Source: Siphonodentalium dalli (Eukaryota; Mollusca; Scaphopoda; Gadilida; Siphonodentaliidae). From it: 64,000 bases of DNA. The stretch covers positions 112,394,004 through 112,458,003 of the forward strand of contig CP136064.1 of assembly GCA_032622095.1 (NCBI GenBank), in the 5' to 3' direction. The position numbers were made by a program, and so were the translations under genes. Positions within the stretch are counted from its first letter, which is position 1. Each line of letters opens with the position of its first letter. Below are positions 1 through 64,000 of this stretch, piece after piece. The notes beneath the pieces were generated by a model. The model made no database searches, was not told where the DNA came from, and worked only from the letters and a program-made list of their open reading frames with translations.

Positions 1-690
1 CCAAAATTTTAACTAATTTACCCCCCAAATTTGTTTGATATATTTAATCAAAATAGACTCTCCCATAAAATAAACCTCCTTAGATACATGCTAATTCCAT
101 GATATATGATAAGAACTAAAACGGGCTATTCTGACTTGACATGTATTTTCAGATAGAACATCAGTTTTAGGGGATGGTTATGTTTTCGGAAATATCTCGG
201 CTTATTGGAAATCAGTGCTTGTGATGTTGATATTAGTAAATAAGGTATATAATGCTGAAAAGTTTGATGCACCACTGAGTGCTTTATACCGAAAAAAATG
301 AAAATTTTATAGGAAATATTCTCGAAAACTTTTTTGAAAAAGCACTGCAATTTACGAATTTTTTGTGTGTGCATTTTCTTGAATTTTTCACAAAATTTGT
401 TGGATAATATAATTCTTTGGACATCATTAATGTTAAGCAACACAGATAGAATAAATAACTGATATTCAAGTATATTTTATTAGTCATTTGTCTTATTTTA
501 TTGGTTTTCCCGATTATACTGAAATTTGCAGGTCAAAAACACTAAAAAGGTCAAAAACATATATTTTCCACCTGCTCCGCCCTGGATACCTCAGTGTTTT
601 GGAAACCCATGGGACAAGGATAATTGGAGATAGCGTCAAAATTTCTACCCTTTCGTGTGATACTACCCTCATCTGGGGGCCGGTCTATAT
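1..690. other. AT-rich, no recognised gene
   Basis: I see no exon with convincing splice sites and no recognisable protein on either strand. Short open frames on the minus strand between about 126 and 487 are low-complexity (Phe/Ile/Lys-rich) and look like chance readings of AT-rich DNA. Confidence 0.5.
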
Positions 691-699
691 TAACATGGG

Positions 700-1390
700 A
701 TGAGACTTAAGACGTGATGTTGGATGTTTTTTCGTCATGTGTATGATGGAAGCAGAGAGCGCATCAAATCCTCTTCTATCAAGAGTCCTTTGGTATCGAT
801 AGCTGGAACAAGCCCATCCACTATCTTGCCAACAGTTGTACTCTTTGCTCTGTCCGCCTGTTTGTAGCATGATATGTTTCCGCGTGTTTGTTACTGTTCC
901 GTCTTCTCTGGATGTGTAGTCATCGATGATAAACTTTTACTGCCCGCTTCTGTATCATCTCCAAATTATCAATATATCTCTGCAGATGAGGGTCCCGTAT
1001 GACTGCTGCATACTCTTAACTTAGTTTCTCATATGTGATTAGATTACTCTTTTTTTCTGGTGCTCTTCGCGTGTTCCGACGTATAAACTAAAGAGTACCA
1101 TTTGCTTTGTTTACACTTGTGTCGATGTGAGGTGACCAATGCATGTCGTTTGATAGTGAGACCACACGGTTGAGGCTTTCTGTTAACTGTTGGAGTAGGT
1201 GGTTGTCTAATTTGAATGTAAATGAAGATGTTGGTGCGATTGACAAAACATAACATTTCTGGCGTTGAATCGCATGCCCCATAGATGTGCCCAATTTTCA
1301 AGTTGTTTTAGGTCACGCTGCAAGTGATGTGGTCGTAATGGCTGTTGATCGATCTGTAGAGCAGATAGTCGTCTGCTTAAATACGTGCTT
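700..1390 (-). pseudogene. Non-LTR retrotransposon reverse transcriptase remnant (CR1/RTE-like)
   Basis: Reading the minus strand from about 1390 down to 700 in shifting frames gives a recognisable series from the second half of a non-LTR reverse transcriptase. First comes an ADD-containing catalytic remnant (ADDYLLYRS, near 1345-1372). Then follow a QRDLKQLENWAHLWGMRFN block (near 1265-1325), a DMHWSPHI block (near 1125-1150), and a thumb-like stretch with LEMIQKRAVKVY (near 930-970). The order and spacing match the C-terminal half of CR1/Jockey/RTE-type RTs. Several frameshifts and stops are present, so it is a dead fragment. No 3' tail or target duplication was found, so its ends are approximate. 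The ADD motif supports RT identity well; the clade is an inference. Confidence 0.72.
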
Positions 1391-2148
1391 ATGCACAGTC
1401 GCTAACATGCGTGCATTTGATTGGTAAAAATCCTTTGATACTCATGGTAGCGAAAATCCCTACCAGCCGAGGGAAATGTCGTTTCCCGCACCACATCGTG
1501 CAGTGATACTTTAAGAAATTGATTGACTCCAAATCTCACCCCCACATAATGACGTCATTTCGTAAACACGTCCCTATTTACCATACGCCGAAAACAAAAT
1601 TAAAAAGAATAAGACTGGTCGGTTAAACTATCAAAGGTGATACTTTAGTTAGGGGTAAAGGAGTGTGTCACTTAACCGTTAACTATTCCACTGTTAGTAT
1701 TAACATTCAGCAAGTTCCGTGCCAATACCAATATGACATGACAGTGATCAGGAGAGCATACAATGTGACAATTATCGCGGTTTTTTTTTACATTCGAGTT
1801 TGTGTTCGGAGACAGCAAGTTCGTTGGGAAAGTTCTGAAACACCTCTTCGGAATTTGTATTGACACTGAGTGTGTTGATGACAATAGATGTTCTAGAATC
1901 GTTTTAAATAAGTGAATTTTACACCAGCAAGTAAAGATTAATAGTTTACGGGTGTGGTGTACTTGCTTTTGTGTTGTTTATCGTTGGAAATAGAGGTCGA
2001 ATTGCATGTATTTTATGAACTTCCGGTCGGTGACTCAATTTATTCTCGACCAAAGGACCAGATGAATTTCAGACACAAGCATCTCATGGGTTTCTTCATA
2101 ACACTAGGTTAGTTACCAACTGATATATGCGGATTGTCGTAATTAGAA
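1391..2148. other. No recognised gene
   Basis: Open frames on both strands near 1663-1884 overlap each other and lack family resemblance or plausible splice sites. I see nothing further in this stretch. Confidence 0.45.
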
Positions 2149-2302
2149 GCAATTAGCGTCGTTTGCGATGCATCTGTCGGCGTATAGAACTGTCTGAAGC
2201 CGAATTACATACTCTATGATTTCGCGAAATTATACTAAGTATGTAGTTCGGTACCAGACACTTCTATACACCGACAGATGCATCGAAAACGACGTTGATT
2301 GC
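2149..2302. repeat. Imperfect inverted repeat (about 45-60 bp arms)
   Basis: The left arm from about 2149 (GCAATTAGCGTCGTTTGCGA...) pairs with the right arm ending at about 2302, with a second matched block (GCCGAATTACATACT against AGTATGTAGTTCGG) further in. The structure folds into a long hairpin and is probably a small foldback/MITE remnant. No clear target duplication was seen. Confidence 0.7.
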
Positions 2303-2399
2303 ATATATCTTTACATGCACATGGTTACAAACGGCGTAGATCATGCCATGAATCTCTACTCAGCATGGCTACGCCCGTAGAGATAATATTCCAGTAGTA

Positions 2400-2615
2400 C
2401 AGTAATGCCCTAAGTAATCGACCTCTTAACCAAAGCAGAATTATGGGTAACTTTTTTTCAGGATTTAGTCGAAAATATGGCTTGTTGCCATTCATCGGAA
2501 AGCTCTCGCCGAGAGCTTTCCGATGAATGGCAACAAGCCATATTTCTGACTAAATCCCGAAAAGTTACTCATAATTCTGCTTTGGTTAAGAGGTCGGTTA
2601 CTTAGGGCATTACTG
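2400..2615. mobile_element. Foldback MITE, Tc1/mariner type (TA-flanked)
   Basis: The two halves are nearly perfect inverted copies of each other, beginning CAGTAATGCCCTAA and ending with its complement, with the turn near 2510 (CTCTCGCCGAGAG). The element is flanked by TA on both sides (2398-2399 and 2616-2617), as expected for Tc1/mariner-type insertion. It is about 216 bp and has no coding capacity. A second, diverged member of the family lies at about 44419-44600. Confidence 0.85.
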
Positions 2616-4139
2616 TACAACACCTTGAACTTATTGGTGTTCTGACACGTCCTCAAAGGGAACTTTTATAATTGGACAAACAATGCAGGGAAATATTTAT
2701 TTGTTAATGGTTGTTCCTAAGTAATCTACTACACAACAGGGGGTTGTCCCGACTCGAGATTGTATGTTTTTTGCGACTGTTTTCAGCCGATATCGCAATG
2801 ATTGTATACGAAAATATTTCACAACAAAAAGTCACTTAAATCGTGCAATTTGGAGTTGGGATCTTCACCAACAATGAACAACATTACTAGGGAACAGGTA
2901 TTAACCAACACGTATATTACCTGCACTGTGCTTTCACTGTTATAAACTTTCCTGTCAGAATATCAAAAAGTGACCAGGTTTTGTACTGGTGGAATAAAAT
3001 ATCTACGGACGTATCAGGGTAGAGAATCATTGCATTATCTATGAACGGTGGTCCATACGAGTCTTTTTGTGTGGGTGCTTGGCAAGAGACTGGAAGTAGG
3101 TTCTGTATTAGATTATTGTTCGTTCGAAATATTTATAGACCACTCGCACAGAGCACAGGTCGTAACTATACATAATGTTGTTGTGTCTGGAAATATAAAT
3201 GTCAACAGCACGTGGTTCAGCAATTGTGTGACATTCACACTGCAAGTTGTCTATCTGCTGTAGCAGATAGAGCTATCGAAGAACGTTGACTCTTTTGGAA
3301 GAAATTCACATTCTGACAAAACAAATAACTGGATCAACCATTGATCCCGATTTGACCATCTCCCGAATCTTCTCAAAAGTGAATAAACCAGTATGACATT
3401 ATGATGAATAGTGCTAAAGTTATCACCAGTACAAACCAAACATGAATTATAAGTCGAAAAAAGTCGAAAAGAGACATAACTCCCCAAAAAAATAATCGGA
3501 CCACGATCAAATTCGAACGTCATATGAGCTGTCTGAAATATCACGTAAATACCAAAATCGCATGGATTCGGAGGTATATTGTTGATTTTGACTTTCGAGA
3601 GACAAAAAAATGGGCATAACGCTGACAACAATCATCGAACAAATCACATATTCAAACTTGACCTGTATCTACATTTGGTTGATCCACATGTCATATATGA
3701 AAACAATCAAATAATATAAAATAAAGTTTTAATACGGAAATAAAAATACTCGCAAGTTACAAGGGACATAACCCGTGAGGGGTGGCTGGACAGGACATAG
3801 ATTCGAACATGAACAGGACTTTATGATCTGAAAATCATACATCAAAGTATGACACAGTAATAAGATATCATATGGACGGCAAACGTTTCGAAAGTCGGCA
3901 CAAACATTGGTCGTTTCAGCATGGTTATAGCTATGCATTTTTTTTCAAATTCAATATCTTCCAAAACAATGATATATTTTCGAACATATGGCTTCATTTG
4001 GAGCTGTGTTCATCAAAATGAGCAGACGAGATTGTGATGGAAATATAATACAAGTGCAGAAGTATCCGTACTATTCCGTGAGAACTGTTCATTTTTTAAA
4101 CATTTCCTAAGGGGACTACTTTAGTGTTTAGTGTCAAAT
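2616..4139. other. No gene; molluscan-type dispersed repeat sequence
   Basis: The stretch includes segments with 'gagacataactcc' (near 3470) and 'aagggacataaccc' (near 3762), which resemble a dispersed repeat family I associate with mollusc genomes. The 126-codon minus-strand frame at 3251-3631 runs through this repeat and resembles no family I know, so it is not called as a gene. Confidence 0.45.
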
Positions 4140-4468
4140 GGGTTAACTAGTGTCAGTGTTACTGGCGTACTTCATACCAACCAACTGCTTTATAAGCACC
4201 GTTTTCAAGATGAAATCAATTCTTCCTACCAAATGGAATCTTCTTAGAACCCATGAAGCGGGTTTAGTCCATTCGAGTATTGCAGAGTTATGGCATTCAG
4301 AGTGAAATACGTCTTTGACAACTATAAATCGCTGTATCTCGTAAATCATGTGCACCATTCATCTTTAGTGTGTTCATGTGGCAACATTGCCCACATGTAA
4401 CATGTTTTGACCATTCATTTCTTCTGGATGTATGGACATTAGAGTGTAAAAGGATGTGAAAGGTCTTT

Positions 4469-4532
<64 letters not shown>

Positions 4533-4850
4533 CTTGGTGAAGGATATTCATATGCAAACATGATTCATCCTGTCATCAAAAAGCTGGATTAAGACATGTT
4601 TCGAGGTAAGCTTTCTTATAAAAGTCACATTTGTAGTGCAGTTGTTGTATTTGTAATTCATAGTAACAAATATATGACGGAGAACACATTTGAATCCCGT
4701 GTCTTTTCCAGTTTGAATTTCATTAGTAAGATTAGCATCGTTGTCAATGTCTTCATTTGATTCAACGAAAGGGTCCGTATAAAGTACCGATATATTCGCT
4801 TTGAACTTCCCAACCATTCCGTTACTCAATGGTTTCTTCCATTCATTTAT
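4140..4850 (-). pseudogene. Unrecognised gene fragment, paralogous to 43985-44700
   Basis: I do not recognise the protein. Two blocks of this minus-strand stretch match the region at 43985-44700. One frame (4829 down to about 4610) encodes a segment with VESNEDIDNDANLTNEIQTG followed by VTMNYKYNNCTTNVTF. The other copy reads VESNDDIDDDVNRIDEIQTG and VTMNCKGNKCSA. Conservation of an acidic, frame-consistent peptide suggests these derive from a coding exon. Here the position corresponding to the other copy's possible donor (AAAG|GTAAAC) reads AAAG|CTTACC, so splicing would fail. The upstream block (about 4140-4460) is out of frame and interrupted by a TA microsatellite. It is probably a decayed exon cluster of unknown function. 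Confidence 0.45.
4471..4529. repeat. (TA)n microsatellite
   Basis: About 59 bases of uninterrupted TA repeat. Open frames of alternating Ile/Tyr here are artefacts of the repeat. Confidence 0.98.
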
Positions 4851-4969
4851 AACAATTATAATTTGAAATGGTTCATCACTTATCCGGAGGGATGTTCAGG
4901 AAATATAAACAGACAGACAGATGAACATATACTACAAATGCGGAAGAACGCCCAAGTTACTTTGGGAAA

Positions 4970-5040
4970 TGATCACATAATAACTTCAACAACGTTTGTT
5001 GGGCTTATGTTCTGAACATTTCCCAATGACTACTTGTCAA
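4970..5040. repeat. Small hairpin-repeat copy (AAC...GTTGGGCTTA...TGAACATTTCCC family)
   Basis: The motif series 'ataacttcaacaa', 'cttatgttctgaacat', 'ttcccaatga' recurs at about 30487-30560, 48733-48800 and (partly) 23602-23640. The best-formed copy at 30493-30544 is a hairpin. This looks like a diverged, non-coding dispersed repeat. Confidence 0.45.
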
Positions 5041-5074
5041 TAAGTATTTATCAAAGACATAATTATTACACTAC

Positions 5075-5122
5075 CTATTTCTCGGCGCACGTAAAACATA
5101 TAATACGTGCAGCACGAGAGTT
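5075..5122 (+). repeat. Left edge of duplicated unit, copy 1
   Basis: The sequence from 'ctacctatttctcgg' to 'cagcacgagagtt' matches 19815-19873, the left edge of unit copy 2. It is cut off from the remainder of copy 1 (12936 onward) by the LINE insertion. This shows that the duplication came before the LINE. Confidence 0.8.
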
Positions 5123-5226
5123 TGTTTGTTTGTTTGTTTTTTTTAACTATTTGTATTGAAATCAAGAACATGTTAATGAAAGACAAGGTATACAACAAAA
5201 ATAAATGGTAAATTGTTCTAGGTTTC

Positions 5227-5230
<4 letters not shown>

Positions 5231-5264
<34 letters not shown>

Positions 5265-5292
5265 CGAGAGAGAGAGAGAGAGAGCGAGAGAG
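5231..5292. repeat. (GA)n microsatellite
   Basis: GA repeat with a few interruptions (GATGGAGCGA and GAGCGAG), inside the 3' untranslated part of the LINE. Confidence 0.95.
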
Positions 5293-5747
5293 TTATAGGT
5301 AAGAAGAGGGGGAGAGAAATTTACAGAAGATGAAGTGGAGTGAAGCTAGAATTGCTATAAAAAACGGTATTCTATGGGGATGGTGTCTATTCAGAAACGA
5401 ATAATTTGTTTGGTGTTTGTTTGTTTTGTTTAGTTTTTTCGACGTTCAGACTTCCTCGTTTGTACAATTATCGGTCTCTTTTGTAAATATGTAACATACT
5501 TCATTTTGTCTAAATATAAATGGTTTCGTGAGAAAAGCTAATCAAGTACGTGTATGTATAGTGGGTGGGGATATCAGGGGTCACTAAGTCCGTATGAAAT
5601 AAGCGTTAATGCATGTACAGACCGTCAGCCGAAATATAGCAATTGATTTAATATGCATAACTATATATTAAATGTGAAAATTTATGGATAAGAAAATATC
5701 TATAAGGGTCTGGATTGAAGAAGGATTATATTGAAAGTTGTGCTTCA

Positions 5748-6746
5748 TTAATCGACAAGTCCGACAAAACCTTGCAATCGATCAAAAAACTGTTGATATA
5801 GGCATTTACTGAAGTGGCAAACCCTCTCGACCGAATGGTAGTATTTCAGATTTGCTACGATAAGTTTTTCTTCTCTCATTTTCGCACGATATATGAAAAA
5901 TTTGATGAATATAATTAAGAAACGGAGTAATTTATTCTCTAATCCCTCTCCATATGCAACAATAATATTAGATTCGGTAAAATTAAATGGACTTTCTGTT
6001 TTTTCGTTTAACCAGTCTTTAATTTCATTCCAAAAAGTTTTTAAATGTCGCATTGCCAAAATATATGTTTAATATCTTCTCTTTCTTTACCACACAAGGT
6101 ACACAGATCATTCGTTGTAATTTTCATTATTTTTAATAACGCCTTTGTCCCAAGGATTCTGGTATTAATACGAAATTGGAACCACCAGAATTTAGTATCG
6201 CTTGTGCATCTAAACGGATTTTGAAGTATTTTAGCCATTACAGTACTGGTCGTTAAGGTGTTAAAATTTGTGTCCCATTTATTCATACAGGTTTCAATCT
6301 CATTTAAAGTCGAATATATCGCTTGACTATTAGAACGCGATAAGATAAACAGATGAAAAGGCATTATCGGGTTCTGTAGCGGGGGGGGGGGACGTTCTTC
6401 CGTTGTCCAGAGTGCAAAGGAATTTTCGAATTGCGACGATTATTCTGTTAAAGGTTATAAAGGCAGGTGTATAATGGAATTTTTCTTTTACTTCTCCATA
6501 CGATATTATAGTTCCATATTCACAAATGAAGTCATTCACAAAGAGAATGCCTTTACGTTCTAACTCGGGAATTTTTAGTGTATTCTGTCCGATTTTGAGT
6601 AGAGCGTTATCGCAAAATGTATTGCTGTAGAAATCAGCACTTGTCTTAGGACGTAATGAATCCCGATATAAAATCCAAGAATCAATTACATTATTCCAGA
6701 AAGGACTTTTTATTTTTGACTTATACTGGCTTAGAGAATATACCAT
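5748..6746 (-). pseudogene. LINE ORF2 C-terminal region with zf-RVT motif
   Basis: Three overlapping minus-strand frames (6746-6330, 6364-6041, 6059-5748) together encode the C-terminal part of the LINE polyprotein. The middle frame carries LCTLCGKEREDIKHIFWQC, a C-x2-C...H-x4-C arrangement typical of the zinc-binding region (zf-RVT) after the reverse transcriptase in L1/Tx1-type elements. Two frame changes, near 6350 and near 6050, separate the pieces. The terminal stop is at 5748. The first is beside a run of nine or more G bases (6381-6390), a likely slippage site. Confidence 0.8.
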
Positions 6747-6810
6747 TATTCAGGTAGAAATGAGTGTGCAGTGTCAAATAGACTCTGCCATGCTCGGCCT
6801 CTATGGAAAA

Positions 6811-8062
6811 TCATTTTTTCATCCAATTGACCTTCATAGCTCTAATATAGTTAGTTAGATTTATCATTTTACATCCGCCATTGTTTGTAGATTGTTGCAT
6901 TTGGCGTCGAGATATTCTGTCGGGTTTATTTCGCCATATAAATTTATAAAACCTAGACTGGATTTCCTTTATGGTCGTTGCAGGGGGGTCATGGATTGTT
7001 TCTATTAGAAAAGATAGCTTCGACACAACTAATGACTTAATCACGGTGATTCTGCCCAGAACTGTTAAATTGCGATGTGACCATTCCCTGAGCGTAGCAT
7101 CTAATCCTGTCAAGGCCGATTGGTAGTTGCTTATGAACACATCCTCTTGTTCCAAATCATAAGTGACCCCAAGGAGTCGAAATGAATTTGGTTGCCATTT
7201 TATTTTCCAACGATCTTGAATTGCCTCTGATCCAAATTTGTTTGTTCCACTCCAGACCCCATATGTTTTATTGTAGTTTATGTTAAGCCCGGATATAGCT
7301 TGAACATGTTGAAATTTACTGAGAAGTCTGAACGTCGTGTCAAGTGACAGGGCTTCGCCGTCCAGTAGCAGAGATGTGTCGTCCGCATATTGGCTAACCT
7401 TATACTCCAAATTGTATGCCGCCTATATTTTTGTTACTTCTGATTGCAATACTTAAAATCTCTGCACATAATATAAAAATATATGGTGATATTGGGTCCC
7501 CCCTGCCGACAGCCTCTATAAATCTTGAATTGCGGGGATATGTTACCGTTGATACACACATTAGACTGAATGCCATTGTGCAGTGTTTTCAAATAATGTA
7601 TAAAGTTATGTCCGAAGCCAAAAAGTTCAAAAACATTTGTCACGAATGACCATGAGACGGAGTCGAAAGCTTTTTCGAAATCCAGCAGAAGTAGCAGTCC
7701 ACTTTGGTTTTTAAGTTTCAGATTTTGGAATATATCTGCTATCAATCTAATGTTATCTGAAATGTGACGACCAGGGACGAAACCACTCTGATCCGCGTGA
7801 ATTATGTCGGGTAAACTAGATTTCAGTCTTGTTGCTAAGACACCAGATATAATTTTGTAGCTTACATTGTGGAGAGATATTGGTCGCCAATTAGACAAAA
7901 ATCTCCTCGGTTTATTACCTTTCGGAATTAATGTGAGTACGCCATGATTTTGTGTGATAGAGAGCTCACATTTTGATAGACCATAGTTCAGGGATCTAAC
8001 AAGGTACTCTCCTAATTTATTCCAGAACATTTTGAAGAAATTTACACTGAAACCATCTGAAC
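6811..8062 (-). pseudogene. LINE ORF2 reverse transcriptase domain, 3' part
   Basis: From 8062 downward the frame reads through RT fingers and palm: LTLIPKGNKPRRFLSNWRPI, a DQSGFVPGRHISDNIRL block, LLLLDFEKAFDSVSW, and GCRQGG (usually GxxQGDP). Frame shifts follow near 7480 and 7410. The next frame (7410-6811) has the catalytic QYADDTSLLLDG motif and the thumb region LGVTYDLEQEDVF...LGRITVIKSLV. This order is standard for a non-LTR RT. The active-site aspartates of the DFEKAFDS and YADD motifs are intact, but the G-D-P step and the frame are broken. It continues upstream at 12387 after the nested insertion. Confidence 0.88.
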
Positions 8063-9947
8063 CAGGGGCCTGTTTCATGAAGCAAGGTCATAAGATTATC
8101 TTAAGATGGACTTAATCTAAGATCTAAGGTGGATCTTATGATGTAACTTTTCCGTTTCAAGAACGCGTTTCACAAAACAAGATTAAGTCCTACTTAAGTA
8201 GTAAGTTAAGTTCCCGCTCATTTAGACTGGTTATCGACAATTTTCTACAGTCCGGAACGAAAAAATATGGGCTTGTGCAATCTTTATGTGCGGCATTGAG
8301 AGGTTATCGAGAAAGAGCCGAGTCCGAGTTGACATTATTGTGTGACAGGGATGCTGGATAGCGGCTGGGGTGGGTGGGCGAATCAGCGCATGTATCTTAG
8401 TGTCTATAGTCAATGCATGGCCTTATATTCGCATATGGATCTTAGACTTGCATGATTTCCACGATGTGAATTCGAACATGAGTACATCGCAGGCTCTTAA
8501 CATGACGAGATTTGCGTTTACTGACGAGTGGCGGTTTCAGAAATAAGACAATATAATTATATGGATCGATGCATGACTGCGACCATGCATTCCATCCGAG
8601 TTAATCAACTAAGAGCAATGATCAGGCGGCGATTTTTTTATGTGAGCCGACATAACTCGTATATTATCGACCACCGCTCTCTACGTGTAGCAATAATCAA
8701 AATAAATCGGCGATGTCATCAGGACACACATAGGTCATTTTTCGATTCAAAGGGAAATGAAAAATATTTGTTAGAGTAACTTTTTTATTATTTTTATGCA
8801 GATGTTTTATGCGGTTGTCATACCATGGATATATATATAAAACTACGTTTTCGTTAGCACACTCGCATTAAGGGGTGTCATCGTTACGGGTGTGTATATC
8901 ATATATACAGTATGCTGTACAACGGTCATCCCACCCCTGCAAAAAAAAAACATGACAAAAATTTGGACAGCCTTGAAAATCACGACATATGGGCGTGAGC
9001 ATAAACTCAATAAAAATAATATTCTCTATAGAAAATTGTCACTATTTCTAAAACATATTTTGATAAAGAGCGTTTATGTTACCTTTCCTATGTGACATAT
9101 CTACTTTGTAAACAGCCGACGGAAATTTGGAAAGAGGAAAGAATCAATACATTAATTGATCTCATTTTACCCCATCTCCCACACACACATGGAATAACAT
9201 AGAGGAGATTGTGAGCTTTGACCTAGGCCATAATTCTTATCAAAAGTTTAATTCGTGGGTAATACAATTTTATAATATATGTTATCTATAAGTCACATAC
9301 ACAGCTGAGAATTGACTATATCCTACATTCGACGAGGCTCGGGGTGGCTAGTTGGTCTCTGGGGGGGGGGGGGTACATCGTGCAATTTCCAACTGCATCC
9401 GCCCCTTAATTGAACCGGGCCAAACTTCCATGTTCGCGAAATGCCATGTCCACCCACCCGTTGGATTTAAACTTTCCAATTGGTATCTCAAATATTCCAA
9501 CAGTTCGAAATTTCTAACCTGACGCCCCTAAAGTTGGTGATTTTCGGTTGCTGCTGCTTGTCTAAAACAACACATTCCTTTACTAGTTAGAAATTCAAAC
9601 AATTGAAACCTATATATAGTGTACGATTAATGTTCTTGTCGGGCATGAAATTTCCAATTGCTAAACATTTTGACCAAAGTGTGTGTGGGGGACGACAACA
9701 CACAACCCCCATTCGCCACGTCCCTGGTGATAAGTCTGTACTCTGAATTGTTTTTACGAAATTAACCCTATGGTTATACGGTGGGGGGGGGGGGGTTGCC
9801 CTCTCCAAACTTTGGTTTTGGAATGCTTGAGGTACCAGTTGGAAAGTTTAAACCCAAAGAGAATTTGGTGTTGTTTAAGGGGGTGTAGTTGGACATTTCG
9901 AGACGAACACCCCCCTCTCACTCTGTAGCCATGACCCTGTATACCAG
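8063..9947 (+). repeat. Inverted repeat arm A
   Basis: Pairs with 10220-12111 along about 1.88 kb with only scattered differences. Its inner part (about 9335-9945) has TIR-like ends with 'ggtggcta' and 'tagccatgaccctg' and long G runs. That part resembles the hAT-type MITE at 16125-17221, so arm A seems itself to be composite. An 83-codon frame at 8528-8779 is mirrored at 11398-11649; I do not recognise it. Confidence 0.85.
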
Positions 9948-10217
9948 GGCCCTGTTTCATGAAAGCAACTTATGACATAGTTGGGACTTAAGATGGTCAT
10001 AAGTTCAAACTTCAGTCATAAGTGCGTTTCACGGACAAGGTCTTAACTTAAGATGGTCTTAACTTTGGTCTTAACTTTAAGACTGCTGTGAGGTGTCATA
10101 AGATAATCTTAAAGTTAAGACCCACGTGATAAGTGGCATATCGATCACAAGTATGGCGGCCTATGTTATTTTGCAATTACGGAGATATATGTACATTGTC
10201 TTGGTGAGCAATTCGTC
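9945..10217 (+). repeat. Inverted repeat arm B
   Basis: Begins CAGGGCCCTGTTTCATGAAA and contains several TTAAGATGGTCTTAA-like motifs. Its inverted partner is at 12119-12386, on the far side of arm A'. The two inverted repeats therefore interlock rather than nest. Confidence 0.82.
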
Positions 10218-10219
10218 GT

Positions 10220-12111
10220 CTGGTATACAGGGTCGTGGCTACAGAGTGAGAGGGGTGTTCGCCTCGAAATGTCCAACCACACCCCCTTAAACAACACCAA
10301 ATTCTGTTTGGGTTTAAACATTCCAACTGGTACCTCAAACTTTCCAAAACCAAAGTTTGGAGAGGGCAACCCCCCCACCCCCCCCCCCACCGTATAACAT
10401 AGGGTTAGTTCAGAGCACAGGCTTATCACCAGGGACGTGGCGAATGGGGTTTGTGTGTTGTCTACCCCCCCCCCCCCCCCCCCCAACCACACACACACTT
10501 TGGTCAAAATGTTTAGCAATTGGAAATTTCATGCCTGACAACAACATTAATCGTACACTATTTATAGGTTTCAATTGTTTGAATTTCGAACTAGTAAAGG
10601 AATGTGTTGTTTAGACAAACAGCAGCAACCGAAAATAACCAACTTTAGGGGCGTCAGGTTAGAAATTTCGAACTGTTGGAATATTTGAGATACCAATTGG
10701 TGGGGTGGGGGTGGGGTGGACATGGCATTTCGCGAACATGGAAGTTTGGCCTGGTTCAATTAAGGAGTGGGTGCAGTTGGAAATTGCACGATATGTACCC
10801 CCCCCCCCACAGAGACCAACTAGCCACCTCGAGCCTCGTCGAATGTAGGATATAGTAAATTATCAGCTGTGTATGTAACCTATAGATAATATATATTATA
10901 AAATTGTATTACCCACGAATTAAACTTTTGATAAGAATGATGGCCTAGCTCAAAGCTCAAAGCTCACAATCTCCTCTATGTTATTCCATATGTGTGTGTG
11001 GAGATGGGGTAAAATGAGATTAATTAATGTATTGATTCTTTCCTCTTTCCAAATTTTCGGCGGCTGTTTACAAAGCAATTATGTCATATAGGAAAGGTAA
11101 CATAAACGCTCTTTATCAAAATATGTTTTAGAAATAGTGACAATTTTCTATAGAGAATATTATTTTTATTGAGTTTATGCCCACGCCCATATGTCGTGAT
11201 TTTCAAGGCTGTCCAAATTTTTGTCATGTTTTTTTTTTGCAGGGGTGGGATGACCGTTGTACAGCATACTGTATATATGATATACACACCCGTAACGATG
11301 ACACCCCTTAATACGAGTGTGCTAATGAAAACGTAGTTATATATATATCCATGGTATGACAACCGCATAAAACATCTGCATACAAATAATAAAAACGTTA
11401 CTCTAACAAATATTTTTCATTTCCCTTTGAATCGAAAAATGACCTATGTGTGTCCTGGTGACATCGCCGATTTATGTTGATTATTGCTACACGTAGAGAG
11501 CGGTGGTCGATAATATACGAGTTATGTCGGCTCACATAAAAAAATCGCCGCCTGATCATTGCTCTCAGTGGATTAACTCGGCGTGAATGCATGGTCGCAG
11601 TCATGCATCGATCCATATAATTATATTGTCTTATTTCTGACACCGCCACTCGTCAGTAAACGCAAAGCTCGTCATTTTAAGAGCCTGCGATGTACTCATG
11701 TTCGAATTCACATCGTGGAACTCATACAAGTCTATGATCCATATGCGAATATAAGGCCACTGACTATAGACACTGAGATACATGCGCTGATTCGCCCACC
11801 CCATCCCAGCTGCTATCCAGCATCCCTGTCACACAATAATGTCAACTCGGACTCGGCTCTTTCTCGATAACCTCTCAATGCCGTACATAAAGATTACACA
11901 AGCCCAAATTTTTTTGTTCCGGACTGTAGAAAATTGTCGATAACCAGTCTAAATGAGCGGGAACTTAACTTACTACTTAAGTAGGACTTAATCTTGTTTT
12001 GTGAAACGCGTTCTTGAAACGGAAAAGTTACATCATAAGATCGACCTTAGATCTTAGATTAAGTCCATCTTAAGATAATCTTATGACCTTGCTTCATGAA
12101 ACAAGCCCCTG
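10220..12111 (-). repeat. Inverted repeat arm A'
   Basis: Reverse-complement partner of 8063-9947, ending in TTCATGAAACAAGCCCCTG. The 272-base spacer between the arms contains arm B. If transcribed, the two arms could form a double-stranded RNA of nearly 1.9 kb. Confidence 0.85.
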
Positions 12112-12118
12112 ACGATTA

Positions 12119-12386
12119 ATTGCCCACCCAGACAATGTACAGATATCTCCGTAATTGCAAAATAACATAGGCCGCCATACTTGTGATCAATATGCCACTT
12201 ATCACGTTGGTCTTAACTTTAAGATTATCTTATGACACCTCACAGCAGTCTTAAAGTTAAGACCAAAGTTAAGACCATCTTAAGTTAAGACCTTGTTCGT
12301 GAAACGCACTTATGACTGAAGTTTGAACTTATGACCATCTTAAGTCCCAACTATGTCATAAGTTGCTTTCATGAAACAGGGCCCGG
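12119..12386 (-). repeat. Inverted repeat arm B'
   Basis: Reverse-complement partner of 9945-10217. Its outer end (GCTTTCATGAAACAGGGCCC) abuts the interrupted LINE sequence. Confidence 0.82.
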
Positions 12387-12935
12387 GGCCTTATTATTGT
12401 TCATACCCCTAAGGTATGACTGTGCTTCTAAAATTGAGATTGGTTCATCAAATCGTTTTGCTATTGTGGCTGGTATTTTTTTAATGTTATTAAGTGAATT
12501 TGAATCGAGGAATTCGTTCAAATCATTTTGAGTGATAGTTTCATTTTTCTGACTATATAGGTCTTTATAGAAGTTGCTTGCTTCGTTTAGTATGTCTTTT
12601 TCGTTAGAAATAATCTTACCATCTGAGGTTTCTACTTGTACAAGTGCTTTATTCAGATAATGTCTCTTTTCCAAGTTGAGAAAATATTTGCTCGGTTATT
12701 CACCTTCCTCTATCCATAATGCTCCTGACCTTACCAACATGCCTTCTAATTTGGATCTCCTGATTTCTTCAAGTTGTCGTTTAAGATGATCAATTTATTC
12801 GTATTTTCCTTCTGACTGGGCCGTTGAACTATCGCTTTCAGAGATCAGTTTTTGCTCTCTTTCTTTCGTCTTCCGTTTCAAACTTGCACTGAACTGTATT
12901 GTTTCGCCTCGTATTTCCATAAGAATAGTTTCAAA
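12387..12935 (-). pseudogene. LINE ORF2, segment upstream of the nested insertion
   Basis: The minus strand from 12935 to 12387 encodes the region just before and at the start of the RT. It reads FETILMEIRGETIQFSASLK, then a charged stretch, then W-I-E-E-G-E-stop-PSKYFLNLEKR (typical of L1/Tx1 ORF2), and then ILEAQSYLRGMNNNKAPG, the start of RT motif 1. It joins in meaning to GSDGFSVNFFKMFW at 8062. Two in-frame stops (near 12800 and 12697) confirm decay. Confidence 0.82.
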
Positions 12936-13372
12936 TGCAGCACGAGAGTTGATTCGGTCGTTTTGTGAACAGTCGATGATAACTTATGGCTGTACAGTCA
13001 ACCATATATGCAAAATTACTATGTTTGAAGGAATTTTTGTACAAGGCGTATTTTCTGTACCATATGGTGGATTTCTGGAGATATTTTACACACATCTTGA
13101 AATAATTGACATATATCTATCTTGTATATGCAAGGTGTCAGATAAGGGTGCATAGGGGTTACACTGGTAACTCTTAAGTCTTCTATCGTGAAAAGTGCGA
13201 CTGCATCCTAGAATAATTAATTCTGTCGCGTATCGGACCATCAGGTGTAATCGATTTGGCAGGATCCAAACAGGTGTAAGCGTTTCTAGCAGGACCGGTT
13301 CCCAGGGGGTGAATACGCATCTGTGAAGTTACTTTTATAAGATTAAAAAGGCACAGATATACCCTAGCTTAT

Positions 13373-13743
13373 ATGCTTGTGGTTTATCTGTATAGTTCGT
13401 TAATTATATACGTTAGCGTATGGTCATATTACTTTGTTCCCAGATACAAAATTTCGGTGGACTGTCGAAATGAGCGGTGTCCGTCCATCCGTTTGACCAG
13501 ACGAATGTGTCTCTGTGAGTGCGAGAGTCTGGTCGTTAGTGTATCCGCCCGTTCGGAACGTGTGTTGTCCGGATTGAAAATACTCGAAATAATATTATGG
13601 AACTTGGTATATGATTTTAGATATGAGACAATCACTGTCAAGTTCGAATTTGGTCCCACTCTGATGATTTGTGACGGAGATATGCCCCTTTTCAGACGAC
13701 CACGGTTCAATCGCAAGTGGAAAGTTTTCCGTCGTGGTTAGCA
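13373..13743. repeat. Intronic open-frame repeat, copy 1
   Basis: A 122-codon plus-strand frame with a pyrimidine-rich 'tgtccgtccatccgtttgacc' stretch. It is retained with a few amino-acid changes at about 20336-20693 as part of the unit duplication. It lies just upstream of a linker exon. The GTCCGTCC and 'gatatgcccctttt' phrases resemble dispersed repeats in mollusc introns, so I treat it as repeat-derived. I cannot exclude a translated upstream exon. Confidence 0.4.
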
Positions 13744-13818
13744 ACCAGTAGTTGGACGGCGCATTGTCGTGGTATCATAGTGAGTAAATAGTTAATATCA
13801 AGCACTCTTTGATTTTAG

Positions 13819-13878
13819 GCCACAAGAAAAACGACCATGACCATCCAGGAAAGGGAAAGGGACATGGATGCCACCCAG
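13819..13878 (+). CDS. His/Gly/Lys linker exon 1 of modular secreted protein
   Basis: A 60-base exon is bounded by a good acceptor (CTTTGATTTTAG) and donor (CAG|GTGAGT). Read in phase 1 at both ends it encodes HKKNDHDHPGKGKGHGCHP with flanking Gly. The peptide is rich in His, Lys and Gly and has one Cys. It may be a flexible, charged, possibly metal-binding linker; that role is an inference. A homologous exon lies at 20769-20840, and the first exon at 49259 has a related Gly-Lys-Gly-Lys-Gly-Ser-His-His segment. The TSP1 exon expected downstream is missing from this duplicate. No transcript evidence is available here, so whether the exon is used is unknown. Confidence 0.65.
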
Positions 13879-14065
13879 GTGAGTTCAGATAAATGTATGT
13901 CAGCTATATATAACAGAGTGGAATCTGACTCTGTCTGTCTGTCTGTTCGCGATTTCTCTCCCATACCCCTGGACTGATTTCAGCCAAATTTGGTGTGGTG
14001 TGTCTGATGTTTTAACCGCGTTAGTTTAAAAAAAAAAGTTATTTGAAACAAATTTTACCGAGCTG

Positions 14066-14180
14066 TGTTGGGATATAAGATTTTATAAAACGAGTTTGAT
14101 AAATTTGATTCACAACGAGTCGTAGGCGAATTTTGAATCAAATTTATCAAGCTCGTTTCATAAAATCTTATATCCCAACA
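14066..14180. repeat. Hairpin in duplicated unit, copy 1
   Basis: Arms 'tgttgggatataagatttt' and 'aaaatcttatatcccaaca' form a hairpin of about 115 bp with a further inner match (TTGATAAATTTGATTCA). The same hairpin is in copy 2 at 21026-21140, so it was present before the duplication. Confidence 0.8.
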
Positions 14181-14850
14181 TTACGAGAAGAAGATCTTGT
14201 ATGTCACATGAAAAAACTAGAGCTTTGTTGCCTTTTGAACAAATGAAAATCCTTAACAGAATCTTTAAAATGCACATGTTTACATTGTTGGCTGAGACGA
14301 TTCACAACCATATACGACAGTATTGCGCGCTCGAGCTGCCGATGGAAAATAAAGTCCCCCAATTTGCCTCTTGTTTTTGTGTCTATTTTCGTTAGCGCAA
14401 CGAAGTTGGACAATAATTTAACTTTAACGAACAAAGTAATCGTTTTGCATTGTCTGGTGTTGTTGTCGTGTGCGGCTTTACGAAATATTATTAATCCGCC
14501 TCATTCAATGTAAAGTAATTTTGGTGACGGGAAGCACGCGCCTATTATTCAATAGTGATAGATAAGGAAATATGTGATGGCTTTTTTAATAATATAATAG
14601 GGGTTTAATATGATATAGTTATATATAATTGCACATGATATATAAGTGTGCCGAATTATGAATGAGTCAGACCCAGAACAATGGTGAATTACAACCACGG
14701 GATACAGTAGACGATGTATAGACCCGAATATGCTTTCTAATGTGGTTGAAGATCCACTGTTCGATTTGACACCAACCTTCAACATGTCCTAAAGTGGTTA
14801 TCAACATATCAGGCAAAATATAACAATACTTTGCAATCACCATCATTTCC

Positions 14851-15956
14851 TTTGTACGGACATGAAGTGTGTAAGTGATTGGACGATGTCACGTCTGTGC
14901 CTGGACAATTTCCTTCCAAAAACAGTGAAACAAGCAAACCATTCGACGCCATGTCGATATTGAACACCGGAACCGAATCGAGATATAACAAATGGAAGTA
15001 TGTGTGCCTTCAACCCGACACTGGGGTTCACATACTCTCATTGAAATGAACCGGTTTGTGACATCTCAAAAAAGTTCCCCATGATGTTTTCGCTGTTTTT
15101 TTTAAAGAAGGGGTTATATGCAGACTACGCTGTTCACCGCGCTTGGGTCTTTAAGTGATTTTTCCGCATAAATAGTGTTCAGTCAAACATGCAAGCACTC
15201 ATTGGCTCAATTCACCTGTCCAACGTTAGAATATTGAATATACATTTAAAATTCTTGAGATATGGTGTAATATATATGTCAGGAGTCTTACGTGCACTAA
15301 TTTTGATAACTTTATAATGTTTGTGAGAATCTGGGATTCATGCATTATAACGAACCAAAGTAGGACGCTTTGGGTCGTATATAGACTATATCTGATATTC
15401 TGACGTCACCAATTATTATCTAATACGACACTGTTGTTTTGAATATTTGCGACCACTTCGTTTAGTTACCACTCTATACATTAATATTTTAGTGAATATT
15501 TGCCTGTATTTTACACATTAATGACAAGTTTAGCTATACCGATTCGTCTAATACAATTATGTCAACATAACCCTGGAATGGAGACCACCATACTGTTATT
15601 GTGTTGTTGTTGTTTTATTATATATCGAAGCATTAACGAAGTTATCGTCGAAAATATTTTGTTGAGATGGTAATTAACGTTTATCTTGTTGGAAGATGCA
15701 GGCTACACCCGTTTGAAAAATACAAACGGTAACGCTTACAGTGGACCATTCCTGTGGACTTATAGCATGCCCCATATTATATCGCCCTTAAATTACCTCA
15801 CTCTCTCTATATTTTCAGAGTATGATATGCAAACATGTATCTATGCAGGTGCTACTATTGTTTCTTATAAATGAGGAACAAAATAACATGTTTAATCACA
15901 CAAACACAAGTAAATAATAGCGATGCTTGTTAGGACATGTTTTTCATATTTTATGT
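14851..15956. other. No recognised gene
   Basis: A minus-strand frame at 14809-14991 encodes a short, partly Cys-containing peptide (GNCPGTDVTSSNHLHTSCPY), but I see no family and no splice context. The stretch is otherwise AT-rich without obvious repeats. Confidence 0.4.
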
Positions 15957-16124
15957 TCATTTGCATGTGTCTAGTCTCTCTCCTGTTTCTTGAAAGACCG
16001 AACAGTGAGGATAAGTTTTGCCACATGCGCAGACAAAATCAAGACCACGGTTATAGTTGACTTTAATGTGGTCTATCAGACTTTGATTGTGCCTATATTC
16101 AGAACCGCACACATCACATATGTG
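15957..16124 (-). pseudogene. C2H2 zinc-finger relic, 3' part
   Basis: The minus strand encodes HICDVCGSEYRHNQSLIDHI, then FVCACGKTYPHCSVFQETG and a stop at 15957-15959. The first finger keeps Cys-x2-Cys and the first His but lacks the second His. The next is C-x-C with poor His ligands. It continues upstream at 17222-17310 on the other side of a hAT-type insertion. Removing the insertion and one TSD copy rejoins the frame as RHVRRH-ICDVCG. Because ligands are missing, it was probably already decaying, or is a non-canonical finger. Parent gene unknown. Confidence 0.65.
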
Positions 16125-17229
16125 CATGGATGTGGCTAGGGGGTCTCCGTTGGGGGGGGGGTCCACCTTGGGAAATTCCAATTGCACCCCCCCCCTTGAA
16201 TCAGAAACCAAACACAACTTTTGCATAATTCCATTTTCACCCCCCCCCCCCCTTGAATCAGAATCACAGACCAAACACAAGTTTTGCATAATTCCATTTG
16301 CACCCCCCTTGAATCAGAATCACAGACCAAACACAAGTTTTGCATATTTCCATTTGCACCCCCTTGCACATCAGTCCTCAGGCCTAATATTCTATGAATT
16401 CATAAACTATGTTGTTCTATATGCCCGGTATAAGAAAATTCAGATACTTTAACCTGAAAATTGCATAAATCCTAACATCTAGTAGCCTACTCCAGACAAA
16501 TGCACACGGCTACGGGTAAGAGACCAGGACATTGTGTCCGTCCATGTTTGTTCAGCCCGGTTTGAGAAAATTTGGAAAACTATACAAGAAAATCGCAAAT
16601 CCTAGCATCTAGACTGGCCTCAACTGAAGCTGCCCTAGTGTTGGAAATTTCAAACCTCATACTCCCTCTGAGGTTGGAAAATTCTCCAACTGATGACCAT
16701 TTCAGTCCACAAGTTTGACCGAATGTACTAAACTATTGTTTTGTTAAACTAATTAGCCGTTTTGTATTGGTCACGGGGGAGGGACAGTGACACACCGGGC
16801 CGACCATGGTTCGGCCCGGTGTTCGAAAATTTTGAAATCTGAACAAGAAAATCGCAAAATCCTAGCATCTAGACTAGCCTCAAGTCTTCTTAGAGTTGGA
16901 AATTTCAAACCTGACACCCCCCCCCCCACTTAGGTTGGAAAATTTCCAAATGATGACAATTCCAATGACAATGTTGACCAAATGTATGACAATATTGTTT
17001 TCTTAAATTTAGTAGCAGTTTTGACTAGCCACGGGGGAGGACCAGGACACAAGCTTTCCAAGTGTTGGAAATTTCCAACCTGTCACCACCCCTAAGGTTG
17101 GAAACTTTCCAACTGATGACCATTCCAACTAATGTTTTGGCAGGTATGAAATTTCCAACTTTTGAAAATTTTGACTAAAGTTGGGGGGGTGAGACACACC
17201 CCCTCTCTAGCCACATCCCTGCATATGTG
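16117..17229. mobile_element. hAT-type non-autonomous element with 8-bp TSD
   Basis: The element spans 16125-17221 (1,097 bp) with 15-bp terminal repeats CATGGATGTGGCTAG and CTAGCCACATCCCTG (CAGGGATGTGGCTAG inverted). Perfect 8-bp target duplications, CATATGTG, lie at 16117-16124 and 17222-17229. These are hAT hallmarks. The interior is made of diverged tandem modules containing TTGGAAATTTCCAA-like motifs, C runs, and 'cctagcatctagact' blocks (near 16610 and 16860). There is no transposase. Related copies: 29620-30455 (one end missing) and inside arm A near 9335-9945. Confidence 0.88.
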
Positions 17230-17310
17230 CCTTCGCACGTGTCGCATCTGGGACGTCCGTTGTGCAAAATGTGCCTTGCATAGGTTTAAACTGTACGGCC
17301 GGGTATTTAG
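17222..17310 (-). pseudogene. C2H2 zinc-finger relic, 5' part
   Basis: The minus strand reads RPYSLNLCKAHFAQRTSQMR then HVRRHI, a C2H2 finger with the first Cys of the pair replaced by Leu (usually RPYxCxLC) and the His pair H-x4-H intact. It joins the fingers at 15957-16116. No start or upstream exon was found. Confidence 0.65.
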
Positions 17311-17685
17311 ATAAACATTCATATGGTCGACTAATTGGAATTTACGAATAAATGTTTTCTCACATGCGGTTCTGTGAGTGCGTTTTTTTCTTTTGGTGCT
17401 TTTATTGTTACCATCTTGTTATCATAAAACAACTCATCGTTTTAACACCTCGCTGCCACTTCCGTGAGTTGACTCCCACGTTACCACAGTTAGAAATAGG
17501 CCAATCTTCTAACAGATTACAGCCTAGAAAGTTACAAATGTTTCATCACATGTTCGCTTGCATCGCTTGTTCATGCATGCGGAAATTATCCTTAAACTAT
17601 TAAAATTTGAATGCACACCTCAATCATCGAATGTGTACGCAGTACTGGAGTCTGTACATTCATTGTACATGTTCACAAATCCCAC

Positions 17686-17826
17686 AGGAAGCCTCGCATA
17701 CATAAGACAATGCACTGGATTAGTAATACAAAGTGAAGGTAAATATTTTTATGTCAATGTGTTATCTTATATATGCAAGGCTCCATATGGGGAACTCGCA
17801 TATATAAGAGAATGCATTTGCACAAC
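17686..17826. repeat. Remnants of CTCGCATATATAAGAGAATGCATT family
   Basis: Two diverged copies of a motif, 'ctcgcatacataagacaatgca' and 'ctcgcatatataagagaatg', occur about 110 bp apart. The same motif forms the perfect hairpin at 32768-32837, so this is probably a decayed relative. Confidence 0.55.
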
Positions 17827-17997
17827 GTCTTCGCAAAATTTCAGGATACTCCAGTCATGAATATAGGGTATACGGTTATATTTACCTCTTGGGGTACATT
17901 TCAGGTAATGAAATATATTTCATTCTAGTTTATGGCTGCGTTGAACATAAATATTTACCTCCTGCAAACGTCAATGTTCACAATTGTTACCAAAATC

Positions 17998-18260
17998 TTA
18001 ATAGTAGTGTTCAATATTGCCCATTTGAACGCTAATTTAGCGTCTAATATCTGTTGCATGTGTTCTGGACACAATATGCGTTCAAATGTTAAACACTAGT
18101 GTTAACATTATTGAACACTGGTGCGTTGATCACTAGTGTCATAAGTTGAACACTGGCGTTAAGATCTGAACACCAGTGTTGCAGACAATTTGAACGCGAG
18201 TGTTAACATATTTGAACACAAGTGTTTAAGATTGAATACACGGACGCGTTCAATAGCTGT
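17998..18260. repeat. Degenerate array of palindromic AACACnnGTGTT motif
   Basis: Variants of TTGAACACTAGTGTTAA recur roughly every 20-35 bases (for example 18092-18106, 18112-18122, 18147-18158, 18166-18182, 18195-18204, 18214-18226). The core is self-complementary. There is no coding potential. Confidence 0.65.
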
Positions 18261-18722
18261 TGCAATTTTAGCGTTCAAAACGAACATTTGTTTTTGGAGT
18301 GTATTCACGAATGGTTGTTTTTGTTCACAGTCATATACGGAGGCACACTGGTATATAGGATACAGATGCATGCTGGTATATAATTTGATCATGTTAAATA
18401 TGGTATGCACCAGCATGCACCCGCATCCTATACCAGTGCGTGTCCGTATATGCTATGAGCACAAACAACTAGCCACGAATCCGTACAAGTGTATAATCGG
18501 ATCGATCGCCCCCACCCGCATGATAATACACTAAGTTTATTTTAAGCACTGACGTCTTAATATCACTATCACGACACGGTTTGATTGATCAACGCCGAAA
18601 TTCCGGGACGTTAATTGGCTTACGTATTTCTTACGTATAGCCACGAGAAAGAAAACCATCTAAATATATATATCTTTGAGAATTTACTCTTGTTTTGTGG
18701 GTTGTTGAAACCCACTTAATTA

Positions 18723-19134
18723 TCGAATGACAACATTACATTATACACAACATATCCCATATTATATACCATTTGGAAGAGGAACCAAAAACATATATAT
18801 TCCACCAGAATACGGAACAGTTGTGGCCTTGGAGTGTCCACCAAGTAATATAGATTCTCAGATTCATTCCAAGACTTAAAATCCCCCTTGTCAACCCAGA
18901 ATGCATCAGAATTCAAACAATGAGATAGAGTTATTCCCCTTCCATTGAGAATAAGAGACATTATAGTTCAGTTTGGATCAAAAATAATCACAGAACACAC
19001 ATCAGTACCTCGACGAAAACAATGTTCCCAGTTTATTCGCCCGGATCAGTTGATAATACAATGTTTTGTAGCTTCCTCTTTCAAATGGTATATATTATGG
19101 CATATGTTGTATATATTGTGATCTGGGGGTTCGA
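18723..19134. repeat. Diverged inverted repeat (about 65 bp arms)
   Basis: 18723-18786 pairs with 19070-19134 (for example 'catttggaagaggaa' with 'ttcctctttcaaatg'). It is likely an old MITE. The interior minus-strand frame (18961-18716) encodes a peptide I do not recognise. Confidence 0.55.
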
Positions 19135-19299
19135 AAATTAAGTGAGCCTTCAAACGTAGTAAACATAATATGGAATTAATGTTTCTCTTGTAAATATTAA
19201 TGAAGCACGAGTTTTCTGTTTTGCCGAGCCTCATGCAATTTCTTATACTCGTTTCATAAATATAATATGAGAGAAACACTTATTTCAGGTCATATATTA

Positions 19300-19814
19300 T
19301 TATTTCAGACTAGAAATTCATATAATGCAAACACATTTATTAAAAACTTGACATGATCAGTTTGATAAGTATGTGTCGTAATGTTGTACTGTTATAGATT
19401 ATTTATAAACGAAAAGCATATATTTCTTATATTATTCCGATAAAGTAACCCAAACTGGAATCATCTAGAAAAAATATGATGACTATTCATTATTTATTTA
19501 TTAAGTGAGATTTATTTAGGGTTTTTAACCTGAATTATAACTGATCCGATTAAATCGTTTCACTGTAATATGTATGGGTTTGTGAATAAAGGTTTTGTGG
19601 TGGAGCTTTTGATATTGTGTTGAAATTTTAATCCTTCTGAAAGTGCATTGACGCGCGTCAAGTATATATAGAACCTTTGTTATCTCGCTAGAGAGGCCAT
19701 ATACGCAATATTGATACATTATTGTACCTATAATCTATCGACATTCACTTTGTAAACTGTACCCGAAACGGGTGTAGACTGGATCATCGTGTCGAGACGG
19801 TCAGATATAAGTTG
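19300..19814. other. No recognised gene
   Basis: AT-rich sequence between an old inverted repeat and the start of unit copy 2. Nothing identifiable. Confidence 0.45.
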
Positions 19815-20335
19815 TACCCTACCTATTTCTCGGAGCACGTAAAACATATAATACGTGCAGCACGAGAGTTGATTCGGTCGTTTTGTTGTTCAATTCATTG
19901 AACAGTTTGTCGTCGATGATAACTTATGGCTGTACAGTCAACCATATACATGTATATGCAAAATAACTATGTTTGAAGGAATTTTTGTAAAAGGCGTATT
20001 TTCTGTACTATATGGTGGATTTCTGGAGATATTTTACACCAATCTTTGACATATATCTATCTTGTATATGCAAGGTGTCAGATAAGGGTGCATATAGGGT
20101 ACCACACTACCACTGATAACTCTTAAGTCTTCTATCGTGAAAAGTGCGACTGCATCCTAGAATAATTAATTCTTTCGCGTATCGGACGATAAGATGTAAT
20201 CGATTTGGCAGGATCCAAACAGGTGTAAGCGTTTCTAGCAGGACCGGTTCCCATGGGATGAATACGCATCTGTGAAGTTACTTTTATAAGATTAAAAAAG
20301 GCACAGATATACCCTAGCTTATATGCTTGTGGTTT

Positions 20336-20693
20336 AGCTGTATAGTTCGTTAATTATATACGCTAGCGTATGGTCATATTACTTTGTTCCCCGATACAAA
20401 ATTTCGGTGGACTGTCGAAATGAGCGGTGTCCGTCCGTCCGTTTGACCAGACGTATGTGTCTCTGTCAGTACGAGAGTCTGGTCGTTAGTGTGTCCGCCC
20501 GTTCGGATCGTGTGTTGTCCGGATTGAAAATACTCGAAATAATATTATGGAACTTGGTATATGATTTTAGATATGATACAATCACTGTCAAGTTCGAATT
20601 TGGTCACACTCTGATGATTTGTGACGGAGATATGCCCCTTTTCAGACGACCACGGTTCAATCGCAAGTGGAAAGTTTTCTGTCGTGGTTAGCA
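20336..20693. repeat. Intronic open-frame repeat, copy 2
   Basis: Counterpart of 13373-13743. The plus-strand frame (20407-20691, 94 codons) is retained with several substitutions, and the end reads FNRKWKVFCRG. See the entry for copy 1 for interpretation. Confidence 0.4.
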
Positions 20694-20768
20694 ACCAGTA
20701 GTTGGACGGCGCATTGTCGTGGTATCATAGTGAGTAACTAGTTAATATCAAGCACTCTTTGATTTTAG

Positions 20769-20840
20769 GCCATGGCAAAGGCCATCAGAGACACGACCAT
20801 AACCATCCAGGAAAGGGAAAGGGACATAAATGCGACCCAG
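20769..20840 (+). CDS. His/Gly/Lys linker exon 2 of modular secreted protein
   Basis: A 72-base exon has the same acceptor (GATTTTAG) and donor (CAG|GTGAGT) as the exon at 13819. Read in phase 1 it encodes HGKGHQRHDHNHPGKGKGHK followed by CDP and the split residue. It differs from copy 1 by an added HGKGHQR-type segment at the start. Seven of its 24 residues are His. It is spliceable in frame to the TSP1 exon at 22036 (also phase 1). The short HxHxH clusters could bind divalent metal; this is an inference from composition only. Confidence 0.7.
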
Positions 20841-21025
20841 GTGAGTTCAGATAAATGTATGTCAGCTATATATAACAAAGTAGAATCTGACTCTGTCTGT
20901 CTGTCTGTTCGCGATTTCTCTCCCAGACCCCTGGACTGATTTCAGCCAAATTTGGTGTGGTGTGTCTGATGTTATAACCGCGTTAGTTTAAAAAAAAGTT
21001 ATCTGAAACACATTTTACCGAGCTA

Positions 21026-21140
21026 TGTTGGGATATAAGATTTTATAAAACGAGTTTGATAAATTTGATTCACAACGAGTCGTAGGCGAGTTTCGAATCA
21101 AATTTATCAAGCTCGTTTCACAAAATCTTATATCCCAACA
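21026..21140. repeat. Hairpin in duplicated unit, copy 2
   Basis: Same hairpin as at 14066-14180, with both arms conserved. Confidence 0.8.
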
Positions 21141-21639
21141 TTACGAGAAGAAAATCTTGTATGTCACATGAAAAAACTAGAGCTTTGTTGCCTTTTGAAC
21201 AAATGAAAATCCTTAACAGAAGCTTTAAAATGCACACGTTTACATTGTTGGCTGAGACGCTTCACAACCATATACGACAGTATTGCACGCTCGAGCTGCC
21301 GATGGAAATAAAGTCCCCCAATTTGCATCATATTTTTGTGTTTATTTTCGTTAGTGCAAAGAAGTTGGACAATAATTTAACTTTAACGAACAAAGCAATG
21401 ATTTTTGCATTGTCTGGTGTTGTTGTCATGTGCGGCTTTACGAAATATTATTAATCCGCCTATTCAATGTAAAGTAATTTTGGTGGGGCGATGCCAAGTT
21501 GGTGGGAAGCACGCGCCTATGATTTAATAGTGAGAGATAAGGAAATATGTGATGGCTTTTTTAATAATATAATAGGGGTTTAATGTGATATAGTTATATA
21601 TAATTGCACATGATTATATTAGTGACGTATTATAGGTAG

Positions 21640-21905
21640 TGTATTTCGGAAGATCAGTGGTTAGAGTGTTCGACTTGTAGTCGATGTGTTGACAGCCATA
21701 TGAGTTCGAACCTCGCCGGCATACTGCTGAATTTCATAACACTTCATGACCAGGTGTCGAGTTAAGCGGGCTGTGACTAGAGAGCTGTTCAAATACCGGA
21801 TATTACTGTTGTAACCCTTGAGCAAGGTGGCCCGTACTGTGATGGCTTGGTGTCGACTCATATCAAATAACGTCTAACCCCGAAGCCGATGAAATAGTAA
21901 ATTTT
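21640..21905 (+). mobile_element. tRNA-derived SINE candidate, copy in unit 2
   Basis: The head has an A-box-like GATCAGTGGTTAGAGTG (21653-21669), an anticodon-arm-like TTCGACTTGTAGTCGAT (anticodon position TGT, tRNA-Thr-like), and a B-box-like GAGTTCGAACCTCGCC (21702-21717). A longer body with 'cccttgagcaaggtggccc' follows, a motif type common in SINE bodies. The acceptor stem is not formed, so it is not a functional tRNA. It lies in the intron before the TSP1 exon and recurs at 28175-28450 through unit duplication. Confidence 0.65.
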
Positions 21906-22035
21906 GGGTGTTAATCGGACAGGGTACCTTTAAACTCGAGATGAAGAATTCGGTATTTGTTTTCTCAGTAATCAGTCTCTGTTGTCCCCCCCCCGTGTCT
22001 TCAAACATGTGCGTAATATAATATCAATTCTTCAG

Positions 22036-22203
22036 TTAATGGCAATTGGATGACTTGGACTTACGGTCAATGTTCAACGACATGCGGAGATGGCCAACAG
22101 ATTAATACCCGAACTTGCGACAACCCAGCACCAGCGAATGGCGGGGCCGACTGCGACGGTAATCCAGAAGAGACAATCATATGTAACTTGGTGGAATGCC
22201 CCG
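22036..22203 (+). CDS. Thrombospondin type-1 (TSP1) repeat exon
   Basis: A 168-base exon is bounded by acceptor TTCTTCAG and donor CG|GTAAGT. It is phase 1 at both ends and encodes one complete TSP1 domain of 56 residues. Visible landmarks are W5 and W8, CSTTCG at 13-18 (matches the O-fucosylation pattern C-S/T-x-x-C-G family), Arg26 before C28, and six Cys at 13, 17, 28, 40, 50 and 55. One Arg of the usual R-x-R is Asn24. TSP1 domains occur in secreted or extracellular proteins and bind other matrix or adhesion molecules. The exon sits downstream of the linker exon at 20769 and can join it in frame. The unit's duplicate at 12936-14850 lacks it. Confidence 0.92.
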
Positions 22204-24744
22204 GTAAGTGTGCCGAATTATGAATGAGTCAGACCCTGAACAATGGTGAATTAGAACCACGGGTTAAAGTAGAGGATGCTTTATAATGTGGTTGAATATC
22301 CACTCTTCGATTTGATACCAACCTTAAAAATGTACTAAAGTGATTATCAACATATCAGGCAAAATATAACAATACTTTGCAACAGGGCCACTAAACTCGG
22401 TCACGTGATGGGTAACGAAACACTCATAACAAATCGCTAATTCTCGCTTCCGATGCTTATTTCTCGAAAACAACAAATATTCTTGTTGTGACATATTAGC
22501 GAAAGAAGAACTACATATTTCTTGTGTCCATTGAACAAAACCGCTTTTAGAAATATAGTCCCGTATAAAGCTGATGCCTCGCACAAATTTAAATCTCTTA
22601 CTTTTCACCCATTTTCGTGCTGGTGGATTTTAATGATAACGCCAACACATTTATCCCAATTTCACCAGTAAGAAGCATCAGAGCTTTATTTAGAGCATTT
22701 GTCCATCCGGTATCATAGTCAAAATTTGAGAAACATATTTTTGCATGGTTTTCAAAATATACCTTGAAATTTTGAGCACCTATCCACTCTCTGTGTCTTC
22801 AAATGCAATATTGGTAACGCTCGAACAACAGACGAGGCATGATAACGCCCGCACAGTAATATCAAATAGCTATATTAATATGGAACGAAGCCGAGAACGC
22901 CTACGAGCAATGCAGAATTATACCATCGGACAATATTGCAGGGATGTAGTCCTACATATATTGTACAGGATATATTTACGATCTACTATTTATTTACAAT
23001 AGAAACAAGGAACGAATTCCCCCGTTACAAACACAAATAATTTGTGGAATGTGTCATTATCAGAGCTGTGGGAAACCAGTTATATTATACTGCAATCCAA
23101 ACCTAATTGTGTCCAGAAAAAAACGTGTTATGGAGCACAACCGGGACCGATAAATATTTCGGGGCACTGCATATTGTACTTTTTTCGGCAAGGGGAGATG
23201 GTCAAAGTTTTAATTTCCAATTACACCTGACAGATATAAAAATTTAGAATTTTAAATACTCAATTTGTACCACACTAGTTGTAATTATCCACCTAATCCC
23301 TCACGTTTTCCAATATATGGAAAAGTCCACGTCACAAACGAAAATATTCTAATATTCTAATCTCGATCTAAAACGACATAATTATATTATACTATACAGA
23401 ATGGCGGAAAGTCAAACTATCGGTGCAATCTCAACACATGTTCGGTCTGAAGTATCTGGCTACTGTGCCCCTTATATTATATCACCACGACCCTACGGTA
23501 CATTCGACTCCTCACCACATATCCGAGTTACAATTGTTGCACATTCGTTCACATACAAATTCCACACCATTGTATTCAATAAAAAAATTATCATAGGTCG
23601 TTTGTTGAATTTGGTATCTGAACATTTCCCACCAATGATAAATTCAACTAATTTAATTTCCTCAATTAGTCTAAAATGCATCCAAGGAACAAAAAGTCGA
23701 ACAAAAAGTCTAACATATCGCTCAACAAAACTAAAAGATGTAAACCAATATTCATAAAGATCAGGACTGTCATAGCAGAAAGAGATTAAGTGAGTGTATA
23801 ATTTCACCGCACCATATACGGACAAGTCAGACATACACAGACGTCCTAAAAAAAGAGAGACAATGATGACGAATATATTGTCTACACCGTCAAAGATATC
23901 TGCGGAAGCCTTAAAAAAAAGCCAACTAAGTCAAAGCGGGGGGAAAAGTTGTTCCATGTTCCTGAACCTATATGTGCCAGATCCCGGAATTTAAATTCAT
24001 CAGCAGCTGAACGACAGGGGAGAGGAGCCTCGTGCACTAAGTTTGGTAACTTGTGCTCCGATCGCCTGTGCACCACAACATAATTTATAAATTATGTGTT
24101 ACGTAAAATATCCCATGTCTTTGTGGGTCACAATAAATATATTCAAACAAAGATCCCGGAAGAAACTTCAGAATTGATCATCATTGATGGGGCTGATTTC
24201 AGATGTATATAAAGCGCTACAAGGTCATATAGACACGGCATTGTCCTGTCACATTTCTTCCATGTTATAGATAACATAGCTTTTGCTTTACTGTAGCTTG
24301 AGGTTATCAATCGGTATCGGTGTATAAACAGTACCGGGATGCGGTACTCGAATGACATTTAGTGGCAACAAGCAAGACGGTACATACTGAGAACGTGGAT
24401 ATATCGTGACCCCCCCCCCCGCATACATGCACACTGGCAAATATCCCATCTATGCAGTGATCGATATACGATATATATGTATTGATCACTCGAACTATAT
24501 ATTTGGCATTCGGGGCATTCGAAAAAATATTAGAGCTTTGATATAATTCTGGACCAAAGTAATTCATATTTCGAAACACTGTAACCATGCAGGTCTGGGA
24601 CATCCTGAATTGAATAAGTATATAAGTTATAGTTATCGATAAGAGTTGAAGGTGGATATCGTGATGGTGCCACGTCGTGTCATCGAAAGGAAGTCAATTA
24701 GCACTCACATATGTGTATATATTGCAGTTGCATTGCCTGCTTAA

Positions 24745-25150
24745 GGTCATGTAAGGCCCTTATACACGGCGCACGTTGCCGCACGTTTTTCTGTGGCAAC
24801 TGCGTTTCTGCGATTACGGCGTTTTCTGAGGCGACGGCGTTTTCTGCTTATACTTGTATGTTTCCATTGATATCATGGTCTCATTGTTATTCGTGTATTT
24901 TTGTGTAAAATGACTGCATGGTGAAGCGATGCACAATCACAGTCCAAATCTGACCTCGATTGAAAACTGCTCTGCTTCCAGTGTCTTCGTTCTATATATC
25001 CGTCACTGCAAATGGCTTAATTTACCAAACAACCGCAGAGAAAACGCCCGATACCCGCGGCACCGCACCGCACCGCCGGATTAGGACAACGATGTAATCC
25101 GGCGGCAACGTTTTCTGCGATGTCGCCCGCGCCGTTTGCAAGCACCCATT
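24745..25150. other. GC-rich patches inside insertion, unassigned
   Basis: Two GC-rich stretches (24765-24850 and 25035-25145) stand out from the AT-rich surroundings. They share phrases such as GCGTTTTCTG / ACGTTTTCTGCG and CGGCG repeats, partly in inverted orientation. They could be the ends of a decayed element. No gene is recognised. Confidence 0.35.
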
Positions 25151-25152
25151 GC

Positions 25153-25205
<53 letters not shown>
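25153..25205. repeat. (AT)n microsatellite
   Basis: Continuous AT repeat. The Ile/Tyr-rich open frame on the minus strand here is an artefact. Confidence 0.97.
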
Positions 25206-25208
<3 letters not shown>

Positions 25209-25361
25209 TGTGTTCTATGTCGGCGTATCGCGCGATACGTGCGGCATGCCGGGCCGCAAACCCGATTATTGAATAAAATAAGCTTGCGCAAAAGGCTGCA
25301 CAGAATTGTATCTGGATAAAATTAATTTGCTGTCGTATTGTTGAGATCGCAACATGGCTTG

Positions 25362-25507
25362 TTTAAGTGAGATAACCGAGTCGTGGCCATATTGAATTCA
25401 TCCAGCCCCCATTCCGCGGTTTAAGTGCTACATGTAAAAGTTGTTAAACCGGGGAACGGGGGCTGGGTGAATCCAATATGACCGCGACTCAGTTATTTCG
25501 CTTATTT
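25362..25507. repeat. Hairpin with about 60-bp arms
   Basis: 25364-25423 pairs with 25446-25507 (for example 'catccagcccccattccg' with 'cggggaacgggggctgggtg') with few mismatches and a loop of about 22 bases. It is a small foldback element inside the larger insertion. Confidence 0.82.
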
Positions 25508-26081
25508 GGGTGCGCAATCATGCACTTTATCTACCATTTCCTACGAAATTGCCTGATACAATTGGCGATAACAAATTGGCGATAAAAGCATCCATATCGT
25601 TACTGCAGTTGCGATACAAGGCGCTCGTGACGTCGTTGGCTGGTTCAAATTCATGAATGAACTGACGTCACATCAATCGCGTCAAAAAATCAAAACGACA
25701 TTCCAACGTATATTCTTGCGTACTATAAACAAATAGTTCCAAGGTTTTAACACTATTTGATTGCCTATACCAGGCTACCATCATGGGTCTTATGGTATAA
25801 CATATCACAAAGTAACTAATATGTACATGTTCAGTATGTATTATAAGTGTAAGAGATTTTGTCCATAGAATACAATTTCCGTTAGGCATATTCGCGTGAA
25901 CTTGCAGGTTGTGATAATTTAGCAAAGCGAGTTAATCGCGTGACACAGGTATATATACCTTTGCGGGTTGGGAGAATTTACTCAAGAAAGCTAATCGTCG
26001 GACACAAATTTAACAGTTTTGGCATTTAAGAAACTCCTAAAATGTAATTTGTGCGGTAGATTCTGTCACACCAATGGTAGA

Positions 26082-26250
26082 TAAATGTGTTATATATACA
26101 CAATGTGTTCATGTATCGCGACTCGACTAGTTTTCTTGGCCATATAGCGACTCGGCGACCAAGGTCGCCTCGTCGCTATATGGCTACGGAAACTTGCCTC
26201 GTCGCGATACATGAATCGATACAAACACATTGTGTATATAACACATATTT
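26082..26250. repeat. Long palindrome (about 78-bp arms)
   Basis: The sequence reads TGTTATATATACACAATGTG ... through ATGTATCGCGACTCG and GCCATATAGCGACTCG and back again, with the turn near 26161. It is nearly spacerless. Confidence 0.85.
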
Positions 26251-26590
26251 ACCCATAAATAGTGAATTCTGCATTGGCCTATTTAACTATACCACTTGAA
26301 TATAACTATAATAGTTGAACTTATTATTCGCCAAATTTATCCGAACTATGTGAATATCGCTTCAATTTGCCCTTAAACCGAGTAATATCATTTTATCACA
26401 CATCCGAGTAAGATGGTTTTACGCCATCCGATTTTCTCCATATCATTATTATAAGGTGATGAGAATAAAGAATTGAATTGAATTGATAATTGATCTACTT
26501 CACTACTAAATAACGTGCAGATATCGATTTTGGTGACGTCACTCATATGAAAGATTTGTCAGTTGATAAGAGCCGATCTATTTAATAATT

Positions 26591-26740
26591 AGGATATTAC
26601 TTGGTTGGTTTGATAGTATATACGCCTGATATCAGCTATCGATAACATCATTTCAGCCTTCGACCTTCGGTCTCAGACTGATAAGAGGTTACCTCTTGGC
26701 GGATATCGGGCCTAATATCAAACCAACCAAGTAATATCCT
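26591..26740. repeat. Hairpin with about 46-bp arms
   Basis: AGGATATTACTTGGTTGGTT... at 26591 pairs with its complement ending at 26740. The loop contains a smaller hairpin (CCTTCGACCTTCGG region). Confidence 0.82.
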
Positions 26741-27842
26741 CTAAATATTCCGTGGTGGATAAGCATCGCATTTGCATAGAGAAGTGTATTATATATTTAC
26801 ACCAATAATGCAGTGATATTTCAAGCTCTCTTCTGACATTTGATTATCACTAGATGATAGTATCGGTAATTGAATTGAAATGAAGCTTCATCAAATGTAC
26901 ATACACGTGTACCTCAAAATGTGTTAAAAATAGTCCCCATGCAGTACATTAAATGGGTATGACTATATGCACATATTTAGGTTCTTTCAGGAGCATATAT
27001 AGGGTTATGCATGTTGTTAATTATAAACACATTACTGGGCATATAATCTAGAATTTATAATAAAGAATGATTGTGTAACTTATTAAGACACTTTAATCAG
27101 TTAAGTAAATAACTGTGGGTCGTTTGATAACATGCATGAGTATGACACTGGCAACGTTTCATTCCATATATTCACTTCCCCAGCATTTCCTGAGTAGAAT
27201 GTTCGTTGGACAACATATGCACACTTCATTTGATAATTTGGTAGTAATGACTCTGTTCTGTTCTGGAAATTGCGATTTATATAACCTGTGGAAATATAAA
27301 AATCATTCTCAAGTAAGAAAATAGTCAACTCACTATATCTGCTGGCTAAAATGGATCGATGTGTGAACATGTGAATATATGTGTGTGTGATGTGAGCGTT
27401 ACCTGCAGTACGAGCGTTACCTATTTTATATACATAGGTCTAAGACAAACACTTGTTAACAATTTGCCAACAAGTACATATTAAAACTATTCCAGAGAAA
27501 TGTTGTTTCTCGTGCACTATTTAAATGAATAGTTTAACTCCTTTTAGTGACTGTATTGACGATTAAAGTGAAATTGTTTGAGCGCAATCGCAACTTGCTA
27601 TACGCCGACAATAGGCAAGTTAAACTTGTTGGGAAGGCATCACTAAGAACTCAAAACATCTAATGGAAATTGATCTAATCCTTCCATTTTATTTTTTTAC
27701 TCCGCCTTCTTTCCGGTGGATCTACTAGCGGATACTTGAACAATAAAACTATACAGAACTCAGTTCTTACATTGAGGTGATAATTCCGTCGGCCATTTGT
27801 ACACTAAAAATAGTACCCACGTGACCGAGTTTGGTGGCCCTG

Positions 27843-28022
27843 AGCAATCACCATCATTTTCTTTGTACGCATATCGCGAAAATAAATAAACCATCCATCA
27901 TTTTTACTTTGAAAACGAATACAAATTATCATACATTATAATAGATAACGGCCTTTAATTTATTGGTTACTTTTGGAAAACGAAAGAGACGATCGTTGGA
28001 ATATTTTCCAGTTCGACAAAAA
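27843..28022 (+). repeat. Tail of unit copy 2 (180-bp direct repeat)
   Basis: Nearly the same sequence recurs at 28629-28805 (starting ATTTTCTTTGTACG and ending near 'ccagttcgacaaaaa'), the tail of unit copy 3. This shows that copies 2 and 3 are in tandem. Confidence 0.85.
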
Positions 28023-28174
28023 TAAAAAACGTTGCCAAGTTGGCGGGAAGTACGCGCCCATTCTTCAATGGTGAGAGATAAGGAAGTATGTGATGGTTTT
28101 AAAAAAATAATATAATAGGAGTTTAATGTGATATATAATTGCACATGATTATATTAGTGACGTATTGTAGGTCA

Positions 28175-28450
28175 TGTATTTCGGAAGATCAGTGCTTAGA
28201 GTGTTCGACTTGTAGTCGATGTGTTGACAGGAATATCAGTTTGAAGCTCGCCGGCATACTGCTTAATTTCATAACAGTTCATGACATGTGTCGAGTTAAG
28301 CGGGCTGTGACTGGAGAGCTGTTCAAATACCGGAGATTACTGTTGTAACCCTTGAGCAAGGTGGCCCGTACTGTGATGGCTTGGTGTCGACTCATATCAA
28401 ATAACGTCTAACCCCGAAGCCGAAGAAATAGTAAATTTGGGGTATTAATC
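28175..28450 (+). mobile_element. tRNA-derived SINE candidate, copy in unit 3
   Basis: Second copy of the SINE seen at 21640-21905, with the same A-box-like and anticodon-arm-like segments. The B box has changed (GTTTGAAGCTCGCC), so the internal promoter is probably weaker. Confidence 0.6.
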
Positions 28451-28565
28451 GGACAGGGTACCTTTAAACTCGAGTTGAATAATTCGATATCTGTTTTCTC
28501 AGTAAACAGTCTCTACTGTCCCCCGTGTCTTCAAACATGTGCGTAATATAATATCAATTCTTTAG

Positions 28566-28629
28566 TTAATGGCAATTGGACGACTTGGACTTACGGTCAA
28601 TGTTCAACGAGATGCGGAGAAGGCCAACA
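28566..28629 (+). pseudogene. Truncated TSP1 exon
   Basis: After acceptor TTTAG the sequence encodes VNGNWTTWTYGQCSTRCGEG, the first third of a TSP1 repeat that is close to the exon at 22036. It then runs directly into downstream intron sequence at about 28629. The deletion removed four Cys codons and the donor site, so the exon cannot make a folded TSP1 domain or splice in the usual way. One change (Thr16 to Arg) alters the CSTTCG motif. Confidence 0.85.
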
Positions 28630-29052
28630 ATTTTCTTTGTACGGACATCGCGAAAATAGAAACAAAAAACATCCATCATTTTTACTTTGAAAACGAATAC
28701 AAATTATCATACATTATAATAGATAACGGGCTTTAATTTATTGGTTACTTTTGGAAAACGAAAGAGACGATCGTTGGAATATTTTCCAGTTCGACAAAAA
28801 TTAAAACGTGTTAACTCTGCAGCTTATTGCACCATCATAACCTCACATTAATGGGAGCATTGGCGAGATCTAATAATGTTCTGTGTTATAAAACGTACTG
28901 ATTGTGGTTTGATGATGTTAAAGCAGACAAGGTAGTTTTAAACTCGAGATGAAGGAATCGACATTTGTTTTCTCAGTATTCAGTCTCGATCTACTGTCCC
29001 ACCGTATGTTCAGATACCCTTATTGCTAATTTGTGTAATATCCATTCTTCAG

Positions 29053-29220
29053 TTAATGGAGGTTGGTCGATTTGGGTTGATGGTGTGTGTTCAACAACAT
29101 GCGGAGATGGGCAAACGAATCGTACACGGGCTTGTACCAATCCAGAGCCGGCGTACGGTGGGGCCAACTGTTCTGGAGTTGCAAGAGAGACAATCGCCTG
29201 TAACCCGGGTGACTGCCCAG
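29053..29220 (+). CDS. Thrombospondin type-1 (TSP1) repeat exon
   Basis: A 168-base exon is bounded by acceptor CATTCTTCAG and donor CAG|GTAAGA, phase 1 at both ends. It encodes a complete 56-residue TSP1 domain: W5 and W8, CSTTCG (13-18), R24-x-R26, and six Cys at 13, 17, 28, 40, 50 and 55. It has the same length and Cys positions as the exon at 22036 but is clearly diverged, and the upstream intron still matches (TTTAAACTCGAGATGAAG..., near 28938). It is therefore an older duplicate. It can splice in frame after 20840 or 22203. No plausible next exon of this gene was found before 49259. Confidence 0.92.
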
Positions 29221-29280
29221 GTAAGAGGGTCGAATGAATGACAATACTTTTAAAAAGTACACAGGTATACAGGGTATTAA

Positions 29281-29539
29281 TATACAGTTATCGCCCGCGA
29301 TTGAGTGAGACACGGGGATTTGTCGCCTGCTCGAGACCTGGAATGTCACCCGATGGCCACCAGTCCCGATGATGACATTCCAGGTCGAGAGTGGCGACAA
29401 ATCCCCGTGTCTCACGAAAACAAGGGTGACAACTGTTTTGTTACCTGACAAAGGAGTACACACGAACCTCCTTAATAGCACGCATAAATGCGCGCATATA
29501 TTCTTTAATCCAGTTCGAAAAGCTAATTTTATGTTGAAA
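29281..29539 (+). repeat. Direct repeat R1 with internal hairpin, copy 1
   Basis: About 259 bp, repeated at 31228-31484 in the same orientation. It contains a hairpin of about 42-bp arms (GAGACACGGGGATTTGTCGC ... complement). It lies just downstream of the TSP1 exon donor. Confidence 0.85.
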
Positions 29540-29619
29540 ATGTTCTCGTAGTTTGATTTTCAAACAATTTATTGGAGGAATTTATTGTTTTTGGAGCAAT
29601 ATTTGCATAATTTCCTACT

Positions 29620-30455
29620 TTTGGTCCAAATTTTGGACTGAAATGGCCATCAGTTGGAAATTTTCCAACCTTAGGGGGGGGGGGGGGGTGCATGTCATGT
29701 TGATAATTTCTAACTCTAGGAAACCTTGTGTCCTGGTCCCTCCCTCGTGGCCACTCAAAAACTGCTAATTAATTTAAGAAAATAATATTGTCCTACATTT
29801 GGTCAACATGGTCATTGGAATTGTCATCAGTTGGAAAATTTCCAACCTCAGTGGGGATTTCAGGTTTGAAATTTCCAACTCGAGGAAGGCTTGAGGCTAG
29901 TCTAGATTTCAAAAATTTCGCATATGATTATGCCGGGCCGAACTTTCTAATTAGTTTAAGAAAGCAATATTTTACTACATTTGGTCAAAATTGTGTACTG
30001 AAACGGTCATTAGTTGGAGATTGTTTCCAACATAAGGGTACGAGGTTTGAAATTTCCAACACAAGCAAAGTTTTGAGGCCAGTCTAGATGCTAGGATTTT
30101 GCGATTTTCTTATTTAGTTTTCAAAATGTTCTCACATCGGGCCGAATAACCATGGTCGGCCCGGTGTGTCCTGGTCTCTTGTCTGTAGCCGTGTGCATTA
30201 GTCTGGATTTGGACCACTAGATATTAGGATTTATGCAATTTTCAGGTTAAAAAATATGAATGTTCTGATACCGGGTATATAGAACCATGGTTTATGAATG
30301 TATAGGCTATTAGGCATGAGTATTTAGGTGCAAGGGGTGAGAAAATGGAATTATGCAAACTTATGTTTGACCGGATTCAAGGAGGGGGGGGGGGGTGAAT
30401 TGGAATTTTCCAAAGTTGACACCACCAACGGAGACCATCGAGAGCCACGTCCCTG
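29620..30455 (-). mobile_element. hAT-type element, truncated relative of 16125-17221
   Basis: Inverted relative to the element at 16125-17221, with the same ordered modules (TTGGAAATTTTCCAACC, GGTCGGCCCGGTGTGTCCTGG, 'gatgctaggattttgcga', and the G run with 'tggaattttcc'). It ends in AGCCACGTCCCTG at 30455, matching the TIR. The other end is missing. Confidence 0.75.
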
Positions 30456-31227
30456 AACAAGGGCATAATAATTCATATTCACTGGTGGGAATTGTTCAGA
30501 TAATAAGTTCAACAAACTACCTGCTGAACTTATTAATCTGAACATTTCCTGAGGGAACTTCTCATCAATGAGTATTTAGTATAGATATGATTATTGCACA
30601 AAGCATAACTATATAGATAAGTGCACAGAATGAGTGCGTCATACGCCAGAGCAATTGCGATTTATAAAACCAGATGATAATGGATATCTGCATGTGCCAA
30701 CGTTTATAACGTTAATGAATACCGTGATGTTGACTCCCGAATACCTATTTGTACATTAAATATAAAACTTATATATGCATTTACGTCACGCTCACACACA
30801 CACACTCTGATTGATGTATAAGTGTGTACTTATCCGTGGAAGCACACCATTAGTGTAACAAATAGACACAGCTATACGATATAGAGAACACATTACAAGC
30901 ATACATTATTAGTGCATGTTTATTATATGCATACATATAGAGTAGACATGCATGCATCCTTAATTAGCTATGTTATATTTGTCATTAGCCAACTATTGGT
31001 TTAAGTTTCCAAGCATTAACTTGTGCTGAAAGTGATGGTCAATAATATAGAGCCACAGTTTAGTATATGCTCCCCTTTATACCCCCACATAATGCTTTAG
31101 AGGATAAGAGTGCATTGAAAGTAAATGCGATATCAACGGTACGACATGTCACAATCTCAATGTTTTATTGCGAAATCACCACAAGGAACACTAAACGCGA
31201 TGTGAAAACATGTTGTATCGACGCTAT
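30456..31227. other. No gene; small hairpin repeat
   Basis: Contains the hairpin 30493-30544 (TGTTCAGATAATAAGTTCAA paired with its complement), the clearest member of a small dispersed repeat family also seen at 4970 and 48733. The rest is AT-rich with nothing recognised. Confidence 0.5.
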
Positions 31228-31484
31228 TATACAGTTGTCGCACGCGATTGAGTGAGACACGGGGATTTGTCACCCGCTCGAGACCTGGAATGTCACCCGA
31301 TGGCCACCAGTCCCGATGATGCCATTCCAGGTCGAGAGTGGCGACAAATCCCCGTGTCTCACGAAAACAAGGGTGACAACTGTTTTGTTACCTGACAAAG
31401 GAGTACACATGAACCTTCTTAATGGCATGCCTAAATACGCGCGTATATTCATTAATCCAGCTCGAAAAGTTAATTTTATGTTGG
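31228..31484 (+). repeat. Direct repeat R1 with internal hairpin, copy 2
   Basis: Counterpart of 29281-29539, with the same hairpin and only scattered changes. Confidence 0.85.
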
Positions 31485-32436
31485 AATCTTCGCTTTTTGG
31501 AAAATAAAACGTTCACATTTGGATCAATTGATACACTCATCATTTGCGGAGCTATTGTCCGGTTAGCTTGCTGGTCGCATGGTGAGAATCGGTTCACGGA
31601 AGGAGGAGTAAAGCAATTTCGAAGTAGAGTAGCCATGCGGCGAAATGTTCGGTTTCGTTTCAAATGAACGTAAATACGCAGGTAGACGTGTTAATTTCGA
31701 GAACGCTAAAATGTGAAACTAACACGTTGTAGTGGTGCCAAATGAAATTAACAACTGTTACAGACTGTTACGCAACATAAGGGTATTCCTGTGAAGTCGG
31801 AGGAATGTATAACCGAAGAAAATTGTCGATTGATAAATAGTAAAGAGTGGCTATTTTATATTTAGAGCTTAGTACAGAAACGTATTTGTGACGTATGTAT
31901 ACCCTGGAGGGTATACCAAGTGATTTGCGGCCCGCCATGTGACGCAACCTCAGAAGAGAGGAAAATGGGATGAAGATAACAAATTGCCATAATTTTATGG
32001 ACTTGCACTGTTGCTTTTTGTATCCCGCATCCGTACATGTACATATACCTGAGAAATATCGCTCGTGCTGCGCTCTAGCGGTCATTCATTCAGCCGACAC
32101 GTTACTCCACTTGGCAAACGTTATGCAGTGAAGCAGGTCACATACTGTATTCAAGTACTTCCATTTGATGATGATGACATTATACACACATCCCACTTAA
32201 AATGACTGATATCGTCAATGTGGAATTAAGACATTTTAATGAGGTTTTTAAAAAATAGTTTAGTGTTGTGCTCCCTGAGGGAAATTTAGACTAAGTAGAT
32301 ATTTATCAATATAATATCAGTTATGAGAGTTGACAATAACAAACACGCAGGACACCGTTTAGTCAACGAATACCTCACATCCAAATACCCTACCACATTT
32401 TCACTACCACAAACATCTATTCAACATTACACGCCC
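31485..32436. other. No recognised gene
   Basis: Short frames on both strands (up to about 105 codons at 31768-32085 minus) have no recognisable features. Confidence 0.4.
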
Positions 32437-32885
32437 TTAACCCTTTGAGTGCCAGGGGCCGATCTCATCGGCCCTAATTTACGGTCTGTAAAATCGGCCC
32501 AAAAAAACAATTAAAAAAGTTTTGTTTTTTTTAAAGATATTTTTCGCTTAAGCACGCTATAGCGAATTTAAAAACAAACTGGATAAAACCTAAGGGGCAT
32601 GTTATAACTCGAAACTATCACCAAGTATTCATAGTAATAATTTTGATGCCCATGAAAAACGTAAGATTCCCTGGCACTAAACCTACAAAATAAGTCTGTT
32701 AAAGAATATAAGAACAAATTATTAAAATTGTAAAAAAATAATAACAAATGATGAAAAATTGTTAGGCCAATGCATTCTCTTATATATGCGAGGCGACCTA
32801 TGGTCGACTCGCATATATAAGAGAATGCATTGGCACAGGGTATATGGGTTGATACAAAAATCGGACCTGGCACTGAAAGGGTTAA
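32437..32885. mobile_element. piggyBac-like non-autonomous element (TTAA)
   Basis: Flanked by TTAA on both sides (32437-32440 and 32882-32885) with TIRs CCCTTTGAGTGCCAGG and CCTGGCACTGAAAGGG. A CCCTTT start at a TTAA target is typical of piggyBac. The interior holds an A/T-rich part and a hairpin at 32768-32837. There is no transposase. About 449 bp. Confidence 0.85.
32768..32837. repeat. Perfect hairpin inside the piggyBac-like element
   Basis: CCAATGCATTCTCTTATATA... pairs with ...TATATAAGAGAATGCATTGG (arms about 27 bp) around a short loop, which is itself palindromic (CGACCTATGGTCG). A related motif is at 17686-17826. Confidence 0.9.
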
Positions 32886-33249
32886 TTGTACACACTGTAT
32901 ATATGTAAACAGTACCTGTATATACGTAAACATAGACATAAATATCTGGTTTAGTTTGTTGTGGGTTGTCACGTTTTTGACCGATAACACATTTTATTGG
33001 TGGCAGAATGGTCACACACATGATAAATGGCACTAAGAAATAACTCTGTCAAAAAAACAAAACAAAAACAAAACCCGACTCCCGGTACGCACAGCCAAAT
33101 ACAGGCATCAGGTTTCTTGTTATGGTGTGTGGTTGATAATTGTACAACTATTACAATTCGAAGCAGATTCGCCTTTACTGTCGACGGACACATATATCTA
33201 GTGCGATATGTGTGTGTGAAGAAGGGCGAGTATGTTATATATCGCTACT
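32886..33249. other. No recognised gene
   Basis: AT-rich, short overlapping frames only. Confidence 0.4.
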
Positions 33250-33695
33250 ATTAAAGAGGGTATCACTCCCCCCCTAATCCTGAAAACCAGTTAAATTTGG
33301 GGGGTGAATCCTGAATACATGTTAAGAAATAATATGCGATAAATGACATACAAATTGACTCTTTTAATATCAGAATGATACAAGCAGAAGTTACATAGAC
33401 ACATTATGATCCATTATACCTGACATGACATTGGAGTAGAGTATTATGGGCGTTATGCTACGATTAATGATACTTTATGATGGCATGGTGGTCGAATATA
33501 CCCAAGGAGCTATTCTACCCACTTATTCATACAGATAACTAGCACAAAATATTAAATTGCTCCATCAAAACCTGCGTCCAAGATGTTTGCTTGAACCCGA
33601 ATATCAGTTAATTCCGAGGTATGAATCCCGCGTACGGCTTCAAAACACCATGAATCCCGCGTACCGAAGGGGGGGGGGGTGATACCCTCATTAAA
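33250..33695. mobile_element. Small TIR element with ATTAAA direct repeats
   Basis: The interior 33256-33689 (434 bp) has TIRs GAGGGTATCACTCCCCCCC and its complement, flanked by ATTAAA at 33250-33255 and 33690-33695. The interior has two 'atgaatcccgcgtac' copies. The superfamily is unknown to me. Confidence 0.75.
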
Positions 33696-34568
33696 TGTCC
33701 ACGGTATATTTGATTTGATTGACTGCGATCTGCGGTAGTAAACTGTGCTTATTTCAGAGATGAATGTAGTGGGGATGTGTGTGTGTGTTATCGAGGAATA
33801 CAGAGAAGCAAGCGCTGTGGTCGTTGGGGCACATTGTGTAAACCTCGAACCCACTGCATCAATTTCTTATATTTATACAGCTTGTTGATGAATTAGTCCC
33901 AAACAAAAGCTGAAAGTATTCTTATTTATGTTCATAAAATCGCCGATAAACGTGACTGGAGACTATAAGTCAGCCCAATATCAGCTTGAGTTTCAACTGT
34001 GATTATCGATCGATTGGCCATTTTATTTTTGTGTGATGTGTGCTATAAAAGACAAATTGCGAGATATTACGTGATCTCAGAAGTTCATAGGAACACAACT
34101 ATGTTTTAATTGTAATATAATGATATATTTATGTTTTGCCGCACCACGCCCAATTATTCTGTTGACCGATGTTTGTGATTATGTCAATAATTTGTGACGT
34201 TGTGTTCGTGTTACGGTCGGTGTTTTATTGGGATATAAAACGGGTGACCCGCTTGGCACTTGACCAATCACCGAACGTGATTTAGTTTTGCGGGAAATCC
34301 CATAATTTACATAAAGAAATTCATGTGGTAATTTATAAATGCAATTTACGCGGTTATAACTGACTCTTTACAGAAACAGGTTATTTAAAGTAGTTTTCTA
34401 CTGATCATGTATATAATTTTTTACCAGTGAACATGCATATAATCCCTAGTTTCTTATGTACAAGTTATGCATATGGGTCATGCACAACCACGACTGTTGA
34501 CACAGTATGTACCTGGTATCAGCGTAACGAAATTTACCCAGATATAATATAATTCACCTAATGCGCAT

Positions 34569-35167
34569 AAGATTGTCCACTTATAAACGGACAATCTTGA
34601 CCTAAAGTGGTCATTAATAAATGGACAATCCAACCACGCGTGGCACGCGAGCTTCGGATTGTCCACTAAATCACGACATATATCGATAATCGTGCTTGTT
34701 AGCTTCATATTAAATCTGAAGGGTAATAACTCTATAAAGAATGTAACTTTACTAAATAACGGAGATTTGGATGAGAAATTTGCAACACCACATCAGATCA
34801 AGTCTTGTGAAATATAAGTCAAATTCTTCCCTTGGGTGGGTAGACTTGGGGGAGGTTTGGGTACGCTCTTTAAAAACACTTCTTCGAATATTTCCGTTAT
34901 TTCGTCCAAAACTCTTCTTCAAATATCTCCGTTATTTCATCAAAAACACTTCTTCTCATACAAATCACTGTTATTCAGTAAATTAACATTATTTATAGAG
35001 TTATTGCCCTTCATATTAAATATGAAGCTAACATGCCGGATTAGCTATACATGTCTTCATTTAGTGGACAATCCCAAGCTCGCGTGCCACGCGTGGTTGG
35101 ATTGTCCATTTATTAATGACCATCACCATTTTAGGTAAGGATTGTCCGTTTATAAGTGGACAATCCT
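34569..35167. mobile_element. Foldback element with about 190-bp arms
   Basis: Each end is itself a short palindrome (GATTGTCCACTTATAAACGG and its partner). The arms then run through 'ggtcattaataaatgga', 'cacgcgtggcacgcgagc' and 'tatgaagggcaataactcta', and are complementary between 34569-34760 and 34985-35167. The middle (34775-34985) is 'cttcttcgaatatttccgtta'-type repeats. The 'gggtaataactct' phrase resembles molluscan dispersed repeats. Confidence 0.75.
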
Positions 35168-37789
35168 TGAAGAATTGCCTGATATAATTATAACTTAACA
35201 CCGTTAAATGACTTAACCGATGCCGCTTTACAGAAAACATAATCCATACCATACCTGAATTAACATCTATCACCCTATAACATATCTTATTTTCATCTGC
35301 GCAGAGGATATGGTCAAGAACAAAAAATGAATTAGTTACCAATGTACAAAATATTGCGCCGGAACAGTGCTTCGAATTCGTAGCACGTATTAGATATACA
35401 TGCACTTGTTCGGTGTATTACTTCCGGTATATATTTACTATATTCTGTTCTGTTGTGTTCGCATCCATCGAACACTAGCTGTTTTTCAATGTGCATTTGA
35501 CTTCAGATTCTCTTGTAATCTTGTGTCGATGCCATAAAAGATATTCGATTCCACCAACTGTTCCAATATGATAATACATGTACTACCAACATCCTTATCG
35601 CGGCGCTGCATCTACTAAACACCACTTAATTTTCCTCCCTCAAACGGGAGGGGGGGGGGGGTCGGAATTTTTTTTAGGCACGTATGCTGATTTTTTACTT
35701 TCGACCCTTCTTTGGACCATCCCACCCCCCCCCCCGTCAAATTTTTGTTCCGTTTTCGGCAGTTTTTTCCGACTATTTTTGGACACACACCCCCATTTTA
35801 ACACTAAAACAGAGAGTTGCGGGGGAAAATTCACTGTAAGCAGCTGTATATGAATTTCTGTGAATAATTTTAGCCATGGATGTTAAGATTGACATGTAAA
35901 TAGGAACGAGTAATTTTGGGGTCATTCGGCCAAAAAAAAATTCAATCCATTAGCATGGGCTACATGCTATACTGTTTGTCTGATCATCATGAAATTTGTC
36001 ATTTATGTTAATATTGATAAAAAGATGTGTTTTAAGCCAAACTCATTGCAAAAACAGTCAAAAAGACTTGCAGAAAACTTATTTTTGAGTTGCATACGTG
36101 CCCGGAATCCCCCCTCAAAACCGAGTTATTAATTTGCCGTTTTGGGGCAATCCGGCGATCAAAATGGGTCCAGAAGAATTTGGTACACCGTTGCGTGAAA
36201 TGACCAGGTATCGATCGGAAAGGCACATTGAGATAATCCCTTAACTCAGATCAAGCTTGATAATCGGTCCCGAATTTCGGCCATGTCGGGTTTGATCTCG
36301 CGCCAATATAATCTAGCCCGGACTGCGATTATATTAATCACGACCTATATAACCACCTCGGCTACGGGGTCATCCTTAAAACGCAAGTACTTTCACCAGG
36401 AGTTTGGAAGCGTGAACTCTGAACATGGGTTCGAATATTGGCACAAAACGTATCTACCATTACATTTGAACAGTACAATGCACTTCCTCCTAAATTGTGT
36501 ATGTGTCCATATGGTTACTGAAATACCAGCGTATATATATATATCAGACATAATTATGGCGGCTCAGATTGGATGATATAATAGTACACGCATAGGTGAA
36601 AAATACATATATATATATATTTGTATAATAAATATATTATCCTGGCGAAGCCATATGACCATGCTTCTCGTCATCCTGGCAACACCCGGTCATGTATACA
36701 TGTATAACCATCTGGCTTAAAGTAACCAAAGTGGCCCTATTCGAGTCAGTGATGAAGGGGAACAAAAGTTCATGAAAAATTGTGTCGCCGATTTCCCCCA
36801 AACTTAAATAATCAATGAACTATACATGTAATCTAAATTAAATGGCGACCAGAATAAAACATTTTATCGTCAATTATTGCCATAATTTGATATGTACTTG
36901 TAGGCACCACACTGGGTCTAATTCAAAATTGGCAGATCGGTGCCAGGTGCCCCTATGTACGTCATGATTTGCTGTACTTTTCAACATTCGTGTTTTTCTC
37001 TATATCTTCCAAAGATATCAGCAATCTATATATTGGACCAATGAGCTCCCCCAATAACTCATCGTGGGTGTACTTCAAAAACCAGATATCGAACAGCTTC
37101 GTTTTAAAGAGATTTTTGTATTCAAATTTCACAACCTAAAAATTAGTGACCGAATTAAGTCACTTGAACACTTATATATTCTCAACTGTCATATTTGAAT
37201 GGGAACGGAATCACGGAATTCATAGTGTACTAGCCAAAAACTGGTACATAGCTCATTTGCTATCTTTTTTGGTTGATTTATTTATATAGGTGAATAAAAA
37301 TGCGAGTACTCACTTCGACGTGAATCATCTTGCTGCCATTTTCGAGCAATTATGACGTAAGTTTCCGGCCCTGCGTGACGTTGGATATGGGGAGCTTGGG
37401 ACTCCTAATTGATAAAACCGCGATGTTTACGAAATTTCCTCTAAATTTATATTAGGCATTTACATGCTACGAGGAATTGACTAGTGTGGTTTGAAGATGC
37501 CAAAGTGGCACCCTCTGGGACAGGGCAGGGTCGCGGCACCAAATTTGATAAAAACAAAATTGCCAATATAAATTTTAACCATACATAATTATTGGTTACT
37601 TTTAAAAGGCAAACTGTGTGTCAAATTAGTGAATCCGAACAACTTGGTCAGTGAGTATACTCAGGCATTCTGGAAGACAGTGACAATAATCTACTACTGC
37701 CCAGAATTCCAACCACCTCAATTAAAAAAAGATAACGTCTGACGTATGCGCAGTTGTAAATAAATAATTAGTTATACTCACGGAACGAA
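35168..37789. other. No recognised gene
   Basis: Contains homopolymer G/C runs (35646-35662 and 35726-35734), AT microsatellite patches (36536-36545 and 36607-36620) and a 97-codon plus-strand frame (36283-36576) without recognisable features. No convincing exon was seen. Confidence 0.4.
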
Positions 37790-38292
37790 TTAAAGGCACG
37801 TGAGGCCTTAGTTGTCGAAAATATTCATATTTGTTCCAATCACCGTAAACAGAAAAACATTAAAACGCATACAGTTTCGTTCATATATACCATGACCATC
37901 GCGTAAACAGCATGTTATCATAAAGATTTACTATATTTTACCTAAGCAAGAGCCTGATTGTGTTACAGAAGACAACACAATGCTGCTGGCTAATCACACA
38001 CAAATGGCATAAACGCTCTTTATTCGTTCCATATCAGGAATTCACCCACAAAGAACGCTCTTTATGTTTACCATCATAATACAAACAAACACCAGAAAAG
38101 TAACTTTTTATGCTTTTGTTTACATAACAATGGTCAAAAATATGACAATAACATACTGGTTATGCGATATTTTTTATTTGTATACGGACAAAGTCTGTCT
38201 ACATTTTGTTGTTCTTTCTGTTTGTGGTGGTTTTTGACGGGTGGAAATATGTTCACAGGATACCCACCGCCAAGGCCAAACCGTACCTTTAA
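37790..38292 (-). mobile_element. piggyBac-type MITE, copy 1
   Basis: 503 bp bounded by TTAA (37790-37793 and 38289-38292). Inverted relative to the copies at 51127 and 53356. Ends are TTAAAGGCACGTGAGGCC and TTAAAGGTACGGTTTGGCC in opposite orientation. Contains repeated CATAAACGCTCTTTAT-type phrases. Non-coding; an open frame shared by the copies (MRYFLFVYGQSLSTFC...) is probably incidental. Confidence 0.88.
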
Positions 38293-38585
38293 TCGCGAAA
38301 AAATAAATGGCTTTAGATGTTTTGTATCTACATGTTTTACTAGTTTTTAACGCCACGCCCCTGTTGTGTGTGATAATATTAACTTTATGAATAACACTTA
38401 ATATAATTATGTACCATGTATTTACTTCTGGATATGCATGGCACAATCTCATTGGCCAAACTGATAGTTTAAATATGAAAACGAAATATTATATGGAACA
38501 CATTGGAAGTGATGCAGTAAGATGTACGAGGGTCAGCTTTGCGTATTATTGTTATTGGATATACGAGGATGTCGTCAGGCTTATA

Positions 38586-39613
38586 CACTGAGAAAAATCC
38601 TTAGTCACAATGACTAACTTGTTCTTAGTCATCAGATAAGTTAGTCATTATGACTAAGCTAAAATTGATACGACTAACTTAGTTCTTAGTCAAATAAATG
38701 TTAGTCATAATGACTTGTTAAATTGATACGACTAACTTAGTTCTTAGTCAAATAAATAATTAATTTACGCGATTTTGGTTCGAGGAAGAATCGTACAGTT
38801 CTACGAAATATCGACACTATGAAGGCCAATATGCATATGCACACTATTCTGCAAGTATATACTCAGTTGGCACCTTGTATATATATTCTGAGAAAATAAT
38901 CGGGTCAATGTGACTAAATTATGGTTAGTCACAAGCATTTGGAGTCACGTTGACTAACCCACACCTTTCAGCGAGTAACTATAACTAACTTTGACCTTAG
39001 TCATAGTGACGAAATTAAACGAAGAATAACTCTAGTTTCAACACTGCCTTAAATGATGCTGATTATTCATTGGTAGATGCTGATAAATGTACAATTTCCA
39101 CTGCATCGCAATTATATCAGACATATAATTGAACGAGTGCGATGGAATGATGTAATGGCTTATATATACAAAGTTCACTCCCACACCAAAGGCTACATTG
39201 TTTTTGAAAAATGGTTCTTATATCATAGACACCACAAAAATCTCTGGAAAATAAACTAGTTAAACAGACCTATACTACAAACTAATGTCATACCTCTCAA
39301 AAGACCAGTATTGGAATCTGTGTTTTAGAGAATTGCTTGAAAGATAATAATATATCATCTGGTTGACTACTGAAATTATTTGCACAAAATATCCAACAAT
39401 TTAAAGTTTTACATTCCCAGTGCATGACTAAGAAAAGTTAGTCATTACGGCTCAATAAAGCTAGCATATCAGTCATTGTGGACTAAGCTACGAATTAGTC
39501 ATCGTGACTAAGAATGTAAATTAGTCGGAATGACTAAGAAAGTTAGTTGAGTTACGGACAAAAATCTGACAAATCAATCTTAGTCATAATGACTAAGGTT
39601 TGTTTTCTCAGTG
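38586..39613. mobile_element. TA-flanked CACTGAGAAAA element with TTAGTCA array
   Basis: 1,028 bp with TIRs CACTGAGAAAAATCCTTAGT and its complement, flanked by TA (38584-38585 and 39614-39615). The ends are filled with many palindromic TTAGTCATnATGACTAA motifs, with more near 38925-39010 and 39425-39600. An internal copy of CTGAGAAAA (38888) suggests a nested or rearranged element. No transposase. The TA duplication suggests a Tc1/mariner-like mover. Confidence 0.82.
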
Positions 39614-39615
39614 TA

Positions 39616-40274
39616 TGTATTCCTATGTATGACGTTGCCAGCGATATAATATTGGTAGACGAAATACGCGAGTGCTATGCATGCACAGCAAGGTGCATCG
39701 GAGCCACATGCCTCCGTATAAGCAAATGACCCTACATCAACTTGCGGGACAGCAAATCAATAGTCATATCATTAACAGTTAGAACTCACGTGGACTTTCG
39801 TAACAGTTCTGCCAAAATCATATCATAATTCCAGAAGAACTAATTGAATGTGATAACACGTGGAAACAATGGGATTAGTTGAGTACATGCGTCTGTACCA
39901 TACGGCACTGCTTTATCTTTTTGTTTTTGTTTTGCTAAATATGTTCGACTTTGCCCGGCTGTTCCGATTGTCTGATATCGTACAGTAAAGCAGTTTTCTC
40001 AGCAGGCCATTGCTATTGTGTATAGTGATCACATAAATTAAAAGCATTGGCGCCCAAATTACTGCCAAACAAAAATAGAGTGAACTATATGTGTTGAATT
40101 GAGAAATACTACAGTACGTAAATATTATGCGTATAGCAAAGCACTCATCATCGTGGCAATTGTTTGAGGAGAGCTACTCAAGGTGACCCACTCAGCGCCG
40201 AAACCTTGAATGGCGAGGATTAGCAAGCTCTGTGGCGTAATCAACAACATTTGGCACTTTTATCAAAGCCTCAC
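39616..40274. other. No recognised gene
   Basis: Nothing identifiable beyond short AT-rich open frames. Confidence 0.4.
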
Positions 40275-40442
40275 AATATACGGCCATGAATCGCCGCGAT
40301 ACACTATACGGCAATGAATCGCGGCGATACAATATACGGCAATGAATCGCGGCGATACAATATACGGCAATGAATCGCGGCGATACAATATACGGCAATG
40401 AATCGCGGCGATACAATATACGGCAATGAATCGCGGCGATAC
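40275..40442. repeat. 28-bp minisatellite, six copies
   Basis: Six tandem copies of AATATACGGCAATGAATCGC+GGCGATAC, the last five nearly identical and the first with three differences. Because 28 is not a multiple of three, the open frames through it (minus strand) cycle through three readings and are not a protein repeat. Confidence 0.95.
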
Positions 40443-43400
40443 ATAATGAATCACCGGTATCACCGCGAACCTTCTATACATGTACATTTGCAACAGAATC
40501 GATTAGCACAGGTCTACAATTTATAAAAAAAAATGTCAATTTCACGATGAGTAAAGGATTGACCAAGTCAATGCAAGACAATACCTATGCTACCAGGAGG
40601 TGGATAGTTTAGATGGACCTACACATAAAACTACTTGATTGTTAAACCAGTGCTACACATGGATGAATTTCCGAACAAATTCCTCGATATAACGCTGAAA
40701 TGCGTGTTCGTTTCATATATTTTGAGATCGTTTCGTTTAAGTGCCGTTTATTGTCAGCGGTCTCCTGTTAAGATAGCGCAATTTTTCCGGACACATTCCG
40801 TTTCCGATTCCGATAACTACAAATGGCTGTTATTTGATTGGGACCCAATCACCGTGTTCAATTTTTTTTTTATAAATACCGTTCCTGTTGGAGTATGGGA
40901 CATCTACTAGCTAAGGGATGACTTGTTCACGTTTAAGGAAAACATTCCACATGGATTGGACGACGAAGGCACACATCAATATGCCCTGCATGTATATCTG
41001 ACACAATAACTACTCACTTGATCTGAATATATTTACAATATGAGACGATGTTAACGAAAACGCATAAATCACATAACAATTTCAATAGTCCATCTCAATA
41101 AATATATACTAAATCATAATATATCATATCCATCTACGGACCAACAGGTACATAAAGCATTACTGGTGTTTTTCAAGTCTTCCAAGTTGACTCTTTCCGA
41201 AAGTTCAAATTTCCAGTTAACGGCAATTGCAGTCATATACATTGGCTGAACATATAGGAAAACATGCGACATTTGGTATAAAATAAACGAAGTTCCCACT
41301 AAACGGTGGTTTGATAATCAGACAATTTGAACCTACGTGTATTTTTATATTTTTGAAATTTCCAACTGTTGTTATATCATGCATGAAATGTGTGGTGAGA
41401 CACCCACACAACCCACACACCACGACACCCCTTTGTGTATGTCGAACACGTAATCGCAGTATATTTTCATCGGGCACTACTAAACACAAGCACCGATACA
41501 TCTTTCAGGGTTTAAATGGTGATGCGAAAAAGCAAACATTTACGTAATTCGAATAGGCAAATAAATGTGGACACAAGGCTGACGAGACTAAACCTTCAAT
41601 CAGGTTACAATGGCCACTGACACACCGACTAGCATGCCTTTTATTAATTCTTTTCTATCGAATAAAATAACTAGATTTTTTCAAGTGATTACTTGATGTT
41701 ACAAGGAATTTCGGAAGAACAAATGGATCTATTTCTAGGACTTAGCTAGGGTTCTTGAATGGTGAGGAGTTATCCACCTGAATTTGCTGTTTCTATTTGT
41801 ACATAGCCCTTGACGGGAACTTTCCGAATAACTATCCATTTTAAGTGAATTGTTTTTAACATTTTGTCAAATTCAGACTAAAGATGAGAAATTCTCTTTC
41901 TTTTGTTTACTTAAAAATCGCTACAATATAATTAAATTTATTTTAAAAAAGGCAATTATTCCAGAAAAAAGTTATAATACCGTCATACCAGGGGGGGGTC
42001 TGCAAAAAAAAAAATCCGTATATAGGGCCGGGGTGGGTGGGTGGTCCAGAGGCCGAAAAAATTGTGCTTGTAATGTTTTTCCAAAATGGGTTTTTTTTCA
42101 AACAATTTACAAGTACTGACCATGTAATGTTGTTTGTAAGCATGTTAGTACCATGTTTGTTGGTATAGGGCTATATAGGCAGCTATAGTGACTCTTTAGC
42201 CTCAGATTTAGCAACATTCTGGATTTCACAGGATGCCGGCCCACTTCACAGTTAACCTGATTGTTGCATAACATGAAATTGAAAAGGGTATCTCATAAAT
42301 TTCTAATGTCTGAAATACTCTCTTGTTCTGGCATGAAATCAATTTCATTCCTTCTGGTTATTTCTCGTCTTGAATGATTGCAAGTAATGTTAATTTGCAA
42401 CAATTATCCAAATAAAACTGAATTGGTTATGATGAATGACCGTTACTGTTTACTGCTCAGACAATCCCAACTGATGAAGGTAACGCTATTGTCATTGAAT
42501 TTCCGAACTTCATCTTGGAGCTTAAGGCTATAATGGGGTCTAGGGCGATTTGTGACATATAGTGTACACACACAATGCTTTATTATTGTTGTTAGATACT
42601 GAAAACACAAGGAAACACCTGGAAGTACAGTTTATTTTTTGTTTTTCTGATCTGTGTTTACTAATTAAACATATTATTGCTTGAGTCTTAATGGTACACA
42701 GCAAGAGTTTGCACCAAAAAAGGATAGTGTAATATGATTTAAAGGCAATTAACACAGTTATTGAAAAACGGCTAAAAAAAACTCTGAAATTTTGATAAAA
42801 ACATGAGAAAGGGGTGTGTGTCCCCAAAATTTTGGAGGAAATGTTTTTTCTTTTGCACAAATGGGGTGGTGGGTCCATCGGGGTCGAAAAAATACTTTTT
42901 GGGCCCTATATGTGCAATTTTTTTCCAGACCCCTCTGGCCATACCTGTAATTTTTCATTGTGCTTCTGACTCGTGAACTTACAATTTTTGAACATGTTAT
43001 GCTGACATTGCTGTTACCTCTCTGCTGATCTTGACCAGAATAGTTGAGCACTTTTACTTTAAAACAACACATGTTTATTCAAAGGTTTGTTATCCGGACA
43101 TCCAGCCATTATACTAATCACGGGACGGAGGTTATAACACGAACATGCATCAACATAGAGGTTTTGCCTAAAACATTTGCGGTTAAGTTGACTCAATGAT
43201 GGCTCGTCTTCGCATGGATAGCCATGGTTATTTTTCAATAACAACATATTCCATACACAAAGATATGTTTCCAAACATGTTGATTCATCGACATGCTAGA
43301 TTACTTAAATGGGTACTCTATGTCAATGTCAATAAATTTCCGTTAATAACAACGATCTAATATCGATTATATATTGAACAAATAAGTGATTTGAGTCGAA

Positions 43401-43980
43401 GATGTCTTCTGTAAACGTTCAGGTTAACTCGTGTATCACAATCGTCCTAAAGGGCTTCAGATTCTGCATATTATATCTTTGTTTTGGATGACCCTGTTTC
43501 CAAGAAATGACGAGAAACAAATCAAGTAAAAAACTTTTCGAAATGAATTGAAACTCGCTAAAACAGCAACATATATCAGGCAGGATTTATTCATTTCGGC
43601 ATCCAGAAGACATGTTTATGACTGGCCTGAAATTTCTTGATAGCAGTCAGTTTGATAATGGCTTATAACTACTCACTGGTCTCGCCTGTTGAAATGAACC
43701 GATCGCGCGCAGGCGATTAATGCAATCAACGATGGTTGTGACCATGTCAAATACATGGCATACATGGATTTACATATATAAATTATATACAAGTATGTTT
43801 CCACATATAATATAACATTTGATACAAATGCTTGAAAACTAAAAAAATTTACTCTACGACGATAGTCCCATTTTGGCATTCCGGATAATCTTCCATCCGT
43901 GACATTAATTCGTACTGAACAGACCTTCAAATACACCTTTAACCAGCGTCCATTTATCTGAAAGTATACCGTTTGGCACA
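40443..43980. other. No recognised gene
   Basis: Two loosely similar stretches (41985-42120 and 42815-42940) share G-run, 'ggtgggtgg' and 'ggggtcgaaaaaat' phrases, suggesting an old repeat. Overlapping minus-strand frames of about 100-112 codons here are not recognisable. No convincing splice-bounded exon was seen. Confidence 0.4.
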
Positions 43981-43984
43981 CTTC

Positions 43985-44700
43985 ATATCAGCACATACTG
44001 GTGTTCAAGACAAAACAACTATTCCTGCCAATTGAATCACAGAACCGGTTTCGTCCATGTGTTGTGGTATTATGTCCTTTAGAGTGAAAAACGTCTTTGT
44101 CAAATTTAGATCACTGTGTCTCGTTGGCCATGACTGAATGAATATCCGTGTGCTCAAATGGTAGCATGAAGGGAACACTATCCACATATAATGTGTTGTC
44201 CATCCGTTCTTCTAAAGTTTTGGCGCATATAGTGTAAGGTATTTTGTATGTATCTGAAGAGTGAAGGGTGGGGACACTCACATGCAAACATGTTTCATAC
44301 AGTCATTCCAGCCTTGATTAAGATTTCACAGAAAATGAATAAATCTCAGCGAAAGTTTACCTTTCTGTAGATACTCTGTGCAGAGCACTTGTTGCCTTTG
44401 CAATTCATAGTAACACACAGAGTAATGCCCTTAATAATCGACTCCTTAACCACAGCAGAATTATGGGTAATTTTTCAGGATTTAGTCGGAAATATGGCTT
44501 GTTGCCATTCATCGGAAAGCCATATTTCCGACTAAATCCTGAAAAATTACTCATAATTATGCTGTGGTTAAGGAGTCGATTATTTAGGGCATTGCTGCAG
44601 ATGATGGCGAGCATCCGTATCAATCCCAGTTTGTATTTCATCAATACGATTAACATCGTCGTCAATGTCATCATTTGATTCAACGTGCATTGAAATGCGT
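43985..44700 (-). pseudogene. Unrecognised gene fragment, paralogous to 4140-4850
   Basis: The minus strand reads STRISMHVESNDDIDDDVNR then IDEIQTGIDTDARHH. It is interrupted by a foldback MITE (about 44419-44600) and resumes as VTMNCKGNKCSAQSIYRK with a good donor-like AAAG|GTAAAC at about 44360. Farther along, a frame with TLEERMDNTLYVDSVPFMLP is intact up to a stop near 44120. The counterpart at 4140-4850 shares the acidic ESN(E/D)DID(N/D)D block. Function unknown. The pair indicates an old gene or segment duplication with both copies now broken. Confidence 0.45.
44419..44600. mobile_element. Foldback MITE, relative of 2400-2615, in a gene relic
   Basis: About 182 bp. Halves are inverted copies: 'agtaatgcccttaataatcg' through 'gatttagtcggaaatatgg' and back. 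Same family as 2400-2615 (shared 'gccattcatcggaaagc' at the turn). Ends are slightly altered and no clean TA duplication is visible. It splits the peptide of the surrounding minus-strand relic. Confidence 0.8.
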
Positions 44701-44759
44701 GTTGACTAAACTGTCTTCTCAACAATTTGAGTAATAATATGTTGAGTGAATTATATAAT

Positions 44760-47700
44760 TATTCAGTGATCGGGTAACGAGTACTCACACTGACAAAACG
44801 GGACATTATGTTTCGGATTTAATCAGATGGATCAACAAAATAAATATTTTTTTGTCACAGAATAATATCAAGTACTAGTATTCCATAAATTGCTCAACTG
44901 ACAGCACCGAACATTCTACAAGTGACGCCACGAACTGATTCAGACAAATGCTTCATTAACACACACGAAAATGTAAATACGCTGGCTATTTTGTGTAAAT
45001 AGACGGATACATAGTACAATGGCGATATAAGCAGATATTTACAACACTCTTTGTAGGTTCAATTAGCATCCGTAAACAATAATTTACGGACACAATCAAG
45101 TGCTTACTTCACTATTTCAGACTGATATGTTACGAATAAACCACTACACCCATTTGAAAAATGCTTCATAAAACTATTAATATCAAAATGTTTGGACATC
45201 GGCCGAGACATTTCTTAAAACACGACATCAGACCACGCATAAACACGAGAGGAGGCATGATTCTTAGCGAGAGGTGCTACGAATGTAAGTTGCGAGGAGA
45301 TCTGACCGAATTGCACTTAATTCTGCTTAAATTTCTATTTTTTGTCTAAACCAGAGTCAAACACGCAAGATGCTTGGTTGCAATTGACAGAAAATGTCCG
45401 AAGGTAGCTAATGATAGTCGCAGTGAAGCTGCGTGGTGTTTATTTACTAGCAATTTGCGAGTCAAAGTTGGCGGATTGAAGTAAAACTTGAACCCGCGAT
45501 AAATATGCTAAATATAGTAACAAATTTGGCTAAAGATTCTGTATGAGTCTGAAAATGTTTTACGGATTCTTCCCGGTATGCGGCGGATTCTTTATGCGAG
45601 CTGTAATTCAACATCATTCAACCCTGCGATTCTGGAATATTCATAGTAATGCGCACTGTATACAACCACTTGGATGTCATACAATCATTATACCGAGCCA
45701 TTAAAGCTGAACCGATCACTGTCACTAAATTTCGAGTACTTGGTTAGCCAGCTTTTTCACAGTGACACTTGCAGGTTTTATAAAATTGACGTTCGGGTAC
45801 CCAACTTTTTAATATCCGGGATTTTTAAATTCTTGTTTTTGTTCATTATCTCAAGATGACTGTTTAGTATAATGGAAAAGAAAGGCGTGTGTGCATACAT
45901 CACATTATGCGCCTGTCCAATTCTGTCTGTAGTGCCCTGACGTTTAAAAATAGGTCACTCGCCATATTGGCGAGATTTTAAAAATTATGGGCATCAAAGT
46001 GTTCATTACAATACTCGTGTTATAAAAGCTTGGTACCCAAGTGCCAATATGAAAACAATGGTACCACAAGTGCCCCAAAAAGTATTGACAGTTCAGTGGC
46101 ATTAAATTAAAGGCCCACAGTTGACCCGTTTCCAATAAGTCTTCATAACATTCTCGTAGTCAGAAATGTAATCAGTATGTCGCATGACTCGGAGCGTGTT
46201 TCCTTACTGGCACACTGCAGAGATAAATGAGATATCGTGCCGAGTCTTGGACGAACTATGAAAAACACGAGCCGCCTTTGAACATTGAAATTAGCCACAA
46301 ACCGTAGATATATACAATGTTAGAATTCTGACCGAGTAACTATATTTGTTTCCGAATACTGGAGAGCTTGCTTCTTGGTGGGGAACCAAAAAACGAAGTT
46401 GATGTTTTCCGTGTCTCTGACCGATTAATCTCGCACTTTGAAACCCCGCGGCTTGTATTTCCATATTTGCCCGTCCGCACGGTAGTAACTGTTATTGCAA
46501 AGATTTGATATCATGTCATTGGAATGGTCTCTCGCACAATGTTTAATCACTCTTTCGATGCACTCTGGACAGAAATAACATTTTTAATGCATTTTCGCTG
46601 AACAAATATTGAAATACATATCAAAACTAACAATTAAATGCTCGCAAAGAATCAGGAACAGCTATCAAATAATCCGCAGCAATTTAAGAAAAACACCAAT
46701 AAATAATCCACAGCTATTTAAATGTCAAGAATCCGCAGCGGGCATTAAAGAATCCGGAGCATTTTTTTTACTATTTAAAACGCCAATAACTCGACGAAAT
46801 ATATGTTTCTGTTATTTATTTTAACAATATTAAATTCGTTTATCACAACTGAGACCATGTATTGCGAAAAATCAACACCATTGCATTTTGTATAATATCA
46901 ATTAGTAGATTTCGTCCCCTATGGGATTTTACTATAAAAACTGTCAGTCGGTAGCTGTCTGATGACAAAATGGTAAACCACTGCGTCTAATTTTTAGTTT
47001 GGATTAGTTTCAATCTCCCAGATTATCATCGGATAAGCATTAATTGTCATAAATTATTCAATTGGCGATAAATGTCATCCACTTACTCGCAAATTATCCG
47101 TATCACTCCTCGTAAAGAATCAGCTCTTGCATGAGCCGGACCCACCCCTGTGATATATAAACAAACAGCCCGGTATCGTCCCACACATATCGACATTAAT
47201 CAAACGAAAACAATTTCGCCAATGAGAGTCACTTTATTCAATTTATATGAACAAATGGCAATGCATGCTGGCAATTTTGATATAACAATCATGCAAATAC
47301 TTCCATTGCGCAAGTTTATTTGCTGTGAGCCTTAGCAGAGTCTTTTAAATAAATATAAGCACCGAAATGATTTGCACTATGTTATACTATATCGGGAATT
47401 TCAGTAATTTCCCAATATTTCCAAATATATTCTAGATATCATCCGGTTCAGTTTCGAGAATACTCACAACACATACCCCCAACCAACTCACCCGTGTACC
47501 TGTTCCTGTCTAAGAAATCTTATAATTGCTCAAAATTAGGTAATTTTTTCGATCAAAGTTGACAATATTAACACAACCGTTGTGTTCAGTCCAACAATTC
47601 CTCGCGAAAATACGTACATAATATATAAATAATGTGAAATACGTACATAATGTGATTATTTGATTCTAAAATAAGTAGATAATGGACTCTTATCCGTTAG

Positions 47701-49199
47701 GTGTATTTTGTTTTATGGTGCGGGCCACAATAAAAATAACTGTTAAAGAGGGTACACCTGAACAGTCGTGCGTTCGCATATTTGTGTCATTGTCCGCATA
47801 TAATATGCTTAGAATACAATATGCCTCATTATGAGTCGACAATCTGACTAAAATATCCTAATTTTAAGCAGATAACGACTCAAAAGGAGCGATTCTAAGC
47901 AGATTATCTACATAAAATACTCTATTATAAGCAGATAATGTCCTGGTTTTCTGGAAAACAGGCTGTTCAGTCACTTGGTTGTTGATCAATTTAACTTTTA
48001 AAGCTGAATAGAAAGTTTACTCAACTCCTTGTGGGTAGAACTAGTTTACTCACACATTCAGTCGATGTTGGTTGGAGCTATAATTACACCGAGGTTGATA
48101 ATGTTGAGTCAAATTTTAGTCAATGATATTTTCAGTGTGATGGTCTGTATCAACTACCAATCTCTTCACTATGAATTTCTTAGCCATGTCTTTACTGACT
48201 GGATTCTTCCGTACATTTATAACAGCATACCTTGGGATACATGGGTTATCATATATGTTGATGGTTGTTCAGGAAATATAAGCAGACGACAGACAGACCA
48301 GACGAACATATACATGTATACGAATGCTGAGTAATTCTTAAAGACATATTATGGTCTTGCTCGGGTGCATGAAACTGATAAGTTAGTATTCAGGTGCTAT
48401 GCCAGCTGGAGGAATGTCGTATTCTACCAACATACCTAAAATCTCAAGCAAATCGACCTTACCACTCCATAGAAAACATTGTCTCAACTACGCTAAATTG
48501 TAAATATTTACTACTCGAATCGGGACGCTTCTATCGGCGATAAACTAACGAAAACGATTTCGCCATCGGCAGTCACTTCATTTAATTAATATATATGAAC
48601 GACGGTGTGTGTTGTCAATTTAGATATCATATTTGTACAAATAACTACTTTGAACAAGATTATTCTCCATTTCTATTTAATCAGCCTACCAGAGTGTTTC
48701 ATATCACTTTAATCACTTGTGCAAAAAGTTCAGGTTATAAGTTTAACGTTTGTTGAGCTTATTTTCCGAGCATTTCATAATGGTTGTTCGTCCATGAGTA
48801 TTTAGTAAAGAAAGGGTTAAATCTTTTAGGCTTCAAACTGCTATACCACGTGACTATCGAACTCTCAATGTAAAACACTGACGAAAGCACATAATGTGAA
48901 ACACTGACGTAAGCACACAATATGTTTTAATAATTTCTCTGCCCCCGACTGACACCTCAATGTCACCGGACGCTCGTATTGTCCGATTCCAGCTACACAC
49001 AGTTTCAGATTCGATTTATGCACTTCATTATAGTAGTAGCCATGAATTGGAGTTGATCGATTAGCTCATGCGGTTATAGGAAACGCAAATATAACCCTCC
49101 CGCTATGCACTCGATCAGGTTTCACGATTAGGTTGGGCGGAAACAAAAGTGTTCGTCCTTCTTCTCAACACGTAGTAAATATATTAAATTTCCATTAAA
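44760..49199. other. No recognised gene
   Basis: The only structure seen is three faint groups: 'aagaatccgcagc'-like phrases repeated at about 46650-46760, 'taagcagataat' phrases near 47865-47940, and a diverged copy of the TTCAGGTTATAAGTT...GAGCTTATTTTCCGAGCATT repeat at 48733-48800. The 101-codon plus-strand frame at 48029-48334 has no recognisable features. Confidence 0.4.
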
Positions 49200-49208
49200 G
49201 TATATAAG
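49200..49208 (+). promoter_or_regulatory. TATA box of secreted-protein gene
   Basis: GTATATAAG (TATATAAG core at 49201-49208) lies 51-58 bases upstream of the ATG at 49259. This predicts a transcription start near 49230-49235 and a 5' leader of about 25-30 bases. The position is right for a compact TATA promoter. There is no experimental support. Confidence 0.6.
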
Positions 49209-49258
49209 GTTCCATAAAAGTTATCTCGGCACAGATTGTTCTGATCAAATCTTGAGGT

Positions 49259-49400
49259 ATGAATCAATTGTGTCTGGTTGCGATCCTCGTGGTTATTATC
49301 CCGGCGGTGATTCCGGACCCGAGCCCAAAGGCACAAGGATGTAAAGGGCATTTGGTAGTAGATGGAAACAAGGGGAAAGGAAGTCACCACTTCAAGTGTG
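49259..49400 (+). CDS. First exon: signal peptide plus Gly/Lys/His segment
   Basis: The ATG at 49259 has a G at -3 and a TATA box 51-58 bases upstream. The exon encodes 47 codons plus one base, then donor G|GTAAGT. Residues 4-18 (LCLVAILVVIIPAVI) are a hydrophobic signal-peptide core after a short MNQ start, with a likely cleavage near residues 19-26. The mature part reads GCKGHLVVDGNKGKGSHHFK and a Cys. Its Gly-Lys-Gly-Lys-Gly / His-His content resembles the linker exons at 13819 and 20769, and the exon ends in phase 1 like all of them. I infer the first exon of a second gene in the family, directed to the secretory pathway. The next certain exon is the EGF exon at 60916. Confidence 0.82.
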
Positions 49401-50297
49401 GTAAGTTTATTTTGTGTGCGGTTGCGTTATAAAATAGAATGTGATTTCCCACCTGCATGCATTGTACTCTTATTGGGTATGGGGAGACTGCTGGTGGTGG
49501 CTTCATGTAAAATAAGTTCAAGTTTAAATAAAGTATATCTTATATGCACATTGTCGTTGTGTGCGCGTGTACGTGTCATCCGTTTCTTCTGAGCATAGAA
49601 ACCAAATTATTTCATTTCACCAATATATACGTGTAGTCCGTACTACAGCATATAGATGTATAGCAATAGTGATAAAACTGATTTAGCAGGAATCAGTTGC
49701 TTATATGTTTGCGGTTTAAATATACTTGGAACTTGGAACACATTTGTTGATAGTATAAAACTTATGATACAGTTGTTGATATTTCGTTAAATGCACGAGT
49801 CCTATATAGAATGTGTAACGTGTGCGGAATCCTACCATATTCATGATGGCAACAGTAATTCGCGACATGTGCATTGAAGAGATTCCCTTCTTTGGTTGAA
49901 TATAAAACAATTTACATTATTTCTATTCTCTTTTAATATCATCAACGTAATAACCACCATCGTCAGCATCATATACTATGTGTATTGTAAATTGCATTGC
50001 GATATTCAAAAGCGATGTGTGAGATATATGTGTTAAGACCGGTCTACCGATACCATACACTTTGGGACTTGCGAAAATATGACGCCGTCTTCCCGTATTA
50101 ATAAATGTTGAGGACCTTCCAGTAATATTTGTTCTAGTTTTATATTAAAACACCAAATCATATTTCTCACTCATGTTTGTGTGTGACGTGTTCAAACATT
50201 TAAACATGATCAACGGCTTGAATGTCTCAATAGCCGCAATATCGATGCTCTCGGTCGTGATTCCCATATACATGTATATATAGAGGATATGAAATGA
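49401..50297 (+). other. Intron region, no exon seen
   Basis: Follows the donor of the first exon. No phase-1 exon with good splice sites was found here. Confidence 0.45.
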
Positions 50298-50417
50298 GTG
50301 TTTCTCTCATATGATATTTATGAAACGAGTCTAAGATTTTTCAGTTTTCTCGAGCCTCCGGCGAGAGAAAACTGAAAATTCGTGACGAGTTTCATAAATA
50401 TCATATGAGAGAAACAC
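50298..50417. repeat. Hairpin with about 50-bp arms
   Basis: GTGTTTCTCTCATATGATAT ... pairs with its complement ending in GAGAAACAC. The turn is near CGAGCCTCCGGCGAG. Half of a similar hairpin ('gagcctcatgc' ... 'ataatatgagagaaacac') is at 19215-19280. Confidence 0.85.
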
Positions 50418-51126
50418 GAATTACATATTCTATTTATCATATGACACCTATAAATTGATTATGATGTCCAAAACGCACACAAATCACTAAATAACTATAT
50501 GATATCGGCAGCAAAAGGTTAATGTAACGTCACTTCATTGCACTGGAAACCGAATTACACCTGGTGAACTAGCAGAAATGATATGCACGCGAAGATATGG
50601 TGCGCTATTCTGTTCTCAGTTTGTGACATTATATCGTATGTTTATTAGATAAATACGAATTACATATTCTATTTATCGTAAAACAATGTCCAAAACTATA
50701 TATTTCAAGATTATAATTGCGAGAATTTCGGCATCGCGTTGATTGACGCGCACGAATTTGACCTGCATTTAGTTAGAGATGCGCTCGGCCCCTGCTGCCA
50801 TTCAGCCAATCAGAACACACTTTTTGTCAACAAACCAATCAAATTATCGGAAGGTGATATGAACTAGTAATTGATATGAAATTGATTTATGACATACTTT
50901 CCAACGTAAATAATGATTGAGTCATATGATAAATACTGGTATGTCATAGTTCACATGACTATATAGATCTACGACGAAAACGACAATGTGTGATTTGGCA
51001 AAATGTTAGCGCTATATTGATATATGCCTATCCTGGATCAAAATCCCAGTATTTGGAAAAGCTTCAAAATTTTCCAATGTTTCAGATTTTCTAGCTATAC
51101 TTTTCATTGTTTATTCTATAGAGCCA

Positions 51127-51628
51127 TTAAAGGTACGGTTGGCCTTGGCGGTGGGTATCCTGTGAAAATATTTCCACCCGTCAAAAACCGCCACAAACAG
51201 AAAGAACAACAAAATTTAGACAGACTGTGTCCGTATACAAATAAGAAATATCGCATAAACAGTATGTTATTGTCATTTGTTTGACCATTGTTATGTAAAC
51301 AAAAGCACAAAAAGTAACTTTTCTGGTGTTTGTTTATATTATGATGGTAAATATAAAGAGCGTTCTTTGTTTGTGAATTCCTGATATGGAACGAATAAAG
51401 AGCGTTTGTGCCATTTGTGTGTGATTTGCCAGCAGCATTGTGCTGTCTCCTGTAACACAATCAGGCTCTTGATTATGTAAAATATAGTAAATCTTTATGA
51501 TAACATGCTGTTTGCGCGATGGTCATGGTATATATGAACGAAACTGTATGCATATTAATGTTTTTCTGTTTACGGTGATTGCAACAAATATGAATATTTT
51601 CGATAACTAAGGCCTCACGTGCCTTTAA
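51127..51628 (+). mobile_element. piggyBac-type MITE, copy 2
   Basis: 502 bp, bounded by TTAA (51127-51130 and 51625-51628). Same orientation as copy 3 (53356-53857) and very similar to it throughout. Confidence 0.9.
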
Positions 51629-53355
51629 AGCTCTGGTCACAAATGATTTTTATAAAAAGTAGTGGTGGAAGTCGACCATCTTTATATTATTCATATGGAT
51701 TATTGACAACATGATTCCGCTATTCACGTATGCCGGATAATAGCCAGGTTCAGCTACACGTACGTGTAACCTGTAACATGTGTTATAACATTGCCAACGA
51801 AAGTCGCATGACTCACGTTACCATTACGCATACATGCACTAGCTTACACGATCAAACCGTTTAGAAGATTTGTGTCAAAAAAGTGTAGAATTGCGAAAAG
51901 TGTAGGAAACAAGAATTATACAATATAAGATCTCCTATTTTAATTACAATAGGTAAATGTTGATATCTTCGTTTTGTGAATTCGCTACAAGAGGCCTATA
52001 CTCTTGGGATCCAAATAAGCATACCCGTATGCTTATTAATTTTTGAAAAAGTTGCCGCCCTGTATGGTGCTTATTTGGGTCCGTATGTTTATTTTAAAAG
52101 CATGATTGTCAAGAAAGTTATACTATAAGCCTATCAGAATTGCTGGAGCATTTAATCAGACCAGGAAAAGGTTGTACAAACATGTTGCTGAAAGTCTGTT
52201 TGGTAACTCCTATGACATCAGTGTACAATATGAGAAATATGTATTATTAACCTTAGTATTTCAGATAGACTTGCTTCCTTGTTGTGTAAACTGCCACCCT
52301 GTACTCTTATTCCGCCCCGTACTCTTATTGGATTTAGCAGACTTGTCGACCCTGTACCCTTATTCTGCACCGTATGCTTATCAGAAGAGCGCACGAGGCT
52401 GTCGTTAGTGGTTATGGTGTCATGGTTGGTAAATTCGGATTTCTGACCGAATAAATGTTTCACAAAATGAACCTGCGCTAACGCTCTTTCCTAGCGACTT
52501 GCGCATATACGTTTTATCTAGATGGTGTTGTACCCAACCTCGACATGTCAAAGCGTGACTGACATCATAATGCAACATAACATTTACCTCGAAAAGGTGA
52601 CATCGACAAGTGACCCGATACGAAACTGATCCCCTCGTTTTGTTCGATATACACGCACGATCTCACAAATAAATTAACCTCGACATGTCACCTATTGTTG
52701 TCTTGGTGTCTTCTGGCAGTAAACATTATTAACCAAACAATGACTATATTAACTGTTTATACTCTAATGCATATAAGGTGATATTTTGCAATGAACTTCA
52801 TATCGTATTTATGTGGAATGCAGTTACAAATAGATTAACATAACATAACAGTTTAGGATTACAGTCAGCAATGTGGTGCGCAGGGGATTGGGAACACAAT
52901 ATGAAACTTGTGGGAGCCACTCTACTCGGAAAACAGCTGCTAATAAATATTAAGATGGTGATGTTACGGGAAGCTGGCAAATTAAGGTTGTGTTTGGTTC
53001 TTTTATAGAACGGCGCCCCGAGTGTCCTCTATGTCAGTTGACACACAATGAGCAGCGTCCTCCAGACATAGATATATAATTTTACAAGATAGTGCAGCAT
53101 GGAGTCGTTTAATATATATAATAGAGATCTGAAAATTATGAGAAATATGTTTTAAAAGTCTCTAGATAGGATGTGATTGGACTGTCTCACAAAGACGCAC
53201 ATTCAGGTTATGAGCATGGGGTACCAAAGAGGATATCAGTGGCTGAGACAATTGTTCCAAGCATATCTTTAATTCCACAAAATACTATGTCGCTATTTCG
53301 GTACTCAATTTATTCCAGCTTGTTCCAAATACCATTTTACATGCTAAAATGTCAG
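51629..53355 (+). other. Intron region, no exon seen
   Basis: Lies between two piggyBac-type MITEs. Frames such as 52106-52408 lack recognisable features. 'gtactcttattccgcc'-like phrases repeat a few times near 52300-52370. Confidence 0.4.
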
Positions 53356-53857
53356 TTAAAGGTACGGTTGGCCTTGGCGGTGGGTATCCTGTGAAAATAT
53401 TTCCACCCGTCAAAAACCGCCACAAACAGAAAGAACAACAAAATGTAGACAGACTTTGTCCGTATACAAATAACAAATATCGCATAACCAGTATGTTATT
53501 GTCATATTTTTGACCATTGTTATGTAAACAAAAGCATAAAAAGTTACTTTTCTGGTGTTTGTTTATATTATGATGGTAAACATAAAGAGCGTTCTTTGTG
53601 GGTGAATTCCTGATATGGAACGAATAAAGAGCGTTTATGCCATTTGTGTGTGATTAGCCAGCAGCATTGTGTTGTCTTCTGTAACACAATCAGGCTCTTG
53701 CTTAGGTAAAATATAGTAAATCTTTATGATAACATGCTGTTTACGCGATGGTCATGGTATATATGAACGAAACTGTATGCGTTTTAATGTTTTTCTGTTT
53801 ACGGTGATTGGAACAAATATGAATATTTTCGACAACTAAGGCCTCACGTGCCTTTAA
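53356..53857 (+). mobile_element. piggyBac-type MITE, copy 3
   Basis: 502 bp, bounded by TTAA (53356-53359 and 53854-53857). Nearly the same as copy 2. TIR TTAAAGGTACGGTTGGCC on the left and GGCCTCACGTGCCTTTAA on the right. Confidence 0.9.
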
Positions 53858-56800
53858 GACATAATAAATAATTTATATTTAAAACGGACAAGATGGAAAT
53901 ATATTTGTTCGTGAGAAGCCTTAAGTGGAAATAAGGCTATCATGCTTTAATGATATGTGACAATCTGGAACTTAAATAAATTGAATTTCACATACAATGG
54001 ACACTAAAGAATGCCTGATATCGTCACGGGAAGTGCAAATACAAACTTGTCGTTTGAGATATTAAAGGGGCAAATTTAAGTGTTTTCCCAAATTGTGTAC
54101 GCACCCATTAATATGTTGACAAAATTTATTTATAATTGAAAATCCGATGCAGGAAGTTGTTCAGACTTGTGACAATTTAATGTGACTGAAGCAACAGCTG
54201 CGAACAATGTAAAAAAGCAACATTTATCCAGAATCTCTATTGTAAACGCGACTGAAATCTGAGTGATCATTTTTTTTGGAAAACAAACATGCATATATCT
54301 ACACTGCTGGTTTCATAAAGGTGAAATTTTATTCAAAAGTGAGCCCGTTATTCTTTGTATTCTCAACTTATGCTGCATATATGCACGGAATATTCCATGC
54401 TGCTAACATGCTTGCTTAATGTGCCAACAATCGCGAAAAGAATGGGCAGGGTATATCTGTTTAACTTAGTCATTCTGTCCGTGCGTCCGTATAGCATTAT
54501 GTCCGTGTTTAATATGTTTCCACGTGTATGTCCGTCCACGAAAAATAACTCATCCAGGAGAAGGCAATCGGGTTTCAATTGAATTCCCTATCAAACAAGC
54601 TTTATCAATATGATAATCTGCTGTTGTTCACAATGTCTGCTCTATAAGTATTACTATTTATTCATCGGGGACTATTTTTTTTCAAATACACGCTGTCCTT
54701 CCGCATTGATAACGTTTGGCAAATGATGTTCCGAATGATACGGTTTTATCTGTGTGACTCACTATTTGATCATGCTAATTTAGCCGATACAATTAAGGTA
54801 AGACTAAATCCCGCGAGTATTTTAAAGAGAGTTTGCACTCTGCCCAAGCGTAACCGCACGCATGGGTCACCTATAAATTTAAATTTTATTTTAACCCTTT
54901 CTATACTAAATAGATTCTCCCAGCCAGATACACAAGTCTACATTGGAATTGTGTATTATTTAATTGGAGGTGTGTTCGTGATAAATTAGCAGACAATAGT
55001 CAGGCGAAAAGATGATAGAAGTGCTGAAGGATTAATATTCATTGGTGGGAATGTGGTTATATGTTACATAAATACGATGTTGACTGCAAGTTAATACGTT
55101 GAATACAGACATGTCTGGCATGTCGCATATTTTAGTCATATGTATAATGCACAGGTACTGAATGGATAGAGCTCAAAATGAAACTGAAATATGTGATACA
55201 TCGTATGTATCGGTGTTTGAATGCCCAATCCGTCCAAATAGTCAGAACATACCGTGTACTGCTAAATTTTATTGACTGGCAAATAGCTATACCGAAATTC
55301 AATGTTGGCACGGTTTTCGCCCGTGTTTAGCTTTGATATTATTTGTGTTCATATTTTGTATATTGCGATTTCTTATAACAATCCCATTGAAAGCATATCG
55401 AAATTTACTTCTCCAAAATATTAGATCCCAGAACAATCACATCGTATCATAAAATGTACATACATATTGTTATAATCATACTCGAAGTTAAGACTAGACT
55501 AGACGATGGGATTGTTCTGCGTTTTAACATTTTGATGAAGTATAATGAGTTAGGTAGTACTAGTATAGGGTAAACCAGTCCCACACGGACTGTATATCGG
55601 ACATAATTGTCGCAAATGCACCAACACCGAGGTCGGCGTTCGACTCTTTATTGGCATATACCGTACTATAAAACATTCATATTCGATTGGTAACTCTTTC
55701 ATCTCCAAAACACCATCTTACATAGTATAGGGACAGATAATGTCAGTCATATTCAATATGCAAAGCTTTCGAGAATTTATCATTTTTTATTGTATGATGT
55801 GCTACAAAAAATATTGTCAACCTTCAAAGTGTAAATATAATTATGCTGCATCGGATATCCAACAGAGTTCGATTCATGTTTTTCAATCATGTGTTCGTAG
55901 TAACTTGTAAAGAAGTATATGCACATCAGTCGTGCGCAAGAGAGTATACATTGGTCTGTTCTAATTAGTTAAAATTTATGGTTCAAAGTTTTAATTGATC
56001 GATTAAAGTTAGTTAAAATAATTTGTTCAAAGTTTTATTGCTTGCATTTCTGTAATCAACAACCTGCCCACTCAGGGGTGTAATTAACACATTTGCAGGA
56101 AGGTATGCCGTTCGTTTTGCATCTGGCATTTTCGGGGACCAACCACCCCCAAACCTGCAAAAGAACATATTTTTGTACTCCAAATTTTTCGACACCCCAC
56201 ATCTCACGAATTTGGTCAAAAACCACATAAAACCATACTAATAGCAACCACCAAGGGTGCTTATACCTAAGGCAGGTGAATGACGTCATATATATTTTTC
56301 TATATCCATCAGTGATTTTTTAGATCGCGGGTATGGATTTTGGAGAAATTATCACGTGACTTCCGGTTAGCAACAATGTGGAGATTGCAAAAAAACGCGG
56401 AATTGGGAATGAAGCATTGCGATGAAAATGAAAGTAACTAATTCACAACTTACGAAGAATTCACATCTGATTTAGGCCTATTAATTTCAATTAGACCAAT
56501 TTCTTTGGTTAGTTTAATGAAAACGAAAAATAAAGACGACATGACACGGTTTCTGACGTCATTTTGGATTTGTGGGCCAGAATCCAGACAAGATTGCACA
56601 ACCCACGACACGTCTTGTCAGGTTGACATGTCATATCTCCGTCGTGATCACTGCGTGATGTTACATAAATTATTCTTAGCGCTATGTCGCCAATAAAAGG
56701 CAAATTTGAGGCACAGCATGTGTGGTTGCTCAACTACGTGCCACGTACGATTCATATTATCACTCATATGACTGGCAAAATATCACCGTTAGTTCAAATG

Positions 56801-59800
56801 ACAGTTTAACCTTTTCAGAAGCTGGTTTATTGGAAACTAAATGGTTAATGCAGGCAAATGTGAAGGTTTGTTTAAAATAATGGCTGATAGGCATTAACAT
56901 TTTGTCTACCACACACATGCATTGGAGTGTGCAGGTCAGTGCATGCTGAGATTATGCTAGATTAACATGGGTGGTCAAATTCCATGCTATTAGATGGAAA
57001 TTTTAATGCATCAATGTAGTGGACAAATATAGTGAACATATATGGTAACACATCAGAAGCTGATAGGTGCACATAAAACACAAGTATAAGGTACATGCTT
57101 ACAATTTTACAAAAACAAATTATACATATCGCAGCATATCTCCTACATATCCAATGAGATATAATTTTTCCCAGCAAGCTAAATTACATGAACCGAACAT
57201 AGTGTTTCCTACTTGGTTGTAATGGATTTTAAGCTGCTAACATCTCAGCATCGTGAACTCAATCATGACTTTCGAGTCACTGACAGTTGAACTCGGAGAC
57301 GGTCGAGAAGTCAACAATTCAACTGGAGTTAACATATTTTGAAAATAAATACATAGAGAGGATACTTACCAGGCTGCAATTGGGAAATATTATTTTGTAA
57401 ATTGCTGATATCTCAAACCTGGGTCGTTGTGCGGGATACACAATTTCATAATTTCTAACTATTTCCTGACTGGTCTGTCAGCCAGCCCATCATCTGGCAT
57501 TATTCCATACCACTTTTGTTAGTCTGCTGGAACAACTTCTGTTATACTAAATGGCACACAGTCACTATGCCAAACTTGGAAACTGTAGGAGTTACACATA
57601 GGTGGGGGCGTGGTGTAAATGTCCCGGTGGCATGTTCAGGGCGATGTCCGGGGGGGGGGGGGGTTGTCCGCAAACCATAATGGCTCGCTCTTTGTTGGTC
57701 TATCAAAAGAAATTGTCTTCCTTCAATAGTTTACACCATTTGAAACCCCTCTCACAGAGCAATATATGAGCGGTTGTTACGTTGCTGTATATATACATGT
57801 ATTGTTCATCATCTCTGTATGTTGTTCTTTTATTTTGTGTACATATGTATGTATTGCTAATCATTGGTTTGGCCAAATAGGGACGCACGCCTATAAATAT
57901 CCAGACCGTTTACAGTTTAGTCAGCGGTCATGACTGCAACTGCCCATATTTACGGTTAAGTCAGTATATATATATATATATTGGCGTATCTGGTCCCCAA
58001 TTTGGTGAAAAAATACTAGTATTTCGAAATTCGTATCCTCCAGCAGCCTCCTGTGGGAAATTTCAGAGTTGAAACTTGTAGAATTATGTTTAAATTTTAA
58101 CTTTCCGAATAGAATATAGTCCACATTTGATTCTTTTCAGTTCGTAATACTAATTTCGACCATTCTAAAACAAGAATCGGGCATCCCCTTTAAGATAAAA
58201 TTATCAGAAACTCAGACGTATCTACATGTAAAAGTAAAACATCTGAATTGAATACTTTGTTGGTAACATGTAAGGCGCACAATTGACCAGTCACTTGTAA
58301 ACACAGTTCATGTCTTAACGGATGCATGCGTCTACATCACGACAATATCATAGTAAAAGTCACATATCTCATAAACTTTGATGATATGGTGTATCAAACT
58401 GTGTAGCGTATATTAAAACACTATCAATATCAGTGAGTCATAGATAGTTTGGTAGGAACATTCTAACCAATAGCGGACTAAAATTGACCTAATAACGGGC
58501 GATAACTTGACGAACGACGACAATGTTCTCAAATCCACGACGAAGATTGATAAACACCATGCATCGGTCCGTGTAACTGTAATATTTGTACTTGTACTTG
58601 TAAGTTGGAATTAGGATAATCCGTCAGTTCATTGTTGTTGTTGACATCGAAGCTCTTGTGAATTACTCTGGTACGTCTATCTTCTTGTGTAAATGTATAT
58701 GCTTTGAAACAATCAGAACAATGTCAACTGGATTGAACAGGTCATGTTCACAAACTGATAACACAGTCAACAGGTCAACATTGTAATATCAACGACGTTG
58801 TTGTTGATATTATTGTCACTAGAACACGTATCTGTGTTTTGATACACTGTCAATTTCAACATCAACATACGAGTCGAATCAGTCAAGTCGTACATCCTAC
58901 ATCTCGTTGGCTAACATGTATACTCAACACGTTGATTGATAATTTGTTGAGCGGTTTGTTTTCGACGGATGTGTGGTTTGTATTCAGCGGTTGAGTAACG
59001 CGTGCAACAATGAAAAATCAGGATATCTGTTTGGGATTTAATCAACAAGTTGATTAAAATTAACTCAATTTAAAACACTGTTCATCTTTAATGGTAGTCA
59101 TTTCAAGATGTTTAATCTACGTTTCAACATGTTTGGATCTATAAATGTAACCTTGAGATAGGAGGAGGAAAGGACCGATTATCCAGACATATGAACCGTA
59201 TGAATCGAATCATATCACATAATAATTTAATACCTTCCAACAGACCATTATCGGATACTATATCGGGATTTTAATACATATATATATATATCAAACAACA
59301 GTTGTATAAGTAACAAGCAACCTTTGGTAGTTCCTCTATATGCAACGTTGTGTAAATTGTATCCAACAAAACAGTTATTCACATTTTACACAACGTAGGT
59401 ACATGTACATGTAGGTACTGTGGGCAAACAAAGGTTGATTGCCTGTTGTGTAACATTTTATCCAACTAGAATTATGGTGTAGCCGACTACTCGAATATGC
59501 CACCTCGAATACAACCCATATACCACAATTTATTCGCAAAATATCACACACCAGCCGGTTTTCGCAGATTTAGAACTTGTCCGGTTCAGATAAAAACCGA
59601 AGTCAGACTGTCTTAACATTTACTCCACCACTGTATAAGTCAACTTTTCCCAATTTTTTTTTTTTAAAGCGATCACGCGATGCAAACAACCATTCGTTAA
59701 TGATAAATGTAACTGGGTTTGCAAACTTTGCTTGGACGCAAGTCGCCGGATTTCATTGGACTGAATGAACATGTCTGACAACTCAGTCTGGATGCACATA

Positions 59801-60915
59801 TATTGCTCTGATTACAAACACTTAATAGAATAGGCAAATATCAACAGAGTCAGAATTAGTCTTAGTGTATGAAGTCACTGCCGTATATAATTTGGTCACC
59901 GATAATATTGTTGAATTTTGACGGCATGAATTTTGAATCACGCACAATTTTAACCTAGACCATTTCCGAGCGCATAAAACAACGGTGAATTACCGCAGTA
60001 CTGACGAAACTGTATCAGACCGTCGGATTACTACGATCCGATACCGACGGTATTTTTTAATAGTGCAGTCGGAAGTTGGTCATTGCACGTGTATTAACAG
60101 ATTGACCTATTTGCCATGGTATATGTGTTTGGTTTGTTCAGAACGTTCCGTGTTAATCCCTTGTTCAGTGAAGATCAAGATATTTTGCCTGAATATATAC
60201 TCTGATTTTTCACGTTATATCTTTGTTTACCGTAAAGAGATGTATGTTGCAAACTATAAGTGCAATCTACGTGGCTATAACAAATGTTGTTCGTGAACTG
60301 AATAGGGCGTATATGCTTATATATAGTGTCCGCTACTGCTGATTCCATTGGCCCTTGAATATAATTCAGTGTTCGCGCTGGACCAGAAAACGATGGGCCA
60401 AAATGTGGGTCATTCTCAATATGTTTGGGTCATATGACAATTGTGTGGGCATTTATATTATGTGAATTCCGAACTAAGTAAAACCAATAACATAATATAA
60501 AATTAATTTATAGATATAGGATACTTATAGAGGTCGGTTAATTTGTTTTATCTTTGTCTATTTGTCTTCTCTACGTTATGGAAATTAACTAGAATGTGTG
60601 CTCGTGTTGTTTCCTGATGGACAAAGCCGTAGACGCACGCATCCAGATAATTACCACGCCTACAGCCCAGCCTGTCCTTTTGAAAATACGTTAATATTGA
60701 ACTTATTTCAAAACCCCAAATAAGCCCATATAGGCCTTATTTAGATCTGAATTACGCTTTATATCAACGTAAATTGGCACAAAAACAGTTGTATATGAGC
60801 TTATTCGTATGACAAATACGTCCGTATCGGGTGTATTTGATGCACCCACTTTTATAACCGAATGGATTAATTCATTTAGCAAAGATGAGGTTAATATGTT
60901 CATTTTATTTTGTAG
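53858..60915 (+). other. Long presumed intron, no exon seen
   Basis: About 7 kb without a convincing phase-1 exon, although small exons could be missed. It has a G run (57650-57663), short TA patches (57966-57982 and 59276-59290) and scattered CAACGTTG / TTGTTGTTGATATT-like palindromic phrases near 58690-58810. Frames at 54723-54989 and 59985-60296 have no family features. Confidence 0.4.
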
Positions 60916-61026
60916 TTGACAGGTGCGCTGATTTTCCATCTCCTTGCTCAGGAAATGGTGTGTGTGTAGACACTGATGACGGATACACTTGTACTTGTAC
61001 GACCACTTATTTTGGCGACATTTGCG
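60916..61026 (+). CDS. EGF-like domain exon
   Basis: A 111-base exon is bounded by acceptor TTATTTTGTAG and donor GCG|GTAAGT, phase 1 at both ends. It encodes one complete EGF repeat: Cys at residues 4, 11, 17, 26, 28 and 37, with CSGNGVC and the GYTCTC...YFGDIC pattern of a classic EGF module. The start (VDRC) lacks the full D-x-x-E calcium-binding signature, so it is probably a non-calcium EGF. Phase and orientation match the secreted-protein exon at 49259, 11.5 kb upstream, so I place it in that gene. It could belong to another gene if unseen exons intervene. Confidence 0.9.
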
Positions 61027-61825
61027 GTAAGTATACCATGCCACATATAACCTGGTTGATCCATATTTCTGACACTCATCAGCTGATAGGTGCATGTAGC
61101 GAACCGTTATCAAGTGATCACGCAGTGACGTAATTCTGCAAGCTACAGTGAAATAACAAAACGCTACAATGAAACAACAAAACGTGATTTCAGTTTAGCT
61201 TCTAAGAGATACGATGAGTTAAGTGTCTGTAATTGTCCGCTAGTTTATGGGCAAGTATATAATAAAATATATATTAGATATGAGTACAAATTGACATCAC
61301 ATTTTCGCCCATTAACTATTTAACACATTGGTGGTCATGCAGTTCACCGCGGCTGATCACCACATAAATAAAGGCAGTGGCGACCTTCGAGTTGCAAACT
61401 CAAATGTAGGAAATATATCCGGAACACTTACACGTGCATGAATCGCAGCGGCCAATATGTTCGATCATTCGGATGTATCATTGAATCGTGTACATGATCA
61501 TCACAATCTGCCGTTTGTTTTGGAACAACATATAGTCATGTGACTTTGTTCTAAGGAAAACAGTAGAGCAGGAATTGTATAAATAAGTTGGATTGTTAAG
61601 TCTTAGATGTGTCAATATATAATTTCATCTCGTTAGCCGCCTATTATAATATAACCAAACACGACTAAATCTGCCAGTAATAAGGCTGGCTTGGTGCTGA
61701 TTGGTGAAACGTTTTCTTGTATATCCATAATGTCTGTAGGGCATTGTTCTTCAATATAATCCTACTCGCTTACCGTGATCTTATTGCAAACTTGGTTGTT
61801 CACAAACGAATCCGTCCACCACCAG
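61027..61825 (+). other. Intron region after EGF exon
   Basis: No further module was recognised. AT-rich. Confidence 0.4.
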
Positions 61826-61944
61826 TTTATATTTTTGAACGACCAGGAACACACAACCGATATAATGTGAATGACACATGTAATACGGATGGACACATTT
61901 TGTGTGCCACTATAACAATATACGATGACTGTAATTATAACTGA
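61826..61944 (+). CDS. Possible terminal exon (weak)
   Basis: After an acceptor-like CCACCACCAG, a phase-1 reading gives YIFERPGTHNRYNVNDTCNT, then DGHILCATITIYDDCNYN and a TGA stop at 61942-61944. It has the right phase to follow the EGF exon and has three Cys. The acceptor lacks a good pyrimidine tract, and no polyadenylation signal was identified. I rate this as a guess; the family is unknown. Confidence 0.2.
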
Positions 61945-62127
61945 AAGTATATCGTTGGTACTAATATGGCTTACGAAATATATTCCACTTGGAGTTCCAT
62001 TGACCAACATGTATGTTGCCATTAATGACCACGATCACGCAATGTTTATTGTGTGTGGCATTAACACACACTATACTGTTGCGATCCATTCGGCAGAAAT
62101 TTGTTATTACACACTTGTTCCTAGAAT

Positions 62128-62256
62128 TGCAAAGTTCATGTTGTGTCATATTTACAAATGCGTATGACCCATGTGGACCATACGCATTCCGTTGATTCCT
62201 TTGATGTCCGAAATATAAAATACAAGCATCTGATCATCACCCATGACACAACATGT
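62128..62256. repeat. Hairpin with two nested blocks
   Basis: An inner palindrome (AATGCGTATGACCCATGTGG ... ACCATACGCATT) sits inside an outer match (TGTTGTGTCAT near 62140 and ATGACACAACA near 62245). Confidence 0.65.
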
Positions 62257-62310
62257 GTGCCTCGTAAGTTGTTTTCTTATTCATTCATTCTAGGACGGAT
62301 GGCGTGTAAT

Positions 62311-62470
62311 AAACACATAACGGCATGTGTGCTAACGGGTTTGTCGTTACGGCACTACATGTGTAACCTCGGAAGGATATAACTCGAGGCTGTTACTCTC
62401 GTTCTATCCTTCCGCGCTGGTATCCGTGCCCTATCATCAAACCCATTAGCACACTCGTGTCGTTATGTGT
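62311..62470. repeat. Inverted repeat with about 31-bp arms
   Basis: ACACATAACGGCATGTGTGC... pairs with ...GCACACTCGTGTCGTTATGT. The inner block CGGAAGGATA pairs with TATCCTTCCG. Confidence 0.75.
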
Positions 62471-64000
62471 ATACCTTACTCGTATTTAAATTCGCGCAGT
62501 ACTATTTTCTCCAGTCAAGTGGTAATGGTATCACAGCGTCTCCAGCGAATGCTAGCAGTTGACAGTATGCCGGTAATCTTACTGCGATGTTATTCTTTTT
62601 CAACCGCGGTAACCAAGTAATACATGTAACACAGCGTTATTGTTTTTATTCCGACCGCCGTACACCACATAATTGTGTTCGTGACCGGCTTACACACAGT
62701 TCATTTCATCTTAATTGATAAATACCATATATACACTGTCGGGGGTATCACGCCACCCCAGAAACAAACTTTATCTGGTGTGTTTATAATGACTACTTCA
62801 TATAGAATTCATATAAACATCACACGAAGAATACAGTCTAACTGTGAAAGCAAGGTGGTGCCGCGGGGTGATTTAAACTATTGGGCTGTAACAATATACT
62901 TGTCGATGATACGATATGAATCACGATATATGATCAACGATATGATACATATCAGTATACACTAAATTAGTATTCCCAAATGAATACCACCTGAATTATC
63001 AGAACTAACATTGTTATAACTGGAGAGTTTCCAATTGGTAGCTAGATGAGTGTCAAATACATATATAAATAGACATGTCATATTGAGAGAAAATTGCAGG
63101 TTTTTTTTCTAATTTACACATGGCCGTCTTCAGAAATTACTTGATTTCCTTATCACGAATCGCGATACACTTAAGACGATACGAAACGTTTTTTTTATTT
63201 AGAATATGGTTCGAAATTGTATCGCGATACATTGAAATTACGACGAGTTGTTACAGCCCTCTGTATAACGTATCCAGTACCGCGGTAATACCTGTGGTCA
63301 ACCTTGTTAAGGAGGTCAATTAATTAGAGCATAGCTGTAATTTAACAGTTGTTCTAGATTTCCTTACATAAATGTGAATTCAACTGTAATACTAGCAGAC
63401 CTCTTCCTTCATCTCTCCAAAGGGGAAAGTCTGATTCCTATGTCTATGTTGGTCGAAATTATTATACATTAGGCCTAACACAATAGTGACGTTTCATGTA
63501 ACCCGCCCACCCCTAGTCCAGACATCCGCCCCTACTAATTGTATCGACACCGTGAAATTTTTTAACAAACGCAATAACCGAAACTAACAAAAATTCACAT
63601 TGATCTATATCTGATTGTAGTAAAACTGTGCTCATCAGTCACCGGTCTGCATTGTTTACACTGAAGTGTATACGGTCCAGTTCAGCAACCAGGTTTTTTT
63701 TATTAAAATTGCTGCCATATTTATGTCTTACAATAAATACCTACAGTACGTAGTGTGCTTTTTATTTTTTGTTACACATGTACTGTATCATCTGTTGTGC
63801 CTAGTCAAAAAATTAAAAACAAATTTAATTATTTTCGCTCACCCGACAGACCATACTATTTTCCCTTCTGTTACCGGAAACACCACTATTTGTTTTAGGC
63901 ATGAGGGTGGTTCGCAACTCACGCACGGATAGAATTACGACTACATATAGCTATTCGTAGTTGTAAATTCATGTTGGGCCAAAAATTGCAATAATGACAA
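62471..64000. other. No recognised gene
   Basis: Contains several ATCGCGATAC / TGATACGATATGA-type phrases (62905-62950 and 63158-63230) that look like parts of a dispersed palindromic repeat. No exon was recognised before the window ends. Confidence 0.4.

What the first reader, a model, noticed from the sequence alone, without database searches (positions are those of the whole stretch)
13819..61026. Family of modular secreted proteins built from His/Gly/Lys linker, TSP1 and EGF exons, all phase 1
Seen: seven splice-bounded plus-strand exons (one of them broken). Every intact one is phase-1 compatible: linkers 13819 and 20769, TSP1 22036 and 29053, signal-peptide exon 49259, EGF 60916. The short His-rich, Gly-Lys-Gly-Lys linkers are unusual partners for TSP1/EGF. 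Known: TSP1 and EGF modules shuffle as 1-1 exons in extracellular proteins. Inferred: two tandem genes for secreted matrix, adhesive (foot, byssus or shell) or immune-recognition proteins with possible metal-binding linkers. This is the best candidate for a little-described system here.
Basis: partly seen in the sequence, partly recalled or inferred. Interest (0 to 1): 0.75.

Follow-up and report, generated by a model that had tools for sequence, protein, structure and literature searches.

The report
Fast-evolving modular secreted protein genes
The window holds part of a small gene family for probably secreted proteins assembled from common building blocks, and comparison with relatives in the same genome suggests that a few of these blocks change faster than the DNA around them, as is known for venom genes.

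Summary
In detail: two His/Gly/Lys linkers, two TSP1 exons, a signal-peptide exon and an EGF exon are splice-bounded and phase-1 compatible; the seventh, broken exon is a partial TSP1 copy. The locus continues outside the window: two more signal-peptide exons with TATA boxes 9 kb upstream, and two Cys-rich exons, X and Y, downstream.

Two closely related C6 loci carry TSP1, EGF1, X and Y in the window's order and strand. TSP1 and EGF therefore probably belong to one gene type; signal exon 49259 is an alternative start or a second gene.

The most interesting result was not in the finding. Between C6 and a third paralogue, C4c, whose introns here are 95-97% identical for kilobases, the least similar 90-nt window (0.69; 0.90 elsewhere) starts 2 nt inside exon Y. 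The linker copies also differ more than their introns (p 8e-4). TSP1 and EGF exons show no clear excess.

Best reading: secreted modular recognition or effector proteins with a few diversifying segments on a TSP1/EGF scaffold. Gene conversion is a live rival. Transcripts, organism and function are untested.

The parts
13819..13878 (+). linker exon 1, phase 1-1, HKKNDHDHPGKGKGHGCHP
   Evidence: HPGKGKGH codon pattern found only here and at linker 2
20769..20840 (+). linker exon 2, phase 1-1, HGKGHQRHDHNHPGKGKGHKCDP; 12-nt in-frame indel against linker 1
12972..14648 (+). copy 1 of a direct duplication carrying linker 1; no TSP1 exon follows it: from 14643 it continues as the intron 3' of TSP1 22036
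   Evidence: 93% to 19912-21624, and 14643-14836 to 22205-22382 at 86%; junction read
19912..21624 (+). copy 2 of the duplication, with linker 2, followed by TSP1 22036
22036..22203 (+). TSP1 exon, phase 1-1
   Evidence: PF00090 46.5 bits; closest matches on C7, 68-75% identity, among the 150 candidates scored
28030..28632 (+). copy of 21489-22103 (90.6%) that ends mid-exon: the broken TSP1 (28565-28636)
   Evidence: flank 27856-28032 is repeated at 28630-28809, 94%
29053..29220 (+). TSP1 exon, phase 1-1; 162/168 identical to the C6 paralogue
49201..49207 (+). TATA-box-like sequence, 58 nt before the ATG of signal exon B
   Evidence: the two upstream signal exons have theirs at 61 nt
49259..49400 (+). 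signal-peptide-like exon B (MNQLCLVAILVVIIPAVIPDPSPKAQGCKGHLVVDGNKGKGSHHFKC), phase-1 donor
   Evidence: similar to upstream signal exon A1 (0 of 5000 shuffles as high)
60916..61026 (+). EGF exon (EGF1), phase 1-1
   Evidence: PF00008 30 bits; 84% and 81% identical copies on C6; boundaries

Best explanation
The window carries the middle of one member of a small family of modular proteins: signal peptide with a short low-complexity tail, then linkers or EGF0, TSP1, EGF1, and two small Cys-rich exons, X and Y. Shown: exon boundaries and phases, copy numbers and order in paralogues, and that exon Y and the linkers differ between copies more than the introns beside them. Inferred: that the exons are spliced and the protein secreted; that TSP1 and EGF are a scaffold; that the variable pieces (the first ~29 residues of Y, the linkers, and possibly the signal-exon tails) are surface segments that contact a changing partner such as a microbe, symbiont, gamete or prey, and are under diversifying selection. 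Exons are gained, lost and truncated by local duplication; phase 1-1 internal exons can be added or dropped without breaking the frame. In the window the three signal exons would be alternative starts of one locus, or starts of two overlapping genes.
For: Order on one strand: C6 52.43-52.47 Mb EGF0, TSP1, EGF1, Y with X; C6 51.54-51.58 Mb the same four (same calls), X; C4c, 112.29-112.31 Mb (-), signal exon C, EGF0, EGF1, X, Y. Y: 4 matches in 2.23 Gb at E<=1. Y exon, C6 vs C4c 132/164 identical, introns 378/405 and 213/218, Fisher p 5e-8; window locus vs C6 106/161 against 333/395 and 190/215, p 4e-8; the two comparisons share C6. The lowest of 4349 overlapping 90-nt windows starts at C6 39612, exon start 39610. 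Both lineages changed: 10 (C6) and 12 (C4c) of 87 sites. Linkers: exon 52/60 plus a 12-nt indel, flanks 215/219 and 208/215, p 8e-4. Upstream signal exons A1/A2: signal part 56/60, whole exon 96/127 with an 18-nt gap, flanks 80/86 and 87/94.
Against: No transcript was seen. dN/dS exceeds 1 for Y only in C6-C4c (1.39); it is 0.62 for window-C6 and 0.85 for window-C4c. Synonymous sites in Y are raised as well: C6-C4c dS 0.18 with introns differing by about 2-7%, window-C6 dS 0.65 with introns differing by 12-16%. Exon X is not significant (p 0.095). The A1/A2 tails are Ser-rich low complexity, which can diverge by slippage. The 'not accelerated' status of TSP1 and EGF rests partly on BLAST blocks (TSP1 region 96-97%, EGF region 90% and 79%), because their MAFFT flanks were short or badly aligned; for TSP1 the small difference is 6/168 against 0/60, p 0.34. 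The exon after Y was not found. No signal exon was found in the 70 kb read around the C6 gene. 'Recognition' rests on analogy.
Confidence: 0.5

Rival explanations
1. Gene conversion rather than selection: introns around Y were recently homogenised between paralogues while the exon kept older divergence.
For: Exon dS exceeds intron divergence in both comparisons. The EGF and X introns of C6 and C4c align poorly (36-65%, only short matches), so the 95-97% block around Y is a recent event.
Against: The dip begins 2 nt inside the exon and covers about its first 90 nt; the following 80 columns are 75/80 identical. In codons 1-29 of C6-C4c 23.2 changes are nonsynonymous and 3.8 synonymous.
Confidence: 0.3
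2. Two ordinary tandem genes: gene A (signal exons A, linkers, TSP1) ends between 29.3 and 49 kb, gene B (signal exon B, EGF, X, Y) starts at 49259.
For: Signal exon B has its own TATA-like box and phase-1 donor. The C6 locus has no collinear match to the window's 31.9-60.7 kb, which holds it. C4c has EGF and Y without a TSP1 found in the 50 kb read there.
Against: TSP1 and EGF1 lie in order on one strand in two C6 loci. In the one of these that was read through, no signal exon was found between them; the other was not read between. No end exon for gene A was identified, though none was searched for systematically.
Confidence: 0.35
3. A decaying locus: the window copy is a pseudogene made of leftover exons.
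For: Broken TSP1 at 28565, no TSP1 exon after linker 1; in C6 a TSP1 copy reads CAA where the others have the CAG acceptor.
Against: The six intact exons keep open frames and splice sites, and the linker indel is in frame.
Confidence: 0.15

Closest known systems
TSP1-repeat (TSR) proteins proposed for plastid or symbiont recognition in sea slugs and cnidarians (PMC7663992; abstract and list of sections seen)
   Same: TSP1-repeat proteins with many new domain arrangements
   Different: no sequence comparison made; here TSP1 is the conserved part and the fast parts are linkers and exon Y
Accelerated segment switch in exons (ASSET) of viperid three-finger toxins (PMC2474615, abstract and passages; PMC2711939, abstract)
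   Same: short exon segments differ strongly while introns stay similar and cysteines are kept
   Different: a modular TSP1/EGF protein; no three-finger match among the Pfam results; no evidence of venom; substitutions here are scattered over ~90 nt and a donor of the changed segment was not sought
Vertebrate thrombospondin-1 and properdin TSP1 repeats
   Same: tandem TSP1 modules, E 8e-40 and 7e-27 for the two joined TSP1 exons
   Different: only the TSP1 module was compared
EGF-containing marine adhesive proteins such as scallop Sbp9 (PMC13348336; search listing with start of abstract only)
   Same: EGF-like modules
   Different: no sequence comparison made; expression unknown

Membership tests
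TSP1 module | match over the PF00090 cut-off | tested here: met
   22036: 46.5 bits against 21.6; both TSP1 exons joined 69.9, two stretches
EGF module | match over the PF00008 cut-off | tested here: met
   60916: 30 bits against 21.5
Thrombospondin family proper | type 3 repeats and C-terminal domain (recalled) | tested here: inconclusive
   no such domain among the Pfam matches of the joined exons, but the 3' end of the gene was not found
D8C-like domain of uromodulin/GP2 type (resemblance of exon Y recalled from memory) | profile or PDB match | tested here: inconclusive
   no Pfam match, no PDB match of a 4-row profile at E<=10, no NCBIfam match (a prokaryote library); Y is one exon of an unfinished gene
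Secreted protein | signal peptide | tested here: inconclusive
   hydrophobic N-termini by a hydropathy scan; no trained predictor on hand
Genes whose mature exons outpace introns (venom or recognition type) | exon diverges faster than its introns | tested here: met
   exon Y and linkers; X not significant; TSP1 and EGF no clear excess; dN/dS over 1 in one of three Y pairs
Metal-binding His-rich linker | binds Zn, Cu or Ni | not testable with these tools
   needs a binding assay

The most novel reading that the evidence does not exclude
One locus with exchangeable N-termini: three signal exons, each with its own TATA-like box and with tails that differ from one another much more than their signal parts do, splice onto shared TSP1-EGF-X-Y exons. 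In the C6 relatives rows of seven and eight copies of another signal exon stand upstream of a single EGF0-TSP1-EGF1-X-Y set. The family would combine a choice of first exon with a hypervariable segment in exon Y.
Probability: 0.2. Interest if true: 0.7.

Novelty: new variant of a known kind. Interest (0 to 1): 0.5.

Why it matters
If the fast part of exon Y is under selection, it marks a surface in a TSP1/EGF protein that follows a changing partner, in a family small enough (four Y matches in 2.23 Gb) to test fully. The locus also shows phase-1 exon shuffling in progress: a linker-containing duplication, absence of one TSP1 exon from one copy, and a half exon copied into an intron.

Tried and rejected
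Rejected: the broken TSP1 as a working exon (the copy stops mid-exon). A C7 TSP1 cluster as the same gene type: its EGF (L010 4950-5063) is only 38% identical over 29 residues and Y has no C7 match. A Ser-rich stretch at C6 34540 (no splice context seen). A second Y near C4c 29.1 kb (none read). A short Cys-rich open frame about 270 nt after signal exon C, considered as that exon's own second exon: 11 of 16 copies examined contain it (10 of these 11 with one Cys fewer), but those copies share 95.6-100% identical DNA there, so it shows no coding constraint either way; 5 of 16 lack it. Organism: not identified; one paper search gave nothing usable. Papers: the listings shown by searches hold no description of this architecture that I recognised; several listings were cut (for example 12 of 117), and the library is open-access only.

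Errors of mine: EGF codon counts used a wrong frame and were redone. The exon pairing required phase 1-1 and so missed exon Y (phase 1-0). L045 was fetched at a mistyped place and not used. One search left out windows with more than 5 gap columns, and its block starts at C6 39295, after a ragged end of the match (0.35-0.82 at 39115-39294).

It gave 10 of 15 for the Cys-rich frame (11 of 16) and left out two dN/dS values below 1. Confidence in the best explanation was lowered from 0.55 to 0.5 and the conversion rival raised from 0.25 to 0.3 for that reason.
Full report
The observation. Every exon named in the finding is present with the stated phase and splice signals. The linkers are the rarest part: the HPGKGKGH codon pattern occurs only twice in the 2.23 Gb genome, both times here. 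TSP1 22036 and the EGF exon pass Pfam cut-offs; linker 2 matches nothing.

Local history. Linkers 1 and 2 lie in a 1.7-kb direct duplication (12972-14648 and 19912-21624, 93%). Copy 1 lacks the TSP1 exon that follows copy 2: its sequence passes from the intron before TSP1 22036 to the intron after it. A 600-bp copy of 21489-22103, with the 5' part of that TSP1 exon, sits at 28030-28632 and is the broken exon.

Outside the window. About nine kilobases before the window start lie two tandem signal exons, L007:436-580 and L007:1090-1216, each with a TATA-like box 61 nt before its ATG and a phase-1 donor. Searches with the second exon's peptide and with the first exon's DNA found only these two. 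The sensitivity of such short queries is limited: exon B as a query found only itself, although it resembles A1 (0 of 5000 shuffles as high). Downstream, in extended window coordinates, exon X lies at 65074-65154 (phase 1-1) and exon Y at 82473-82633 (phase 1-0). X and Y match no Pfam family; a profile of four Y copies matches no PDB chain at E<=10; NCBIfam, a prokaryote library, also has nothing. The exon after Y was not found.

Paralogues. TSP1 searches scored 150 of 1590 candidates and EGF1 150 of 810, so those counts are lower bounds. Y gave 4 matches; EGF0 gave 8, four of them 88-100% identical. C6 at 52.43-52.47 Mb carries EGF0, a TSP1 copy whose acceptor position reads CAA, TSP1, EGF1, X and Y on one strand. 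C6 at 51.54-51.58 Mb carries EGF0, TSP1, EGF1 and Y by search, with X read; its pieces are 92-99.6% identical to the first C6 locus, so it is a recent copy and not an independent witness. C4c at 112.29-112.31 Mb, minus strand, carries signal exon C, EGF0, EGF1, X and Y, and no TSP1 was found in the stretches read there. A further C4 place has signal exon C at 112212385, EGF0 at 112183455 and TSP1 at 112168347, minus strand, by search only. The window locus has TSP1, EGF1, X and Y in that order, with signal exon B between TSP1 and EGF1.

Exons faster than introns. Exon Y: C6 vs C4c 132/164 against introns 378/405 and 213/218; window locus vs C6 106/161 against 333/395 and 190/215 (Fisher 5e-8 and 4e-8; the comparisons share C6). 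Among 4349 overlapping 90-nt windows of the C6-C4c block the lowest identity is 0.689, starting at C6 39612, two bases after the exon start at 39610; the lowest away from the exon is 0.897. In 60-column windows the interior of the block stays at 0.87 or higher outside the exon, and later matching blocks at 0.92 or higher. Changes fall on both lineages: 10 and 12 of 87 sites in the first 90 nt, against 15 and 10 of 389 in the 5' intron and 2 and 2 of 215 in the 3' intron. Linkers: 52/60 with a 12-nt indel against 215/219 and 208/215, p 8e-4. Exon X is not significant (p 0.095). TSP1 (162/168) and EGF (96/111) show no clear excess over nearby BLAST blocks, and signal exon C is about as conserved as its 5' flank and more than its 3' flank (86/90, 109/114, 114/142, array unit vs C4c). 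Against a pure selection reading: synonymous sites in Y are raised too, and dN/dS is 1.39, 0.62 and 0.85 in the three distinct pairs.

Arrays. Signal exon C, first seen at C4c, has 25 matches: seven at C6 52.37-52.42 Mb and eight at C6 51.47-51.53 Mb, each row upstream of one downstream exon set; five at C6 51.92-51.96 Mb; four on C4; one on C7, whose first codon is not ATG. Spacing within rows is about 7.7-9.6 kb. One unit was read in full with the first 854 bp of the next, which are identical, and no other known module was found in these 10 kb. Whether these exons splice to EGF0 is unknown.

Verdict. Ordinary modules in an arrangement I did not find described, with a focal fast-changing exon as the point worth following. 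Selection and gene conversion are not separated by one genome, and function remains inference.

Noticed in passing
G000:C6 52368236-52418551, 51465874-51528167, 51923793-51955840: Rows of seven, eight and five copies of signal exon C at about 7.7-9.6 kb spacing; the first two rows stand upstream of single EGF0/TSP1/EGF1/Y sets.
   Followed up: partly
L037:473-558: Short Cys-rich open frame after signal exon C, in 11 of 16 copies examined; a second exon of a small secreted peptide, or chance within nearly identical repeat units.
   Followed up: partly
window 6044-8087 and 12372-12695, minus strand: Open frames that read like pieces of a non-LTR retrotransposon (recalled resemblance; no search made).
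   Followed up: no
window 8063-10223 and 10220-12384: Inverted repeat: 8063-9947 with 10220-12111 (92.6%) and 9947-10223 with 12108-12384 (96.8%).
   Followed up: no
G000:C7 25240602-25246547, minus strand: Four TSP1 exons 68-75% identical to 22036, followed by a different EGF exon.
   Followed up: partly
G000:C3 161.60-161.82 Mb: Dense run of TSP1 exons with the best PF00090 scores of the 150 scored.
   Followed up: no
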